Notes under the pieces: model-generated
The model's database searches: none
What the model was told of the DNA's origin: nothing
Seen by the model: the letters and a program-made list of their open reading frames with translations, nothing else
Made by a program: the position numbers and the translations under genes
Part shown: piece by piece, positions 1 to 64,000 of the stretch
How the letters are laid out: each line of letters starts with the position of its first letter
Position numbering within the stretch: the stretch's first letter is position 1
From: Cognatundibacterium squillarum
Lineage (GTDB): Bacteria > Pseudomonadota > Gammaproteobacteria > Burkholderiales > Burkholderiaceae_D
NCBI RefSeq assembly: GCF_014652435.1
Contig: NZ_BMYU01000006.1
Location: 186,001 to 250,000, forward strand
Reading direction: 5' to 3'
DNA length: 64,000 nt

Positions 1-2360
1 TGGTGCGTCTGCGTGATGTCGCGAGCGTGGAAGACAGTTACGAGCAAGTCAAAACCGCCGCCAATTTCATGGGTGAAAGTTCGATTACGCTGGCGATTCA
101 GCGTCAGTCGGACGCGAACACCGTGAAAGTCGTCGATTCGATCAAAGCCGCACTGCCGGGCTTTAAGGCGCAGTTGCCGGAATCCGTGAAGATGACGCTG
201 GTGAACGACCGCTCTGTATCGATACGCGAAGCGCTGCATGACGTGAATCTGACCATGATCCTGACCATCGTGCTGGTGGTGGTGGTGATTTTCCTGTTCC
301 TGCGCCGTCTGGTCGCCACTGTGATTCCAACGCTGTCTCTGCCAGTCTCCATCGTCGGTGCGATCAGTTTGTTGTGGGGCTTTGGCTATACGCTGGACAA
401 TATTTCGCTGCTCGGCCTGACGCTGGCGGTCGGGCTGGTGGTGGACGATGCGATTGTGATGCTGGAAAACATCATGCGTCATATCGAGATGGGCGAGAAA
501 CCGTTTCAGGCCGCGCTGAAAGGTTCACGCGAAGTCGGTTTTACGATTATTTCGATTTCCACTTCGTTGGTGGCGGTGTTTATTCCTATCTTCTTTATGC
601 CGGGCGTCATCGGTCAGCTGTTCCATGAATTTGCGGTGATTGTCAGTCTGGCGATTCTGGCGTCGGCCTTTGTATCGCTGACACTGGTACCGATGCTGGC
701 AGCGCAATTCCTGCGCAGTGAGCATGAGATGAAAGAACCGCCGAAAGCCGTTGCAGCGATTCTGCACAGCTTTGAATCTGCTTTCGACGCGTCGCTGAAG
801 TTTTATACGCGCTGGCTGGATGCGGCGCTCGCGCATCGTAAAACCGTGCTGATGGTTGCCTTGGGAACCTTCGTTGCAACCGCGTATCTGTTCAACGATA
901 TTCCGAAAGGTTTTTTCCCGCAGGAAGATATCGGTCAGATCAACGTGACGACAGAAGCCTCGGAAGAAACTTCATTCCCGGCGATGGTGCAGCTGCAGGA
1001 CAAAGTCGCGCGCATTATCCGTGAAGATCCGAATGTCGCCACCGCAACCTCGTTTAACGGCGGCAGCGGTGCGCAGAACAATGGCCGTATGTTTATCAAC
1101 CTGAAACCACGCGGCGAACGTAAGCCGATGAAAGAAGTGGTGGAGGGCTTGCGTAAAAAAGTCGCGGAAGTGCCGGGCATTACTGTCTTCTTCCGTCCTA
1201 CGCAGAATCTGCAGCTGGGCGGACGTCAGAGTAAGAGCCAGTATCAGTACATTCTGCAAAGTGTGGAAGCCGGTGAACTGAACGGCTGGGCGAATAAGCT
1301 GCAGGAAAAACTGCGTGCAGATCCGGGCTTTAAAGATGTGACGACGGATGCGCAGTTAAAAGGTTTGCAGGCATCCGTGGATATCGACCGTGACCGTGCG
1401 AATACCTATGGCGTTGGCATGGATGCGATCCGTTCAGCGTTGTACAGCGCGTTTGGTGAACGTCAGGTATCGACCATGTTTACCAGCGTGGACAGCTATC
1501 AGGTCATCATGGAAGTCGCACCGGATCAGAAAAAGGATGAGAACGCGATTGAAGGGATTTACGTTCGCACCAATACCGGCAGCCTGATTCCGCTGAGCAG
1601 CGTGGCGACTGTGCGCCGTACCGTTGGCCCGACCTCGATTAACCACGTGGGGCAGTTACAGGCGGTCACGGTATCGTTCAACCTGTCGCCGGAACTGGCG
1701 CTGGGTGAGGCAACCACCCGTATCGAAAAATTCCGCGATGAAATCAAAATGCCATCGTCCATTATCACCACTTACGGTGGCGATGCTGCGGTGTTTAAAG
1801 ATACGCAATCCGGTCAGGTGGTGTTGATCGTGGCAGCCTTGCTGGTGATTTATGTGCTGCTCGGTGTACTGTATGAAAGTTATATTCATCCGATTACGAT
1901 TCTGGCCGGTTTGCCTTCGGCAGCGGTGGGGGCTTTGCTGACGCTGAAATGGTTTGGCGAAGATCTGACGCTGATCGCGACGATTGGTATTTTGCTGCTG
2001 ATCGGTATCGTGAAGAAAAACGCGATCATGATGATTGACTTCGCACTGGATGCGCAGCGCCATCAGGGCATGACACCGGCAGAAGCGATACGCGAAGCCT
2101 GTATTCAGCGTTTCCGTCCTATCATGATGACCACGCTGGCGGCGGCAGTCGGTGCCTTGCCGATTGCCTTAGGCCTCGGTGCCGGCGCAGAGCTGCGTCA
2201 GCCGCTGGGTCTGGCGGTGGTGGGTGGTCTGGTATTCTCACAGGCGATTACGCTGTTCATCACGCCGGTGATTTATCTGGCGCTGGATAAATACAGCGGT
2301 AAAGGCCCGATTACCGGTGACGATCTGCACGACGCACCGTCTTCATCTGCCAGGGTCTGA
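1..2360 (+). CDS. RND multidrug efflux permease, 5' end missing
   Basis: This is the C-terminal three quarters (about 785 residues) of an inner-membrane RND proton/drug antiporter; the start lies before the window. What is visible is the end of the first periplasmic loop, a long hydrophobic helix near residue 85, the TM4 proton-relay motif GLVVDDAIVMLEN, the second large periplasmic domain and the last six membrane helices. The sequence style is closest to the MdtB/MdtC/MuxB-like hydrophobic-and-amphiphile efflux branch, but the exact subfamily is an inference. The partner adaptor and outer-membrane channel would lie upstream, outside the window. The coding frame ends cleanly at TGA and is followed by a strong intrinsic terminator. 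Confidence 0.93.
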   Translation, partial: VRLRDVASVEDSYEQVKTAANFMGESSITLAIQRQSDANTVKVVDSIKAALPGFKAQLPESVKMTLVNDRSVSIREALHDVNLTMILTIVLVVVVIFLFLRRLVATVIPTLSLPVSIVGAISLLWGFGYTLDNISLLGLTLAVGLVVDDAIVMLENIMRHIEMGEKPFQAALKGSREVGFTIISISTSLVAVFIPIFFMPGVIGQLFHEFAVIVSLAILASAFVSLTLVPMLAAQFLRSEHEMKEPPKAVAAILHSFESAFDASLKFYTRWLDAALAHRKTVLMVALGTFVATAYLFNDIPKGFFPQEDIGQINVTTEASEETSFPAMVQLQDKVARIIREDPNVATATSFNGGSGAQNNGRMFINLKPRGERKPMKEVVEGLRKKVAEVPGITVFFRPTQNLQLGGRQSKSQYQYILQSVEAGELNGWANKLQEKLRADPGFKDVTTDAQLKGLQASVDIDRDRANTYGVGMDAIRSALYSAFGERQVSTMFTSVDSYQVIMEVAPDQKKDENAIEGIYVRTNTGSLIPLSSVATVRRTVGPTSINHVGQLQAVTVSFNLSPELALGEATTRIEKFRDEIKMPSSIITTYGGDAAVFKDTQSGQVVLIVAALLVIYVLLGVLYESYIHPITILAGLPSAAVGALLTLKWFGEDLTLIATIGILLLIGIVKKNAIMMIDFALDAQRHQGMTPAEAIREACIQRFRPIMMTTLAAAVGALPIALGLGAGAELRQPLGLAVVGGLVFSQAITLFITPVIYLALDKYSGKGPITGDDLHDAPSSSARV

Positions 2361-2397
2361 AGCGAAGACCTGCTGAGCAGGACAGGCTTGCAGCACA

Positions 2398-2437
2398 ACA
2401 GCCCCGCTTTCTGAAAAGAGAGCGGGGCTGTTTGTTT
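2398..2437 (+). terminator. Intrinsic terminator of the RND gene
   Basis: The arms ACAGCCCCGCT (2398-2408) and AGCGGGGCTGT (2421-2431) are perfect complements and are followed by TTTGTTT. The hairpin sits 38 bases after the RND stop codon. Confidence 0.9.
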
Positions 2438-2525
2438 GATTGGCGTGCTGGTGTTGATGGCGGTTGGACTGAAGGCGTCAGGCAGCCTGGTGAATCTTCA
2501 AAAATGCCTGAAAAACGGCCAAAAA

Positions 2526-2616
2526 CAGGTCAAATGCGGAGTTTGGCACAGCGATCCGGCGGTCATCGGCAGAAAGTCCGGGCTTCCGGAAATTGCAAAT
2601 GACGATAGCTGCATAA
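2526..2616 (+). repeat. Interspersed intergenic repeat, copy A
   Basis: A clear copy of the roughly 95-bp repeat found seven times in this window. It holds the blocks CAAATGCGGAG, GCACAGCGATCCGGCGGTC, TCGGCAGAAAGTC and TTCCGGAAA in order, and ends in AATGACGATAGCTGCA. It lies between the RND terminator and the end of the oppositely oriented marR gene. No coding function is likely. Confidence 0.8.
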
Positions 2617-2692
2617 TGTGTGCCGGCAAAACCGGAGTTGTCAGTGCCGGAGCGGATGTTCCGGCAGAAAAGAGCAGGGTGGGATGCAGAGA

Positions 2693-3124
2693 TCAGACAG
2701 CGTCGCTCAGATGCTGTTTCAGCTTGATCAGCGCCTGTTCCAGCGTATCGAAATCTTCGTCTGCGTAATCGGTAAAGCGGCGCGCACCGGTGGCAACCAC
2801 TTGCGGGAACACTTCATCAAACAAGCGTTCGCCTTCTGCCGTCAGGCGGATAAATAACTGGCGGCGGTCATCATTGCCGCGTTCACGCTGTATCCAGCCT
2901 TTTTGTTCCAGCCGGTCCAGCACGCCGGTCAGCGTACCTTTGGTAATCAGGGTTTTTTCGCCGAGTTCTTTACAGGTCATGCCGGGCGTATTGCCAAGTG
3001 TCGCGATGATATCGAACTGGGAATGGGTCAGCCCGAACTGGCGCACCGTGCGTGCCGATGCCAGTTCAAACAATTGCATACATTCGGAGAGCAGACGGAT
3101 GCTGCGCAGATAGTTCTTAGCCAT
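2693..3124 (-). CDS. MarR-family transcriptional regulator
   Basis: A 143-residue winged-helix regulator. The helix-turn-helix region reads MTCKELGEKTLITKGTLTG (about 50-68) and is followed by a wing with the family's basic DDRRQLFIRLT segment near residue 85; the terminal helices form the dimer interface. MarR proteins usually repress nearby genes until a phenolic or oxidising ligand binds. It is the last of four leftward genes (cybB, yceI, yceI, marR), so the local operon is the obvious candidate target. The start MAKNYLRS was chosen because it gives a normal family length; the ribosome-binding site is weak. The open frame extends about 59 codons further upstream, but those codons do not look like protein. 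Confidence 0.88.
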   Translation of the reverse strand: MAKNYLRSIRLLSECMQLFELASARTVRQFGLTHSQFDIIATLGNTPGMTCKELGEKTLITKGTLTGVLDRLEQKGWIQRERGNDDRRQLFIRLTAEGERLFDEVFPQVVATGARRFTDYADEDFDTLEQALIKLKQHLSDAV

Positions 3125-3230
3125 AAGGGAGGAATAATCAGGTTTCCGCACCGGGCATGATTTCTGGCCGGCAACTGCGGTGAAGCCCGCATTATACGGA
3201 CAGGGTTGCGTTGCAGCCAGATTGCTTTTT

Positions 3231-3311
3231 TGTGACCAGTGCTGCCTGTGGCAGCAGCCGGTCACAGTTTTGCAGTCGCCGGAAGCCGCATGCAGCGGCA
3301 TCCGGCTTTGC
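3231..3311 (-). other. Two strong hairpins downstream of yceI
   Basis: Just after the leftward yceI stop there are two GC-rich stem-loops. One pairs GCCGGAAGCCGC with GCGGCATCCGGC (3283-3311, one mismatch). The other pairs the TGTGACC and GTGCTGCC arms around a small loop (about 3231-3268). Neither is followed by a U-tract in the leftward transcript, so they look more like mRNA-stabilising or processing structures than intrinsic terminators. Confidence 0.55.
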
Positions 3312-3316
3312 AGGTC

Positions 3317-3889
3317 TTAGTCAACTTTGACGGCTTCAACCTGAATCGACAGACGTACTTCCGGTTTGAAACCGTATTGCAGACCGTAAGTCAGACCGAA
3401 GTCAGCGCGGTTAAATTCTGCAGATGCATCAGCACCGCAGACTTCTTTTTTCAGCATAGGATGCATGATGCACTTGAACTGATTGATTTTCAGTGTCAGT
3501 GGTTTTGTCACGCCCATGAAAGTGAATTCACCGTCAACAGCAACCGGTTTGTCGCCGTCAAAACGGATGTTGCTGCCTTTATATGTAGCGGTAGGGAATT
3601 TTTCAACATTGAACATATCCGCAGATTTCGCGTGATCGTCCATTTTTTTCATGCCGAAGTTCACCGAAGTTGCATCGATCGTGATGTCAACAGTACCGGT
3701 TTTTTTCGCTTTATCCAGCGTGATTTTGCCGCTGGATTTGTCGAACTTACCGCGCCATACAGACAGACCGCCGAAGTGATCTGCTTCAAAGCTTGGGTAA
3801 GTGTGGGTCGGGTCGATAACGTAGTTGTCAGCGAATACCGGTGCAGCAGCGATCAGGGATAAAGCAGCAACGAGTTTTTTTACAGACAT
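3317..3889 (-). CDS. YceI-family periplasmic protein (first copy)
   Basis: A 190-residue secreted lipocalin-like protein. It begins with a signal peptide ([20 protein letters not shown], cleavage expected after residue 20). The mature protein has the YceI start [20 protein letters not shown] and the ending typical of the family. YceI proteins bind polyisoprenoid-type lipids in a beta-barrel; a role in quinone or isoprenoid handling is known for the family and inferred here. It contains a short insertion, [14 protein letters not shown], whose two cysteines could form a disulfide. It follows a second yceI and a cytochrome b561 gene in the same direction, which is a common arrangement. Confidence 0.93.
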
Positions 3890-3923
3890 GAGAAACTCCA
3901 GTGGATTGGTGGGTTGCGTTAAT

Positions 3924-3944
3924 CCCGCCGGATTTTCCGGCGGG
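3924..3944 (-). other. Hairpin in the yceI leader
   Basis: CCCGCCGG (3924-3931) and CCGGCGGG (3937-3944) form a perfect 8-bp stem with a 5-base loop. It lies between the two yceI genes, about 35 bases before the downstream start codon. There is no U-tract, so an attenuating or stabilising role is only a guess. Confidence 0.5.
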
Positions 3945-4013
3945 TATCTTAATAAACAAATTTAATTAAAATTCTGTGAAACGCTGTTTGCAGCGAGCAC
4001 ATTGTGCGCCGGA

Positions 4014-4583
4014 TTAGGGATTCGTCACGATACGGAAGCGGATTACAACTTCATCCGCCACCATGCTGGTATCTTTCCATTCACCTTCGCCAATGTTGTA
4101 GGTCAGGCGTTTGATTGGCAGTGTGCCTTCAAAAATCTGGCTGTTGCCTTCTTTCTTCAGCGTCACCGGAAAGCTGACGGCGGTGGTTTTGCCTTTGATA
4201 GTCAGGTTGCCGCTCACTTCCAGTTTGCCGCCAGCAGCCTGCTTCATGCCGGTGCTGACGAAATTTGCTTTCGGAAACTGCGGTGCGTTAAACCATTCTT
4301 TTTTCTGTACTTCTTTGTTGTACTGCGCATCGCCCAGATCAAAGCTGGCAACATCCAGATCGAAACTGGCTTTGGAGCTGGTGACGGCAGCGGCATTGAA
4401 ATCAATCGCCGCACTGAACTTTTTAAATGTCGCATCGACCGGTACATTCATTTGTTTAAATGTAATGGCGACCTGACTTTTTGCGGTATCGACTTTCAGC
4501 GGTGCAGCCTGTGCCAGCAAAGGCAAACCGGCAGCCATACTCAGGGCGAAAACGGAACGGGTGATGGTTGAGCGGAGTGACAT
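4014..4583 (-). CDS. YceI-family periplasmic protein (second copy)
   Basis: A 189-residue YceI-family protein with a signal peptide ending in LPLLAQA (about residue 26) and a lipocalin-like mature domain starting APLKVDTAKSQVAITFKQMN. It shares the family fold with its downstream neighbour but is clearly diverged from it and lacks that gene's cysteine pair, so the pair is not a recent duplication. It starts 3 bases after the cybB stop, so the two are almost certainly co-transcribed. Like the other copy it probably acts in the periplasm on an isoprenoid ligand, together with the membrane cytochrome. Confidence 0.93.
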   Translation of the reverse strand: MSLRSTITRSVFALSMAAGLPLLAQAAPLKVDTAKSQVAITFKQMNVPVDATFKKFSAAIDFNAAAVTSSKASFDLDVASFDLGDAQYNKEVQKKEWFNAPQFPKANFVSTGMKQAAGGKLEVSGNLTIKGKTTAVSFPVTLKKEGNSQIFEGTLPIKRLTYNIGEGEWKDTSMVADEVVIRFRIVTNP

Positions 4584-4586
4584 GTT

Positions 4587-5135
4587 TTATTCCTTGTCAG
4601 ATTGAGATCCCGGCATCATGCGCAGGAAAATACGGTCTTTATCAATGACCTGATGTTTGATGGCACCGGCGATATGCATCAGCAAAGTCACCAGCATCAG
4701 CTTGGATAACACTTCATGAATTTCTTCCAGCGTGTGTTTCCATTCCGGTTGCGGTGGAAACGGTGCAGGCAGTTCGAACAAGCCCAGATACACAACAGGA
4801 TAGCCAGCGGCATAGGTATGCAGATAACCGGAAACCGGAACGGCGAACATCAGCACATACAAGGCCAGATGCGTACCGGCCGCCAGTTTTTCCTGCCATG
4901 CCGGACCTGCCACCGGTGCCGGTACCTGACTCAGCAAACGGCTGATCAGACGGAAGGCTGCGAGTCCGAGTACGGTAACGCCCAGCCATTTATGCCAGGC
5001 GTAAAACTGCAGTTTGGTCGGACTGATGCGCATATCGGTCATAATGAAACCGAGTGTGAACGCGGCGATGATCAGCAAAGCCATCAGCCAGTGCAAGGCG
5101 ATCATGATGGGGGAATAACGGGAAGGCGTAGCCAT
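4587..5135 (-). CDS. cybB: Cytochrome b561
   Basis: A 182-residue inner-membrane dihaem cytochrome of the bacterial b561 family, which passes electrons between ubiquinol and an acceptor. Four hydrophobic helices are visible. Candidate haem-ligand histidines lie in MIALHWLMA (near residue 15), FYAWHKWLG (near 48) and the last helix (LLMHIAGAIKH). The length fits the family. It is the first gene of the cybB-yceI-yceI-marR group. An imperfect dyad lies just upstream, which may be the operator for the MarR protein encoded at the end of the group. Confidence 0.92.
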   Translation of the reverse strand: MATPSRYSPIMIALHWLMALLIIAAFTLGFIMTDMRISPTKLQFYAWHKWLGVTVLGLAAFRLISRLLSQVPAPVAGPAWQEKLAAGTHLALYVLMFAVPVSGYLHTYAAGYPVVYLGLFELPAPFPPQPEWKHTLEEIHEVLSKLMLVTLLMHIAGAIKHQVIDKDRIFLRMMPGSQSDKE

Positions 5136-5158
5136 ACTATCCTCTGCAAAACAAATAA

Positions 5159-5178
5159 TTGGTTCTGATTAGAACTAA
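5159..5178. promoter_or_regulatory. Candidate MarR-type operator upstream of cybB
   Basis: TTGGTTCT (5159-5166) and AGAACTAA (5171-5178) form an inverted repeat with 7 of 8 matching positions and a 4-base spacer, 24 bases before the cybB start codon. Size and placement fit a MarR-family operator overlapping a promoter. Assigning it to the MarR encoded 2 kb downstream is inference. Confidence 0.5.
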
Positions 5179-5433
5179 TATAGCGCAATTTTAAAAAGTC
5201 TGCACAAGTCCGCTGTATTTTCCGGAAATGCACCAGTACCTGCTGCCGGACGTGGCATTCAGCAATGCTGCACTGATACCGGAAACACAATTCTGCTTAG
5301 GATAGCTGGGAATGCAGGAAGTTCAACAATTTGCCGATAAAGTGGCACAGACCTGCGCGAGTCAGGTTGAGCCAGCATGAAGCGGTATGAGTCAGCGTGG
5401 TTCAGTAAGCCGGCTAAACAGCTTGCAGCAAAT

Positions 5434-5472
5434 AAAAAAGCCAGCCGGTGAAACACAGGCTGGCTTTTTTTT
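5434..5472 (-). terminator. Intrinsic terminator of purB
   Basis: GCCAGCC and GGCTGGC arms around an 11-base loop are flanked by an A-run on one side and a T-run on the other, so it can work in both directions. It lies 15 bases after the leftward purB stop. The remaining bases between the cybB operator and this hairpin (about 5179-5433) hold no gene I can support. Confidence 0.88.
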
Positions 5473-5486
5473 GACGCGGATACAGG

Positions 5487-6995
<1,509 letters not shown>

Positions 6996-7007
6996 TTAGC
7001 ATTCCAG

Positions 7008-7028
7008 TCTGTTCTGTATCGGAACAGA
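7008..7028. promoter_or_regulatory. Inverted repeat in the purB-gst divergent region
   Basis: TCTGTTC (7008-7014) and GAACAGA (7022-7028) are perfect complements with a 7-base spacer, in the 287-base region between the divergent purB and glutathione S-transferase genes. It could be an operator. No regulator can be named from the sequence; the spacing does not fit a LexA box. Confidence 0.35.
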
Positions 7029-7141
7029 TTACGCATCAACTGTATCGTATCGGGTATCACGGGCAGACTTCAGCGGCCTGCTGAAAAGGGATAAAAACAG
7101 GCCGGTGTTATAATCCAGACCAAACTTTTTTGTGAAGCACT

Positions 7142-7753
7142 ATGAAACTGATCGGATCAACAACAAGTCCTTTTGTCCGCAAAGTCCGCGTTGTGATGGC
7201 GGAAAAAAAGCTGGATTACGAATTCGTCCTGGAAAATGTGTGGGCAGCAGAAACACAGATTCAGCACACCAACCCGCTGGGCAAAGTACCGGCGCTGGTC
7301 ATGGAAGACGGTAAAACCATGGTCGATTCACGTGTCATCGTGGAATATCTGGATACGCTGACACCGGTTGGAAAACTGATTCCGGGTCTGGGCCGTGAGC
7401 GTGCCGATGTGAAGTGCTGGGAAGCGATTGCAGACGGCGTGCTGGATGCGGCGATTCTGGTGCGTCTGGAGAAAACCCTGCGCCCTGACGCGCAGCAAAG
7501 CCAGACATGGATAGACCGTCAGATGGGCAAGGTCGATGCCGGTTTGCAGACTTTGTCGGCACAGCTGGGCGACCATCCTTACTACCTCGGTAATCATATG
7601 ACGCTGGCCGATATTGCGGTGGTGTGTACCGTGGGCTGGCTGAGTTTCCGTTTTCCGGAATATGACTGGCGCACGCCATATCCGAATCTGGCGAAGCTGG
7701 CGGATAAACTGTCCGAACGCCCGTCATTCCGCGACACCGTGCCGTTTGCCTGA
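7142..7753 (+). CDS. Glutathione S-transferase
   Basis: A 203-residue cytosolic GST. The thioredoxin-fold N-terminal domain starts MKLIGSTTSPFVRKVRVVMAEK, where the SPF segment carries the likely glutathione-activating serine. It continues with NPLGKVPAL and the DSRVIVEYLD glutathione-binding segment near residue 65. The C-terminal helical domain contains the family's N-capping motif region MTLADIAVVCTVGWL. The substrate is unknown; proteins of this type are often labelled YibF-like. It is a single-gene unit divergent from purB. Confidence 0.92.
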   Translation: MKLIGSTTSPFVRKVRVVMAEKKLDYEFVLENVWAAETQIQHTNPLGKVPALVMEDGKTMVDSRVIVEYLDTLTPVGKLIPGLGRERADVKCWEAIADGVLDAAILVRLEKTLRPDAQQSQTWIDRQMGKVDAGLQTLSAQLGDHPYYLGNHMTLADIAVVCTVGWLSFRFPEYDWRTPYPNLAKLADKLSERPSFRDTVPFA

Positions 7754-7771
7754 ACCGCATGCCAATAACTG

Positions 7772-7801
7772 AAAATGGACGCCGCGGCGTCCATTTTTTT
7801 T
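7772..7801 (+). terminator. Intrinsic terminator of the GST gene
   Basis: A perfect 20-base palindrome centred on 7784/7785 (arms ATGGACGC and GCGTCCAT) is followed by eight T residues. It separates the GST gene from the convergent bfr and may serve both. Confidence 0.88.
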
Positions 7802-7827
7802 GGTATTCCGAGCAGTGACTGCGCGGC

Positions 7828-8304
7828 TTATTCGTCCTGCGACATTTGCGATTGCAGGTAATTCTGAATACCGATTTTATCGATCAGTTCCAGCTGGGTT
7901 TCCAGCCAGTCGATATGTTCTTCGGTATCTTCCAGAATCGCCAGCAGTAAATCGCGCGATACATAGTCGGCCGCAGCTTCCGCAGCGGCGATACCGTTTT
8001 TCACGGTTTGCTGCGCGCCTTGTTCCAGCTTCAGATCGCATTCCAGCATTTCTTTGGTATCTTCACCGATCATGATTTTATGCAGCGCCTGCAGATTCGG
8101 CAGGCCACCCAGCATCAGGATGCGGTCGATCAGTTTATCGGCATGCTTCATTTCACCGATGGATTCGTCGTATTCTTTTTTGGCGATTTTGTCGAAACCC
8201 CAGTGCTTGTACATGCGGGCATGCAGGAAATACTGGTTAATCGCGGTCAGTTCATTGGTCAGCTGGGCATTCAGCCACTGGATGACGGTTGCATCGCCTT
8301 TCAT
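7828..8304 (-). CDS. bfr: Bacterioferritin
   Basis: A 158-residue haem-containing ferritin subunit, which forms 24-mer shells that oxidise and store iron. The four-helix bundle shows the dinuclear ferroxidase ligands E18, E51 and H54, and the haem ligand M52 in GEMKHAD, at the same positions as in the E. coli protein. The start MKGDATVIQW was chosen because it matches the family N-terminus exactly; six upstream codons in frame are ignored. It sits next to bfd, whose product helps release iron from bacterioferritin, and to the hemP-tonB operon. Confidence 0.97.
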   Translation of the reverse strand: MKGDATVIQWLNAQLTNELTAINQYFLHARMYKHWGFDKIAKKEYDESIGEMKHADKLIDRILMLGGLPNLQALHKIMIGEDTKEMLECDLKLEQGAQQTVKNGIAAAEAAADYVSRDLLLAILEDTEEHIDWLETQLELIDKIGIQNYLQSQMSQDE

Positions 8305-8444
8305 ACGGCTTCCTTTCTGCATGGTTCAGGTGAAATCCGCTTCATCATAGCAGTTGCGCTGTTGCATCGCTACCGCGCTGCAACAGGCAGTGAACGGGAC
8401 GCGCGGGCAGCAGCGACAGTGCCGGTGCAGCGGATGTTGTAATG

Positions 8445-8492
8445 AGAAAAAATAAAACGGGATGTGGCCGGTGCTTGCCGGTCCGCATCCCG
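8445..8492 (-). terminator. Intrinsic terminator of the hemP-bfd-tonB operon
   Basis: A long stem pairs CGGGATG with CATCCCG and, inside it, CCGG with CCGG. In the leftward transcript it is followed by a T-rich tail (TTTTATTTTTT). It lies just downstream of tonB. Confidence 0.85.
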
Positions 8493-8519
8493 CAAAGGGT
8501 AAGTCAGTGAATTGCTGGT

Positions 8520-9212
8520 TCAGTTATCGATCGCGAAATTGATCGTTGCAGTGGCGATCATGGCGATTGCTTTGCCATCTTCAAAATACGGTTTGAACAG
8601 CGCACGCTGAATTGCGATACGTGCGGCATCGTCCAGACGTTGTGAGCCGGAGGATTGCTGGATATCGATTTTTTCCGCCTGACCTTTGTCGTTCACCAGT
8701 ACGCGCATCACGACTTTGCCTTCTTCACCCATACGGCGTGCCATGGCCGGATATTCCGGACGCGGCGGACGCAGGTATTCGACGGCGGAAACCACTTTCG
8801 GGCCTGCGCTGACCGGTGCCGCTGGCGCTGCTACCGGTGCGGCTGCCTGATGGCTGCTGACCGGTTCTGCACGCGGTGCCGGTTCCGGACTGGTGCTGAT
8901 CGCGGCAACTACCGGTTGTACCGGTGCGGCGGCAGGCGCAATCACTGCCGGTGTGGTGGTGGTCTGGGTGGTTTTCGGTTTTGGTAATTCCGGCTGTGCT
9001 TTCGGCGGTGTTGGCGGTGCCGGTGGCGCAATCAGCGTCATCACCACTTCTTTCGGCTGACTGGCTGGCACCGTGATGCCTTGCAGTAAGGCCATTGCGA
9101 GGCCGACGTGCGCCAGCAGAATCACGCCGACGGAAATCCATTTACCGGAGGCTGGCGCGCCATTCACATGAAAACTGAGCGACGGGCCGGAAGAGAGAGC
9201 GGGGGACATCAT
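8520..9212 (-). CDS. TonB-type energy transducer
   Basis: A 230-residue protein that couples the inner-membrane proton gradient to outer-membrane iron/haem receptors. Visible in order are a single N-terminal membrane anchor (WISVGVILLAHVGLAMALL), a long proline/alanine-rich periplasm-spanning linker (about residues 55-130), and a C-terminal TonB domain with YLRPPRPEYPAMARRMGEEG and ending in IATATINFAIDN. Its start codon overlaps the bfd stop (ATGA), which shows translational coupling. No exbB or exbD genes are visible nearby, so those must be elsewhere. The open frame runs further upstream through bfd and was trimmed to the coupled ATG. Confidence 0.92.
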   Translation of the reverse strand: MMSPALSSGPSLSFHVNGAPASGKWISVGVILLAHVGLAMALLQGITVPASQPKEVVMTLIAPPAPPTPPKAQPELPKPKTTQTTTTPAVIAPAAAPVQPVVAAISTSPEPAPRAEPVSSHQAAAPVAAPAAPVSAGPKVVSAVEYLRPPRPEYPAMARRMGEEGKVVMRVLVNDKGQAEKIDIQQSSGSQRLDDAARIAIQRALFKPYFEDGKAIAMIATATINFAIDN

Positions 9213-9445
9213 GCTGCGACAGCTCCTTGTCCGAGTTGCAGGCCGTTCAGCAAACGCTGAACGCCGGGGCTGAGGATGATGGCTGGCTGATGTTCGCGCA
9301 GAATCTGGCGGGCGCAGCCTGCGCATTTGCCGCAGGTACTGCCGATCTGTAATTCCTGACGTAAATCTGCAAAGCTTTCCGCGCCGGCATCAATACTGCG
9401 GCGGATACGCGAATCAGAGACGTTATGGCAAACACAGACAATCAT
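9209..9445 (-). CDS. bfd: Bacterioferritin-associated ferredoxin
   Basis: A 78-residue [2Fe-2S] protein that reduces bacterioferritin to mobilise stored iron. Four cysteines in the family pattern are present: CVCHNVSDS at residues 4 and 6, then CGKCAGC in the second half (near 38 and 41). The C-terminal tail after residue 60 is longer and less typical. It lies third in an iron-regulated operon, overlaps tonB by four bases, and is close to bfr. Confidence 0.95.
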   Translation of the reverse strand: MIVCVCHNVSDSRIRRSIDAGAESFADLRQELQIGSTCGKCAGCARQILREHQPAIILSPGVQRLLNGLQLGQGAVAA

Positions 9446-9458
9446 GGTTTCCTCTTGG

Positions 9459-9782
9459 TTAAATCAGTTTTTCCGGCATCAGCCAGGAAAATCGCTTTGT
9501 TCTTGCTGCCGGCTGCGGGCGCTGCACCACTGCCGACCATTGTTCTGCCAGTTGCTGACACGTGGCTCTGAGTACCGGTGTCAGTTCCGGCAGGCCGGAT
9601 AACACATTCAGATGCCGCTCAATCACCGGCGCCAGATTCTGGCAAGCCTGCTGGCGGTCCGGTTGTCTGGCATGCACGCTGTAATGCGACATCAGGTGCA
9701 GAACAGCAGACACCAGAATTTCCGGCTGGGTCGCTTGCGGGTTTGGCTGCATTTCAGTGCCGCTTTCGTTTCGGTGGTGCAT
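9459..9782 (-). CDS. Uncharacterised protein of the hemP operon
   Basis: A 107-residue soluble protein with no motif I recognise. It is rich in glutamine, histidine and arginine in its helical middle (VLHLMSHYSVHARQPDRQQA, about 30-49) and has two isolated cysteines. It has a good ribosome-binding site (AAGGAG seven bases before the ATG) and lies between hemP and bfd in the same direction, so it is very likely a real gene induced by iron starvation. The context suggests a role in haem or iron handling, but nothing in the sequence shows the mechanism. Confidence 0.8.
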   Translation of the reverse strand: MHHRNESGTEMQPNPQATQPEILVSAVLHLMSHYSVHARQPDRQQACQNLAPVIERHLNVLSGLPELTPVLRATCQQLAEQWSAVVQRPQPAARTKRFSWLMPEKLI

Positions 9783-9860
9783 GTTCACACTCCTTCAAAG
9801 ACGCGGTGTCTGACTGGCTGAGAGGGGGAGACTCTCCGGCTGGCGACCCGTGGAACGCTG

Positions 9861-10049
9861 TCAGGCGGTCAGAATCAGCTTGTTCAGCTGGGTCACACGC
9901 AGGCGGTAAATCCGGCCTTCGTGGTCAATTTCCAGTTCACGGGATTGCTGCATCAGATCCTGACTTTTCAGACGCGGCACCACGCGTTGTTCACGTGGCA
10001 GGCGCGTTGCACCGGTGTTACCGGTTTCAGCATGTTTCAGTTCAGCCAT
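9861..10049 (-). CDS. hemP: Hemin uptake protein HemP
   Basis: A 62-residue protein of the HemP/HmuP family. The C-terminal block EIDHEGRIYRLRVTQLNKLI carries the conserved H-x-G-x-x-Y-x-LR pattern. HmuP-type proteins are small activators of haem-receptor expression under iron limitation. The start MAELKHAE follows a good GGAG site; the frame runs ten codons further upstream into the Fur-box region. It is the first gene of the hemP-orf-bfd-tonB operon. Confidence 0.92.
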   Translation of the reverse strand: MAELKHAETGNTGATRLPREQRVVPRLKSQDLMQQSRELEIDHEGRIYRLRVTQLNKLILTA

Positions 10050-10068
10050 CGCTGCTCCTCTGAATATA

Positions 10069-10088
10069 AATGAGAACAATTCTTATTT
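10069..10088 (-). promoter_or_regulatory. Fur-box-like site upstream of hemP
   Basis: AATGAGAACAATTCTTATTT matches the 19-bp Fur consensus as an imperfect inverted repeat around its central A, 20 bases before the hemP start. Iron-dependent repression of hemP-bfd-tonB is expected from the gene content. A TTGCCA/TAATCT pair further upstream on the same strand (about 10095-10127) is a weak promoter candidate. Confidence 0.7.
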
Positions 10089-10442
10089 AGATTATTGTGT
10101 ATATTTCTTTTTTTGGCAAGCGTTTTTCTCGGTTTACTGCTGAAAATTTGTGCGGGATCAGATAGCCGGTACGGCAAGAACAGTCGCCCGCCTGCAGACT
10201 TAGGTTCAGTCCGCCGGATTCGCTGCGCAGCAAGGGAAAAAATACCGCCTGTAATGACCGGGACCAGCGGAGGTGGCTGACCGGTTTTTGCGCGTTTGCG
10301 TCTGCCGGTTTGCCGGCGATTCCGCCGGTGCGCTTGTTAGGCGGTGGCATTGATGGGGTAAGCGGGAAGCGGCCTGCGGAAGCGGTGAAGAATGGCAAAA
10401 AATGGCAAAAAATGAGAAAAATGATGCCGATTTCGCTAAAAA

Positions 10443-10459
10443 ATACCCCCTGGGGGTAT
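10443..10459. promoter_or_regulatory. Perfect GC-box palindrome, CsoR-like
   Basis: ATACCCCCTGGGGGTAT is a perfect 8-1-8 palindrome in the 705-base stretch between hemP and psd. Operators of the CsoR/RcnR metal- or sulfur-sensing family have this shape (TACCC...GGGTA around a short centre). No such regulator or target gene is visible within the window, so the site is orphaned. Confidence 0.4.
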
Positions 10460-10466
10460 GTGCCTG

Positions 10467-10498
10467 CAGGCCAGACTTTCTGCCGACAATCAGCGCAC
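10467..10498 (-). repeat. Interspersed repeat, copy B (decayed)
   Basis: Only the central block survives: CCAGACTTTCTGCCGAC, the reverse complement of the repeat core, followed by a degraded CAGCGCAC. It lies 8 bases from the CsoR-like palindrome. The rest of 10100-10750 shows no supportable gene. Confidence 0.55.
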
Positions 10499-10754
10499 GG
10501 GGAGGGGGAGTATCTGTTTTTGAGATGAAATGACGCTGATTTAAACAGCTAATGGCGGTAAAAGTGCATCGTAATCAGTCTTAGCGCAGGCTTCATACAG
10601 GCAAGCCACGCAGTCAGTGCACAGCTGGTGTACGCGGTCAGGTATCTTTTCAGAGGTTTGCGCAGATGCTGATGCAGCAGCATGCGGCGAAGCAGATTGA
10701 GAGGTGTGCAGCAGACAGGCGCGGCGACGCAGGCCGCCAGCGCCGTGCGGAAGA

Positions 10755-11609
10755 TCAGGCAGGCTGGTTCGCCATGCTTTCACCCAGACGTACCGGACGC
10801 GCAGCGGTCCATTCCGGATTGAATTGCAGATTGTTTTGCGGGAACAGCAAGACCACCGTAGAGCCGAGCAGGAAGCGGCCCATTTCTTCGCCTTTTTTCA
10901 GCGTGATTGACTGATCGTCATAGCGCCATTCTGTGACTTGCGGCAAACGCGGCGGATTGACCACGCCGTGCCAGACAGTTGCCATGCTGCCCACGATAGT
11001 TGCGCCGACCAGCACTAATACAAACGGGCCGTGCTCGCCTTCAAAATAGCAAACCACGCGCTCATTGCGGGCAAACAAACCCGGAACGCCGCGTGCTGTG
11101 GTCGGATTCACTGAAAACAAATCACCCGGCACATACACCATACGCGTCAGCTTGCCATCGCAAGGCATATGAATGCGGTGGTAATCGCGCGGGCTCAGGT
11201 AAATCGTGGCGAACTGGCCGCCGTGATAGCGTTCGGCTTCCTTGCTGTCACCAGCCAGTAAAGCGGTGGCGGAATAATCGTGACCTTTGGCCTGAAAAAT
11301 CTGTCCCTGACGAATCGGCCCGAACTGGCTGATCGCGCCGTCAACCGGACATACCAGATCCGCATCGGCCAGCGGACGCACACCCGCTTTCAGCGCACGG
11401 GTAAAGAAAGCATTGAAGCTGGGATAACTGGCGAAATCCGGATTGGCGGCTTCCTGCATATTGACGTTGTAACGTCCGGCAAACCAGCGTATCAGCGCGG
11501 TGGTCAGGCTACCGGCTTCGGCACCGGCGACGAAACCGGCAAATGCGGTCAGTGCTTTTTTCGGCAGCAAATACTGGGGTAACACGGCCAGACGATCAGA
11601 CATACTCAA
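10755..11609 (-). CDS. psd: Phosphatidylserine decarboxylase proenzyme
   Basis: A 284-residue membrane-associated enzyme that makes phosphatidylethanolamine. It cleaves itself at the LGST motif (FLLGSTVVLLF, near residue 250), turning the serine into the catalytic pyruvoyl group. Other conserved segments are FFTRALKAGVRP, CPVDGAIS and YLSPRDYHRIHMP, the last with the catalytic histidines. The length matches the gammaproteobacterial-type enzyme. The frame starts MSMSDRL; the second ATG, two codons in, is equally possible. Confidence 0.95.
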   Translation of the reverse strand: MSMSDRLAVLPQYLLPKKALTAFAGFVAGAEAGSLTTALIRWFAGRYNVNMQEAANPDFASYPSFNAFFTRALKAGVRPLADADLVCPVDGAISQFGPIRQGQIFQAKGHDYSATALLAGDSKEAERYHGGQFATIYLSPRDYHRIHMPCDGKLTRMVYVPGDLFSVNPTTARGVPGLFARNERVVCYFEGEHGPFVLVLVGATIVGSMATVWHGVVNPPRLPQVTEWRYDDQSITLKKGEEMGRFLLGSTVVLLFPQNNLQFNPEWTAARPVRLGESMANQPA

Positions 11610-11775
11610 ATTCCTCGCATTTCAGTTGGTCGCGCATTATAACGTTGACAGCAGTGCTCTCCTACGATTGCGCCTGAGGAAATCGTAGTATGTTGCGGAA
11701 TTTTTATGCTGCACCGCAGTGGCTGCTGACACAACGGCTTCATCAGAATCAGGTATACTTAGGGTTATTGATAGT

Positions 11776-11803
11776 TAAATTTAATCGTAACGATAAATTT
11801 AAT
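11776..11803. promoter_or_regulatory. Duplicated TAAATTTAAT motif in the ahpC upstream region
   Basis: TAAATTTAAT occurs at 11776-11785 and 11794-11803, each containing the palindrome TAAATTTA, 18 bases apart centre to centre, about 80 bases before ahpC. The placement suits a peroxide-responsive regulator such as OxyR, but the spacing does not match the OxyR consensus, so the binder is unknown. Confidence 0.35.
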
Positions 11804-11879
11804 TGTCTTTATTAATGTGCTTGTCTGTCTTAAGATGTGCACATGTTCATCAACAACGTCTGACACGAAAGGAAAGACC

Positions 11880-12443
11880 ATGTCTCTGATCAATACTACG
11901 ATCAAACCATTTAAAGCAACTGCATACCACAACGGCAATTTTGTTTCCGTTTCGGATGAAGATCTGAAAGGTAAATGGGCTGTTGTCGTGTTCTACCCGG
12001 CTGACTTCACTTTCGTTTGCCCGACCGAACTCGGCGATCTGGCAGACAATTACGCTGAATTCAAAAAAATGGGCGTGGAAGTATACGCAGTATCGACAGA
12101 TACACACTTCACCCACAAAGCATGGGCTGACGCATCTGACACTATCCGTAAAATCGAATACCCGATGATCGGCGATCCTACACAAGCGATCTCCCGTAAC
12201 TTCGGTGTTCTGATCGAAGAAGAAGGTCTGGCACTGCGCGGTACTTTCGTGATCAATCCTGAAGGTCAGATCAAAGTAGTAGAAATCCACGATCTGGGCA
12301 TCGGCCGTGATGCAAAAGAATTGCTGCGTAAAGTACAGGCTGCACAATACGTTGCAAACAATCCAGGTCAGGTTTGCCCTGCAAAATGGACTCCAGGCGC
12401 AGAAACACTGACACCATCCCTGGATCTGGTTGGCAAGATCTAA
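11880..12443 (+). CDS. ahpC: Alkyl hydroperoxide reductase subunit C (peroxiredoxin)
   Basis: A 187-residue typical 2-Cys peroxiredoxin that reduces hydrogen peroxide and organic hydroperoxides. The peroxidatic cysteine is C47 in [12 protein letters not shown] and the resolving cysteine C166 in GQVCPAKW; positions and length are the same as in E. coli AhpC. The start [11 protein letters not shown] follows a GAAAGGAAAG ribosome site; the frame extends 21 codons upstream without homology. It is followed by ahpF, its dedicated reductase. Confidence 0.98.
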
Positions 12444-12447
12444 TGTA

Positions 12448-12498
12448 ACAGGCGATTAGCGCCTGTGTCGTAAAGGAGCTCCGGGTGGTCCGGAGCTC
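12448..12498 (+). other. Two hairpins between ahpC and ahpF
   Basis: ACAGGCG/CGCCTGT (12448-12466) and GAGCTCCGG/CCGGAGCTC (12476-12498, loop GTGGT) form two stable stems. Neither has a U-tract. They may give partial termination or protect the 3' end of ahpC mRNA, so that much more AhpC than AhpF is made; that is inference. Confidence 0.6.
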
Positions 12499-12521
12499 TG
12501 ACAAAATTATCAGGAAGCATC

Positions 12522-14069
12522 ATGTTAGACACGAATCTCAAAACGCAATTAAAAGCTTATCTGGAACGTCTGACCAGACCCGTACAGTTGATTCTGACTC
12601 CGGATGACAGCGACAAGTCCCGTGAAATGCAGACACTGCTGAGCGAAATTGCTGAGCTGTCTGACAAGATTTCGATTGCTGAAGATGCAGATCCCGCACT
12701 GCGTCGCCCGAGCTTTGCTGTGACATCGCCGGGTCATGATATCGGCATTCGTTTTGCCGGTATTCCGATGGGGCACGAATTTACTTCGCTGGTACTGGCA
12801 TTACTGCAGGCCGGCGGACATCCTCCGAAAACCGATGCCGGCGTGATTGAACAAATCCGCGCCATCGATCAGGAGATGCTGTTTGAAGTGTATATCTCGC
12901 TGAGCTGCCAGAACTGCCCGGAAGTGGTGCAGTCGCTGAATCTGATGGCGGTACTGAATCCGAAAATCCGTGCTGTGATGATTGACGGCGCACTGTTCCA
13001 GTCTGAAGTCGAGCAGCGCGAAATCATGGCAGTGCCGACCGTGTTCCTGAATGGTCAGGTATTTGGTCAGGGTCGCATGACGGTGGAAGAAATCCTTGCC
13101 AAACTGGACAGCAGCGCAGGCAGCAAAGCAGCAGAAAAGCTGAATGAAAAAGCGCCGTACGATGTGCTGATTGTCGGTGGTGGTCCTGCCGGTGCCGCAG
13201 CGGCGATTTACGCAGCGCGTAAAGGTATCCGCACCGGTATCGTGGCGGAACGCTTCGGTGGTCAGACGCTGGACACGATGGCGATTGAAAACTTTATCTC
13301 GGTACAAGAAACGGAAGGCCCGAAATTTGCTGTCGCCCTGGAACAGCACGTCAAAGCCTATGATGTGGATATCATGAATCTGCAGCGCGCTGAAAAGCTG
13401 ACGCAGCAGGATGGTTTGCATCAGGTGCAGCTGGCAAGTGGTGCAACACTGAAAGCCAAAGCCGTGATTCTGGCGACCGGTGCACGCTGGCGCGAAATGA
13501 ATGTGCCGGGTGAAAAAGAATACCGTAACCGTGGCGTCGCTTACTGCCCACATTGCGATGGCCCGCTGTTCAAAGGCAAGCGTGTTGCTGTGGTCGGTGG
13601 CGGTAATTCCGGTGTCGAAGCCGCGATTGATCTGGCCGGTATTGTGCAGCACGTGACTTTGCTGGAATTCGCTGATCAGCTGAAAGCCGATGCGGTGTTA
13701 CAGCGCAAATTGCACAGTCTGCCAAATGTGACCGTCATCACCAATGCCCGCACCACGGAAGTACACGGCGACGGCAAAAAAGTGAATGCGATCAGCTACG
13801 AAGACCGTGTCAGCGGCAGTCTGAACAAGGTGGAGCTCGAAGGTGTGTTTGTTCAGATCGGTCTGGTACCGAATACCGAATGGCTGAAAGGCACGCTGGA
13901 ATTGTCGCGCCACGGTGAAATTCAGACCAATGCGCATGGTCAGACATCCGTGCCGGGTGTGTTTGCTGCCGGTGACGTCACCACCGTACCGTACAAACAA
14001 ATTGTGATTGCGGTCGGTGAGGGGGCGAAATCTGCGTTAGGTGCGTTTGATTATCTGATTCGTCAGTAA
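12522..14069 (+). CDS. ahpF: Alkyl hydroperoxide reductase subunit F
   Basis: A 515-residue flavoprotein that passes electrons from NADH to AhpC. The N-terminal double-thioredoxin domain carries the CQNC redox pair in [10 protein letters not shown] (near 128-131). The thioredoxin-reductase-like part has the FAD motif [17 protein letters not shown] (near 217), the second redox pair in [10 protein letters not shown] (near 344) and the NAD motif [15 protein letters not shown]. It ends with the FAD-binding [17 protein letters not shown]. All catalytic cysteines are present. It is co-directional with ahpC and ends at a strong terminator. Confidence 0.98.
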
Positions 14070-14134
14070 GAAAGATTTTCAGCCAGCCGGAACAGCATCT
14101 GAAACACCAGCTTGCTGTTAGCCACGCTGAAAAC

Positions 14135-14163
14135 AAAAAAAGCCGGAGCGATCCGGCTTTTTT
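14135..14163 (+). terminator. Bidirectional intrinsic terminator after ahpF
   Basis: AGCCGGA and TCCGGCT arms with a 4-base loop are flanked by an A-run and a T-run. It serves ahpF and, from the other side, the small double-glycine peptide gene. Confidence 0.9.
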
Positions 14164-14177
14164 CATTGCAGCTCCGT

Positions 14178-14345
14178 TTATTTACGGATCGGGTCCTGCG
14201 TTGGTGGTGGCAGGATTTTGATTTCGTTGACCGGAGCTTCCATGATGCTGGCGAGAACAATAATCGGATCATCCGGCTTTTTCGGTGGTTCTTCACCGCC
14301 ACTGACTAACTGAATTTCTGCTTCATCGAGAATACGCATCGTCAT
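14178..14345 (-). CDS. Small secreted peptide precursor with double-glycine leader
   Basis: A 55-codon gene. The first 17 residues, MTMRILDEAEIQLVSGG, match the leader consensus of Gram-negative double-glycine peptides (acidic/hydrophobic helix ending E-I-x-x-V-S-G-G), which C39-peptidase ABC exporters cut after GG. The predicted 38-residue product starts EEPPKKPDDPIIVLASIMEA and ends in LPPPTQDPIRK; it has no cysteine and no glycine and is slightly acidic. A clear AGGAG lies 7 bases before the ATG, and the gene ends 15 bases from a terminator that works in its direction. Starting at the third residue would give exactly the common 15-residue leader. No exporter, immunity or modification gene is adjacent. 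Bacteriocin, signal or unrelated function cannot be told from sequence. Confidence 0.75.
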   Translation of the reverse strand: MTMRILDEAEIQLVSGGEEPPKKPDDPIIVLASIMEAPVNEIKILPPPTQDPIRK

Positions 14346-14502
14346 TTTTACGCTCCTGTTAAATTTCCTGATGGAAACATTGAAGCAAAAAAAAGCACTT
14401 TTGTAAAAGGAATTTGATGAAAAGTCTGCGATATATCTAAAGAATATTTTTAATCTTCATTTGTTGTAATTCGCATATTTGTAGGAAGATAATTATTTTT
14501 TC

Positions 14503-14516
14503 GTTACAATTGTAAC
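14503..14516. promoter_or_regulatory. Perfect 14-bp palindrome upstream of the 584-residue gene
   Basis: GTTACAATTGTAAC lies 28 bases before the start codon, in a distinctly AT-rich 200-base divergent region shared with the double-glycine peptide gene. It could be an operator for either gene. Confidence 0.45.
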
Positions 14517-14544
14517 TAATTTAATCAATTTCTTTCTTCAGATA

Positions 14545-16299
14545 ATGAAACCTGTCCGCTGGGTAAGACAATTTCTGGGGCTGGATTTGCCCGAACGCAT
14601 ACACAGCATGCCATGCACACTGCCGCTGGTACGCGCTGCACGTAAGCCTGTCCTGAATGAAGCGTGGCAGATCGAGAAGCGGCGGCGCGGCGATGCTGAC
14701 GATGAAACGCTGCTGAGTATTCTGCTGAAACAGGTGCGCTTGCTGAATCGTGTGCGGCTGCGTCCTGCTGCCCGGCTGGCGTTTACAGAAGATATCGCGC
14801 GACTGATGATACAACCCGCAGGAAACGTGATTCTGCGTTTTTCCAGCGAAGGCGGATTGCCTGATTCAGAGCAACGGGTGCAATGGCTGGATACCGTCAG
14901 TGAATTGTGTACAGCACTGGGTTTGTCCTACCGTGCGATGGTGCAGCACTATCAGGGTTTATCGCGGTTTCGCTACGCACGCCAACTGAAAAATCTGGAT
15001 CTGGTCAGTTTCCGCATGATGGAACTGGCTTATATGGAGCAGTCTGCCCGCGCTCTGCGTTATCAGCGTCTGGAAGGTCAGACCTGGGAAGGATTGCATA
15101 CGCTCGCCTGTATTTTGCATCAGGCGCAGCGCTTCGATACCGTACAGAAGCCATTATTGCAGGTGCCGCATTTCAGCGGACGCCAGTCACACTTTTTCCT
15201 GTGCAGTCGTGATCTGTACACCGCGATTCATACCGTAGAGCGCCTGAACATGCTGCACTGGCCGGTTCTGTGGCAAAAGCTGTTGCGCGCCTCGCTGTAC
15301 CAGCGTGTCTGGCGTCCGGTACTGGGAACACGTGAAGAGGCAGCGGCTGCACGTCTGACCAACCGGATTGTCTGCGGGGATCATCAGGCGGTGCGCCGCG
15401 TGGCATCGCAGGAGCAGGATGGTTTGTATCTGATCTGGGATCAGCTTCAGCAGAGGATTGTTTCTGATCTGGCGGAGGTTGTCCGTCATCCGGTGCAAGC
15501 AGATACATCGCGATTGTCCGCACATTTAAGCCTGCTCGGCAGCAGCGACCGGCTGGCAGCAGCCGAATTGCAATATCAGTGCTTTACCCAGTACGATGAA
15601 CATCCGGCGGAGCCGCCGCTGCGTCAGCGTCAGTTAAAGGAGTTGCGGATTTTTATCGGCATGGAGCAGATTTATCCTTTGCTGCGACACATCGAAAGCG
15701 GTGGAGCGATCCGGGCCATCGGCGAGCGGCTGGCTGACAGGCTGGCACAGCATTCGGCAGTCTTTTCCGATGATCAGTCTGCGCACCATGAGAGCCAGTG
15801 GTTTTTGCTGCAGCAGACAGCTGAAACACTGCTGCTGTCGACGCTGGAAACGACCTACACCACGGCAATGCAAATCGGCGATCTGGCCGCGGTGATGCTG
15901 GATAAGCAAGACTGGCAGCGCCCGGCACTGGCGTGTATCCGCCGGATTGAGAGACGGGCTAATGGTCAGGCAACCATACAGTTTCAATTATTATCTTCAG
16001 AAATAAAACCGGTGACAGTGGAGGCGCAAACCGATCAGCACAGCCCTTCAGCGCGGAGTAACAGCTTTGCAGCGCTGATGGGAATACATCAGACTACGCG
16101 TCAGCTGATTCTGCCTTCCGGCTACCGCTTACAACCCGGTACCCGGTTGCGCATTGGTTTGCATCAGCAGCAGGCGGACGCAGAACTCGGACATATTGTG
16201 CAGGCCGGTAAAACGTTCGCCGTTACCGCATTGCGCCAGTGGCAGGCACCGGCGCAAGCGGTCAGTCAGGAAAAGGTGCTGAAAATTTCAGCGCTGTGA
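14545..16299 (+). CDS. Uncharacterised 584-residue protein
   Basis: A long, mainly alpha-helical, probably cytosolic protein that I do not recognise; it has no signal peptide or membrane helix. The N-terminal half is arginine-, leucine- and glutamine-rich with several aromatic residues. The last 120 residues look like a separate beta-rich domain with ALACIRRIERRANGQATIQF and GYRLQPGTRLRIGL segments, reminiscent of PilZ-like c-di-GMP domains, but no complete RxxxR/DxSxxG motif is visible, so that is only a suggestion. There is no good ribosome site before the chosen ATG. Its 3' end overlaps the convergent prohibitin-like gene by 12 bases. Confidence 0.75.
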   Translation: MKPVRWVRQFLGLDLPERIHSMPCTLPLVRAARKPVLNEAWQIEKRRRGDADDETLLSILLKQVRLLNRVRLRPAARLAFTEDIARLMIQPAGNVILRFSSEGGLPDSEQRVQWLDTVSELCTALGLSYRAMVQHYQGLSRFRYARQLKNLDLVSFRMMELAYMEQSARALRYQRLEGQTWEGLHTLACILHQAQRFDTVQKPLLQVPHFSGRQSHFFLCSRDLYTAIHTVERLNMLHWPVLWQKLLRASLYQRVWRPVLGTREEAAAARLTNRIVCGDHQAVRRVASQEQDGLYLIWDQLQQRIVSDLAEVVRHPVQADTSRLSAHLSLLGSSDRLAAAELQYQCFTQYDEHPAEPPLRQRQLKELRIFIGMEQIYPLLRHIESGGAIRAIGERLADRLAQHSAVFSDDQSAHHESQWFLLQQTAETLLLSTLETTYTTAMQIGDLAAVMLDKQDWQRPALACIRRIERRANGQATIQFQLLSSEIKPVTVEAQTDQHSPSARSNSFAALMGIHQTTRQLILPSGYRLQPGTRLRIGLHQQQADAELGHIVQAGKTFAVTALRQWQAPAQAVSQEKVLKISAL

Positions 16300-17109
16300 G
16301 GGCGCGGAGTCCGGACGAATGTTTCCTACGTTCAGAAACGGGATAGCGCCGCCGGTCGTTGTTGGCAGGCGGCCATCCCATTTCTCAATCGCACGGGTCT
16401 GGTTTTCCACTTCACGCAAACGCAGCAGTTCCGGCGTGACTTGCTGGCGCTGCAAGGCGAGTGCTTCCGCTTCAGCACGCGCACGTGACACTTTTTGTTT
16501 CGCTTCCACTTCAATCCGCTGCAGGTCGCGTTCTGCTTTCATTTTTAGCTGATCCGCCGTGGTTTTGGCTTCGATCGCTTCATTGAAAGTTTTACTGAAG
16601 TTGAAATTTACAATTGAAAACTCATCGACGATTAAACCGTGCCTTGCCATACGTTCGCGCAGCGCTTCGACGATTTCATTGCGTACCTGTGCACGGTGGG
16701 TAATCAATTCTTCTGCGGTAAAGCGCGCAGTCACCGCTTTCACAGCTTCCTGCACACTGGGGATGATAATCCGTTCGCCCGGTTCATTTCCAAGATCACG
16801 GAACACCGATACTGCAGCATCCGGACGGATGTGATAGTTGATTGCGATACGGGTATGCACTGTTTGCAGATCACGTGATGCCGCATCGCCTTCGCCTTCT
16901 CCTTTTTGTATTGCTACCTGTACTTTATGCATGCGCTGTGCCACCGGCCAGATGAAATGCAGGCCTTCACCATACACGGTTTCAGATGGTTTACCGAAGG
17001 TGGTGATCACACCGCGGTAACCGGCGGGTACAGTTGCAAACGGATTGATAATGAGAATGCCCGCAATCACACCCAGTCCCAGTGCGCCGCGTTTGATCAG
17101 ATTTTGCAT
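16288..17109 (-). CDS. Prohibitin-like SPFH-domain membrane protein
   Basis: A 273-residue protein of the SPFH/Band 7 superfamily. One N-terminal membrane segment (GALGLGVIAGILIINPF) is followed by the SPFH domain with VPAGYRGVITTFGKP and GLHFIWPVAQRMHKV, then a charged coiled coil (about 175-225, ERDLQRIEVEAKQKVSRARA). Such proteins assemble into large rings that organise membrane microdomains or regulate FtsH-type proteases. The pattern is closer to mitochondrial prohibitin than to HflC, and no hflK partner is adjacent. The start has ordinary spacing. Confidence 0.9.
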   Translation of the reverse strand: MQNLIKRGALGLGVIAGILIINPFATVPAGYRGVITTFGKPSETVYGEGLHFIWPVAQRMHKVQVAIQKGEGEGDAASRDLQTVHTRIAINYHIRPDAAVSVFRDLGNEPGERIIIPSVQEAVKAVTARFTAEELITHRAQVRNEIVEALRERMARHGLIVDEFSIVNFNFSKTFNEAIEAKTTADQLKMKAERDLQRIEVEAKQKVSRARAEAEALALQRQQVTPELLRLREVENQTRAIEKWDGRLPTTTGGAIPFLNVGNIRPDSAPSQR

Positions 17110-17295
17110 GAATTACTCCGTTGATATCAGGAAGACAAGCGGAGTATATGGCTTGATGATGTGCGTGGCTGCGGTAATCGGCATACAGATTTACCACGCT
17201 GTTAAAAAGCGACAGAATGCTTTGCAGTTTTTTTGTGAAGCCGCAACGCAGTTGCGGGAACCGGTGAGCAGTAGTGGCGATGCGGGTTCAGACGC

Positions 17296-18240
17296 TCAAT
17301 TGTCACGGTAGATCGCTACTTCCGGAGTGCTGTCACCACGTACCACGCCGCGATACATTCCTTCGCTGTTGAAACAAAGGCAGACTTCGCCGGTGGCACT
17401 GATACCGATTATGCCGCCGCTGCCCTGGACTGCCGGCAGGCTGTGCATCACCACCTGACTGGCTGCAGCTGTCAGGGTTTCGTTCAGATAACGCATACGG
17501 GCGCTGATATCATGCAGTGCCACACTGCGGATAAAAGCTTCGCCGGTGCCGGTTGCTGACAGCGCTGCTGTGCGGTTATCTGCATAGCATCCTGCGCCCG
17601 GAATCGGTGTGTCCCCGATGCGGCCTGCCAGTTTGTTGGTCATGCCACCGGTGGATGTTGCGGCAGCGAGATTGCCGTACTGATCCAGTGCGACCGCGCC
17701 GACGGTTCCCATTTTGCGGTTTTCATCGATAGGGCGTGCCTGATGGTCCAGCGTCACGGTGTTTTGCTGTCTAGCCTGCAGCCACTGCTGATAACGGAAA
17801 TCGGTATGAAAATAAGAGGCTTCTGCTGTCTCCGCACCATGCTGACAGGCAAATGCTTCTGCACCGCCACCGGCGAGTAAAACATGTGGACTTTTTTCCA
17901 TTACCAGACGTGCGGCGCGAACCGGATTACGCAAACGGCTGACGCCGGCGACTGCTCCTGCAGCTAACTGGCGGCCATCCATAATAGCAGCATCCATTTC
18001 ATGGGTGCCTGCGGCGGTGTAAACGGAACCTTTGCCGGCATTAAACAATTCGCAGTCTTCAAGCAGACTGACCGCCAGCTCTACGGTATCCAGTGCACTG
18101 CCACCCGCTGACAGACATTGCTGCGCAGAGCGCAGAATTGCGTCCAGCGCTGAGCGGCAGGCGGCTTCCTGTGCAGCGCTGATTTGTGTACGCAGAATCG
18201 TGCCTGCGCCGCCATGAATGACGCAGACAGGCGTGATCAT
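17296..18240 (-). CDS. iaaA: Isoaspartyl peptidase / plant-type L-asparaginase
   Basis: A 314-residue Ntn-hydrolase precursor that cleaves beta-aspartyl dipeptides and asparagine. It matures by self-cleavage before the nucleophile T179 in KMGTVGAVALD, the same position as in E. coli IaaA. Other family signatures are VIHGGAG at the N-terminus, FNAGKGSVYT with the substrate-binding loop, and GRIGDTPIPGAGCYAD with the carboxylate-binding region. It starts inside the stop codon of the upstream RpiR-type regulator (ATGA), so the two are translationally coupled. Confidence 0.95.
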   Translation of the reverse strand: MITPVCVIHGGAGTILRTQISAAQEAACRSALDAILRSAQQCLSAGGSALDTVELAVSLLEDCELFNAGKGSVYTAAGTHEMDAAIMDGRQLAAGAVAGVSRLRNPVRAARLVMEKSPHVLLAGGGAEAFACQHGAETAEASYFHTDFRYQQWLQARQQNTVTLDHQARPIDENRKMGTVGAVALDQYGNLAAATSTGGMTNKLAGRIGDTPIPGAGCYADNRTAALSATGTGEAFIRSVALHDISARMRYLNETLTAAASQVVMHSLPAVQGSGGIIGISATGEVCLCFNSEGMYRGVVRGDSTPEVAIYRDN

Positions 18241-19181
18241 GCTCTGTACGGATGTTCCGGAAACGCAGCTTCTTCTTCAGCGCGACGACCTGCCTGATGC
18301 GACGGGTCCTGATACAGCCACGGCAGAATGAATTTGGTCATTTCCGATGCGGCATGAACCGGTGCCGCAGACTGATGTGCGACTGCACTGCAGATTGCTT
18401 CGATCAGGCACAGCGCTGCGCCCTCGGAATTCGGGGAGAACTGGCGGCGGGTTTGTGCAAACAGCGTGATATCTGCCAGTGCTGCCAGCGGTGAACTGGG
18501 CGCATCGGTCAGCGCCAGTATCGGCACCCGTTTTTCTTTCAGCTGCGTCAGAATGGTCACAACGTCTGCCGCATAACGCGGGAAGGAAATCCCGATCACC
18601 AGATCTTTTTCTGTATATTTGAACATCTGTCGGGCCACGGTCGACGGACCGGCGGTGCCCATAGCAGACTGTACCGTTTTGCAATACGGGTCCAGATTGT
18701 GGGCCATCAGGCCGGCAAGAAAACCACTGGCACCATAGCCGATGATATAAATCCGTTCTGCATTCAGAATCATGCGCGCCGCTTGTTCGCACAGTGCCGG
18801 ATCCAGTCCGCGGCGTGTTGCTTCCAGATTCGCAATATCTTCGTTGAGTGTGCCTGCAATAATTTCTGCCGGTGTGGCAGGGCGCTGCACTTCATTGCGC
18901 AGATTATCAATCGGTACCAGCATTGCTTCAAAACCGCTGACCAGTTCGGCGCGGAACTGCGGGTAGCCTTCAAAGCCGAGTGCCCGCGCAAAGCGGTTGG
19001 CGGTGGCGACCGAAATGCCGACGGCATTTGCCAGTTCATCGATGGACATCGTGGCGGAGCGGAATACATTTGACAACACATAATCCGCTGCTTTTTTATG
19101 GGCTTTCGACAAGTTCATATATACCTTGCCGATGCGGGCATTGACGGTGCCGCCAAGGGCTTGTGTGTCAGGACGATTCAT
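18237..19181 (-). CDS. MurR/RpiR-family transcriptional regulator
   Basis: A 314-residue regulator. The N-terminal helix-turn-helix domain contains MSIDELANAVGISVATANRF (about 55-74). The C-terminal SIS sugar-phosphate-binding domain has the phosphosugar loop region IYIIGYGASGFLAGL and LVIGISFPRYAADVV. Members usually sense an amino-sugar phosphate or related metabolite. The coupling with isoaspartyl peptidase suggests control of amino-acid or peptide scavenging, but the ligand cannot be read from sequence. The start MNRPDTQAL was chosen over an upstream extension of 50 codons that looks non-coding. Confidence 0.9.
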   Translation of the reverse strand: MNRPDTQALGGTVNARIGKVYMNLSKAHKKAADYVLSNVFRSATMSIDELANAVGISVATANRFARALGFEGYPQFRAELVSGFEAMLVPIDNLRNEVQRPATPAEIIAGTLNEDIANLEATRRGLDPALCEQAARMILNAERIYIIGYGASGFLAGLMAHNLDPYCKTVQSAMGTAGPSTVARQMFKYTEKDLVIGISFPRYAADVVTILTQLKEKRVPILALTDAPSSPLAALADITLFAQTRRQFSPNSEGAALCLIEAICSAVAHQSAAPVHAASEMTKFILPWLYQDPSHQAGRRAEEEAAFPEHPYRA

Positions 19182-19516
19182 GGTCTGCGGGAGAAGTCGG
19201 GAAATCGGTTTGTAAATATAGTTTCGGGTATTTGAAATGTAAAGAAATAAAACATTGCATCCCCTGTCAGTCAGTTGCGGACACGAGACAGACCACTGTA
19301 CTGTCGTTCGATACCAACGCTGACCTGACATGCTGCAGCAGACAGCAGGGCGAATGGTCGCATCGTTAGAGCAGAATTTAATTCTTTAATGCGAAAAATA
19401 GCCAAACGATATTCTTGAATTAAAGAGTTTTATGCTGCTGCAGGCTGAATGCGTGACCGGCCACGGCTGGCTGCCCTTCCGTCGGCAACATGTTTGTACG
19501 TCATTCCGGTTGCCGG
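19182..19516. other. Intergenic region upstream of the RpiR-type gene
   Basis: No gene is supportable here. The only structure seen is an AT-rich inverted repeat, AATTCTTTAAT (19380-19390) against ATTAAAGAGTT (19419-19429) with one mismatch, about 200 bases before the regulator start. Confidence 0.4.
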
Positions 19517-19546
19517 AAAAACAAACGGCAGCCAGAGGGCTGCCGT
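19517..19546 (-). terminator. Intrinsic terminator of mnmA
   Basis: ACGGCAGCC and GGCTGCCGT arms with a 4-base loop are followed in the leftward transcript by TTTGTTTTT, 20 bases after the mnmA stop. Confidence 0.88.
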
Positions 19547-19565
19547 CGTAATAAGGAAACAGTGT

Positions 19566-20663
19566 TCAGCGACTGGCGCTGTGAATGATGCCACCGCCGA
19601 GGCAGATATCGCCGTCATACAGCACGGCAGACTGACCGGGAGTCACTGCCCATTGCGCATCCGGAAATTGCAAGCGGAAGCTTTGAGCATCGCCACTGAG
19701 ATGGCAGGCGACATCCGGCTGGCGATAGCGGGTTTTGGCGGAATAGTTACCGGCTTCCGGTACTGAGCCGGCGACCCAGCTGGTCTGGCTTGCTTCGAGC
19801 TCGCCGGAAAGCAGCCATGGATGATCATGTCCCTGTACCACGTACAGGCGGTTGTTTTTCACATCTTTGCGTGCGACATACCAGGCATCACTGGAGCCAT
19901 CGGCTTTCTGATGGGTTTTGATGCCGCCGATGCCGATCCCTTTGCGCTGACCCAGCGTGTAAAAGCTGAGACCGACGTGCTTGCCGATGACTTGCTCTTC
20001 CGGTGTACGGATTTCACCCGGCTGGAATGACAGATAGCGGTTCAGGAAGTCGCGGAAAGGGCGCTCGCCGATGAAGCAGATGCCGGTGGAATCTTTTTTG
20101 CGCGCATTCGGTAACTGCAGGCGTTCTGCAATTTTGCGGACTTCGGTTTTCGGGATTTCACCGAGCGGAAACAGCGTGTTGGCCAGTTGTTTCTGGTTCA
20201 GCCTGTGCAGGAAGTAACTCTGATCCTTGCTCGCATCCAGTGCTTTCAGCAATTGAAACTGACCATCGACTTCACGCACCCGCGCATAGTGGCCGGTGGC
20301 GATGTAATCGGCACCCAGCGTCATGGCGTGGTCGAGGAAGGCTTTGAATTTGATTTCGGCGTTACACAGCACATCCGGATTCGGTGTGCGGCCTGCTTCG
20401 TATTCGCGCAGAAATTCGGCGAATACGCGGTCTTTGTATTCAGCGGCAAAATTGACCGCTTCGATATCGACGCCTACCACGTCTGCCACGCTGACCGCAT
20501 CAATCCAGTCTTCGCGGGTGGAGCAGTATTCGGAATCATCGTCATCTTCCCAGTTTTTCATAAACAGGCCGATGACTTCGTAGCCCTGTTCTTTTAGTAA
20601 CCAGGCGGAAACCGACGAATCTACGCCGCCGGACATACCGATCACAACACGTTTTTTACTCAT
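19566..20663 (-). CDS. mnmA: tRNA-specific 2-thiouridylase
   Basis: A 365-residue enzyme that makes 2-thiouridine at the wobble position of tRNAs for Lys, Glu and Gln. The PP-loop [15 protein letters not shown] binds ATP for uridine adenylation. The catalytic pair is C100 in [12 protein letters not shown] and C196 in [12 protein letters not shown]. The C-terminal beta-barrel ends with [11 protein letters not shown]. The start codon overlaps the NUDIX stop codon by four bases, so the pair is co-translated. Length and motifs are complete. Confidence 0.98.
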
Positions 20664-21130
20664 AAAGCACTTGGATGGGTGAAGAGCAGTGACAAAGGTG
20701 CACGTTTGCCACGCAGGTAATCATCAATACATTGCAGCACCAGCGGACTGCGGTGCTGATGTTCACAGTTCAGGATCTCAGCATAGCTCATCCAGCGCGC
20801 GGCGCGGATGCCATGATCGAGCGGGCGGTCTGTCAGGTCACCGGCATCGCCGGTAAATGCAAAGCGCAGATACGTCACGGTTTCGCCACTGGATGGCGAT
20901 ACAAATGTCGATAAATACGTGCCGACCAGCGCTGTCGGCTGAAATTCATAGGCTGTTTCTTCCAGCGTTTCGCGAATCACGGCCTGTTCCAGCGATTCCT
21001 TCGCTTCCAGATGACCGGCTGGCTGATTAATACGTACACCGTCCGGCGTATCTTCTTCAACCATCAGAAAGCGGTTCTGACGTTCGATGATCGCCGCAAC
21101 AGTGACGGAGGGTTTCCAGATGGTAGACAT
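20660..21130 (-). CDS. NUDIX hydrolase (NudJ-like)
   Basis: A 156-residue pyrophosphohydrolase. The NUDIX box starts at [20 protein letters not shown], with the metal-binding RE and EE residues intact; the small residue two after EE is alanine where glycine is usual. The N-terminus [20 protein letters not shown] and general layout resemble NudJ/YmfB, which acts on thiamine and nucleotide pyrophosphates; in many proteobacteria this gene sits next to mnmA, as it does here. The exact substrate is not shown by the sequence. Confidence 0.93.
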
Positions 21131-21609
21131 AGCATTTCCTGTTCAGGCCGGTATTGTACTTGCATGCGCTCTTTTCTGCGCGTTCAGTGCTGTGGCGCAG
21201 CATAAACAGCATTAGCTAATGCGAATTCTGTCTTTACGGATAGTACGTAGTGCGCTGACTGAAAGAACCGTCGTTCTGATGGCAGTGTGTGAACTTTGTT
21301 GCTGATGTAAGTAATTGAATATAAAAGATAAATAAAATTCTCTGTGCGGTTTTGGTGCATTTCTGCAGTTCAGAAATGAGGCGAAATTGCTACATTTTCT
21401 GAAAAAAATCAGCGTTGTTCGCGCTAATGCTTGCATGTAATATCGTTGTCGAATATGACATGTAAGCTTGTGGTAAGCATTGATGGTGCACCTGTGTGCA
21501 CTGCCGCAAGCGGGGTGATGCGGACCGGCGGGATGCCGGGGCAGCAGTGTCATGACCGGTTTTAACAGCAGTTTTCGAAAGATTTCATTAATCAACAGGG
21601 AGCAGTGCT
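21131..21609. other. Intergenic region between the NUDIX gene and pntA
   Basis: A 479-base divergent region with a low-GC middle. It must hold the promoters of both divergent units. I see no tRNA, riboswitch or convincing small gene. A good AGGGAG ribosome site precedes pntA. Confidence 0.5.
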
Positions 21610-22725
21610 ATGAGAATCGGCATTCCAGCCGAGATCAGGCCGGGGGAAACCAGGGTGGCGGCCACCCCCGAAACGATCAAGAAGTATGTGGCCGCAGGAC
21701 ATGAGGTCGTGGTGCAGAGCGGTGCAGGGATTGCATCCAGTATTACGGACGATGCTTATCAGGCAGCCGGTGCGGTGCTGACCGATGCCGCCGGTGCACT
21801 GAGTGCCGATCTGGTACTCAAAGTCCGTGCGCCGGATGCGAATGAGCGGACGCTGATGCGTAAGGACAGCGTTTTAGTAGGAATGCTCAATCCTTATGAT
21901 GCTGATAATAATGCGGCCATGGCGGCGGCAGGATTCAGCGCTTTTGCACTGGAAGCGGCACCCCGCATTACCCGTGCACAGTCGATGGACGTATTGTCCT
22001 CGCAAGCCAATATTGCCGGTTACAAAGCGGTAATGCTGGCTGCAAACACTTACCAGCGCTTCATGCCTATGCTGATGACGGCAGCCGGTACGGTGAAAGC
22101 CGCCCGTGTGCTGATCATGGGGGTCGGCGTCGCAGGCTTACAGGCCATCGCGACCGCCAAGCGTCTGGGCGCGGTGATCGAAGCGTCTGACGTTAGACCT
22201 CCGGTCAAAGAACAAGTAGAATCTCTCGGTGCGAAATTCATTGATGTCCCCTACGAGACCGATGAAGAACGCGAAATCGCTCAGGGTGTCGGCGGCTATG
22301 CACGTCCTATGCCCGCAGCCTGGATGCAACGTCAGGCGGCTCTTGTCCATGAGCGGGCCAAACTGGCTGACATCATTATTACTACTGCTCTGATACCTGG
22401 CCGCAAAGCACCGGTGCTCATTTCCGAAGAGACCGTGAAAGCGATGAAACCGGGCTCCGTAATTGTGGATATGGCGGTGGAACAAGGCGGCAATTGTCCT
22501 TTATCTGAACTGGGCAAAACCGTCACCCGCCACGGTGTACACATTATCGGAGAACCAAATCTGGCTTGCCTGGTGGCAGCGGACGCTTCGGCGCTGTATG
22601 CCCGCAATGTGCTGGATTTCCTGAAACTGATCATCACCAAAGATGGTGCACTCGCGATTAACCGCGAAGATGAGATCGTCGCAGCGACGCTGGTGTGTGC
22701 CGGCGGGGAGGTACTCAGAAAGTAG
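21610..22725 (+). CDS. pntAA: NAD(P) transhydrogenase subunit alpha, part 1 (NAD(H)-binding)
   Basis: A 371-residue soluble domain I of proton-translocating transhydrogenase, the NAD(H)-binding part that exchanges hydride with the NADP domain. It shows the alanine-dehydrogenase-like start MRIGIPAEIRPGETRVAATP, the segment ARVLIMGVGVAGLQAIATAK (Rossmann NAD site) and VDMAVEQGGNCPLSE. In this genome the alpha chain is split: this piece stops where the membrane part would begin, and that part is encoded separately after panD. The split form is known in many bacteria. Confidence 0.96.
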   Translation: MRIGIPAEIRPGETRVAATPETIKKYVAAGHEVVVQSGAGIASSITDDAYQAAGAVLTDAAGALSADLVLKVRAPDANERTLMRKDSVLVGMLNPYDADNNAAMAAAGFSAFALEAAPRITRAQSMDVLSSQANIAGYKAVMLAANTYQRFMPMLMTAAGTVKAARVLIMGVGVAGLQAIATAKRLGAVIEASDVRPPVKEQVESLGAKFIDVPYETDEEREIAQGVGGYARPMPAAWMQRQAALVHERAKLADIIITTALIPGRKAPVLISEETVKAMKPGSVIVDMAVEQGGNCPLSELGKTVTRHGVHIIGEPNLACLVAADASALYARNVLDFLKLIITKDGALAINREDEIVAATLVCAGGEVLRK

Positions 22726-22771
22726 CGGATAAGGTCAGATTCCGTAACTTGTACCTGAAAGTTGAAAGATC

Positions 22772-23131
22772 ATGCAAAGAAATATGCTCCGCGCCAAAAT
22801 TCATCGCGCAACTGTGACCCAGTGCGACCTCCACTACGAAGGCTCCTGTGGAATCGATGAAGATCTGCTTGATGCTGCGAACATCATTGAGAACGAGCAG
22901 ATTGAGCTGTACAACGTCAATAACGGCGAACGTTTTTCCACCTACGCAATTAAAGGTAAGCGCGGCAGTGGTGAAATTTCCCTGAATGGCGCTGCAGCTC
23001 GCAGGGTGCAACTGGGCGACCTGATGATTATCTGCACTTACGCGCCGATGACAGAAGAAGAAGCGCGTAACTACAAACCGAAAGTCGTGTTTGTGAACGG
23101 TAAAAATCAGATCACCAGTCTGAAGGAGTAA
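22772..23131 (+). CDS. panD: Aspartate 1-decarboxylase proenzyme
   Basis: A 119-residue pyruvoyl enzyme that makes beta-alanine for pantothenate and coenzyme A. Self-cleavage is expected between G24 and S25 in HYEGSCGID, giving the pyruvoyl group on the alpha chain. [13 protein letters not shown] and [16 protein letters not shown] are typical. The start MQRNML gives the correct numbering for the cleavage site. It is inserted between the two halves of the transhydrogenase alpha subunit, 46 bases after the first and 120 before the second, all in one direction. Confidence 0.97.
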
Positions 23132-23251
23132 CGGCAAGCCCGTTGCAGCATGGTCCGGTCGGCAGTTCCGGCCGGAACCTGCGCCCCGCAGTTTGAACGG
23201 GAGTGCTTCTTTTGCATGTCAGCTCAGAATAAATTATCCAGAGAGGACATC

Positions 23252-23563
23252 ATGGAAGTCAGTCATACCCTTACCAACCTGATCATTTTTGTGCTGGCCG
23301 TTTATGTCGGCTACCACGTGGTGTGGAACGTCACACCTGCTTTACATACTCCCCTGATGGCGGTCACTAATGCGGTATCGGCCATTATCATCGTTGGCGC
23401 CATGCTGGCTGCCGGTCTGACCGAAGGCGTACTCGCGCAGGTCATGGGCACGGTCGCGGTTGCGCTTGCTGCAGTGAATGTATTCGGCGGTTTTCTGGTC
23501 ACACAGAGGATGCTGGAAATGTTCCGTAAGAAAGAGAAGAACACTGCAGCGGAGGGCAAATAA
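23252..23563 (+). CDS. pntAB: NAD(P) transhydrogenase subunit alpha, part 2 (membrane)
   Basis: A 103-residue integral membrane piece of transhydrogenase domain II, with three to four hydrophobic helices (LTNLIIFVLAVYVGYHVVW; TNAVSAIIIVGAMLAAG; VAVALAAVNVFGGFLV) and a basic tail. It joins PntB to form the proton channel. The start MEVSHTLT follows AGAGAGGACATC; 34 upstream in-frame codons are not family-like. Its stop overlaps the pntB start (TAATG). Confidence 0.95.
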   Translation: MEVSHTLTNLIIFVLAVYVGYHVVWNVTPALHTPLMAVTNAVSAIIIVGAMLAAGLTEGVLAQVMGTVAVALAAVNVFGGFLVTQRMLEMFRKKEKNTAAEGK

Positions 23564-24996
23564 TGAGTATGAATCTGGTCACGATGCTGTATCTGATTGC
23601 ATCGGTCTGTTTTATCCAGGCCTTGAAAGGCTTGTCTCATCCTTCCACAGCCCGTAAAGGAAATGCGTTCGGCATGGCCGGTATGGCAATTGCCGCATTC
23701 ACGACCGTGGCGCTGATTATCAAACTGAAATCCGAAGCAACCGGCGGCGGTATCGGCTACGGACTGGTCACGCTGGGCGTGGTGGTCGGTGGCGGTATCG
23801 GCGCCATTCTCGCCAAGCGCGTGGAAATGACCAAGATGCCGGAACTGGTAGCAGCGATGCACTCGTTGATTGGTCTGGCGGCAGTCTGTATCGCGGTGGC
23901 AGTGGTGGCAGAGCCATGGGTATTCAATATCACCGGTCGTGCGGAAGCGATTCCGGTCGGTAACCGTGTGGAATTGTTTATCGGTACCTTTGTCGGTGCG
24001 ATTACCTTCTCCGGTTCGGTGATCGCCTTCGGTAAATTGTCCGGTAAATACAAGTTCCGTCTGTTTCAGGGCGCACCGGTGAATTTTGCCGGTCAGCACA
24101 TGCTGAATCTGGTGCTGGCGCTGCTGATGATCGGTCTCGGTGTTGCGTTCTGCGTCACGCAAAGCTGGACACCGTTCGCGGCGATGACGGCGATTGCCTT
24201 CGTGCTGGGTGTGCTGATCATCATCCCTATCGGCGGTGCGGATATGCCGGTGGTGGTGTCGATGCTGAACAGTTATTCCGGCTGGGCTGCAGCGGGGATC
24301 GGCTTTTCGCTTAATAACTCGATGCTGATTATCGCCGGTTCGCTGGTTGGTTCGTCCGGTGCGATTCTGTCGTACATCATGTGTAAAGCGATGAACCGCT
24401 CGTTCTTCAACGTGATTCTCGGCGGCTTCGGTGGCGAGGCAGCCTCGGGCGGCGCAGCAGCGCAGGCGCAGCGCAATGTGAAATCCGGCTCTCCGGACGA
24501 CGCCGCCTTCCTGATGACGAATGCAGAATCCGTCATTATCGTGCCGGGTTACGGTCTGGCGGTGGCGCGTGCGCAGCATGCACTGAAAGAACTGACCGAG
24601 AAGCTGACACACGCTGGTGTCAATGTGCGTTACGCGATTCATCCGGTGGCGGGCCGTATGCCGGGTCATATGAACGTGCTGCTGGCAGAAGCCGAAGTGC
24701 CTTACGATCAGGTGTTTGAAATGGAAGATATCAACTCTGAATTCGGTCAGGCGGACGTGGTGCTGGTGCTGGGCGCGAATGACGTGGTGAATCCTGCTGC
24801 GAAAGATCCGAAATCGCCGATTGCCGGCATGCCGATTCTGGAAGCATACAAAGCGAAAACCGTGATCGTGAACAAACGTTCTATGGCCTCCGGTTACGCC
24901 GGTCTGGACAATGAATTGTTCTACATGGATAAAACCATGATGGTGTTCGGTGACGCGAAAAAAGTCATCGAAGACATGGTGAAAGCAGTGGAGTAA
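23563..24996 (+). CDS. pntB: NAD(P) transhydrogenase subunit beta
   Basis: A 477-residue subunit combining the rest of membrane domain II (about eight helices, residues 1-275) and the soluble NADP(H)-binding domain III (about 290-477). Domain III shows SVIIVPGYGLAVARAQHAL, YAIHPVAGRMPGHMNVLLAE and VLVLGANDVVNPAA, which bind NADP. The enzyme uses the proton gradient to make NADPH from NADH. It is coupled to pntAB by a one-base overlap, and the operon ends at a terminator shortly after. Confidence 0.97.
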   Translation: MSMNLVTMLYLIASVCFIQALKGLSHPSTARKGNAFGMAGMAIAAFTTVALIIKLKSEATGGGIGYGLVTLGVVVGGGIGAILAKRVEMTKMPELVAAMHSLIGLAAVCIAVAVVAEPWVFNITGRAEAIPVGNRVELFIGTFVGAITFSGSVIAFGKLSGKYKFRLFQGAPVNFAGQHMLNLVLALLMIGLGVAFCVTQSWTPFAAMTAIAFVLGVLIIIPIGGADMPVVVSMLNSYSGWAAAGIGFSLNNSMLIIAGSLVGSSGAILSYIMCKAMNRSFFNVILGGFGGEAASGGAAAQAQRNVKSGSPDDAAFLMTNAESVIIVPGYGLAVARAQHALKELTEKLTHAGVNVRYAIHPVAGRMPGHMNVLLAEAEVPYDQVFEMEDINSEFGQADVVLVLGANDVVNPAAKDPKSPIAGMPILEAYKAKTVIVNKRSMASGYAGLDNELFYMDKTMMVFGDAKKVIEDMVKAVE

Positions 24997-25050
24997 TCCG
25001 GCTGATGCTGAAGCTGCGCAAGCGGTTTCAGCCAGTATCGCAGCGCAAAG

Positions 25051-25077
25051 AAAACCGCCCTCTGTGGCGGTTTTTTT
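25051..25077 (+). terminator. Intrinsic terminator of the pnt operon
   Basis: ACCGCC and GGCGGT arms around CTCTGT are followed by seven T residues, 55 bases after the pntB stop. Confidence 0.9.
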
Positions 25078-25113
25078 ACGGGCTGACCAGAGCGTGGCGG
25101 GAATCAGGAAAAA

Positions 25114-25236
25114 TGGCGCAAAATGGCCTGAAATGCGGAGTTCGGCACAGAAAAACGGCCATTTTTGCGGACGTCCTCGAAAACAGTGGCTGAGCGGGGT
25201 GCTCTGAAAATGCCTGATGACGATTTCTGCACAAGA
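25114..25236 (+). repeat. Interspersed repeat, copy C (diverged)
   Basis: The left block (GGCCTGAAATGCGGAG, then TTCGGCACAG) and the right block (GCCTGATGACGATTTCTGCA) match the other copies, but the middle has been replaced or scrambled. It lies between the pnt terminator and the convergent arginase gene. Confidence 0.6.
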
Positions 25237-25305
25237 TACAGTTATTCGGGGCGAACGGATCCGGGGAGCAGAAAGATCAGAGCGCTGTAAAACGATGTGA
25301 CATCA

Positions 25306-25365
25306 AACGAAAATTCACTCAACCGGAATTCATCAAACCAGAATGTATTCAACGAAAATGCAATC
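25306..25365. repeat. Four tandem copies of a 15-bp unit
   Basis: Units begin AACGAAAATTCACTC, AACCGGAATTCATCA, AACCAGAATGTATTC and AACGAAAATGCAATC. Read in one frame they would give an N-x-N pentapeptide repeat, but the frame continues antisense through arginase and is unlikely to be a gene. It lies just before the arginase terminator. Confidence 0.6.
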
Positions 25366-25371
25366 ATCGAC

Positions 25372-25412
25372 CCCCTAAAACAAAACGCCGCAGAACGCGG
25401 CGTTTGTGTTTT
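25372..25412 (-). terminator. Terminator of the arginase operon
   Basis: AAACGCCGC and GCGGCGTTT arms with a 5-base loop have T-rich flanks on both sides, 22 bases after the arginase stop. Confidence 0.85.
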
Positions 25413-25433
25413 ACAGCAAAAAGCAGGGCAGAA

Positions 25434-26345
25434 TCAGTTGCGTACCAGTGTCGATTTACCGAACAGGCTTTCGATCAGATCGACCGCCAGTGTTGCAGAC
25501 TGGTTGCGCACATCCAGTGCCGGATTCAGTTCCACCACATCCAGCGAGCCGAGCAGGCCGGTGTCCGCGATCATTTCCATACACAGTTGCGCTTCGCGGT
25601 AAGTCGGGCCACCCATCACGGCAGTGCCCACACCCGGTGCGATGCTAGGATCGAGGCAGTCGATATCAAAGCTGACATGCAGATGCGTATTTGCATCCAG
25701 ACCTGCCAGTGCAGAACTCATCACATTGCGCATACCGTATTCATCGATGTAGCGCATGTCGTAGACCTGAATATTCAGTTCGTGAATGAATTTCTTTTCA
25801 CCTTCATCGACGCTGCGGATACCGATCTGGCGGATGTCGGATGGCTGGATCGCCGGTGTGAAACCCGCGTAATCAATCAGTTCTTTCGGACCGTGACCCA
25901 TCAGGCAGGCCACCGGCATACCGTGGATATTGCCGGTCGGGCTGATGGTGGCCAGATTGCTGTCGGCATGCGCATCAAACCACAGCACGCGCAGTTTTTT
26001 ACCCTGACGGCGGCAGTGTGCCGCCACCGCGCTGATTGAGCCAATCGCCAGACAGTGATCACCACCCAGCATCATCGGGAAATGGCCGTCTTTGAACGCA
26101 GCTTCGACGGCATCATACACAGCCTGATTCCAGTCGATCGCTTCTTTCAGATGGCGCAGGCCATTGACCGGTTCCTGCCATGGATTGGCAGGGCCGTGCA
26201 GATTGCCGCGGTCGATGACTTGCAGGTTCAGACCCTGCAGTGCTTCGGCCAGACCGGCAACACGCAGTGCATCCGGTCCCATACTTGCGCCTTTGACGCT
26301 GGCGCCGACATCGGTTGGCGCCCCGATAAGGGAAATGGTTTTCAT
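25434..26345 (-). CDS. rocF: Arginase
   Basis: A 303-residue manganese enzyme that splits arginine into ornithine and urea. The metal ligands are all visible: GGDHCLAIGS (near 100), WFDAHADSN (near 127) and SFDIDCLDPS (near 230). The N-terminus MKTISLIGAPTDVGASVKGA is typical. It follows ornithine cyclodeaminase in the same direction with 39 bases between, so the two convert arginine to ornithine to proline. The start MKTISL was preferred to a frame extension of ten codons. Confidence 0.96.
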   Translation of the reverse strand: MKTISLIGAPTDVGASVKGASMGPDALRVAGLAEALQGLNLQVIDRGNLHGPANPWQEPVNGLRHLKEAIDWNQAVYDAVEAAFKDGHFPMMLGGDHCLAIGSISAVAAHCRRQGKKLRVLWFDAHADSNLATISPTGNIHGMPVACLMGHGPKELIDYAGFTPAIQPSDIRQIGIRSVDEGEKKFIHELNIQVYDMRYIDEYGMRNVMSSALAGLDANTHLHVSFDIDCLDPSIAPGVGTAVMGGPTYREAQLCMEMIADTGLLGSLDVVELNPALDVRNQSATLAVDLIESLFGKSTLVRN

Positions 26346-26384
26346 TCTTCTCTGTTGATAAATAGGCTCAGTCAAATGCCTGTG

Positions 26385-27458
26385 TCAGGCGTGTATCGGT
26401 ACTGCGGGTGCAATACCTGTTTTTTCGTTGCTGATGTTCAGATCAGCCATTCCCATGCCGAACAGATCTTTTGGATCCATCATTTCGGGAATCAGGTCCA
26501 GCATCGGGGTGTCGCGGTGCAGTACAAATTTTTCCAGATAACGCATCGCGGAAAAATCTTCCAGCGCAAAACCGACGGAATCAAATACCGTGACCTGCGC
26601 GGCGCTCTGACGGGCAGCGACGCTGCCGTTGACGATGCGCCAGAATTCGGTCACCGGGAAATCTGCCGGCATTTGCTGCACTTCACCTTCAATTCTTGAC
26701 TGCGGTTCGTATTCTACGACGACAAAGGCTTGCTGCAGTATATCTGCATGCAATTCTGTCTTGCCCGGACAGTCACCGCCAACGCCGTTAATGTGCATAC
26801 CGGGTTCTATCATGTCCGGTGTCAGGATGGTGGCATTGGTTTTGTCTGCGGTGACCGTGGTCACGATATCTGCACCGCGCACGGCTTCTGCGGTGGACGC
26901 AGCACGGATCAGGCGCAGCGACGGGTAGCGGCTGCTCAGGTTACGGATCAGTTTTTCAGTGGCTGCCGGATCGACGTCAAACAAACGGATTTCGTTGATA
27001 CCGAGCATCGTGTGGAAGGCAATCGCCTGAAATTCACTCTGTGCGCCATTGCCGATCAGCGCCATGCTGCGCGAATCCGGACGTGCCATATAGCGTGCTG
27101 CCAGCGCCGAAGTGGCGGCAGTACGCAGTGCGGTGGTCAGGGTCAGTTCCGACAACAGACGCGGATAACCGGTATCCACATCGGCCAGTACACCGAACGC
27201 GGTGACGGTCAGCAGACCGGCGTGGGTGTTTTTCGGATGGCCGTTCACGTATTTGAAGCTGTAATGGGTGCCGTCAGAAATCGGCATCAGTTCAATCACG
27301 CCAACGTCAGAATGGCTGGCAACGCGCGGAGTTTTGTCGAATTGTGACCAGCGCAGGTAATCTTCGCGGATCATTTCTGCCATACGGGAAATCGCGGTTT
27401 CCGGTTTGGCTTGTTGTAAATGCTTTTGTAATTCTCTGGTGCCGATATAGCTAACCAT
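26385..27458 (-). CDS. ocd: Ornithine cyclodeaminase
   Basis: A 357-residue enzyme of the mu-crystallin/OCD family that turns ornithine into proline and ammonia using bound NAD. ALRTAATSALAARYMARPDS and the Rossmann segment SMALIGNGAQSEFQAIAFH (near 135) are diagnostic. NGVGGDCPGKTELHADIL carries the catalytic aspartate region. It precedes arginase in a leftward operon and is divergent from an Lrp-type regulator, the usual layout for arginine-inducible catabolism. The start MVSYIGTRELQ follows an AGGAGAAC ribosome site. Confidence 0.95.
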   Translation of the reverse strand: MVSYIGTRELQKHLQQAKPETAISRMAEMIREDYLRWSQFDKTPRVASHSDVGVIELMPISDGTHYSFKYVNGHPKNTHAGLLTVTAFGVLADVDTGYPRLLSELTLTTALRTAATSALAARYMARPDSRSMALIGNGAQSEFQAIAFHTMLGINEIRLFDVDPAATEKLIRNLSSRYPSLRLIRAASTAEAVRGADIVTTVTADKTNATILTPDMIEPGMHINGVGGDCPGKTELHADILQQAFVVVEYEPQSRIEGEVQQMPADFPVTEFWRIVNGSVAARQSAAQVTVFDSVGFALEDFSAMRYLEKFVLHRDTPMLDLIPEMMDPKDLFGMGMADLNISNEKTGIAPAVPIHA

Positions 27459-27538
27459 GATTGTTCTCCTGATCGTTATAGATAGTGAGAACACAGCCAA
27501 TGAACTTAGCCCGGTCGTGCGGGCATGTCCCGAAGCCG

Positions 27539-27570
27539 TTGCGAGATTTATGAAATCTTCAATTTCGCAA
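27539..27570. promoter_or_regulatory. Nested dyad near the ocd promoter
   Basis: An inner palindrome GATTTATGAAATC (27545-27557) lies within an outer inverted repeat TTGCGA/TCGCAA (27539-27544 and 27565-27570), about 85 bases before the ocd start. The ATGAAAT element recurs in the operator cluster next to the regulator gene. Confidence 0.5.
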
Positions 27571-27691
27571 AAGCCTCCTGCATTCGCGCGGAGTGCAGTG
27601 AGATTGTCGTGTTCCGGAGAATATTGTAGCCACGGGACAGAATAATTAGATTGCTAAATACCATGTTATTCGGCAAGATAAGGAAATAAGG

Positions 27692-27734
27692 TTTCATGGT
27701 TTATGAAATTTCGTCTGAAAATTTCATATTTCAT
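27692..27734. promoter_or_regulatory. Clustered Lrp-type operator
   Basis: ATGAAATTT (27703-27711) and AAATTTCAT (27719-27727) form a perfect 9-bp inverted repeat with a 7-base spacer. Extra TTTCAT half-sites lie at 27692-27697 and 27729-27734. It is 50-90 bases before the regulator start in the divergent region. Together with 27539-27570 it fits cooperative binding by the adjacent Lrp/AsnC protein; that is inference. Confidence 0.6.
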
Positions 27735-27781
27735 TCTGATGACAAAATTATGCTGTTTTGCAGCAAAAATCCGGAGGTTTT

Positions 27782-28249
27782 GTGGATCACTACGATCAGA
27801 GTATTTTGCGCATCCTGCAGGAAGATGGCCGCACCAGTAATCTGCACTTGTCCGAGCGCATCCATTTATCGCCGCCGCAAACTCTGCGCAGGGTGCGGGC
27901 GCTGGAAGAAAAAGGGGTGATCCGTTCCTATGTGGCGCAGATTAATCCGGAATCGGTGGGGCTGGGCGTGATGGCGTTTGTGAATCTGTCGCTGGACCGT
28001 GAACAGTTCCGCAATGTGCGGGAAGTGGAGGGCAAGCTGAAAGCGTTTGAAAACGTGATCGAATGCCACACGATTTCCGGCGACTTTGACTACATCCTGA
28101 AAGTCGTCGCAGCAGACCTGAAAAGCCTGTCGCAGTTTCTGACCGATACGCTGATGCAGGTGCCGGGCGTGGCGTCGCTGCGTTCCATGATTTGTATGGA
28201 AGAAATCAAACCACCGAGCGGCTTGCCGATAACCGAGGAATACCGCTGA
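27782..28249 (+). CDS. Lrp/AsnC-family transcriptional regulator
   Basis: A 155-residue regulator. The N-terminal helix-turn-helix reads SNLHLSERIHLSPPQTLRRV (about 20-39). The C-terminal RAM domain binds an amino acid and forms octamers (VAFVNLSLD-like strand, then ECHTISGDFDYILKVVAADL). Being divergent from arginase and ornithine cyclodeaminase, it probably activates or represses them in response to arginine or ornithine. A GTG start after CCGGAGG was chosen; an upstream ATG eight codons earlier is possible but has no such site. Confidence 0.92.
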   Translation: MDHYDQSILRILQEDGRTSNLHLSERIHLSPPQTLRRVRALEEKGVIRSYVAQINPESVGLGVMAFVNLSLDREQFRNVREVEGKLKAFENVIECHTISGDFDYILKVVAADLKSLSQFLTDTLMQVPGVASLRSMICMEEIKPPSGLPITEEYR

Positions 28250-28275
28250 ATCCTTGTGATGATCAGCCGGCGATT

Positions 28276-28380
28276 GTGCAGCGATCGTCATCAGGCAATC
28301 ACGGAGGCCCGGATTTTCTGCCGACGACAGCGCAGCTGCTGTGCAGAACACCGCATTTGAGGCATTTTTGGCCTGTTTTG
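28276..28380 (-). repeat. Interspersed repeat, copy D
   Basis: Read leftward it shows AATGCCTCAAATGCGGTG, TTCTGCACAGC, TCGTCGGCAGAAAATCCGGG and GATGACGATCGCTGCA in the family order, with a changed middle block. It lies just after the regulator stop codon, and is the one clear copy in minus orientation. Confidence 0.75.
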
Positions 28381-28432
28381 CGCTGTCAGCCGGCTGCAGG
28401 ACGGATCAGCGCAGGCATCAAAGCAGGTGACG

Positions 28433-28701
28433 AGAACTCATTTCATAAATAGCCACGAGTGCGAACGCGAGGTGCCGGGATGCAGTGCGCGGCGTCGTTG
28501 CGCAGCACAGGCTGGTGCCTGTGCAAGCGACGCAACAAAGCAATGCGCCCGGCACCTCCGTTCCCGGAGGGTTTGTCTCATAGCGCACGCTGGACAGCGT
28601 TGGACGCGTTGTGAATAGCACCGCTATTCACTGCCTTGTCCGCCTTGCCAGCCCGCGCTATGAGACAAACGCATCTCGCGGATATTTATGAAATGAGTTC
28701 T
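28433..28701. mobile_element. MITE-like element with terminal inverted repeats and nested hairpins
   Basis: A 269-base element without a coding frame. Its ends are perfect 19-bp inverted repeats, AGAACTCATTTCATAAATA (28433-28451) against 28683-28701; the similarity continues imperfectly for another ten bases (GCCACGAG against the complement of CTCGCGGA). Inside are two independent foldbacks: GAGGTGCCGGG/CCCGGCACCTC (28469-28558) around a GCACAGGC/GCCTGTGC hairpin, and a 16-bp perfect pair GTTTGTCTCATAGCGC (28571-28586 with 28655-28670) around a GTGAATAGC/GCTATTCAC hairpin. This is the shape of a non-autonomous IS derivative. AAGCAG occurs near both ends (28421-28426 and 28702-28707) but does not touch the left end, so a target duplication is unclear. 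Confidence 0.75.
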
Positions 28702-28709
28702 AAGCAGAC

Positions 28710-28752
28710 ATAAAAGAAAAGCACCGCAGACCATGACAGTCTGCGGTGCTTT
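28710..28752 (-). terminator. Intrinsic terminator of the 70-residue gene
   Basis: AAAGCACCGCAGA and TCTGCGGTGCTTT arms around a 9-base loop, with a T-rich tail in the leftward direction. It lies between the MITE-like element and the small gene's stop. Confidence 0.88.
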
Positions 28753-28799
28753 ATTCTGCTCGCCGGCGACTTGGCGGGTATGCCGGCGGATGGTCGTGA

Positions 28800-29012
28800 T
28801 TAGCGAACCACCACGAAGCGGAATACGAACTTGCGGAATGCGCGGTAGCTCTGGCCCAGTTTCTGGAATGCAGGACCTGCGGAATCCAGATTGCCGCCTT
28901 CTTTCAGGAATTCAGCTTTGAATTCTGCGTAAGCCGCTTCCAGGACTGTTGCCAGCTGGTGGTTGTACAGACGGCCATAGTTCATCAGGCGGCGACGTTG
29001 ACGTAATTTCAT
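28800..29012 (-). CDS. Small basic protein of unknown function
   Basis: A 70-residue protein with pI clearly basic, starting MKLRQRRRLMNYGRLYNHQL and ending in YRAFRKFVFRFVVVR. It is helical in the middle and carries aromatic residues and arginines at both ends; I do not recognise the family. A GGAAA ribosome site and a dedicated terminator support it as a real and well-expressed gene. It lies 35 bases after the ubiquinone-hydroxylase stop and may share its transcript. Nucleic-acid binding would suit its composition but is a guess. Confidence 0.75.
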   Translation of the reverse strand: MKLRQRRRLMNYGRLYNHQLATVLEAAYAEFKAEFLKEGGNLDSAGPAFQKLGQSYRAFRKFVFRFVVVR

Positions 29013-29047
29013 CGTATTTTCCTTTATAAAAAATTCCGGCAAGGCGC

Positions 29048-30214
29048 TCAGTTGCGCCAGCCGTACATCATATGCCCTGCCAGCGCATGTCTGGCGGGAG
29101 GCAACACATCCAGTAAGGCCAGACCGGCACCCAGCAGCGATTGCCGCAGGCTGCCATCCGGCGAACTGGCAAAAATTCTGGCCAGCGTATCGGTCAGGCC
29201 GATGGTCAGCTGGCGGTCAGTGCCGCGCAGGCGCATGAAATCCTGAATTGCGGCTTCGGTTTGCGTACCGTTTTGCAGAATAGCGCGCGCCAGTACGCTC
29301 ACATCACGCAAGCCCAGATTCAAACCTTGTCCGGCCACCGGATGCAGGGTTTGCGCGGCATTGCCGATGCTGACAATACGGGCGCTGGCGCTGTGCTGAG
29401 CATTCAGTCCCAGCGGAAACGCATTGCGCGTACTGATACTGCTGATGCTGCCCAGACGTTGTCCGAACGCTTGCTGCAGGGCGGCGCAGAATGCGGCGTC
29501 ATCCAGTTGCATTAATTGTTCCGCCAGTTCAGGGCGCACACACCAGACCAGCGCGTAACCATCGTCTTCCGGCAAGAGTGCCAGCGGGCCCTGATCGGTA
29601 AACCGTTCAAACGCACGGTGGGCAATGCTGCCACTGAAACAGACATGGGCAATCACGGCAGTCTGGCCGTAATCGCGGCGCTGACCACGCGCTTCCTGAT
29701 CGGTGAACGTACCGCCTTCTGCCTGTATCACCATACCGGCGGCGTACTGATGTGTACGGCCATCGGCGCTGACGGTCTGAATCTGCACATGATCATGCTG
29801 TTCCTGCAAGCCGGTGATTTTTACCGGACGCAAAAACTGTACATCGCTTGGCTGCAAAGCCTGCTCCAGCGGACGGATGATGTCGCCGTAACGGGCGACG
29901 TAACCAAGCGCCGGTAACTGGTAATCCTCATGCCGGATCAGGGTACGGCCGAAATGCCCGCGCCGCGATACATGAATTTCATGGATTGCAGTCGCTCGCA
30001 CCGGCCAGCCACCCGCTTGTTCCAGAATCTGACGACTGCCGGCAGACAGCGCAATCGTACGCACGTCCTGCTGCGATTGTTCAGCGGTTTTCGCATCGAA
30101 TACCGCAATCCGCGCTGCCGGAAAGCCGCCGCGTATCAGTAAGGAAGCGAGTGCCTGACCAGCCGGTCCGGCACCTGCAATTGCAATGTCTGCATCATTC
30201 AGTATCGCTGTCAT
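29048..30214 (-). CDS. FAD-dependent ubiquinone-biosynthesis-type hydroxylase
   Basis: A 388-residue flavoprotein monooxygenase of the UbiH/UbiF/COQ6 family, which adds hydroxyl groups to the ubiquinone ring. The FAD dinucleotide site is DIAIAGAGPAGQALASLLIR (about 9-28), the mid-chain segment VRTIALSAGSRQILEQAG is family-typical, and the C-terminal ribityl-binding motif reads SIGNAAQTLHPVAGQGLNLG (asparagine replacing the usual aspartate of GDAAH). Which ring position it acts on cannot be told. It is followed by the small basic protein gene. Confidence 0.92.
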   Translation of the reverse strand: MTAILNDADIAIAGAGPAGQALASLLIRGGFPAARIAVFDAKTAEQSQQDVRTIALSAGSRQILEQAGGWPVRATAIHEIHVSRRGHFGRTLIRHEDYQLPALGYVARYGDIIRPLEQALQPSDVQFLRPVKITGLQEQHDHVQIQTVSADGRTHQYAAGMVIQAEGGTFTDQEARGQRRDYGQTAVIAHVCFSGSIAHRAFERFTDQGPLALLPEDDGYALVWCVRPELAEQLMQLDDAAFCAALQQAFGQRLGSISSISTRNAFPLGLNAQHSASARIVSIGNAAQTLHPVAGQGLNLGLRDVSVLARAILQNGTQTEAAIQDFMRLRGTDRQLTIGLTDTLARIFASSPDGSLRQSLLGAGLALLDVLPPARHALAGHMMYGWRN

Positions 30215-30288
30215 GCTGAAATTCCATCATCTTCGGTGCGCGCATCATGCCACGCGCTGCCGGTTTCTGCTTTGCCCGCAGACAAGTT

Positions 30289-31002
30289 TCAGACTGCCGG
30301 ACGGAATGGCTGATTCAGTTGCGCCAGCTGTTCCGGTGTGCCGACATTATGCCAGTCGCCGCGATACAGCTCGCCGCCGATGCGCCCCTGATCAATCAGT
30401 TCACGCAGCAGCGGGCCGAGTTTCGCGTAGCTGCCGGCAGGAATCTGACGGAACATTTCCGGACGGTACACGCCGATATTCGCAAAGGTGTAACGTGGTT
30501 CGCCTTCATTGCTGAGGCCCATCAGGCTCAGCGCAAAGTCGCCCTGCGGATGGAAGTCCGGATTTTTGACCATGTACAGCCAGGCCAGATCGCGTTCTTC
30601 TTCCGGCAGCGGATTGCCCCACGGATCTTCATCTTCCAGCGTATTCAGACACTCGCGGAAATCGAAATGCGGAATATAAATATCGGCAGACACCACCACA
30701 AACGGTTCGTCACCGAGCAAAGGCAGCGCGGTGGCGATACCACCCGCGGTTTCCAGTGCTTCCGCTTCGCGTGAGTAGCTGATGCTGGCACCGAACTGAC
30801 TGCCGTCGCCGAGTGCATCTTCAATCTGCTGACCGAGGTAAGCGTGGTTGATGACGATGTCGGTAATACCGGCTTTGACCAGATTCAGAATATGCCAGAC
30901 GATCAGCGGGCGACCGCGCACTTTCAGCAAAGGCTTGGGCGTGCTGTCGGTCAGCGGACGCATGCGTTCGCCGCGTCCGGCGGCAAGTAACATGGCTTTC
31001 AT
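30289..31002 (-). CDS. murU: N-acetylmuramate-1-phosphate uridylyltransferase
   Basis: A 237-residue nucleotidyltransferase. It starts MKAMLLAAGRGERMRPLTDS, with the nucleotide-binding GxGxRxxPLT signature, and TPKPLLKVRGRPLI; the metal-binding aspartate is in VVVSADIYIP and the final ligand in GDWHNVGTPEQL. In beta- and pseudomonad-type bacteria MurU makes UDP-MurNAc from recycled MurNAc-1-phosphate, bypassing the fosfomycin-sensitive step. The kinase AmgK, which supplies the substrate, is directly upstream (7 bases). Confidence 0.93.
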   Translation of the reverse strand: MKAMLLAAGRGERMRPLTDSTPKPLLKVRGRPLIVWHILNLVKAGITDIVINHAYLGQQIEDALGDGSQFGASISYSREAEALETAGGIATALPLLGDEPFVVVSADIYIPHFDFRECLNTLEDEDPWGNPLPEEERDLAWLYMVKNPDFHPQGDFALSLMGLSNEGEPRYTFANIGVYRPEMFRQIPAGSYAKLGPLLRELIDQGRIGGELYRGDWHNVGTPEQLAQLNQPFRPAV

Positions 31003-31009
31003 CGCGGCC

Positions 31010-32056
31010 TCAGAAGGTGTAACCGACCTGGGTGGCACTGCCTTCCAGTTCTTCGATCAGACGCCACAGTGGTACCAGCTCTTTATAGCGATTGGTAGTA
31101 CGGCGGATGTAATCCATCACGGTAGGAATATCATCCAGATACTGGGTTTTGCCATCGCGGTGGGCGAGGCGGGTGAAAATGCCCAGAATTTTCAGATGGC
31201 GCTGCAAGCCCATCCATTCGAAATCGCGGTAGAACGCATCCACATCGTTCGACAATGGCAGACCGGCTTTGCGCGCCATTTCCCAGTAACGAATCGCCCA
31301 GTCCAGCACCAGTTCTTCGTCCCACTGAATGTAGGCGTCACGCAGCAGCGAAACTGCGTCATAGGTGATCGGGCCATAGACCGCATCCTGGAAATCGACG
31401 ATGCCGGGATTGCCTTTGTCCATCCACATCAGATTGCGCGAATGGTAGTCACGGTGTACGAACACTTGTGGCTGCGCGAGGGCGCTGGCCAGAATCTGGT
31501 CGAATACTTTGTTCATCGTGGCTTGCTGTCTTTCATCCAGCGTTTTGCCCAGATGGCGGCCGATGTACCACTCGGTAAAAATTCCCAGTTCGCGTGACAG
31601 GAAGGCGCGGTCATATTCCGGCAGCACATCCGGCTGGCTTTGGGTCTGCATCAGTACCAGTGAGGACAGCGCATCCAGATACAGTTTATGTGCGGTATCC
31701 GGATTCAGAATTTGTGCGTAGGTGTACTGACCGAGATCGGTGACCAGCAGAAAACCCTGTTCCAGATCGCTGGCCAGCACGTCCGGCACTGTCAGGTTCA
31801 TGCTTTTGAATAAGGCGGCAACTTTGACGTAGCCGGCAGAATTTTCCGTTGCCGGTGGTGCATCCACAGCGATCAGGCTGCCGCCCGTGCTGGTCTGCAC
31901 GCGGTAAAAGCGGCGGAAACTGGCATCCGAAGAGGCACTTTGCAGGGTATCCGGTAACAGATCGTAACCTTGCAGGCTGCTCAGCCATAATTGCAATTCA
32001 TTGCGGCGTGCAGCCGCATCCGGCGCAGTCGCCTGAGGGGAAGTTGGGGAAGTCAT
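31010..32056 (-). CDS. amgK: N-acetylmuramate / N-acetylglucosamine kinase
   Basis: A 348-residue aminoglycoside-phosphotransferase-fold kinase. The catalytic loop is VHRDYHSRNLMWMD (near 197) and the metal-binding motif IVDFQDAVYGP (near 217), in the family order. AmgK phosphorylates MurNAc at the anomeric carbon in cell-wall recycling, feeding MurU. Divergent from lptD, the usual place for this pair. The first ATG was used; the N-terminal 15 residues are low in complexity. Confidence 0.93.
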   Translation of the reverse strand: MTSPTSPQATAPDAAARRNELQLWLSSLQGYDLLPDTLQSASSDASFRRFYRVQTSTGGSLIAVDAPPATENSAGYVKVAALFKSMNLTVPDVLASDLEQGFLLVTDLGQYTYAQILNPDTAHKLYLDALSSLVLMQTQSQPDVLPEYDRAFLSRELGIFTEWYIGRHLGKTLDERQQATMNKVFDQILASALAQPQVFVHRDYHSRNLMWMDKGNPGIVDFQDAVYGPITYDAVSLLRDAYIQWDEELVLDWAIRYWEMARKAGLPLSNDVDAFYRDFEWMGLQRHLKILGIFTRLAHRDGKTQYLDDIPTVMDYIRRTTNRYKELVPLWRLIEELEGSATQVGYTF

Positions 32057-32119
32057 GAGTAATATTGCAAAGAAAACTGTTTATGATGCAAGTTCAGATG
32101 GTTTCGCTGACATTTCACC

Positions 32120-32125
32120 TATAAT
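32120..32125 (+). promoter_or_regulatory. Consensus -10 box upstream of lptD
   Basis: A perfect TATAAT lies 80 bases before the chosen lptD start, in the amgK-lptD divergent region. No convincing -35 box is seen at 16-18 bases, so the promoter may need an activator. Confidence 0.4.
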
Positions 32126-32204
32126 AAGCGGCTCATTTTCCGTCAGTCAGCAATCAGGCAACAAGACCGGATTGCTTGCAGAAATGTCAGGATCGTCAAT
32201 TTAC

Positions 32205-34460
32205 ATGCGCAGCAAACCTCTATTATCGCACTCGCCGCTCTGGTTTCCTACTGTTCCGGCGATTATCGCGTCGGTCCTGTTACCGGCTGCGCTGGCCCAT
32301 GCTCAGAGTCAGGAGCAGGCTAAGCAGGCAACTCCCGCACCAGCGACTTTTGCCGAGGATATTGCGCAGCGCCGCAGTTCAGCTGCGAATCCTGTCAAGC
32401 CGGAACCGCCACTGGAAGTGACCGCCTTAAAAGTCTGGGGGCGCACAGACCGTTTCGTGCATTTCGAAAAAGAAGTCGAAATGACGCGCGGTGATCTGCG
32501 CCTGAAAGCCGACAAGGCAACCTACCGCTTTCTCGAAGATGAAGCGGAAGCAGAAGGGCAGGTCAGTCTGACGCGCAATGGCGATTGCTATGACGGCGAC
32601 CGTGTGCGCGTACAACTGGAGCGCCGTACCGGTTTTGTCGAAAATCCTGTGTATCGCCTGATACGGAATCATGCGCAGGGGCAGGCGAAACGCATCGATT
32701 TTCTGGATGAAGAACGTTCGGTGGTGCATCAGGGAACTTACAGTACCTGTCAGGGCGTGAGTCCCGACTGGTATCTGAAAACCGAGACACTGCAGCTGGA
32801 TACCGGGCTGGATACGGGGACAGCCAGCCGTTCTGTGTTGTACTTCAAAGATACGCCGATTCTGGTGGCGCCTTCGATTACCTTTCCGCTGTCCAGCGCA
32901 CGTCACTCCGGGTTTCTGCCACCGGTAACCGGCGCGACATCGAAGGGCGGTGTTGAATTTGGCTTGCCGTATTACTGGAATATCGCGCCTAACCGCGACG
33001 TGACACTGTATCCGAAAATTATCAGCCGTCGCGGTTTGCAACTGGGTGCGGAAGCGCGCTATCTGGGCGAGCAGTACCGTGGTGAATCCACGCTGGAGGG
33101 TATCGTCGGCGATCGTCAGACCAGCACTAACCGCTATGCGCTGACATCGCTGCATGAGCAGTACCTGATGCCGGATCTGAAATTATCGTGGAACCTGAAC
33201 ATGGCTTCTGATGATAATTATCCGACCGATTTTTCGAATTCGATTACCAAGACCTCCGTCCGCTTATTGCCGCGTGATCTGCAACTGAGCTACGGCGGTT
33301 CATTCTGGAATGCTTCGTTTCAGGCCAGTGGCTATCAGGTGCTGCAGGATGTGAATGCACCGATTACACGTCCGTATGACCGCTTGCCGCAACTGCAACT
33401 GCATGCAGAGCAACTGGATGTCGGCGGGTTTGATATGAGCGTCGATACGATGCTGACCCGTTTCTGGCATCCGGATCTGGTGCGAGGTGACCGTGCTGTG
33501 GTAGCGGCGAATCTGTCGCTGCCGTTTGTGCGTTCAGGTTATTTCATTAAACCTCAGGTCAGTGTGCATGCCACCAATTACCATCTGGTGAATCCTTCCG
33601 CCAAACAGGATGCGGATGCACATCGCGTGGTACCGATATTTTCCCTCGACAGCGGGCTGGTTTTTGAGCGCGATACCCGTTTGTTCGGCCGTGATTTCAC
33701 GCAAACGCTGGAACCGCGTTTGTACTACGTGAATATTCCGTATCGTGATCAGAGTCGTTTGCCGAATTTTGACAGCGCGCCTGCCGACTTTAACTTCGCA
33801 CAGATTTTCACGGAAAACCGCTTTGTCGGTCAGGATCGTATCGGTGACGCGAATCAGGTGACGACTGCGCTGGTGTCTCGCTATCTGGAAAACGATGGTT
33901 CTGAGCGTCTGAAACTGGCAGTCGGGCAACGTTTTTACTTCAATCATCAGCGCGTGACGCTGGACAATGCACCTAGCCCGAGCCGCTCAGATTTGTTGCT
34001 GGCCGCAACCGGTCGCTGGTCATCCACGCTGAGCGGCGATCTGGCATTTCAGTTGAGTCAGAGTAACCGCCGTGCGATTCAGACCAGCTATTCGGTGCAA
34101 TGGCAGCCGGAAGCGAAGAAGGTGCTGAATCTCGGTTACCGCTTCCAGCGTGACTCGCTGGAGCAAGTCGATATTTCCGGTCAGTGGCCGCTGGCAGATC
34201 GTTTGTACGGTGTGGGCCGGGTTAATTACTCGCTGATGGATAAGCGTGTCGTCGACGGGATAGCTGGCCTTGAATATAAAGCAGACTGCTGGTCGCTGCG
34301 TTTTGTCGCGCAGCGTTTTGCCACCAGCACTACAACCAGCAATACTGGCTTTTCACTGCAGCTGGAATTGACCGGTCTGGCACGTCTTGGCGTCGGTGGA
34401 AACCCGCTGGAAGCGCTGAAACGGAATATTGCCGGTTACCAGTCAGTCTCTGAGCGTTAA
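32205..34460 (+). CDS. lptD: LPS-assembly outer-membrane protein LptD
   Basis: A 751-residue outer-membrane beta-barrel that inserts lipopolysaccharide into the outer leaflet. After a signal peptide (MRSKPLLSHSPLWFP, cleavage near ALAHAQS) comes the periplasmic OstA-type domain (about 60-230, with LKVWGRTDRFVHFEKEVEMT), then the large barrel rich in alternating aromatic strands up to the C-terminus. The start at 32205 gives a clean signal peptide; the frame is open 50 codons further, to the amgK start, and an ATG at 32184 is also possible. It is followed by surA, whose chaperone helps fold it. Confidence 0.93.
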   Translation: MRSKPLLSHSPLWFPTVPAIIASVLLPAALAHAQSQEQAKQATPAPATFAEDIAQRRSSAANPVKPEPPLEVTALKVWGRTDRFVHFEKEVEMTRGDLRLKADKATYRFLEDEAEAEGQVSLTRNGDCYDGDRVRVQLERRTGFVENPVYRLIRNHAQGQAKRIDFLDEERSVVHQGTYSTCQGVSPDWYLKTETLQLDTGLDTGTASRSVLYFKDTPILVAPSITFPLSSARHSGFLPPVTGATSKGGVEFGLPYYWNIAPNRDVTLYPKIISRRGLQLGAEARYLGEQYRGESTLEGIVGDRQTSTNRYALTSLHEQYLMPDLKLSWNLNMASDDNYPTDFSNSITKTSVRLLPRDLQLSYGGSFWNASFQASGYQVLQDVNAPITRPYDRLPQLQLHAEQLDVGGFDMSVDTMLTRFWHPDLVRGDRAVVAANLSLPFVRSGYFIKPQVSVHATNYHLVNPSAKQDADAHRVVPIFSLDSGLVFERDTRLFGRDFTQTLEPRLYYVNIPYRDQSRLPNFDSAPADFNFAQIFTENRFVGQDRIGDANQVTTALVSRYLENDGSERLKLAVGQRFYFNHQRVTLDNAPSPSRSDLLLAATGRWSSTLSGDLAFQLSQSNRRAIQTSYSVQWQPEAKKVLNLGYRFQRDSLEQVDISGQWPLADRLYGVGRVNYSLMDKRVVDGIAGLEYKADCWSLRFVAQRFATSTTTSNTGFSLQLELTGLARLGVGGNPLEALKRNIAGYQSVSER

Positions 34461-34685
34461 TTAACGGATACTATTCTGCTGACGCAAACAGTCGAATGCA
34501 AAACCGGATTCATGTCCGTACAGGGATGACCCGTGTTGCAGTACTGAGGGAACCGGGTGCTGTGCCGGCGCGGTTTCCGGTTTATGAATTTCCTGCCAGC
34601 GTGTATATTGCAGGCTTTGTGCTTTAAGAGGGCGTTTTGCCCGGGTTGCTTCAATCAACTATTATTTATGCGACAATTTTTCTTC

Positions 34686-36038
34686 ATGAAACAACGCACT
34701 TTGTTTACCCTGATCGCTGTATCAGCCGGTTTGTTCGCGCAATCTCCCGCCATCGCTCAACTGAAGCAGGCAACCTCGGTATCCGCACCGGCCAGCAAAC
34801 CAAAGCTGGTGAACAGTATTGTTGTGGTCGTCAATGATGAAGTGATCACACGTCAGGAACTGAACGAACAGATCAGTGCGCTGGAAAAACGTCTGAAGGC
34901 ACAGGGAACACAGGCGCCGAATCGTGCTGAACTCGAGAAACAGCTGGTCGAACGTATGATTCTGGACCGCGCGCAAATTCAGCTGGCCAAAGAAAACGGT
35001 ATGCGTGTCGATGATCTGACGCTGGACCGTACGCTGGTCAAAATGGCTGAGCAAAACAAAATGTCGTTGCAGGAAATGCGTAATCAGATTGAGCGTGAAG
35101 GTACGCCGTACGCAAAATTCCGTGAAGAAATCCGCGATGAAATCATGATGCAGCGGATTCGCGACCGTGAAGTTGAAAGCAAACTGTTTATTTCTGAAAG
35201 CGAAGTCGACAACTATCTCGCACAGGAAAGCGCCGGTAAAGCAGCGAAGCAGGAACTGAATCTGGCGCATATTCTGGTTCGTTTGCCGGAAAACGCAACT
35301 GCTGAACAGATTTCAGCGAAACGTGCACGCGCCGAAGAAGTCGCAGCCAAACTGCAGGCTGGCGAAGATTTCGGTCGTCTGGCTGTTACTTACTCTGACA
35401 GCGCAGAAGCACTGAAAGGCGGCGATATCGGCTGGCGTGAACAGGACAAAATTCCGCCACTGTTTCTGGATGCCGTCGCGAAATTGCAGCCTGGACAGGC
35501 ATCGGCAATTATCCGCAGCCCGAATGGTTTCCATATTCTGAAACTGAATGGTAAGCGCACCAATGACGGTAAAGCAGGCAGCGATCTGGTACAGCAATCA
35601 CGCGTGCGTCATATCCTGATCAAACCAACGCAGATCGTGCCGGATGCGGAAGTGCGTCAGAAACTGGCAGATCTGAAAAAGAAAATTGAAGCAGGACAAA
35701 TTTCCTTTGAAGATGCGGCGAAAGCCAATTCTGTCGATAGTTCGGCAGCCAAAGGCGGTGAACTGGGCTGGATTTTCCCGGGTGATGCACTGGTGCCGGA
35801 ATTTGAGCAAGCGATGAACAAGCTCAAGGTCAATGAAATCAGTGAGCCGGTACAAACCCAGTTTGGCTATCATCTGATTCAGGTGCTGGAGCGTAAATCC
35901 GATGAGCAGTCAAAAGACCGCAAACGCGCCGCGGCACGTCAGGCTTTGCGTGAACGTAAATTCGATGAAGCGCTGCAGGAATGGTTGCGCGAACTGCGTG
36001 ACAAAACTTATGTTGAATACCGTACGGAAGAAAAATAA
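34686..36038 (+). CDS. surA: Periplasmic chaperone / peptidyl-prolyl isomerase SurA
   Basis: A 450-residue folding factor for outer-membrane proteins such as LptD. It has a signal peptide ([20 protein letters not shown], cut near AIAQ), the N-terminal chaperone domain with [20 protein letters not shown], and two parvulin domains: [20 protein letters not shown] (about 195-300) and [20 protein letters not shown] (about 310-410). The C-terminal helix completes the chaperone core. The stop codon overlaps the pdxA start (TAATG), so the two are coupled. The start was set at the first signal-peptide-like methionine. Confidence 0.96.
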
Positions 36039-37069
36039 TGTCTGAATCCGGATTGCCGGTTCTCGCTGTCACCACAGGAGAGCCGGCAGGTATCGGGCCG
36101 GAAATTTCTCTGCGTGCAGCCTGGTCGCTGCGCCATGAGGTCCGGCCCGTTCTTATTGGTGACGCCGCTTTTCTGGCGATGATTGCGTCAGAACTTGATC
36201 CCGACATCCGTCTGCAGGCGACGAATATGGCGGCAGTTCGTCATACCGGTTTGCCGGCTGGTTTGCCGGACCGGATTACGGTACTGGATTGTCCGTTGAA
36301 GGCGCATGTGCGGCCCGGTATTCCGGATCCACGTAACGGGCGCAGTGTTGTTCAGACGCTGGATATCGCACTGGAAGCAATACGTGATGGCTGGTGCGAT
36401 GCGATGGTGACTGCACCGGTACAAAAGTCTGTGATCAATGATGCCGGTGTGCCGTTTTCCGGTCACACCGAATATCTGGCTGAAAAAACGCATACCGATC
36501 GCGTCGTAATGATGCTGGCTTGTGAAGCCAATGCGCATTTGCCGTATCCGTTGCGGGTTGCGCTGGCAACCACGCATCTGCCATTGCGTGCTGTACCGGA
36601 CGCGATTACCGAAACATTGCTGATGGAAGTATTGCGCATCACCGATGCGGATTTGCGAACCAAATGGGGTATCTCTGCACCGAAAATTCTGGTCTGCGGA
36701 CTGAACCCGCATGCCGGTGAAAACGGTTATCTGGGACGCGAAGAACTGGATGTGATCATTCCGGCGCTGGCAAAAGCGAAAGCGGCCGGTATCGATGTAC
36801 ACGGCCCGTATCCGGCTGATACTCTGTTCCAGCATAAATATCTGGCACAGGCCGATGCGGTACTGACGATGTATCACGATCAGGGTTTAACCGTGCTGAA
36901 ACATGCCAGTCTGGGGCAGGGTGTGAATGTCACGCTGGGCTTGCCTGTGATACGGACGTCGGTCGATCACGGTACGGCACTGGATGTGGCTGCGCAGGGT
37001 ACCGGTCTGGCAGATGCCGGCAGCATGCAGGTCGCGATGCGGGTTGCCGCGTCCATGATCAAAAAATAA
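36038..37069 (+). CDS. pdxA: 4-hydroxythreonine-4-phosphate dehydrogenase
   Basis: A 343-residue metal-dependent NAD enzyme of vitamin B6 synthesis that oxidises 4-phosphohydroxythreonine. The N-terminus [20 protein letters not shown], the [10 protein letters not shown] substrate segment near residue 147, the [12 protein letters not shown] metal region and the end segment [17 protein letters not shown] are all family signatures. It lies in the classic surA-pdxA-rsmA order. Confidence 0.97.
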
Positions 37070-37079
37070 TGGAATTTTC

Positions 37080-37868
37080 ATGAAACATATTGCAAGAAAA
37101 CGCTTTGGCCAAAACTTTCTGACCGACGATGGCGTACTGCATCAGATTATCCGTGGCATTGGTCCCGGCAAAGATGATGTGATGGTGGAAATCGGACCGG
37201 GTCTGGCGGCAATGACGAATTTGTTATTGCAGGCGATGCCGCATATGCATGTGGTGGAGCTGGACCGCGATCTGGTCGCGCGCCTGAAAAAATCGTATCC
37301 GGCGGAGCGTCTGACAGTCCATGAAGGCGATGCACTGAAATTCGATTTTTTGTCGATTCCGGTGCCGGAAGGAAAAAAACTGCGCGTTGTCGGTAATCTG
37401 CCGTACAACATTTCCAGTCCTTTGCTGTTTCACCTTGCGACGATTTCTGAGCACGTACTGGATCAGCATTTTATGCTGCAGAAAGAAGTGGTCGAGCGCA
37501 TGGTGGCCGAGCCGGGTTCGAAAGTGTATGGCCGTTTATCCGTGATGCTGCAATGGCGTTATCACATGGAATTGCTGTTTGTGGTGCCACCGGAAGCCTT
37601 TGATCCGCCGCCGAAAGTAGACTCTGCGATCGTGCGTATGATTCCGCGTAAAGATGTACCGGCATGCGACGGTGCGGCACTGGAAGAGGTTGTGACCAAA
37701 GCCTTTACGCAGCGTCGTAAAGTGATTCGCAACTGCCTGAGCGGCATGTTCACCGAAGAAGAATTACTGCGGGCGGGCGCAGAGCCGCAGGCAAGACCGG
37801 AAACCATTTCCCTCGAAATCTACGTTGCACTGGCCAATTTGTGGTCGCAAAAAACACCGAAATCCTGA
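37080..37868 (+). CDS. rsmA: 16S rRNA dimethyladenosine transferase
   Basis: A 262-residue SAM-dependent methyltransferase (KsgA) that dimethylates two adjacent adenosines in helix 45 of 16S rRNA during ribosome assembly. The start [20 protein letters not shown], the SAM motif [16 protein letters not shown] and the catalytic [14 protein letters not shown] are intact. It begins 10 bases after pdxA and ends just before pgi. Confidence 0.97.
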
Positions 37869-37873
37869 GCACA

Positions 37874-39520
37874 ATGAATATCACTAAAACGAATGCATGG
37901 AAAGCTTTGCTGCAACATCGTGACCGTTTGCAGCATGTCCATTTACGCCAGTTATTCGCTGAAGACACTCAGCGTTTCAGCCATTTTTCAGCTGAACTGG
38001 ATGGCTTGCTGATTGACTATTCGAAACAACGCGTTGATCGCGGTTGTATGGTCAGTCTGATTGATCTGGCGCGCGCGGCCGATGTGGAAGCCTGGCGTGA
38101 CCGTATGTTTGCCGGTGAAAAAATCAATGTCAGCGAAGACCGCGCGGTATTACACACGGCTTTGCGCCATATGGATGCGACACCGTTTCCGTGTAATGAA
38201 CATGATGTGATGCCGCAGGTACGCGCAGTTCGCCGCCAGATGCGGGACATCGTGGAGCGCGTGCGCAGCGGCTTGTGGCGCGGCTTTAAAGGTGATGCGA
38301 TTCAGAACGTGGTGAATATCGGGATTGGCGGTTCTGATCTCGGCCCGAAAATGGCGACCCGCGCTTTATCGGCATTCGCGCATCCGCATATTAATTTTTA
38401 TTACGTTTCTAATCTGGACAGTGCGCATTTATCGCCACTGCTGGAAAAGCTGGACCCGCGCACGACTTTATTCATCGTCGCTTCCAAAACGTTTACGACA
38501 CAGGAAACCAGTATCAATGCGCAGACAGCGCGTACCTGGCTGATGGCGGCGGCGATGGAAGAGTGGGCGATTGCGAAACACTTTATCGCGGTATCTGCCA
38601 ATACCGCCAAAGCGGCTGAGTTTGGTATTCCACCCGAAAACGTTCTGCAAATGTGGGACTGGGTCGGTGGCCGTTATTCGCTGTGGTCGGCAGTTGGTTT
38701 GTCGGTGGCATTGTCGATTGGCATGAACGGGTTTGAACGCATGCTGCAGGGTGCGCAGGCGATGGACCAGCATTTCCGCGATTCGCCGCTGGAGCAGAAT
38801 CTGCCGGTGCTGATGGCACTGATTTCGATCTGGAATACCAATTTCCTCGGTGCGGAAACCACCGCGATCCTGCCGTACAACGAATCGATCCGGCATTTAC
38901 CGGCCTTTCTGCAACAGCTGGAAATGGAATCGAACGGTAAAACCGTGGGCCGCGATGGTGAAGCGCTGGCTTGCCCGGCGAATCCGATTGTCTGGGGAGA
39001 AATCGGGGTTAATGGTCAGCACGCGTTCTTCCAGTTACTGCATCAGGGCGGCTGGCTGATTCCGTGCGATTTCCTGGTGGCGGCTTCCAGTGATCATCCT
39101 TTGCCCGGACATCAGGCACCATTGCTGTCGAATTGTCTGGCGCAAAGTGCAGCGCTGGCGTTCGGCAAAACCGAGCAACAGGCCCGCGAAGAGTTGCAGC
39201 AGTCCGGTATGAGTGCAGAACAGATTGCCCGTTTGTTGCCGCACAAAGTGTTTGCCGGTAATCAGCCATCGACCACAATTCTGTTGCCTGCGCTGGATCC
39301 GTTCCAGCTGGGTATGCTGATTGCGCTGTATGAGCACAAAGTGTTTGTGCAGGGCGTGATCTGGGGGCTGAACTCCTTTGATCAGTGGGGCGTGGAACTG
39401 GGTAAGCAGCTGGCCAGCCGCTTACTGCCTGCGATCATGGGGCAGTCGGAAGCAGATGCGCAGCTGGATCAGTCCACACGTGGTCTGATTGATTATTTCC
39501 GTCGTCACGGCCACGTCTGA
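37874..39520 (+). CDS. pgi: Glucose-6-phosphate isomerase
   Basis: A 548-residue glycolytic enzyme interconverting glucose-6-phosphate and fructose-6-phosphate. The substrate-binding GIGGSDLGPKMATRALS (near 150), the ASKTFTTQETSINA loop, the glutamate-containing segment GREG-like ALACPANPIVWGEIGVNGQH and the C-terminal KVFVQGVIWGLNSFDQWGVE signature are present. The start MNITKTNAWKAL was chosen because it begins 5 bases after rsmA; an in-frame upstream start would lie inside rsmA. Confidence 0.97.
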   Translation: MNITKTNAWKALLQHRDRLQHVHLRQLFAEDTQRFSHFSAELDGLLIDYSKQRVDRGCMVSLIDLARAADVEAWRDRMFAGEKINVSEDRAVLHTALRHMDATPFPCNEHDVMPQVRAVRRQMRDIVERVRSGLWRGFKGDAIQNVVNIGIGGSDLGPKMATRALSAFAHPHINFYYVSNLDSAHLSPLLEKLDPRTTLFIVASKTFTTQETSINAQTARTWLMAAAMEEWAIAKHFIAVSANTAKAAEFGIPPENVLQMWDWVGGRYSLWSAVGLSVALSIGMNGFERMLQGAQAMDQHFRDSPLEQNLPVLMALISIWNTNFLGAETTAILPYNESIRHLPAFLQQLEMESNGKTVGRDGEALACPANPIVWGEIGVNGQHAFFQLLHQGGWLIPCDFLVAASSDHPLPGHQAPLLSNCLAQSAALAFGKTEQQAREELQQSGMSAEQIARLLPHKVFAGNQPSTTILLPALDPFQLGMLIALYEHKVFVQGVIWGLNSFDQWGVELGKQLASRLLPAIMGQSEADAQLDQSTRGLIDYFRRHGHV

Positions 39521-39674
39521 ACTGACAAAGTAAACACTGGTCTGCTGCTGGTTTTTGCGGCAGATCCGGTGAAATAACGACACTTCGACCAAATTTGCTT
39601 TGATTTGCCGCAAGGCGATTGACGATTCCTGTGCCGGATTGCTATAAAGCATTGTTGCTTTCAGGAATAGTGTG

Positions 39675-39839
39675 ATGGTCTGGTTGGGTTTTCTGGCAGG
39701 ATTAGTGCTGTTATTTGGATTGAGTATCTGGTTTCTTGTGCAGGCGATGCGTCAGGTGACGAAAACAGAGGCGTCGCCCTATCCGGCATATTCTGCAGAC
39801 AATTCCCGGCTTTCGGCTGAAAGCCATTCTTCACATTAG
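39675..39839 (+). CDS. Small single-pass membrane protein
   Basis: A 54-residue gene not part of any larger frame. It starts MVWLGFLAGLVLLFGLSIWF, a hydrophobic helix of about 22 residues, then a polar tail (QAMRQVTKTEASPYPAYSAD, ending in ESHSSH). AGGA lies eight bases before the ATG and a terminator follows. The layout resembles small inner-membrane proteins such as CcoQ-like or YoaI-like peptides, but I cannot assign it. It is 154 bases after pgi and may be transcribed from its own promoter. Confidence 0.65.
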   Translation: MVWLGFLAGLVLLFGLSIWFLVQAMRQVTKTEASPYPAYSADNSRLSAESHSSH

Positions 39840-39887
39840 CATCAACGCCGGATATGCGCTGATCTGATCTGCTCAGACTCAGAAAAC

Positions 39888-39928
39888 AAAAAAGCACGGT
39901 TTCTGTTGCAGGAAACGGTGCTTTTTTA
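39888..39928 (+). terminator. Intrinsic terminator after the small membrane protein
   Basis: AAAAGCACGGTTTC and GGAAACGGTGCTTTT arms (one mismatch) around TGTTGCA, with A- and T-runs on the two sides; probably bidirectional. Confidence 0.85.
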
Positions 39929-39989
39929 TTTTCTGCGACAGAAATTGCAGGCGGCAACTCAGAACTGATTCGGGATGCCGCTGCGCCCC

Positions 39990-40085
39990 TCAAAATGCCT
40001 CAAATGCGGTGTTCTGCATAGCGATCCGGCGGTCGTCGGCAGAAAGTCTGGTCGTCCGGAAAAGCGAAATGACGAATATTGCACA
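39990..40085 (+). repeat. Interspersed repeat, copy E
   Basis: A complete copy: AAAATGCCTCAAATGCGGTG, TTCTGCATAGCGATCCGGCG, GTCGTCGGCAGAAAGTCTGG, TCGTCCGGAAAAGCGAAATG, then ACGAATATTGCAC. It lies between two terminators of convergent genes. Confidence 0.85.
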
Positions 40086-40116
40086 TTACTGTTGTCATCC
40101 GACTTTATTCGTTGAA

Positions 40117-40153
40117 AGCAAAACGGGCTGCATCAAGCAGCCCGTTTGTGTTG
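40117..40153 (-). terminator. Intrinsic terminator of gloA
   Basis: AAACGGGCTG and CAGCCCGTTT arms with loop CATCAAG; the leftward transcript runs into a T-rich tail. It lies 20-50 bases after the gloA stop. Confidence 0.88.
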
Positions 40154-40171
40154 TCAGCGTCGTTGCGGGGA

Positions 40172-40570
40172 TCAGAGCGTGACTTCGCTGCTGCGCTGAA
40201 TCAGTTCAATTTTGTAACCATCCGGGTCCTGCACGAAGGCGATGACGGTAGTGCCGCCTTTGACCGGACCGGCTTCACGGGTCACGTTGCCGCCTTTGGC
40301 TTTCACCGCCTCGCAGGCTGCGTAGGCATCCGGTACGGCAATCGCGATATGGCCGTACGCGGTGCCCAGATCATAGCTTTCCACGCCGTAGTTATAGGTC
40401 AGCTCCAGTTCTGCATGTTCCGGATTACGTCCGTAGCCGAGGAATGCCAGTGTGTATTTGTATTCCGGGTTATCCGAAGTGCGCAGCAGGCTCATGCCCA
40501 GTACGCCGGTATAAAAATCGATAGAGCGCTGTAAGTTGCCAACGCGCAGCATGGTATGAAGAATACGCAT
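40172..40570 (-). CDS. gloA: Lactoylglutathione lyase (glyoxalase I)
   Basis: A 132-residue enzyme that isomerises the methylglyoxal-glutathione adduct to lactoylglutathione. The metal ligands H5, E56, H74 and E122 sit at the same numbers as in E. coli GlxI, and the short length without the eukaryotic insert suggests the nickel-dependent bacterial type. It is the last gene of a leftward cluster. Confidence 0.97.
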
Positions 40571-40633
40571 CTTTTTTCCTGTCAGATCATGCGCCGGACT
40601 GCAAACAGACCGGCAAATTAAACAAAGCTGCCT

Positions 40634-41545
40634 TTACAAAGGCAGGGATGAAATCGGGTATTGCTGTAATTGTTTGCGTACCTCGCGGTACGCCGGATAA
40701 ATCAATTCCACCTGCGCCCAGAAGCGCGGGCTGTGGTTCATTTCGCGGCGATGCGCCAGTTCGTGCGCCACCACATAGTCGATCATGCTTTCCGGCAAAA
40801 ATATCAGTCGCCAGTTCAGCCTGATTTCGCCTTTGCTTGTGCACGAACCCCAGCGCGTGCGGGCAGAAGATAAATGCAGGCTGCTGATGCTGACGCCCAG
40901 CCGTGATGCAGCTGCACGAATCTTTTGTTCGAAAACCTGTAAGGCTTGTTTGCGCAGCCAGCCTTCGATCAGCAGACGGCTTTTTGCTTCATCCAGCTGT
41001 GCGGAAGCCGGCAGATCCAGCCAGCGGGCGTCGGTCAGCGCGACGCGCTTGCATTCCGGCACAAAGCGCAATTGCAGGGAAGTCCCCATGAACGGCAGCA
41101 ACGCACCATCATTCCACTGCTGCGTTTCACGCTGACGTGCCGGCCGGTTTTTCTGTTCGGTAATCTTATTCAGAATCCAGCGCTGTTTGGCGATGATGGC
41201 TTCTTCCACTGCTGCAATCGTTACCCGGCGCGGCGCGGTAATGTGTAATTGCGCATCCCGGATGGCCAGTCCGATAGAACGACGGCTGCTGCGGGTTAAT
41301 GTGTAGGCAATCAGCTGGTCACCGCAGCGCAGCTGACGGGTACGCAGCGACGGCGGAGGTGTTTCCGGTTCTGTCGTGCGGGGTGTTGTGGCTGTCGGTG
41401 CAACTGGCGGAAGTGGTTGTTGCGGTGGTGGTTGCGTGGCAAGCGGTTCCCTGACCGGAGTGCGCGGTGCTGTCACCAGATCGCTGAATAAATCCAGCTG
41501 CAGGGCGAGTTGTAGCGCGCGGTCAAAAACCTGGGAAACGGGCAT
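40634..41545 (-). CDS. YgjP-like zinc metallopeptidase
   Basis: A 303-residue protein. A proline-rich linker (about 27-70) is followed by the YgjP/SprT-like catalytic domain ending with the zinc motif YVVAHELAHRREMNHSPRFW (HELAH plus a downstream histidine). The segment SARTRWGSCTSKGEIRLNWR just before it is typical of this family. Its physiological substrate is unknown. The start MPVSQVFDRAL was chosen over an upstream extension of 26 codons. Confidence 0.88.
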   Translation of the reverse strand: MPVSQVFDRALQLALQLDLFSDLVTAPRTPVREPLATQPPPQQPLPPVAPTATTPRTTEPETPPPSLRTRQLRCGDQLIAYTLTRSSRRSIGLAIRDAQLHITAPRRVTIAAVEEAIIAKQRWILNKITEQKNRPARQRETQQWNDGALLPFMGTSLQLRFVPECKRVALTDARWLDLPASAQLDEAKSRLLIEGWLRKQALQVFEQKIRAAASRLGVSISSLHLSSARTRWGSCTSKGEIRLNWRLIFLPESMIDYVVAHELAHRREMNHSPRFWAQVELIYPAYREVRKQLQQYPISSLPL

Positions 41546-41600
41546 GAAGGCTGTTGGTGTTATGCAGACAAACGCCAACTTTACAGGATTTTTTGCGGAT

Positions 41601-41658
41601 GTGCAGCGCAGGCAGCGCTGCACCGGAAAGTGACCGGTTCGCGTGCTGGCGAACCGGT
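41601..41658 (-). other. Two hairpins between plsC and the metallopeptidase
   Basis: GTGCAGCGC/GCGCTGCAC (41601-41623) and ACCGGTTCGC/GCGAACCGGT (41633-41658) are perfect stems in the 126-base gap. There is no U-tract in the leftward direction. They may mark an mRNA processing point inside the cluster. Confidence 0.5.
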
Positions 41659-41671
41659 GTGCGGCGAATTA

Positions 41672-42421
41672 TCAGGCTGCCGCTTTATCCTGATAGGAGT
41701 GTGGTGCAATCACACGCATTTCGCCTTCAATCCAGCTTTCCACTTCCTGCATCAGTTCGCCGGCATCTTTGCCTTCGCTGGAAATCGGTTTGCCAACCGA
41801 GACGATGACTTTGCCCGGACGCTTGATGAAACTGTTTTTCGGCCAGAACTCACCGGAGTTCAGTGCAACCGGAATCACCGGTGATTTTGTCGCAACGGCA
41901 AGGCGGGTTCCGCCCATTTTATACGTACCTTTTTTGCCGACCGGTATCCGTGTGCCTTCCGGAAACATCACAATCCACTGACCATCTGCCAGACGGCGTG
42001 TGCCGTGGCGTACCACATGGTTGAACGCATCTTTGCCTTTGCTGCGGTCAATCGGAATCATACGCAGCAGCGCAATTGCCCAGCCGAAAAACGGCAGATA
42101 CAGGATTTCTTTTTTAAATACAAACACCAGCGGGCGCGGTGTCATGGTCATCAGGAAAATGGTTTCCCATGCGGACTGATGTTTTGCCAGCAGAATTGCG
42201 GGGCTGTCAGGGAAGTTTTCTCTGCCACGAACTTCGTACTCAATGCCGCAGATAATGCGGGCAGCAAAGATGATGAAGCGGTTCCACATCGATGTCACTT
42301 TGTAGCGCTGCACATACGGCAGAAACGCAAAGCACATGCTGACCGGTGCCCAGATCACGGTGGCAGTGATCATGACCAGTAAGAAAATCAGTGAGCGGAT
42401 AAATAAAAAAATACGATACAT
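41672..42421 (-). CDS. plsC: 1-acyl-sn-glycerol-3-phosphate acyltransferase
   Basis: A 249-residue membrane enzyme that adds the second acyl chain in phosphatidic acid synthesis. The N-terminal helix (FLFIRSLIFLLVMITATVIW) anchors it. The acyltransferase motif reads LAKHQSAWET, an HX4E variant of HX4D, and the second motif is MFPEGTRIPVG near residue 155. It lies after gmhB, the standard position in this cluster. Confidence 0.93.
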   Translation of the reverse strand: MYRIFLFIRSLIFLLVMITATVIWAPVSMCFAFLPYVQRYKVTSMWNRFIIFAARIICGIEYEVRGRENFPDSPAILLAKHQSAWETIFLMTMTPRPLVFVFKKEILYLPFFGWAIALLRMIPIDRSKGKDAFNHVVRHGTRRLADGQWIVMFPEGTRIPVGKKGTYKMGGTRLAVATKSPVIPVALNSGEFWPKNSFIKRPGKVIVSVGKPISSEGKDAGELMQEVESWIEGEMRVIAPHSYQDKAAA

Positions 42422-42445
42422 AAAGTCCCCATACAGGCCGGTGAA

Positions 42446-43003
42446 TTACTCACCGGACAGGCTGTTATTTTGTTCGAGCAAATGGTCAACGACGCTGGCA
42501 AGATCTGCAAAAACACCGGTGCCTGGTGGCAGGCCTCCTTTTTCCAGTGTTTTTTTGCCTTTTCCGGTTTGCACCAGATACGGGCGGCAACCGGCAACAA
42601 AGCCAGCTTGTAAATCCCGCAGCGAATCGCCGACGGTAGGTACGCCTTTCAGGCTGGTGTCATAGCGGCGGGCGATTTCATGAAACATACCTGCACGTGG
42701 TTTGCGGCAATCGCAGTTATCGTCCGCCATATGCGGACAATAAAACACCGCATCGATGGTGGCACCGGCTTGTTGCGCCAGCTGATGCATCTTCTGATGG
42801 ATCGCATTCAGCGTCGTCATATCAAACAAACGGCGGCCAACGCCGGACTGATTGGTTGCCACCACCACGGTGTAGCCCGCCTGATTCAGACGGGCGATTG
42901 CCTGCAGCGATCCGGGAACCGGCACCCATTCTTCCGGTGATTTAATGAAGGCGTCGGAATCATGATTGATGACACCATCGCGATCTAAAATAATCAGTTT
43001 CAT
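42446..43003 (-). CDS. gmhB: D-glycero-D-manno-heptose 1,7-bisphosphate phosphatase
   Basis: A 185-residue HAD-family phosphatase of LPS core heptose synthesis. The nucleophile motif is IILDRDGVIN, and the zinc-binding cysteine cluster CPHMADDNCDCRKPRAGMF (about 98-116) is diagnostic. VGDSLRDLQAG is HAD motif IV. The start MKLIILDRDG was chosen because family members begin directly with this strand. Confidence 0.95.
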   Translation of the reverse strand: MKLIILDRDGVINHDSDAFIKSPEEWVPVPGSLQAIARLNQAGYTVVVATNQSGVGRRLFDMTTLNAIHQKMHQLAQQAGATIDAVFYCPHMADDNCDCRKPRAGMFHEIARRYDTSLKGVPTVGDSLRDLQAGFVAGCRPYLVQTGKGKKTLEKGGLPPGTGVFADLASVVDHLLEQNNSLSGE

Positions 43004-43026
43004 CGGTGCTCTCCCGGACGTTTGCA

Positions 43027-45117
43027 TCAGGCCGCCAGTTTAGAAATGTCTGCTACCTGATTCAGCATGCGGTGCAGGCTGGCCAGCAGGGACAGACGGT
43101 TCAGACGCAGCGCAGGATCTTCTGCATTCACCATCACGTCCGCAAAGAACTGATCGACTTCCGGACGAATCGCGGCCATGGCTTTCAGCGCCTGTGTGAA
43201 ATCAGAACCGGTAAACGCAGCATCGACCTCCGGACGAATACGCTCAACCGCCTGTGCCAGCGCGATTTCCGCAGCTTCCGTCAGTAATGCGGTGTTGACG
43301 TCGCCCGGTGTGATATCCGATTTTTTCAGGATATTGGTGATCCGTTTGTTCGCAGCAGCCAGTGCTTCGGCTTCCGGCAATCCGGCAAACACTTTCACCG
43401 CTTCCAGACGTTCATTCAGATCCGCCAGTTGATCCGGCGTCTGCGCAACAACCGCTTCGACTTCATTCTGCGCAAAACCGCGTTCGCGCAGCTGACCGCG
43501 CAGACGGTCGTACAGGAAGTTCAGGATATCGGTGCGGCTGTCAGTGAACTGCGCATTACCGGCAAACAGTGCAACGGTCTGATCCAGCAGCGTATTCAGG
43601 GACAATGGCAAACGTTTTTCCAGCAGCATACGCAGGATGCCCAGCGCATGACGGCGCAGCGCGAACGGATCGCGATCGCCGGTTGGTTGCAGGCCAATGC
43701 CCCAGATACCGACCAGGGTTTCCAGTTTGTCTGCCAGCGCGACGATGGTACCAGTGGTGGTTGCAGGCAGTGCATCACCGGCAAAGCGCGGCTGATAATG
43801 TTCCGCCGCAGCCGCAGCCACTTCTTCATGCTCACCGTCATGGCGCGCATAGTAAGCACCCATGATGCCTTGCAGTTCCGGGAATTCGCCGACCATATCG
43901 GTCAGCAGATCGGTTTTTGCCAGCAATGCTGCCCGCTCGGCCAGTGCCACATCGGCGTTCAGGCTGGCGGCAATTTTGCCTGCCAGCTGGCGCACACGTT
44001 CAGTACGTTCTGCCTGTGTACCCAGTTTGTTGTGATACACCACGCTGGCCAGTTGCGGCAGGCGGGATTCCAGAGTTTTCTTTTTATCCTGTTCAAAGAA
44101 GAACTTCGCATCGGACAAGCGCGGACGCACAACGCGTTCGTTACCGCCAATGATGTGTTCCGGCGTACTGGTTTCCAGATTCGACACAATCAGGAAGCGG
44201 GAACGCAGTTTGCCGTTGCTGTCGGTCAGGGCAAAATATTTCTGGTTGGTCTGCATGGTCAGAATCAGGCATTCCTGCGGTACGGACAGGAATTCCTGTT
44301 CAAATTCGCAGGCATACACCACCGGCCATTCGACCAGCGCGCTGACTTCATCCAGCAGCGATTCCGGCATCAGTACCAGATCGTCACCAGCTTTTTCCAG
44401 CAATGCGCTGCGGATGCGTTCTTTACGTTCAGCGAAGCCCGCAATGACTTTGCCCTGTTCACGCAGCGCATCAGCATAAACGGAGGCGTTGCTCAGGCTG
44501 ATCTGACCCGGCGCAAGGAAGCGGTGACCTTCGGTGATACGGTCACTCTGCAAACCCAGCAGCGACAAAGGAATAATCTGATCATCCAGCAGCGCAGTCA
44601 GACGGTGTACCGGACGCACGAAATGCACGGTCTGCCCATCGTGACGCTGATAGCTCATCACTTTCGGAATCGGCAGTTTGGCGACGGCTTCTTCCAGCGT
44701 GGTTTGCAATGCCGGTGCCAGCGCAGAGCCCGGTGCCGTATAGCTGTAGAAGAAGGCTTCTGCCTTGCCATCCACTGCACGTTCCAGCTGTGCCAGCGTT
44801 ACATCCGGAAAGCCCATCGCAGCCAGTTTTTTCGCCAGCGGTGCGGAAGGATTGCCTTCTTTATCCAGTGCCACAGTCACCGGCAATACTTTTTCACGCA
44901 TCGCTTTATCCGGCGATACAGCGCGTACACCTTTGATGCTGACGGCCAGACGGCGCGGCGACGCAAAGCTTTCTGCGCTGAAATCATCGTTCAGAAAATC
45001 GCGTGCTTTCAGGCCGGCAACCATTGCGGAAGAAAACGCATCGCCCAGTTTTGCCAGCGCTTTCGGCGGCAGTTCTTCGGTAAATAATTCAACTAATAAT
45101 GTCTGATTCATATTCAT
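43027..45117 (-). CDS. glyS: Glycyl-tRNA synthetase beta subunit
   Basis: A 696-residue subunit of the bacterial alpha2beta2 enzyme. The beginning [20 protein letters not shown] and the segment [15 protein letters not shown] are family signatures; the central HD-like part and the C-terminal anticodon-binding region are complete. It follows glyQ with 36 bases between. Two start codons (MNMNQ) lie six bases apart; the first is reported. Confidence 0.97.
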
Positions 45118-45153
45118 ATCCTGATGACTTGCTGTGCAAGTACTGATTCTGGT

Positions 45154-46098
45154 TTAAGCCTCAGTGCTGACCGGCGCCGGTTTGTGCGGATCGTTTTCCG
45201 CGCACATCGGGAAACCCAGCGCTTCGCGTGATGCGTAATACGCAGCGGCAACCGCGCGTGACAAGTTACGGATACGGCCGATATAGGCAGCACGTTCGGT
45301 GACGGAAATCGCACCGCGCGCATCCAGCATATTGAAGGTGTGTGCTGCTTTCAGAATCATTTCGTAGGCAGGCAGTGCCAGCGACTTTTCGGTGACAGCC
45401 AGCAGACGCTTCGCTTCTGCTTCGTAGTTGGTGAACAGCGAGAACAGGAATTCGGTATTCGAATATTCGAAATTGAAGGTCGATTGTTCGACTTCGTTCT
45501 GATGGAATACGTCACCGTAACGCAGGCGCACAGTCTGGCCATTCTCTTCGCGTTCAGTCCAGATCAGGTCGTAGACGTTTTCCACACCTTGCAGATACAT
45601 CGCCAGACGTTCCAGACCATAGGTAATTTCGCCCAGAATCGGTTTGCAATCGAGGCCGCCGACTTGCTGGAAGTAAGTGAATTGCGTGACTTCCATACCA
45701 TTCAGCCAGACTTCCCAGCCCAGACCCCATGCGCCCAGTGTCGGGTTTTCCCAGTCGTCTTCCACGAAGCGGATATCGTTTTGTTTCAGATCCAGACCCA
45801 GCGCTTCCAGCGAGCCCAGATACAAGTCCAGAATATTGGCCGGTGCCGGTTTCAGCACAACCTGATACTGGTAATAGTGCTGCAGACGGTTCGGGTTTTC
45901 ACCGTAACGGCCGTCTTTCGGACGGCGGGAAGGTTGCACATAGGCTGCACGCCATGGTTCAGGGCCAATGGCACGCAGGAAGGTGCCGGTGTGCGATGTC
46001 CCTGCGCCCACTTCCATATCGTACGGTTGCAACAGGGCGCAGCCTTGCTTGTCCCAGTATTCTTGTAACTTGAGGATAATTTGTTGAAATGTGAGCAT
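45154..46098 (-). CDS. glyQ: Glycyl-tRNA synthetase alpha subunit
   Basis: A 314-residue catalytic subunit that activates glycine. It begins [20 protein letters not shown] and contains [20 protein letters not shown] and [11 protein letters not shown], all diagnostic of class II GlyQ. The start was set at the conserved methionine; the frame continues 59 codons upstream without family-like sequence. It is the first gene of the leftward glyQ-glyS-gmhB-plsC-metallopeptidase-gloA cluster. Confidence 0.97.
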
Positions 46099-46425
46099 CG
46101 TTTGATCTGCCTGATACGCCCCATCCGGGGCTGAGTTAATGTTCGTGAAACCCTTGATTTTACCCCAGAAACAGCGTGTTTCAGCGCTTCCGGGGTATGC
46201 GTGACCTGCTTTTACGCTGCACTGCCGCACAGCCTGTCGTATCTGCTGCGCTGCATCCTCTGAACTGGTTGCCACGGATGTGGTCAGAAGGTATAAATTC
46301 TGACGCTCCGCATGATGAAAATGTTAAGTTCACACGGAAATGCTGTATATCCGGTCAAAAACGGGCGTATAACAATCCATTGATCAGAAAAATAACCGGC
46401 GCAGCCGGAGGGAGACTACCAGCGC
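46099..46425. other. Divergent region between glyQ and the GGDEF-EAL gene
   Basis: A 327-base promoter region. A small GCCCC/GGGGC hairpin lies in the glyQ leader at 46118-46131. Otherwise I see no gene or clear operator. Confidence 0.5.
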
Positions 46426-48867
46426 ATGGAACCAAACCAACCGCAAGGCAGCGATATCCGCGAGCATCCCGTCAGTGTCTGGGTGGCACAGCTCGGGCAG
46501 TTTTTGCAACTGAATGCGGAAGATACAGGCCGACAGACGGTGGCCAGCCATTTGTTGCAACTGATCGTTGCGATGCCGGGTGTACAGGAGGCCAGAATCT
46601 GCTGGCAGGATCTGACCGGTGCGGATGAAGTCGGTTCGGTGAGCGCCGGTGATGGAAGCACGCCGCCGCTGACAGTGCAGTACAAGGGTGATGACGGATT
46701 CAGTTTGCTGCTGCACTTACGCGCCCATCCGCTGATGCATGCAACGCTGGAGGGCTGGCTGCGTGGCATGCTGCCGGTAGCGGCCGGTCTGATGGCAGGT
46801 GCAAAAGCGGATGAAGATATCGCGTTATTCAGCGCAATGACAGCACAGAGCCCCTTTGCAGTGCTGATTCTGAATGCTGCCGGTGAATTGATTTACGCCA
46901 ATCAGGCATACGCGGTCAGCAGTGGTTACTGTCCGGAGGATCAGCGTGGTCAGCAAGTGTTATGGCGTTCCGGCGATGGCTTTGATAACCGCCTGCGCGG
47001 TCAGCTACTGGCTCTGAAGGAGGGCGAATGCTGGGAAGGCGAGATTCTCAGCAAACGCGCTGACGGCAGACATTTCTGGGAGCAGCAAACCGTCAGTGTG
47101 CTGACACACAACGGAACCGTTACCCATCTGGTGGCAATACGCCGGGCGCTGAGTCATGCGCAACGCCAGTTGCGCGAAGTGGAGCAAGCGCTGTTGCTGC
47201 GCGAGCAGGCACTGGTGTCCAGCAGCAATGGCATCATGATTACCCGCAGCGATGCGACCGATCATTCGATTGTGTATGTGAATCCTGCGTTTGAAAAAAT
47301 CACCGGTTACAGCGCGGACGAAGTGATCGGCCGCGAAGGACGTTTTCTGGTTCGTGATGATTTGCAGCAACCCGATCTGGAAGAAATTCGTACCGCACTG
47401 CGCGAAAAGCGGGCAGGAACTGCCTTGTTGCGTAACTACCGTAAAGATGGAACTCAGTTCTGGAATGAGTTACACATCTCGCCGGTAAAAGATGCGCAGG
47501 GCGCTGTCACCACCCATTTCGTCAGCGTGATTAATGATGTCAGTGAGCGGGTGCGCTACCAGAAGGAACTGGAATATCAGGCCACACATGACAGCCTGAC
47601 CGGACTCGCGAACCGCAGTCTGCTGAACGACAGGATTGCGCAGGCAATTGCATGGGCGAAGCGAAGCGGCTTATTTGCCGGTGTACTGTTGCTGGATCTG
47701 GATCACTTTAAACTGATTAACGATGCATCCGGTCACGGTGCCGGTGATGAAATGCTGCGTCAGGTCGCGGCGCGTCTGACCCAGTGCGTGCGTGATACGG
47801 ATACAGTCGCCCGTCTCGGCGGTGATGAATTTGTGGTCGTGCTGACCGATCTGGCAGACACTGCCGATATTGATGTAGTCGCAGAAAAAATTCTGCAGAC
47901 ACTGGCACGCCCGATTCTGATTCAGGATCAGGAAATTTTTGTGACAGCCAGCATCGGTACGTCGGTATATCCGCGAGACGGTGACCATGGTGAAATTTTG
48001 TTGCGCTACGCCGATATTGCGATGTACCGCGTTAAGGAACACGGCCGTAACAGCGTGCGCCAGTTCATTCCCGAAATGGGGCAGAACGCGATCAGCCGGC
48101 TGAACATGGAAGCGGCCATGCGGCGCGGTCTGGAGCAGAATGAATTTCTGCTGCACTTTCAGCCCAAGATTGATTTGCTGACGCGAAAAGTCGTAGGCGC
48201 AGAAGCACTGATACGCTGGCAGCATCCGCAGATCGGCCTGATTCATCCCGTGGAATTTATCGGCATAGCCGAAGAAAGCGGGCTGATCATTCAGCTCGGA
48301 GAATGGGTGCTGCGCCATGCCTGCGAACAACAAGTGCGCTGGCGTGAAGCCGGCATGCCTGAGCTGCAAATGGCGGTGAATATGTCCTCCCGCCAGTTCC
48401 GGCAGGATGATCTGGCCAGCCGTGTCGCTCAGATCATTGCCGATACCGGCATCCGGCCAGCGCGTCTGACACTGGAACTGACAGAAAGCATGGTGATGCA
48501 GGATTTAAACAGTACACTGGCGACCCTGCGTTCTCTGAAGAATCTGGGGGTATCGATTTCGCTGGATGATTTCGGTACCGGATATTCCAGCCTGTCTTAT
48601 CTGCGCCGTTTCCCCATCGATGAATTGAAAATCGATAAGTCATTCATCAACGACATTCATACCAATCCGGATGATGCGGCGATTGCCAGTGCAGTGATTG
48701 CAATGAGCCTGAGTCTGGGGCTGGATGTCGTCGCTGAGGGTATCGAAAATGCAGAGCAGGCCGCACAATTGCGCGAAATGAAATGTCATCAGGGCCAGGG
48801 CTATTATTTTTCACGCCCGGTCGAAGCTGAGCAGTTTGCTGCTTACATCAGACGACAGGAGGACTGA
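46426..48867 (+). CDS. PAS-PAS-GGDEF-EAL cyclic-di-GMP enzyme
   Basis: An 813-residue cytosolic signalling protein. A roughly 130-residue N-terminal GAF-like region is followed by PAS 1 (about 140-245, PFAVLILNAAGELIYANQAY) and PAS 2 (about 260-385, YVNPAFEKITGYSADEVIGR). Then come a diguanylate cyclase domain with ARLGGDEFVVVL (signature intact) and, five residues before it, an RDTD inhibitory site, and an EAL phosphodiesterase domain with GAEALIRWQHP and DDFGTGYSSLSYLRR. Both catalytic motifs look active. It begins a five-gene rightward run with a DEDDy exonuclease and the S9 peptidase. Confidence 0.95.
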   Translation: MEPNQPQGSDIREHPVSVWVAQLGQFLQLNAEDTGRQTVASHLLQLIVAMPGVQEARICWQDLTGADEVGSVSAGDGSTPPLTVQYKGDDGFSLLLHLRAHPLMHATLEGWLRGMLPVAAGLMAGAKADEDIALFSAMTAQSPFAVLILNAAGELIYANQAYAVSSGYCPEDQRGQQVLWRSGDGFDNRLRGQLLALKEGECWEGEILSKRADGRHFWEQQTVSVLTHNGTVTHLVAIRRALSHAQRQLREVEQALLLREQALVSSSNGIMITRSDATDHSIVYVNPAFEKITGYSADEVIGREGRFLVRDDLQQPDLEEIRTALREKRAGTALLRNYRKDGTQFWNELHISPVKDAQGAVTTHFVSVINDVSERVRYQKELEYQATHDSLTGLANRSLLNDRIAQAIAWAKRSGLFAGVLLLDLDHFKLINDASGHGAGDEMLRQVAARLTQCVRDTDTVARLGGDEFVVVLTDLADTADIDVVAEKILQTLARPILIQDQEIFVTASIGTSVYPRDGDHGEILLRYADIAMYRVKEHGRNSVRQFIPEMGQNAISRLNMEAAMRRGLEQNEFLLHFQPKIDLLTRKVVGAEALIRWQHPQIGLIHPVEFIGIAEESGLIIQLGEWVLRHACEQQVRWREAGMPELQMAVNMSSRQFRQDDLASRVAQIIADTGIRPARLTLELTESMVMQDLNSTLATLRSLKNLGVSISLDDFGTGYSSLSYLRRFPIDELKIDKSFINDIHTNPDDAAIASAVIAMSLSLGLDVVAEGIENAEQAAQLREMKCHQGQGYYFSRPVEAEQFAAYIRRQED

Positions 48868-48870
48868 TCC

Positions 48871-49098
48871 ATGCAGGCACTGGAATGGCAGAAAATCAGC
48901 GAGGAAGCACTGGCACGCTTACTCAGCGATGCAGAGCTGAAAAGTTCAGCGGCGGTAGGTAACGGTACGCTGTACCAGTTACTGCTGGAAGGTCAGGAAC
49001 AGATTGTGATCAGTCTGCCTGCTGGTGAAGTCGTGCTGATAAAAGGCGCAGGCACTAATACAAAAGGAAGAAGGAAAGTGGATATTCATGAAGGGTGA
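48871..49098 (+). CDS. Small protein of unknown function
   Basis: A 75-residue soluble protein with no known motif; it has an acidic N-terminal helix (WQKISEEALARLLSDAELKS) and a basic tail ending GRRKVDIHEG. It starts 3 bases after the GGDEF-EAL stop, with AGGAGG just upstream, and its end overlaps the exonuclease start by 11 bases. That tight packing supports it as real. Confidence 0.7.
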   Translation: MQALEWQKISEEALARLLSDAELKSSAAVGNGTLYQLLLEGQEQIVISLPAGEVVLIKGAGTNTKGRRKVDIHEG

Positions 49099-49750
49099 GC
49101 GTCAGCAGGCAGTAGTGCGGGACGGCAGCAGAACGGACAACAATGAAACAGGGGCTGCACAACCGGCACCGGCACTGCCGCTATTTGCCGGATTGTCAGC
49201 CGCGCACATACATATCGTCACCAGCGCGGTGCAGGCAGAACAGGCGGTGCAGGATTTATTACGACAGCAGGTGATAGGTTTTGATACCGAAACCCGGCCG
49301 GTTTTTCAGCGCGGTGTACAACATACCGGGCCGCACCTGATTCAGCTGGCGACACAGACCGATGCTTACCTGATTCCGGTACGTGACCAGAATGACAGCG
49401 CGGTGAGTGCGATGCTGAGTAGTGTGCTGGAACATCCGGACATCATCAAAGCCGGTTTTGGTTTATCTGATGACTTGCGTTCAGTAAAACGCAAACTGGG
49501 CATCAGCGTGCAGAATGCCGTGGATCTGGCGCGTTTGCTGCGCGAGCGTAAGCAATCAGAAGTCGGAGCGAAAAAAGCCAGTGCAGTCTATCTGGGAGTG
49601 GACCTGCCGAAATCCAAACGGATTTCCACTTCGGACTGGTCGCAGTTTCCGCTGAGTGAAAAACAAATACAGTATGCCGTGAATGATGCGCTGAGCGCAT
49701 TACGCATTTATGAATGCTGGAAGCGTGACGGCCGTAAGCCGATACGCTGA
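49088..49750 (+). CDS. RNase D-like 3'-5' exonuclease
   Basis: A 220-residue DEDDy exonuclease. Exo I is VIGFDTETRP (D and E, near 59-61), Exo II lies in AGFGLSDDLRSVKRKLG, and Exo III is YAVNDALSALRIYE with the catalytic tyrosine four residues before the aspartate. There is no HRDC domain, so it is shorter than RNase D and may act on small RNA or DNA substrates. About 40 N-terminal residues before the domain are low in structure. Confidence 0.9.
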   Translation: MKGERQQAVVRDGSRTDNNETGAAQPAPALPLFAGLSAAHIHIVTSAVQAEQAVQDLLRQQVIGFDTETRPVFQRGVQHTGPHLIQLATQTDAYLIPVRDQNDSAVSAMLSSVLEHPDIIKAGFGLSDDLRSVKRKLGISVQNAVDLARLLRERKQSEVGAKKASAVYLGVDLPKSKRISTSDWSQFPLSEKQIQYAVNDALSALRIYECWKRDGRKPIR

Positions 49751-49800
49751 ACTCTGAACGGCATTTTTTGTCTAATCCATCTGTTTTGAAAAAAATAAAC

Positions 49801-50562
49801 ATGAAACAACGCTGGAAAATTGCAGGCTTTGCAATCTTGTCCTTGTGCTGCAGCTATGCGGCAGCAGACAGCCTGACGGATCTGAAATCGGCGCTCGGGC
49901 GTTATCCCGGCACCACGATGCTGAAAGCAACTGTGGAAGCAAAAGTGCTGAACCGTAACGGTGAAGGGAAAGATCAGGAAGAAATCAATGGCAGCGCCAG
50001 TCTGACGGTGGAAGACGGCCCGCGCGGTTTGCAAATGCATTTCGGTCGTGAGACCTTGCAGCGCGTGGAGCAGGAAGAGCGGGCCAAAGAAAAAGACAGT
50101 AAAGCGCGTTCGCCGGTCAGCGTGGCGATGCGTGAACTGGGTATATCGGATTTGCGCACCATGACATCCTCTGCGCCGCAACTCAGCCGCAGACTGGAAA
50201 AAGCCGTGCTGCGCAGTGAGCGTCAGGATGTGCTGAACGGTAAGAACGTCAGGGTGCTGAACTTTGAAATTCCGATAGATAAGCTCAGTGAAAAAGATAA
50301 AAAGTATATTAAGAAGTATGACGGCACGCTGGAAGTCTGGATTGATAGCGACGGTACGCCTTTGCAAATGAAAGCAACCGAGGTGATGTCCGGTCGCGCG
50401 TTTGTTGTGATCAGCTTTGAAGCCAGAGATGAAGAACAACTGACCTTTGGTGTCGCCGGAGACCGTCTGGTCGTGCTGAAAAAAGAGCGCCGCGTCAGCA
50501 GCTCCGGTGCCGGTGAGCGCGCTGATAGTCGCGTGAATAAATCTTTACAAATTTTGTCCTGA
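49801..50562 (+). CDS. Secreted protein of unknown function
   Basis: A 253-residue exported protein: a signal peptide (MKQRWKIAGFAILSLCCSYA, cut near AAADS) and then a mixed alpha/beta domain with RGLQMHFGRETLQR and DGTLEVWIDSDGTPLQMKAT. It resembles no family I can name; the pattern of long beta strands with basic loops may suit a LolA- or lipocalin-like fold, but that is a guess. It lies between the exonuclease and the S9 peptidase and starts at the ATG rather than an upstream TTG. Confidence 0.8.
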   Translation: MKQRWKIAGFAILSLCCSYAAADSLTDLKSALGRYPGTTMLKATVEAKVLNRNGEGKDQEEINGSASLTVEDGPRGLQMHFGRETLQRVEQEERAKEKDSKARSPVSVAMRELGISDLRTMTSSAPQLSRRLEKAVLRSERQDVLNGKNVRVLNFEIPIDKLSEKDKKYIKKYDGTLEVWIDSDGTPLQMKATEVMSGRAFVVISFEARDEEQLTFGVAGDRLVVLKKERRVSSSGAGERADSRVNKSLQILS

Positions 50563-50617
50563 GTTTTCAGGGGGAGCCGCAGTCTGACCGACTGCTTTTT
50601 TGGGGAAATTAGGTCTT

Positions 50618-53600
50618 ATGAATACCACTACATCCTTATCCGGATGGCGTTCTGCCTGTGCTGCAGCGCTGCTGATCGGCCTGCTGGCCGGTAACTGGAC
50701 ACCGGAGGCACATGCGCGCAGTCTGGCTGCTGAAGCCAGCATCGCAGCACCTGTGCCTTCGACAGCAAAAAAAGTGATCACCCATGATGTGTATGCAAAC
50801 TGGCGCTCGGTGCAGGGCACTGTGGTGTCGCGTGATGGTCAGTGGGCTGCATGGGCGCAGTCTTCGCCGGACGCGGATGGTGAACTGGTGGTGCGTAACC
50901 TGAACGATCAGCGCGAAATCCGTGTGCCGCGTGGTGAAAAACCGGTATTCAGTCAGGATGGTAAATTCGTGGCATTCAGCGTGCGTCCGCTGAAAGCTGA
51001 TCTGGACAAAGCACGTAAAGAAAAGAAAAAACCGGAAGACAGCCCGAAAGCCGGAGCCGGTCTGCTGAATCTGGCAAGCGGTAAAACCGAATTACTGGAA
51101 CGCGTCAAACAATTTGCATGGCCTCAGGAAGGTCCGGCCATACTGGCAGTGCTGATGGAAGCAGCGGAAGCGAAGAAAGAAGAAAAAAAACCGGAAGCAG
51201 CCAAAGATGAGGACGACGATCAGGCGCGTCCCGCAGCAGCGGCCGCAGCCGGTGCACGTAAAAAAGATGCCGGTAATGAATTCATTCTGTGGCATGCCGC
51301 CGATGGCAAGCGCGAAAAATATCAGGATGTAACGGATTTCGCGTGGGCGAAAAACGGTGGATTGCTGGCGCTGAATATCAAAACAACGCCGAAAGAAGCA
51401 CCGAAAGAAGCACCGAAAGAAGCACCGAAAGAAGCCGCGAAAGAAGCGAAGAAAGACGAAAAAAATACCAAAGCGGAAGCGACTGCCGATGCTAAACCGG
51501 CCGCAGAAAGTGCACCGGCAAAAGCAGCAGAAGTCAGCCGTGACGGTGTCTGGATCATCGTGCCGGGCAGTGCAGCTGTGCAGGTATTCAAAGGCGCTGG
51601 CGTAACCAAGCATCTGGTCGCTGACGAAAAAGGAACGCAGATTGCCTTCCTCAGCAGCCGCGAAGATTTCCAGCGCAAACAGGCGGAAAAAGCAGCGAAG
51701 AAAGCAGAAAAATCTGAAAAATCCGATAAGCCTGCAGATGCTGCAGCGGAAAAAGAAGACCCTGCCGTATTTGATTTGTATCACTGGCAGCGCGACAGCA
51801 AAACCGATGCAGTGATTGCCGTGAATGCCGCAACTGCCGGTATGCCAGCAGGCTGGGGCGTCAGCGAATTTGCTGAGCCTGGTTTCAGTGAAGACGGTGC
51901 CCGTCTGTTCTTCGGTACCGCTGCGTTACCGAAAGCAGAACCGAAAGATGCGCCGGAGCCGGTGAAAGTGGACCTTTGGCACTGGAAAGACCCGGAGCTG
52001 CAATCAGTACAGAAAATCCGTGCTGATAAAGATAAACAAAAAAATTACCGCGCTGTTTTCCATCTGGCAGACAAACGTTTTGTGCAGTTAGGCACTGCAG
52101 AAATTCCGTCGGTGCTGGTGAATGAAAACGCCGGTTATGCACTGGGTGTCAGCGATGTGCCATACAAGCAACTGTTGTCTTGGGATGGTTCTTATCGTGA
52201 TTATTATGCGATTGATCTGAAAACCGGTCAGTCGAAAAAGCTGGCGGAAAAACAGCGCGCTTTCCCTAGCTTATCGCCATCCGGCCAGTACGTTCTTGGA
52301 TTTGATGTGAATACCTATCAGTGGAATGCATGGCGTACCAGCGATGGTCAGCGTATAGACCTGACCAGCAAAACCCGCGCCCGTTTCCATGATCATGAAC
52401 ACGATACGCCGGAACCGCGTTCTGCTTACGGCTATGCAGGCTGGACAGCGAACGACCGCAGCGTCGTTTTGTATGACCGTTACGACCTGTGGGAAATCGA
52501 ACCGCAAACCGGCAAAGCAGTGAATCTGACCGCCGGTGCAGGTCAGAAGGCGCAAACCCGCCTGCGTTATGTGAATCTGGAAAATAACCGTAACGAGCCG
52601 ATGGATGATGGCCCGGTAGTCGACAGCAAAGCGCTGCCGGCGATGCCGTGGATGTTGTCTGCGCTGGCAGATAAAGATTTATCCACCGGTTTGTACCAGT
52701 TGACCGCAGCCGGAAAAGAGCCGCGTAAGCTGGTGCAGGACGCGCACTTGTACAGCAGCCTGATTAAAGCGAAAAATGCAGACCGTGTTTTATTCGCACG
52801 TCAGTCGTTCACAGAATTCCCGAATCTGTGGAGTACCGATCTGAATCTGAATACACCGAAACAGATTTCTGATGTGAATCCGCAGCAGAAAGAATACAAC
52901 TGGGGTACGCAGGAACTGATCGAATACACCACAACCGATGGTCGCAAACTGCGTGCGTTGCTGGCGAAACCGGAGAATTTTGATCCGGCGAAGAAGTACC
53001 CGATGATGGTCTACATCTATGAAAAGATGACGGACAATCTGCATCTGCATGTACCGCCCGGCCCGAGCCAGAACATCAACGTCACCCGTTACCTGAGCAA
53101 TGGCTATGTGGTGCTGCGTCCTGATATTACTTACACCACCGGCCATCCGGGGCAGAGTGCGCTGAAGGCCGTGACTGGCGCGGTGAATAAAGTCGTGGGC
53201 ATGGGCTTTGTCGATGCGAAGCGTATCGGTATTCAGGGTCACAGCTGGGGCGCGTATCAGATCAATTACCTGATCACGCAAACCAATATGTTCCGCGCAG
53301 CGGAAGCCGGTGCATCGATGGCAAACATGACCAGTGGTTACGGTGGTATCCGCTGGGGTGCCGGTGTCAGCCGTGCCTTCCAGTATGAAACCGGCCAGAG
53401 CCGTATGGGTGGCACACCATGGAATAAGACGAAAGAATATATTGAGAATTCGCCGCTGTTCCATATCGACAAAGTGCAGACGCCGTGGCTGACCAAGCAC
53501 AATGATGAAGACGATGCAGTGCCGTGGTATCAGGCGATTGAATTCTTCACTGCCTTGCGCCGTCTGAACAAAGAAGCTTACTGGTTCAACTACAACGGTG

Positions 53601-53857
53601 AAAAACACGGCTTGCGTGACCGTGAAAACGTCAAGCATTACACCGTGCACATGGCAGAGTTCTTCGATCACTTCCTGCTCGGCAAACCGCGTCCGGAGTG
53701 GATGGAGAAACCGACTCCGTATCTGGAACGCGGCAAGCGTGATGTGACACCGCTTTTTAAACCGGCGCTGAAAAAAGCCAGTGATCCGACGGTGGAAAAA
53801 GCAGCGACAACATCTGCAGAAAAAACACCAGCAGCAACACAAAAAGCGGCAGAATAA
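50618..53857 (+). CDS. Large secreted prolyl-oligopeptidase-type (S9) peptidase
   Basis: A 1079-residue exported serine peptidase. It has a signal peptide (residues about 1-34, ending near AHARS), a long beta-propeller (about 50-750) and a C-terminal alpha/beta hydrolase with the nucleophile in GHSWGAYQINYLI (near 890), aspartate in HNDEDDAVPW and histidine in NGEKHGLRD. The propeller carries an unusual lysine/glutamate/alanine-rich insert with five tandem KEAP-type 12-bp repeats (51389-51448). It is longer than usual for the family. Substrate peptides are unknown. Confidence 0.9.
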   Translation: MNTTTSLSGWRSACAAALLIGLLAGNWTPEAHARSLAAEASIAAPVPSTAKKVITHDVYANWRSVQGTVVSRDGQWAAWAQSSPDADGELVVRNLNDQREIRVPRGEKPVFSQDGKFVAFSVRPLKADLDKARKEKKKPEDSPKAGAGLLNLASGKTELLERVKQFAWPQEGPAILAVLMEAAEAKKEEKKPEAAKDEDDDQARPAAAAAAGARKKDAGNEFILWHAADGKREKYQDVTDFAWAKNGGLLALNIKTTPKEAPKEAPKEAPKEAAKEAKKDEKNTKAEATADAKPAAESAPAKAAEVSRDGVWIIVPGSAAVQVFKGAGVTKHLVADEKGTQIAFLSSREDFQRKQAEKAAKKAEKSEKSDKPADAAAEKEDPAVFDLYHWQRDSKTDAVIAVNAATAGMPAGWGVSEFAEPGFSEDGARLFFGTAALPKAEPKDAPEPVKVDLWHWKDPELQSVQKIRADKDKQKNYRAVFHLADKRFVQLGTAEIPSVLVNENAGYALGVSDVPYKQLLSWDGSYRDYYAIDLKTGQSKKLAEKQRAFPSLSPSGQYVLGFDVNTYQWNAWRTSDGQRIDLTSKTRARFHDHEHDTPEPRSAYGYAGWTANDRSVVLYDRYDLWEIEPQTGKAVNLTAGAGQKAQTRLRYVNLENNRNEPMDDGPVVDSKALPAMPWMLSALADKDLSTGLYQLTAAGKEPRKLVQDAHLYSSLIKAKNADRVLFARQSFTEFPNLWSTDLNLNTPKQISDVNPQQKEYNWGTQELIEYTTTDGRKLRALLAKPENFDPAKKYPMMVYIYEKMTDNLHLHVPPGPSQNINVTRYLSNGYVVLRPDITYTTGHPGQSALKAVTGAVNKVVGMGFVDAKRIGIQGHSWGAYQINYLITQTNMFRAAEAGASMANMTSGYGGIRWGAGVSRAFQYETGQSRMGGTPWNKTKEYIENSPLFHIDKVQTPWLTKHNDEDDAVPWYQAIEFFTALRRLNKEAYWFNYNGEKHGLRDRENVKHYTVHMAEFFDHFLLGKPRPEWMEKPTPYLERGKRDVTPLFKPALKKASDPTVEKAATTSAEKTPAATQKAAE
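51389..51448 (+). repeat. In-frame 12-bp tandem repeats in the S9 peptidase gene
   Basis: Three identical copies of CCGAAAGAAGCA are followed by two near copies, giving the repeated tetrapeptide P-K-E-A. The unit length is a multiple of three, so changes in copy number would keep the frame. Confidence 0.85.
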
Positions 53858-53880
53858 AGCAGCACGCCGCAGGTAATACC

Positions 53881-53910
53881 AATCGCCAGCCTGTGCTGGC
53901 GATTTTTTTT
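53881..53910 (+). terminator. Intrinsic terminator of the S9 peptidase gene
   Basis: AATCGCCAGC and GCTGGCGATT arms with loop CTGT are followed by a T-run, 23 bases after the stop. The next gene's ribosome site follows immediately. Confidence 0.9.
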
Positions 53911-53920
53911 GAGGAAAAAC

Positions 53921-54529
53921 ATGAGCAATCAGATCAGCGCACAGGAACAGCAGATGCTGCAGCAAGGCATACAAGCCGTTGCAGCGCATTTGCAGCAAAA
54001 GATCGCCGCCGGTGCAGACAGCGTCAGCGTAATCCGCTTTGTACACCGTCAGCTGGATCAGATTGCCGATGCGCCGGGGCCGCAGGGCATGACGCTGGCC
54101 TGCGCTGCCGGTTGCGATCACTGCTGTCGCCAGTTAAAGCAAATTGAAATCAGTGAAGCCGAGGCGGATCTGATGCTCAGCGTTTTCACCGACGCTGCGC
54201 AACAACAAGCATTACTGCAACGCTTGCAGCAAAGTGAAGCCACTGCAGCGCATCAGCCTTGCGTGATGCTGGAGCAGGGACGATGTTCCGTGTATGCAGT
54301 GCGCCCCGGTGTCTGCCGTAAAGCGCATTCGTATGATGCGGCGGCTTGTGCCGCGCTGAGTGAAGATGTACCGCAGAATCTGGAGCGGGTGCTGCGTTCA
54401 GAAGCGATGCTGTTGGGCTTGCGTGCGGTGCTGACACCGGCGCAAAGCCGCGTCGCACCGGTGAATCAGGCCTTGCTGGCAGCGGCTGCCAGAGCAGGCT
54501 GGTTCAGCGCTGATGCCAGCCAGTCCTGA
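53921..54529 (+). CDS. YkgJ-family cysteine-cluster protein
   Basis: A 202-residue protein with a predicted metal-binding cysteine cluster: CAAGCDHCC near residue 60, then CVMLEQGRCSVYAVRPGVC near 115, followed by a final cysteine. This is the UPF0153/YkgJ zinc- or iron-binding pattern, whose function is unknown. A GAGG ribosome site supports the start MSNQISAQ. Its last 64 bases overlap the end of the oppositely oriented GNAT gene. Confidence 0.88.
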   Translation: MSNQISAQEQQMLQQGIQAVAAHLQQKIAAGADSVSVIRFVHRQLDQIADAPGPQGMTLACAAGCDHCCRQLKQIEISEAEADLMLSVFTDAAQQQALLQRLQQSEATAAHQPCVMLEQGRCSVYAVRPGVCRKAHSYDAAACAALSEDVPQNLERVLRSEAMLLGLRAVLTPAQSRVAPVNQALLAAAARAGWFSADASQS

Positions 54530-55029
54530 CGGTGGATCACATAGGTATCCACATCCGTCTCATACCAGCGTTCCAGTCCGCGATACTGCATGCCGAGTTT
54601 TTTCATTACATGCGATGAAGCATGATTAGCGGGATCGCAAATCGCCATCAGCAATTCCCCCTGCAGGGTATGAAACGCAAAGTTCGCCATGCAGACCGCC
54701 GCCTCAGTCGCCAGTCCCTTGCCCCACTGATCTTTGCGCAAACGCCAGCCGATTTCCAGCGGCTGCGCCGGATCACGGTTTAAATGCTGTATGCAACCGG
54801 CACCAGCCAGCTGGCCGCTGTCTTTGTCTATCCACGCCCACCACGAATATCCGAGCCGCTGCCAGGCAGCCCCAATGCGTTCGATACCGGCCAGCGTATC
54901 CGCTTCGGTATCCGGTTTTCCGGTGATGTAACGCATCACCTCCGCATCACTGTTCATCGCGCGCAATCCCTCAAAATGCGCCATGCTGATGGGTTCCAGA
55001 CGCAGTCTGGCCGTGTGCAGTATCGTCAT
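54466..55029 (-). CDS. GNAT-family N-acetyltransferase
   Basis: A 187-residue RimJ/RimL-like acetyltransferase. LHTARLRLEPISMAHFEGLR opens the domain and the acetyl-CoA loop is RKDQWGKGLATEAAVCMANF (near 95), followed by the strand with NHASSHVMKKLGMQYRG. Targets are unknown: protein N-terminus or small molecule. The start MTILHTARLRL gives the usual length; a nine-codon upstream extension is possible. The 3' ends of this gene and ykgJ overlap by 64 bases in convergent orientation. Confidence 0.9.
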   Translation of the reverse strand: MTILHTARLRLEPISMAHFEGLRAMNSDAEVMRYITGKPDTEADTLAGIERIGAAWQRLGYSWWAWIDKDSGQLAGAGCIQHLNRDPAQPLEIGWRLRKDQWGKGLATEAAVCMANFAFHTLQGELLMAICDPANHASSHVMKKLGMQYRGLERWYETDVDTYVIHRQDWLASALNQPALAAAASKA

Positions 55030-55135
55030 ATTCCGGCTCCTGAAATGGATAAACACAGACGAGGCAGCGTAATCAGAAGATGCTGAAAAGTAAAGATGTT
55101 CGCGGATGAGTGCTCAGAAACGGCTCAGAGGCACT

Positions 55136-55230
55136 GAAAATGCCTCAAATGCGGAGTTCAGCACAGCGATCCGGCGGTCGTCGGCAGAAAGTCTGGTCGT
55201 CCGGAAATGGCAGATGCGGATATTGGCACA
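55136..55230 (+). repeat. Interspersed repeat, copy F
   Basis: A near-perfect copy: AAAATGCCTCAAATGCGGAG, TTCAGCACAGCGATCCGGCG, GTCGTCGGCAGAAAGTCTGG, TCGTCCGGAAATGGCAGATG. It lies between the GNAT start and the leucine-dehydrogenase terminator, the only clear copy between two genes in the same direction. Confidence 0.85.
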
Positions 55231-55274
55231 GAGAAGATAATTTCGGTGTGTCTTGCGCACTCGGCACACCAGAC

Positions 55275-55313
55275 AAAAATGCCGTTCCACCAGCAGGCGG
55301 AACGGCATTTTTT
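55275..55313 (-). terminator. Intrinsic terminator of the leucine-type dehydrogenase
   Basis: AAATGCCGTTCC and GGAACGGCATTT arms with a 10-base loop and A/T runs on both sides, about 50 bases after the stop. Confidence 0.9.
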
Positions 55314-55365
55314 GTACTGTTTGCAGCGCTGATCCGGCAGAGCCGGATCAGCAAACTGGCAGGAA

Positions 55366-56397
55366 TTACTTGCGGAAGCGGGCTTCTGCGACCTGATCGG
55401 CAACGACGCTGGTTGGCAGGTTGTCTGCGTCAGCGCGCTGGAATACTTCGGTCAGGGTGTCGGCGATGCGGCGTACGTGGGCGTCCATGCCGTCTTCCGG
55501 TGTGTTCATGTATTCGTAGCAGACTTTGATAATGCCGCCGGCGTTGATTACGAAGTCCGGTGCGTACAGGATGCCTTGTTCACGGCAGGCGATACCCATG
55601 TCCGGTGTGGACAACTGGTTATTCGCTGCACCGGCGATGATTTTCGCTTTCAGGCGTTTCAGGGTGTCCGGATTCACGGTGGCGCCCAGTGCGCATGGTG
55701 CGTAGATGTCAGCCTGTACGTCGTAGATTGCGTCGGTACCAACGATTTCTGCGCCCAGTTCTTCTTTGGCACGTTTCAGTGCGCCTTCATCGATATCGGA
55801 AACGATCAGTTTTGCACCGGCTTCTTTCAGGCGGCGTGCATAATCATAACCAACGTGACCCAGACCTTGCAGGGCAACGACCAGACCTTCGAGGCTGTCG
55901 CGGCCCAGTTTGTGTTTTACCGCAGCTTGTGCACCAACGAAACAACCCAGCGCAGTGAACGGAGACGGATCACCGCGATCGCCCAGACCGGCAACGTATT
56001 TTGTTTTGCTGGCAACATTTGCCATATCAGCAGGGCTGGTGCCGACGTCTTCTGCCGTGATGTAACGACCACCCAGACGTTCCAGTGCTTCGCCCAGTGC
56101 TTCAAACAGTGCAGGGGTTTTATCGGTTTTCGGATTACCGATAATCACGCTCTTACCGCCGCCGATAGGCAGGCCGGCAACGGCGTTTTTGTAAGTCATG
56201 CCGCGCGACAGGCGCAGTACATCGCGTACTGCTTCGGCTTCGGTCGCGTAGTTCCACATACGGCAACCACCCATGGCAGGGCCGAGGTTGGTGTTGTGAA
56301 CGGCGATAATGGCTTTCAGGCCGGACTTGGCTTCAGAGGCAAAAACGACTTGTTCGTGATTGTCAAAATTGATTTCGTTAAATACAAAAGCGGTCAT
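55366..56397 (-). CDS. Leucine/valine-type amino-acid dehydrogenase
   Basis: A 343-residue NAD-dependent enzyme of the Glu/Leu/Phe/Val dehydrogenase family that deaminates branched-chain amino acids to 2-oxo acids. The glycine-rich active-site segment is [13 protein letters not shown] (near 75-87, catalytic lysine), with [11 protein letters not shown] and the Rossmann motif [20 protein letters not shown]. Length and layout fit leucine dehydrogenase; specificity between leucine, valine and phenylalanine is not certain. Confidence 0.92.
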
Positions 56398-56629
56398 GCT
56401 TATGGCTCCGCGTGGAAGAACTGAACCGGAATGCCGGATAAGGCGGGCTCATCTGTCCACAAAAAGTGAATGAAAAAAGGTGATTAAGCGACTTCTGATG
56501 CTGAAAACGGGTGTCCCGGCATGCGGGTTGATGCCTGACCGGGGCGGGCGGTGATTGTGTCACGCGGGGCAGAGTATAAAGCGAAGCCCTGTTCAGGGGC
56601 AAATGCGGATGCTGCGTAGTGCGGCAAAT

Positions 56630-57229
56630 TTACGCCGCGTCGTCGAGTGCAGGCTGGTGAATTAACTGATGTAATTCCTGCAGGAAACGATCCTGAGTTT
56701 TGACGCAGGAACCGGCGGAGTAGACATTCATAAATCCGTGGCTGGTGCCGCGTATCAGTTCTGCCTGATGGCCGCGCTTGTATAAGTCCGCCACCAGTTC
56801 TGCCGGTTTAAACGCCACTTCCTGTTCTGCAAAGATTAAACGGGTAGGGCAGACCGGCCGCACATTGCGTGCATCGCGGATACGCGAACCATAAAACAAC
56901 ACTGCCTGTTGTATACCGGCAAATTCTGCATGGGCAGATGCCATCCACACGGCACTGGCACCTGCACTGAAACCAATGATGTAACGCAGGCTGGACTGAT
57001 AGCGTTGCTGGATATCGCGCACCTTGCGTGCATAGGCAGCAACACCGCCATTCACCACAAAGCTCTGGTAGGCATCCGGTTCGGTATCGAAGTGAAAACC
57101 GGCTTCGTCGAAGGGCGACACAATTACGGCTTGTACATTCAGGGTGCGCAGCATCGCATCCACAGCCGGCGTGTGTCCGAACACATCCGTAACCAGCATG
57201 ACAACAGGGGCAAGTGCTTCAGCAGACAT
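56630..57229 (-). CDS. Alpha/beta hydrolase of dienelactone-hydrolase type
   Basis: A 199-residue small alpha/beta hydrolase. VMLVTDVFGHTPAVDAMLR opens the fold; the nucleophile elbow IIGFSAGASAVWMASAH has serine, not the cysteine of true dienelactone hydrolase; the histidine lies in RGTSHGFMNVYS. The substrate is unknown. The start MSAEALAPV was chosen over a 47-codon upstream extension that overlaps non-coding sequence. Confidence 0.82.
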   Translation of the reverse strand: MSAEALAPVVMLVTDVFGHTPAVDAMLRTLNVQAVIVSPFDEAGFHFDTEPDAYQSFVVNGGVAAYARKVRDIQQRYQSSLRYIIGFSAGASAVWMASAHAEFAGIQQAVLFYGSRIRDARNVRPVCPTRLIFAEQEVAFKPAELVADLYKRGHQAELIRGTSHGFMNVYSAGSCVKTQDRFLQELHQLIHQPALDDAA

Positions 57230-57462
57230 CCGTACCAACGACGATCCAAAAGAAAGGTCGCGAAGGGTACAAGAGTTTGCGCTCACTGGCAAGTAGTTGC
57301 CCGAAAGGCGCGTTGACATATGGCAGAAATGCAAACGATACTTGCAGGAATTTGCCGGATTTAACGACAAATGGAACTAGTCTGCGCGAATTTTGTCTCA
57401 GCCCGTTTGTATTTTCCCCGCCTTACCCCGGCTTTGCAGCTGTTTTTACCGGAGAAATTCTT

Positions 57463-58656
57463 ATGTTACGACCTGGTCTGTTGTTAGTGATGATTGCGCT
57501 GATGTTATCGGCCTGTTCCAAAGGCGATAAAGCGGCAGAGGATAAAAACGCCAGTGCTAGTGCCAGCGCACAAGCTGCGAAAGCACTGCAAGTCACACCG
57601 GAAGATTTGTATACCGTCAAAACCAGTGCCCAGACATCCGGCCCGGTGGTAACAGGCACCATACAACCGGAACGTAAAGCCGATCTGCGCGCCGAAATCA
57701 GTTCGGTGGTATTGCAGGTGCTGAAAGAAAACGGCGATCCGGTCAAACGCGGCGATTTGCTGGTGCGTCTGGATGACACGGCGATCCGCGACAGTCTGCG
57801 TTCGGCAGAAGAAGCGGAACGTGCTTCCGGCCAGAGCTTTGATCAGGCAGAACGCCAGCTGCAGCGCTATAAAACCCTGCGTGCCTCCGGCATGGCATCG
57901 GCGCAGCAGTTAGAAGATGCCGAAGTGCGCCGCAATAACGCCCAGAGTGATCTGGTGGCAGCGAAGGCACGTACCGTACAGGCGCGTCAGCAATTGCAGC
58001 GTACTGAAATACGCGCACCGTTTGATGGCGTGGTCAGCGAGCGTAAAGTGTCCGGCGGTGACACCGCGGCAATCGGTAAAGAAATGCTGAAAGTGATCGA
58101 TCCGGCCAGTATGCGGCTGGAAGGCCTGATTTCCGCTGACCGCGTGGCGCAGGTCAAAGCCGGTCAGGATGTGACTTTCCGTATCAATGGTTATGCCGGA
58201 CAAACCTTTACCGGCAAAGTCAAACGCGTGGATACCAGCGCTAATGCAACCACACGTCAGCTGGCCGTGCTGATTGGCTTTACCGATGGTCAGGTGCCGG
58301 GCATTGCCGGTTTGTATGCCGAAGGCACGATTGCTTCCAGCAGCCGCGAAGTGCTGAGTCTGGAAAGTTCTGCACTGGTGCGTGAAGGTGACAAAGCGTA
58401 TGCATGGCAGTTCAAAAATGGCGTGCTGAAAAAAGTCTTGCTGCAACTGGGCGAGCGTGACCAGCGCACCGGTAACTATGCAATCGTCAGCGGTCTGGCA
58501 AACGGTGATCAGGTGATCCGTACGCCGATGTCCACGCTGAAAGATGGTCAGACTGCAACGCTGGTGCCATCCGCGAAACCGAACAGCGCTGCAGCACCGG
58601 CTTCTGCCGCTGCGGGCGCTGCTTCTGCACAGGCTGCTGCAAGCGCAGGGAAATAA
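57463..58656 (+). CDS. RND efflux periplasmic adaptor (lipoprotein)
   Basis: A 397-residue membrane-fusion protein that links the pump to an outer-membrane channel. The signal sequence ends in a lipobox, LMLSAC, with C18 as the lipidated residue. Then come a linker, the biotinyl-lipoyl domain split by an alpha-hairpin (SLRSAEEAERASGQSFDQAE), the DGVVSERKVSGGD segment and beta-barrel, and an alanine-rich tail. It starts the efflux operon 2 bases before the pump gene. The start MLRPGLLLV follows a GGAG site. Confidence 0.94.
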   Translation: MLRPGLLLVMIALMLSACSKGDKAAEDKNASASASAQAAKALQVTPEDLYTVKTSAQTSGPVVTGTIQPERKADLRAEISSVVLQVLKENGDPVKRGDLLVRLDDTAIRDSLRSAEEAERASGQSFDQAERQLQRYKTLRASGMASAQQLEDAEVRRNNAQSDLVAAKARTVQARQQLQRTEIRAPFDGVVSERKVSGGDTAAIGKEMLKVIDPASMRLEGLISADRVAQVKAGQDVTFRINGYAGQTFTGKVKRVDTSANATTRQLAVLIGFTDGQVPGIAGLYAEGTIASSSREVLSLESSALVREGDKAYAWQFKNGVLKKVLLQLGERDQRTGNYAIVSGLANGDQVIRTPMSTLKDGQTATLVPSAKPNSAAAPASAAAGAASAQAAASAGK

Positions 58657-58658
58657 TC

Positions 58659-61600
58659 ATGTTCCTTTCCGATTTCAGTATTAAACGTCCGGTGGCGATG
58701 ATTGTGATCATCATCGCCCTGATGGCATTTGGCTTACTGGCGCTGAAAAAACTCAAGGTCAACCAGATTCCGGATGTCGAACAACCGCTGCTGGTAGTGA
58801 ATGTGCCGTATCCGGGCGCATCGCCGGAAACAGTTGAACGCGAAATCATCAACCGGATTGAAAAATCGCTGCAAAGCATTTCCGGTGTTGACCGCCTGAC
58901 TTCGACTGCCAGTGAAGGCAATGCCAGCATCCTGATTTTCTTTAACTTCAAGAAAAACATGGTGGAAGCGGCGGACGAGGTACGCAATTCGATTGCGGCG
59001 GTTCGCTATAAATTACCGGTGGAAATGCGCGAGCCTGTGCTGCAGCGGATTGATCCGTCGGCGCAACCGATTATGCAGCTGGCTTTATCCGCCAGTCAGC
59101 AAACCCATGCGGAAATTTCGCGGATTGCAGAAGATGAATTGTCGGATAAATTCCGTGGCATTGACGGCGTGGCGACAGTCACGGTCAACGGTTCGCTGAA
59201 GCGTGAACTCAGCATCCTGATCAGTTCGCAAAAACTGCGCGAATTCAATGTGTCGGTTGCAGAAGTCGTGGCAGCAGTACGCGCGCAAAACACCACCGCG
59301 CCGGTCGGTAAAGTCAAAGGTGAGTTGCGTGAACAGAATATTCGTCTGATCGGCCGCATCGGTTCGCCGGCGGAATTTCAGTCCATCGTGATTAAGCGTC
59401 GCGGCAATGAAATCGTGCGTCTGGCGCAGGTCGCAGAAATTCAGGATGGCTTTGCAGAGCTTGGCGGTTACAGCATGCGCAACGGCAATCCTAACGTCGG
59501 TATTTCCATCACCCGTTCGCGTGATGCAAGTACGGTGTCGGTAGCGAAAAAAGTACGTGAGCTGGTGGCGGAAATCAATAAAACCCTGCCACAGGGAACC
59601 AAACTGGAAGTGACGCAGGATGGCGGTAAGGATGCGGAAAGCAGTCTGAACAACGTCATTGAATCGCTGATCTTCGGTGCGGTACTGACGATTTTTGTGG
59701 TGTATGTATTCCTGAACAGCTGGCGCTCCACACTGATTACGGCGCTGAGTCTGCCAACGTCGGTGATTGCAGCGTTTATCGCGATCTGGCTGTGCGGCTT
59801 CACGCTGAACTTCATGACCTTGCTGGGTTTATCGCTGGCGATTGGTGTGCTGATTGATGATGCGATTGTGGTGCGTGAAAACATTGTGCGCCATATGGAG
59901 ATGGGCAAAGACCGCCGTACTGCGGCTTCTGAAGGAACGCAGGAAATCGGTCTGGCAGTGGCGGCGACCACATTCTCGATTGTGGCAGTGTTCATTCCGG
60001 TGGCGTTTATGCCGGGTGTGTCGGGTGAATGGTTCCGTCCGTTTGCGCTGACGGTGGCGACTTCGGTGCTGGTCAGTCTGTTTATTTCCTTCACACTGGA
60101 CCCGATGCTGTCTGCGTACTGGGGTGATCCGCCGGGACATCATCATGCGCCGAAAAAAGGCATCAGCCTGGCACTCAGCCGCTTCAATGACTGGTTCGAT
60201 CATCAGGCCGACCGTTATGGCCGCGTGATTGCGTGGGCTTTACATCACCGTAAATCGATGGGTGCCATCGCGGTGGCATCGCTGGTCGGTGCGCTGGTAT
60301 TGCATGCTTATAAGGGCGGTTCTTCCTTCCTGCCGACGGCAGACAACGGCACGATTTTCGTGGACATCCGTACGCCGCCGAGTTCCAGTCTGGCATATTC
60401 GCGTCTGAAAGTGGCGAAAGCCGCGGAGCTGGCGCAAACCCTGCCGGAGACGAAAGCCACCAATGCCACCGTGAATATCAATGGCGGCCGTGTGTATGTG
60501 GATATCGGCAAGAGTACCCAGCGTAAGCGTTCTGCGCAGGAAGTCGCGGTTGAACTGCGTCAGCGCGTCAGCACGTTAATCGGTGCGGAATATGTGGTGC
60601 AGGATGACCTGAACAATGGCGGAGGCAAGCCGGTGCAGATTCAGTTCTCCGGCCCGGATGCGCGCCGCTTGCTGGAGCTGACCAATGAATTCATGGATAA
60701 GCTGCGTCAGGTACCGGGTGCGGTGGATATCGGTTTGTCGGAACAGGCACCGAAAGATGAATTGCAGATCGAGTTAGACCGTGGTCTGGCGAATAATCTG
60801 GGCATTTCCGCCAATGATGCAGCGCAGGCCTTGCGTGTGGCATTCGCCGGTGTGGAAGTCGGCGACTGGGTGGACCCGACTGGTGAAACCCGCGATGTCG
60901 CGGTACGTCTGCAACCTTCCGACCGCGTCAGCCTGAGCAATATCGAATCCCTGCCAGTCACCGTGACCGGCAGTGACAGGCTGGTGCCGCTGGAACAAAT
61001 CGCACGCATCACTATGGGTAAAGGCCCGTCGCAGATTCAGCACTATGACGGTAAACGTATGGTGTCGGTATCTGCGAATGCGCAGGGACGTTCTGCCGGT
61101 GAAGTAACGGCGGATGCGCTGAAGATCGCGAAAGCAATGAGCTTCCCGGCCGGTTATGCACTGGAGCTGGGCGGTGCTGCGCGTAATCAGAAAGAGTTGT
61201 TCACCGAAATGCTGATCGCGCTGATCATGGGTATCGGTCTGATGTATCTGATTCTGGTCATGCAGTTCGGCTCATTCACTGCGCCAATGCCGGTGATGGT
61301 ATCGCTGCCGCTGAGTCTGATCGGTGTGGTGCTGGCGCTGATACTGACCAATGGCACGCTGAACCTGATGAGCTTTATCGGCATCATCATGCTGATGGGG
61401 CTGGTTGCGAAAAATGCGATTCTGTTGCTGGATTGCGCGCGCGAACTGGAACGTGAAGGCATGGATCGCGAAGATGCGCTGATGATGGCGGGCCGCAAGC
61501 GTCTGCGTCCGATTCTGATGACGACATTCGCGCTGATTGCAGGTATGCTGCCGGTCGCGCTGGGGCTGGGTGAGGGCGGTGAATTCTATCGTCCGCTGGC

Positions 61601-61856
61601 GATTGCGATTATCGGCGGCACCATCACTTCCACGTTACTGACTTTGCTGGTCGTGCCGACGTTCTACGATGGTGTGGAAATTGCGCGCGACCGCATGATC
61701 GCCAAATTCCATCGTCGTGAACAACGCTGGAATACCGGTGTTGCCTTTGTGCTGACCGGACTGGAAGTACTGGCAACGCTGACTTTACTGCGTTTCCTGT
61801 GGCGTTTGCCACGCAGCATTTTCAGAGCGGTGACCGGTCGCAGACAGGCATCCTGA
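58659..61856 (+). CDS. RND multidrug efflux permease
   Basis: A full-length 1065-residue pump with 12 membrane helices and two large periplasmic loops. The N-terminus MFLSDFSIKRPVAMIVIIIA, the TM4 proton-relay motif IGVLIDDAIVVRENIVRHME and the porter-domain repeats are intact; the last 40 residues form a basic tail beyond the usual end. It is paired with the adaptor upstream, but no outer-membrane channel gene follows, so it must borrow a TolC-type channel from elsewhere. Confidence 0.95.
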   Translation: MFLSDFSIKRPVAMIVIIIALMAFGLLALKKLKVNQIPDVEQPLLVVNVPYPGASPETVEREIINRIEKSLQSISGVDRLTSTASEGNASILIFFNFKKNMVEAADEVRNSIAAVRYKLPVEMREPVLQRIDPSAQPIMQLALSASQQTHAEISRIAEDELSDKFRGIDGVATVTVNGSLKRELSILISSQKLREFNVSVAEVVAAVRAQNTTAPVGKVKGELREQNIRLIGRIGSPAEFQSIVIKRRGNEIVRLAQVAEIQDGFAELGGYSMRNGNPNVGISITRSRDASTVSVAKKVRELVAEINKTLPQGTKLEVTQDGGKDAESSLNNVIESLIFGAVLTIFVVYVFLNSWRSTLITALSLPTSVIAAFIAIWLCGFTLNFMTLLGLSLAIGVLIDDAIVVRENIVRHMEMGKDRRTAASEGTQEIGLAVAATTFSIVAVFIPVAFMPGVSGEWFRPFALTVATSVLVSLFISFTLDPMLSAYWGDPPGHHHAPKKGISLALSRFNDWFDHQADRYGRVIAWALHHRKSMGAIAVASLVGALVLHAYKGGSSFLPTADNGTIFVDIRTPPSSSLAYSRLKVAKAAELAQTLPETKATNATVNINGGRVYVDIGKSTQRKRSAQEVAVELRQRVSTLIGAEYVVQDDLNNGGGKPVQIQFSGPDARRLLELTNEFMDKLRQVPGAVDIGLSEQAPKDELQIELDRGLANNLGISANDAAQALRVAFAGVEVGDWVDPTGETRDVAVRLQPSDRVSLSNIESLPVTVTGSDRLVPLEQIARITMGKGPSQIQHYDGKRMVSVSANAQGRSAGEVTADALKIAKAMSFPAGYALELGGAARNQKELFTEMLIALIMGIGLMYLILVMQFGSFTAPMPVMVSLPLSLIGVVLALILTNGTLNLMSFIGIIMLMGLVAKNAILLLDCARELEREGMDREDALMMAGRKRLRPILMTTFALIAGMLPVALGLGEGGEFYRPLAIAIIGGTITSTLLTLLVVPTFYDGVEIARDRMIAKFHRREQRWNTGVAFVLTGLEVLATLTLLRFLWRLPRSIFRAVTGRRQAS

Positions 61857-61951
61857 AAGACAAACCGGCTGTAGGGGCAGCCGGTTTGACGTAACGCCGG
61901 ACAGCATTATGCAGGTCCGGAAAAAATAAAATGTTTAACTCGGAGAGACAG

Positions 61952-63493
61952 ATGACAGACACCACTGGGCAGACCAAGCCTAAGATGCCGGGACAGATCC
62001 CGTACATTATTGCGAACGAAGGGTGTGAGCGCTTCAGCTTTTACGGCATGCGCAATATCCTGACACCGTTCCTGATCACCAGCCTTTTATTGTCGATTCC
62101 TGAGCATTTACGCGCAGCGATGGCAAAAGAAGTGTTCCACACCTTCGTGATCGGCGTGTATTTCTTCCCGCTGCTGGGTGGCTGGTTGTCTGACCGTTTC
62201 TTCGGTAAGTACAACACCGTTTTCTGGCTGAGTCTGGTGTACTGCTGCGGCCATGCCTGTCTGGCGATTTTTGAAAATAATATCAACGGGTTTTATTTCG
62301 GCTTATTCCTGATTGCACTCGGTTCCGGCGGTATTAAACCACTGGTGTCATCGTTTGTCGGCGATCAGTTCGATAAGAGCAACCGCAGTCTGGCGCAAAA
62401 AGTGTTTGATGCGTTCTACTGGATCATCAACTTCGGTTCCTTCTTTGCATCGCTGCTGATGCCGATTTTCCTGAAGAAATTCGGTGCCAGCGTCGCCTTC
62501 GGTATTCCGGGCATCCTGATGTTCATTGCGACGGTGATTTTCTGGTCCGGCCGTAAAAAATATGTACACGTACCGATTTCCGCGAAGAATCCGCATTCTT
62601 TCCTGAACGTGGTGCGTACCGCTTTGTTTGATCATAAAGGTGCCGGTACCGGTATCGCTGTGATCGGTATGATCGCGGCAGTCGCTTCGCTGACGCTGAT
62701 TCCTGCGATCGGTATCGTGGCGTCATTCTGTCTGGCGCTGGTACTGGTGCTGGGCTTCGGTGGTATCGGTGCCTGGATGCAGCTGGAAACAGCGCGCGGC
62801 ATCCATCCTGATGAAGCCGTGGACGGCGTGCGTTCCGTGCTGCGTATTCTGGTGGTGTTTGCGCTGGTGACACCGTTCTGGTCCCTGTTTGATCAGAAAG
62901 CATCGACCTGGGTATTGCAGGCAGATGCAATGACCAAACCGGAGTGGTTCCAGTCTGCGCAAATGCAGGCGCTGAATCCGGCGCTGGTGATGATTCTGAT
63001 CCCGTTCAATAACCTGATTCTGTTCCCGCTGTTCAAAAAACTGGGTATCGAACTGACTGCGCTGCGCCGCATGGGTCTGGGCATTGCCTTCTCCGGTCTG
63101 GCATGGATTGTGGTTGGCTTTATGCAGCTGGCGATTGACGGCGGCGATGCCATCTCCATCGTCTGGCAAATTCTGCCATACGCCTTGCTGACGTTCGGTG
63201 AAGTGCTGGTATCGGCAACGGGTCTGGAGTTCGCATACAGCCAGGCACCACTGGCGATGAAAGGCGTGATCATGAGTTTCTGGAACCTGTCTGTGACCAT
63301 CGGTAACCTGTGGGTGCTGCTGTCGAACTCCAGCGTGAAGAGCCCGGCAGTGACCGAGCAAATCAAGCAGACTGGCATCAGCGTGACCGCATTCCAGATG
63401 TTCTTCTTTGCAGGCTTCGCGCTGCTGGCAGCTTTCCTGTTTGCCCTGTACGCACGTACCTACAAAATGCAAAACAATTACCGTTCAGCCTGA
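61952..63493 (+). CDS. POT/PTR-family peptide transporter
   Basis: A 513-residue proton-coupled di-/tripeptide symporter of the POT family in the major facilitator superfamily. The family motifs are visible: GCERFSFYGMRNILTPFL in TM1 (ExxERFxYYG type), FFPLLGGWLSDRFFGKY and FDAFYWIINFGSFFASLLMP (PTR2 signature). About 12-14 helices. The start MTDTTGQTKPK follows GGAGAG; an upstream ATG seven codons earlier is less likely. Confidence 0.95.
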   Translation: MTDTTGQTKPKMPGQIPYIIANEGCERFSFYGMRNILTPFLITSLLLSIPEHLRAAMAKEVFHTFVIGVYFFPLLGGWLSDRFFGKYNTVFWLSLVYCCGHACLAIFENNINGFYFGLFLIALGSGGIKPLVSSFVGDQFDKSNRSLAQKVFDAFYWIINFGSFFASLLMPIFLKKFGASVAFGIPGILMFIATVIFWSGRKKYVHVPISAKNPHSFLNVVRTALFDHKGAGTGIAVIGMIAAVASLTLIPAIGIVASFCLALVLVLGFGGIGAWMQLETARGIHPDEAVDGVRSVLRILVVFALVTPFWSLFDQKASTWVLQADAMTKPEWFQSAQMQALNPALVMILIPFNNLILFPLFKKLGIELTALRRMGLGIAFSGLAWIVVGFMQLAIDGGDAISIVWQILPYALLTFGEVLVSATGLEFAYSQAPLAMKGVIMSFWNLSVTIGNLWVLLSNSSVKSPAVTEQIKQTGISVTAFQMFFFAGFALLAAFLFALYARTYKMQNNYRSA

Positions 63494-63543
63494 GTACCGG
63501 CTGCTGCGGCAAAGGCTGATACAGCCCGCCGCTGACGGAAAAC

Positions 63544-63577
63544 AAAAACGCTGCCCTGACCGGCAGCGTTTTTTTAT
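63544..63577 (+). terminator. Intrinsic terminator of the peptide transporter
   Basis: AAACGCTGCC and GGCAGCGTTT arms around CTGACC, followed by a T-run, about 50 bases after the stop. Confidence 0.9.
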
Positions 63578-63663
63578 GGCGACTGACTTCGACAGATACT
63601 GTGTCATCACATGCAGTCTGCGTAAGAGGCCGGTACAGCGTCCGCAAAGCCGTTTTTTTGCCC

Positions 63664-63758
63664 GAAAATGCCTCAAATGCGGAGTCCGGCACAGCGATCC
63701 GGCGGTCGTCGGCAGAAAGTCTGGGCCTCCGGAAAATGGAAATGACGATCTCTGCATA
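63664..63758 (+). repeat. Interspersed repeat, copy G
   Basis: A complete copy: GAAAATGCCTCAAATGCGGA, GTCCGGCACAGCGATCCGGC, GGTCGTCGGCAGAAAGTCTG, GGCCTCCGGAAAATGGAAAT, then GACGATCTCTGCA. It lies between the transporter terminator and that of the convergent phosphatase gene. Confidence 0.85.
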
Positions 63759-63806
63759 AACAACGTGATCTTTGGTGCTTGTTGCGCCGGTTACGGATCA
63801 GAATGC

Positions 63807-63835
63807 AAAACGGGCTGGTCAGTGCCAGCCCGTTA
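63807..63835 (-). terminator. Terminator of the phosphatase-type gene
   Basis: AACGGGCTGG and CCAGCCCGTT arms with loop TCAGTG, about 55 bases after the leftward stop. Confidence 0.8.
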
Positions 63836-63887
63836 TGTGTTGTCACCGGTTCCGCAGAATGCTGCCAGCGGAACAGCAACGACAGGA

Positions 63888-64000
63888 TTACTTCAGCGCC
63901 TCTGTCAGCACGCGGCCATCGGCTGCTGCCGTCGGACGCAATTGCAGGATATGCGCCAGTGTCGGTGCAATATCCACCACTTCGGCGTACTGGCTGTAAT
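63888..64000 (-). CDS. Alkaline-phosphatase-family protein, C-terminal end only
   Basis: Only the last 37 codons are in the window. They include the segment EVVDIAPTLAHILQLRPTAA and end in GRVLTEALK, which is characteristic of the C-terminus of the alkaline phosphatase/type I phosphodiesterase superfamily. The rest lies beyond the right edge. Confidence 0.65.
   Translation of the reverse strand, partial: YSQYAEVVDIAPTLAHILQLRPTAAADGRVLTEALK

What the first reader, a model, noticed from the sequence alone, without database searches (positions are those of the whole stretch)
2526..63758. A family of about 95-bp interspersed intergenic repeats
Seen: five clear copies (2526, 28276 reversed, 39990, 55136, 63664) and two decayed ones (10467 reversed, 25114). 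All share, in order, AAATGCCTCAAATGCGG, GCACAGCGATCCGGCGGTC, TCGGCAGAAAGTC, CCGGAAA and ATGACGAT-TCTGCA. They are always intergenic, mostly between convergent genes, and often next to an intrinsic terminator. The core contains TCCGG...CCGGA, so it can fold. Seven copies in 64 kb implies hundreds per genome. This could be a non-autonomous mobile repeat, a binding site for a chromosome-organising protein, or a 3'-end RNA element. I do not recognise it as a named family.
Basis: partly seen in the sequence, partly recalled or inferred. Interest (0 to 1): 0.75.

Follow-up and report, generated by a model that had tools for sequence, protein, structure and literature searches.

The report
Phased DNA repeat between convergent genes
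A bacterium related to Undibacterium carries several hundred copies of a roughly 100-base DNA element, mostly where two genes end face to face, whose regular spacing suggests that proteins wrap or bend it; what binds it and how it spread are unknown.

Summary
The repeats are real and genome-wide. Five window copies are one class (S). The 25114 copy belongs to a longer class (L); the 10467 copy is a hybrid with a sister family's ends. Contig C1 (995 kb) holds 103 copies, extrapolating to about 400-430 per genome. S copies carry two end motifs in direct repeat, exactly 65 bp apart (80 of 80 scored); L copies 84-87 bp (12 of 13), about two helical turns more. Upstream lies an arm of interchangeable AAA/TTT tracts every 10.25-10.5 bp. 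No base-pair covariation and no orientation preference to genes: the element works as duplex DNA rather than RNA. Of 102 copies with scored context, 58 lie between convergent genes. Of 42 congeners only three hold clear copies (2-3 each), but many hold a related family (R33) with a similar core and other ends. R33 copies are shared at 16 of 16 sites between two species and constrained at consensus positions. Best reading: a lineage-specific, protein-wrapped chromosomal site, spread by rare insertion and then kept, comparable to gyrase-binding BIMEs. The mobile-repeat reading stays close behind. Binding protein and copying enzyme are unidentified.

The parts
2503..2618 (+). Class S copy, between an RND permease gene (+) and a MarR-like gene (-), convergent
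   Evidence: (107.0 bits)
10433..10516 (-). Hybrid copy: R33-type ends (GATACTCCCCC ... ATACCCCCAGGGGGTAT) around the R core TGTCGGCAGAAAGTCTGG; tandem gap
   Evidence: core only, 13.5 bits; R33 model 10.7 bits
25110..25234 (+). Class L copy (end motifs about two helical turns further apart), convergent gap
   Evidence: (95.9 bits with a profile that includes this copy in its seed)
28272..28385 (-). Class S copy, convergent gap; a 269-bp inverted-repeat element starts about 50 bp away
   Evidence: (86.7 bits)
39987..40088 (+). Class S copy, convergent gap
   Evidence: (105.4 bits)
55122..55232 (+). Class S copy, convergent gap
   Evidence: (108.4 bits)
63646..63760 (+). Class S copy downstream of a peptide-symporter gene (61931-63493); absent from the same gene pair in 5 sister species
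   Evidence: (117.2 bits)
63623..63674 (+). Upstream arm of the 63664 copy: region where, across the family, AAA/TTT tracts alternate with GC every 10.25-10.5 bp
63675..63694 (+). End motif M1, consensus AAATGCGGnnTTCnGCACAG
63707..63727 (+). Core, consensus CGTCGGCAGAAAGTCYGGGCC; shared in degenerate form with the R33 family
63740..63760 (+). End motif M2, consensus AAATGACGATnTYTGCACAAT or an AAATGCGGA variant; sharp 3' edge

Best explanation
Each element is a duplex-DNA nucleoprotein site. SHOWN: two similar end motifs sit at fixed distances on either side of a conserved core; an upstream arm of A/T tracts is phased with the helix; there is no sign of RNA structure and no fixed orientation to genes; copies sit mostly beside the 3' ends of genes; related copies in two sister species stay at the same loci and are constrained at consensus positions. 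INFERRED: dimeric proteins bind the end motifs and the core, the phased arm is wrapped or bent, and the resulting complex acts on DNA topology or domain structure where converging transcription piles up positive supercoils, as proposed for gyrase-binding BIME-2 elements and strong gyrase sites. The elements reached their loci by rare copying insertions of unknown mechanism, separately in each lineage, with end motifs that differ between lineages while the core stays recognisable. Gyrase itself as the wrapping protein is a guess (about 0.25 on its own).
For: A/T tracts upstream of M1 at -1 (M1's own AAA), -12, -22, -32, near background at -42 and -52; best period 10.25 bp, 0 of 2000 shuffles and, for class S, 0 of 1000 block shuffles as strong. 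AAA and TTT interchange (positions 3-4: AA in 81, TT in 17 of 101 copies). M1-M2 distance 65 bp in 80 of 80 scored S copies and 84-87 in 12 of 13 scored L copies; 16 of 109 copies could not be scored; the added length is about one turn in each linker. In G033, left and right dyads lie 62-63.5 bp apart in 27 of 28 copies whichever half-site is kept (19 and 8). The top 25 mutual-information pairs are all within 5 positions; covariation equals shuffles. 58 of 102 copies convergent and 6 divergent, against 80 and 107 of 395 intergenic gaps of at least 100 bp (gaps with a copy are lengthened by it); tandem 18/18 by orientation; 54 of 116 convergent junctions of C1 hold a copy. R33 copies in G027 and G033: 16 of 16 sites shared; substitutions 7/382 at conserved columns, 49/647 middle, 49/250 variable. 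E. coli gyrase motif: 130 bp with 10.75-bp GC phasing, cleavage sites enriched downstream of highly transcribed operons and in BIME-2 (PMC6379681, abstract and passages read).
Against: Gyrase preference is degenerate, so it does not explain 20-base end motifs nearly invariant in sequence. In class S the 3' side is not phased at 10.5 bp (inside M1-M2 the best period is 8.25) and the whole S element is only borderline (44 of 1000 block shuffles as strong). Distribution is patchy: 400 kb of sister G011 has no region with at least 4 repeat partners, so the site is not generally needed. Constraint was measured on R33, not on the window's own family, for which no close relative is held; 12 of the 16 pairs were picked from top-scoring matches (the 4 unpicked pairs: 3/94 vs 22/221, P = 0.04), over all columns the elements are only as conserved as coding DNA (0.927 vs 0.919), and gene conversion among copies could mimic constraint. 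R33 in G033 is not strongly convergent (5 of 28). No binding protein was identified.
Confidence: 0.42

Rival explanations
1. A non-autonomous mobile repeat (transposon or recombinase substrate). End motifs and arm are binding sites of an unidentified transposase or recombinase supplied in trans; copies have no host function and lie at gene ends because insertions elsewhere are harmful.
For: Hundreds of copies in one species, few or none in sisters; absent at the DtpT site in the 5 of 7 sister loci read that have the same gene pair; R sites in G000 and R33 sites in G033 share only 2 of 176 junctions, suggesting that both spread after the split; sharp 3' edge; close neighbours alike and in the same orientation.
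Against: No terminal inverted repeats; no autonomous copy seen in the flanks compared (partial); no gain or loss between G027 and G033 at the 16 sites examined; substitution rates follow column conservation; the one Y1 transposase gene found in G000 has no copy in the 4 kb around it.
Confidence: 0.35
2. A recombination site that bounds gene cassettes (integron-like in effect): modules with a copy at each end are gained at, and lost from, existing copies, leaving single copies as scars.
For: Neighbours under 4 kb apart: 26 direct vs 5 inverted (P = 2e-4), 35 vs 29 at 4-20 kb; 22 direct neighbour pairs more alike than random pairs (median 0.82 vs 0.73, P = 6.5e-6); 8 of 11 junctions that are at least 700 bp longer than in G033 carry copies, e.g. 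4 direct copies around 3 modules where G033 has 188 bp; in G062 vs G001 and G011 the left similarity ends within 2 bp of the 3' edge of copy 1.
Against: Accessory DNA and repeats may share permissive gaps; most copies are single; attC features not found; local segmental duplication can make alike direct pairs (one pair flanks what look like duplicated collagenase genes; two pairs share 46-79 bp of flank); the integrase next to one copy gives no match at E <= 1e-10 in six species with 10-99 R33 matches; the right boundary in the sister loci does not coincide with copy 2.
Confidence: 0.13
3. A DNA uptake or self-recognition signal with species 'dialects'.
For: End motifs differ between lineages while the core stays; M1 recalls the Haemophilus uptake core (from memory).
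Against: The full motifs do not occur outside the 97-125 bp element in C1, which avoids coding DNA; known uptake signals are short (recalled).
Confidence: 0.05
4. A transcribed 3'-end RNA element or terminator.
For: 3' gene ends; folds of -26.8 to -32.8 kcal/mol for five copies.
Against: No strand preference, no covariation, no Rfam match, no terminator association.
Confidence: 0.03

Closest known systems
BIME-2 / strong gyrase sites (E. coli, phage Mu)
   Same: Intergenic or downstream of transcription units, helically phased A/T-G/C pattern over roughly 130-150 bp (PMC6379681 abstract and passages).
   Different: Strictly conserved, lineage-specific end motifs at fixed distance; no REP palindromes; gyrase binding untested.
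REP / REPIN-RAYT repeats
   Same: Many intergenic copies in unidirectional and convergent gaps, some families species-specific (PMC3733652 abstract; PMC3116915 passages).
   Different: No GTAG or CGTC tagged palindrome seen; main repeats direct, not inverted; no copy around the only Y1_Tnp gene found.
ERIC (RU-1; name recalled) and other enterobacterial small mobile repeats
   Same: About 100-170 bp, intergenic, many copies (PMC2759123, abstract start in search listing).
   Different: Phased arm and spacing classes; no covarying hairpin. No sequence comparison with ERIC was run.
Integron attC sites
   Same: Can flank gene modules in direct orientation.
   Different: No GTTRRRY-type boxes seen (motif recalled), no covarying imperfect hairpin, dispersed mostly single copies.

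Membership tests
MITE | Terminal inverted repeats | tested here: not met
   End motifs are direct repeats
MITE | Target-site duplication | tested here: inconclusive
   Empty sites exist but intergenic DNA is too diverged (78-79% identity even within a gene); 5' edge gradual
MITE | Autonomous partner with the same ends | tested here: inconclusive
   Only tyrosine recombinases and Y1 transposases were sought; the 70 longest of 298 flank similarities show no shared larger element carrying a copy
REP/REPIN | 20-40 bp palindrome with GTAG or CGTC tag, inverted pairs | tested here: not met
   By inspection of the consensus; definition from PMC3733652 abstract
REP/REPIN | Repeats beside a RAYT gene | tested here: not met
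   L311, 4 kb around the only Y1_Tnp gene found in G000: no repeat hit better than E 1.1
BIME-2 / strong gyrase site | About 130 bp with 10-11 bp phased GC variation | tested here: inconclusive
   Upstream arm phased at 10.25-10.5 bp; class L whole element 10.5 (4 of 1000 block shuffles as strong); class S whole element 44 of 1000 and its 3' side not phased
BIME-2 / strong gyrase site | Gyrase cleavage or binding in vivo | not testable with these tools
   No data held
Integron attC | Imperfect hairpin with conserved pairing | tested here: not met
   Covariation 0.078 vs 0.077 shuffled on 31 copies; fold z -1.85 to +0.20 as RNA, -1.31 to +1.07 as DNA
Integron attC | Integron integrase in the genome | not tested
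   7 tyrosine recombinase matches found; none scanned with an IntI model
DNA uptake sequence | Short motif abundant on its own, also in genes | tested here: not met
   0 matches outside elements for the full M1 and M2 patterns in C1; the 8-mer AAATGCGG alone occurs 88 times outside
Rfam RNA family | Match at gathering score in the window, or E <= 1 for the 63664 copy | tested here: not met

The most novel reading that the evidence does not exclude
Undibacterium and some relatives carry a superfamily of three-site, helically phased chromosomal elements: a conserved core between two operator-like end motifs that come in lineage-specific 'dialects'. It spreads like a repeat but is then held in place by selection as a chromosome-wide set of 100-400 wrapping or topology sites, a chromosome-organising system that propagates as a repeat.
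Probability: 0.25. Interest if true: 0.82.

Novelty: new variant of a known kind. Interest (0 to 1): 0.6.

Why it matters
Bacterial interspersed repeats are usually explained as hairpin RNAs or selfish hairpins. This superfamily shows duplex-DNA design rules instead (spacing quantised by helical turns, interchangeable half-sites, a phased arm) and combines lineage-specific occupancy with position-specific constraint. The pair G027/G033 with the R33 family makes 'selfish or functional?' directly testable, and nearly half of the convergent gene pairs in the examined contig (54 of 116) carry a copy.

Tried and rejected
RNA element: rejected by lack of strand preference and covariation. attC: rejected as a member. 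RAYT: one Y1_Tnp gene found in G000, no copies beside it; Y1_Tnp present in G002-G004 with 0, 1 and 0 R33 matches. Tyrosine integrase + KfrA_N gene pair about 25 bp from a copy (C1 247661-249902): attractive because both proteins diverge fast (integrase 47-56%, KfrA 34-42% to the closest congeners; median of syntenic proteins 76% to G033), but G020, G035, G014, G017, G005 and G019 have 10-99 R33 matches and no integrase match at E <= 1e-10 (G017 and G019 are incomplete genomes, G005 is 9% contaminated). In-situ replacement of R33 by R ends: shared junctions 2 of 176, P = 0.26. Replication-strand orientation: no consistent relation to GC skew across C1 by inspection. Tandem gene duplication as general cause of direct pairs: 18 of 22 pairs show no similarity between module and neighbours, 2 weak protein similarity, 2 short flank duplications. 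Promoter reading of the R33 core: -10 box not conserved (inspection). Exact insertion borders: not resolvable. Phage, plasmid and IMG/VR searches: no match. Sequence words in papers: 259 papers hold at least one of four words; 20 were listed, none of them holds either of the two longer words, and none was opened.

Rows dropped before counts: copies under 25 bits; one copy at the contig end without a flanking gene; 16 of 109 copies without an M1 or M2 regex match; neighbour pairs with a copy under 60 bits in the similarity test; one 54-bp L distance, probably a regex artefact, is kept among the 13.
Full report
WHAT WAS CHECKED. The window is G000:C6:186001-250000 of a 4.19 Mb genome in 20 contigs. 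Its peptide symporter is closest to Undibacterium proteins, up to 85%, and 42 congeners are in the held set; I infer an unnamed Undibacterium or near relative. Thirty copies were fetched and aligned without gaps, a sequence-only model R1 was built from 31, and contig C1 (995,374 bp) was read in full.

NUMBER AND CLASSES. nhmmer finds 97 C1 hits at E < 1e-5. After adding a second profile, 103 copies of at least 25 bits remain in C1 (89 S, 14 L) and 6 in the window (5 S, 1 L). The L class has the same end motifs and a related core, but longer, A/T-tract linkers. A two-motif pattern finds 73 matches (39+/34-) in two span classes, 83 and 103-105 bases; the reversed control pattern finds none.

ANATOMY. 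From 5' to 3': an arm with A/T trinucleotides at -1 (the AAA of M1), -12, -22, -32 (near background at -42, -52), best period 10.25-10.5 bp over 93 copies, 0 of 2000 shuffles as strong; for class S alone 0 of 1000 block shuffles, for class L 1 of 1000; AAA and TTT replace each other as blocks; motif M1 AAATGCGGnnTTCnGCACAG; core CGTCGGCAGAAAGTCYGGGCC; motif M2 AAATGACGATnTYTGCACAAT or its AAATGCGGA variant; then information falls to near zero at +98. M1 and M2 are direct repeats, each a partial dyad (TGCnG....CnGCA). M1-M2 start distance: 65 in 80 of 80 scored S copies; 84-87 in 12 of 13 scored L copies. Mutual information over 101 unique copies is confined to close positions in the top 25 pairs; a nested fold suggested by one copy shows no more covariation than shuffles. 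The full motif and core patterns do not occur outside elements in C1, taking as elements all profile hits at E <= 1 with 30 bp added.

CONTEXT. With an own hexamer-based gene caller (735 genes, 82% coding), 58 of 102 copies lie between convergent genes, 36 tandem (18 in each orientation), 6 divergent, 2 over called genes (both weak copies); the 395 gaps of at least 100 bp split 80/208/107. 54 of 116 convergent junctions hold at least one copy, and terminators are not enriched there. Spacing in C1: mean 9.7 kb, CV 0.79.

EMPTY SITES AND SISTERS. Of seven sister loci read next to the symporter gene, five have the same gene pair as at the 63664 copy, each with a short gap and no repeat. Against 795 kb of sister G033, 16 of 176 conserved junctions carry R copies in G000; the five single-copy junctions without extra genes are 145-259 bp longer than in G033. 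R1 at E <= 0.01 matches 8 of 43 genomes of the genus, G000 included: clear copies in G001 (3), G011 (2), G062 (3, plus one weak), and one match of 18-22 bits each in G005, G063, G064, G066 (strict filters). None of 249 other genomes of the order, drawn evenly, matches the two-motif pattern.

A SISTER FAMILY. De novo repeat search in G033 reveals its own dispersed element, R33: ends ATACT-S6-AGTAT and GGGGAGTAT or ATACTCCCC, core TGTCnGCnnAAAnnnnGGGC, recognisably like the core of R and L. S6 may be CCCCCC, GGGGGG or CCGGGG. In 27 of 28 copies the left and right dyad centres are 62-63.5 bp apart, whether the GGGAGTAT half (19) or the ATACTCCC half (8) of the left site is kept. In two other organisms the core reads as a perfect dyad, TGTCCAT-N7-ATGGACA and TGTCCA-N9-TGGACA (L322, L048). 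R and R33 occupy different junctions (2 shared of 176, P = 0.26), which suggests lineage-specific insertion.

CONSTRAINT. G027 and G033 are 92% identical over a 58.8-kb alignment. All four R33 copies in 100 kb of G027 and the 12 chosen elsewhere have a G033 copy at the same site: 16 of 16. Over all columns elements are only as conserved as coding DNA (0.927 vs 0.919; intergenic 0.879). But substitutions are 1.8% (7/382) at the most conserved columns, 7.6% (49/647) at middle and 19.6% (49/250) at variable ones, P = 1e-14 for the extremes; given a consensus base in G027, 0.8%, 3.2%, 10.8%. Twelve pairs were chosen among top matches, which favours consensus bases in G027; the four unchosen pairs give 3.2%, 7.5%, 16.7% (P = 0.04 for highest vs rest). 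Gene conversion is not excluded.

NEIGHBOURING COPIES. Copies less than 4 kb apart are mostly in the same orientation (26 vs 5; 35 vs 29 at 4-20 kb) and more alike than random pairs. Of 11 junctions at least 700 bp longer than in G033, 8 carry copies. Genes bracketed by close copies include GNAT, HD-CE, NACHT and T6SS-immunity-like proteins; of these only the immunity-like one lies in a junction that was compared with G033. In the sister loci of G001, G011 and G062 two copies bracket different cargo, and similarity to G062 ends within 2 bp of the 3' edge of copy 1. This fits cassette-like gain, local duplication, or shared permissive sites; I could not separate them.

INTERPRETATION. Phasing, quantised linker lengths and half-site behaviour speak for a protein-DNA complex; lineage-specific occupancy speaks for spread by insertion; shared loci and column-dependent substitution in R33 speak for retention. 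The nearest known behaviour is gyrase at strong sites and BIME-2: its 130-bp motif has 10.75-bp GC phasing, its cleavage sites are enriched downstream of highly transcribed operons and in BIME-2 (PMC6379681, abstract and passages; PMC12393610, a preprint, passages). The strictly conserved end motifs go beyond a gyrase preference, so another, lineage-specific DNA-binding protein is likely; it was not found.

LITERATURE. Not found described: searches (listings only) showed nothing on such repeats in Undibacterium. Most papers of subscription journals are not in that library.

Noticed in passing
window 28433-28701: A 269-bp element with 27-bp inverted ends (93% complementary, AGAACTCATTTCATAAATAGCCACGAG); two more copies (about 97% identical) lie beside other R copies (L013, L020): looks like a recently active MITE.
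   Followed up: partly
window about 50600-53857: Large reading frame (1085 aa, residues 690-1026 match dipeptidyl-peptidase models) with a Lys/Ala/Glu-rich stretch of 12-base repeats around 51000-51950.
   Followed up: no
L148:7661-9902 (C1 247661-249902): Tyrosine integrase and KfrA_N gene, divergent; a pair found in many congeners that evolves unusually fast.
   Followed up: partly
L131, L132, L133 (G001, G011, G062): Same locus with different cargo (PT-HINT frame in G001) between two repeat copies.
   Followed up: partly
G033 C9 about 275-279 kb (L236): CRISPR-like array with repeat TTTCTAAGCTGCCTGTGCGGCAGTGAAC.
   Followed up: no
L048:3424-3486 and L054:5594-5676: R33-type elements (18.3 and 54.1 bits) 177 and 37 bp after the same peptide-symporter gene in two other organisms, the gene that precedes the 63664 copy here.
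   Followed up: no
L312 (G000 C13 33500-40000): Two adjacent collagenase-like genes (by inspection, no family search) with two closely similar R copies: gene and repeat probably duplicated together.
   Followed up: partly
C1 123877-125844, 387047-389176, 389166-390041: AAA-ATPase, NACHT and RelA/SpoT-like genes (possible defence genes by inspection; only the NACHT gene was scanned) bracketed by R copies.
   Followed up: partly
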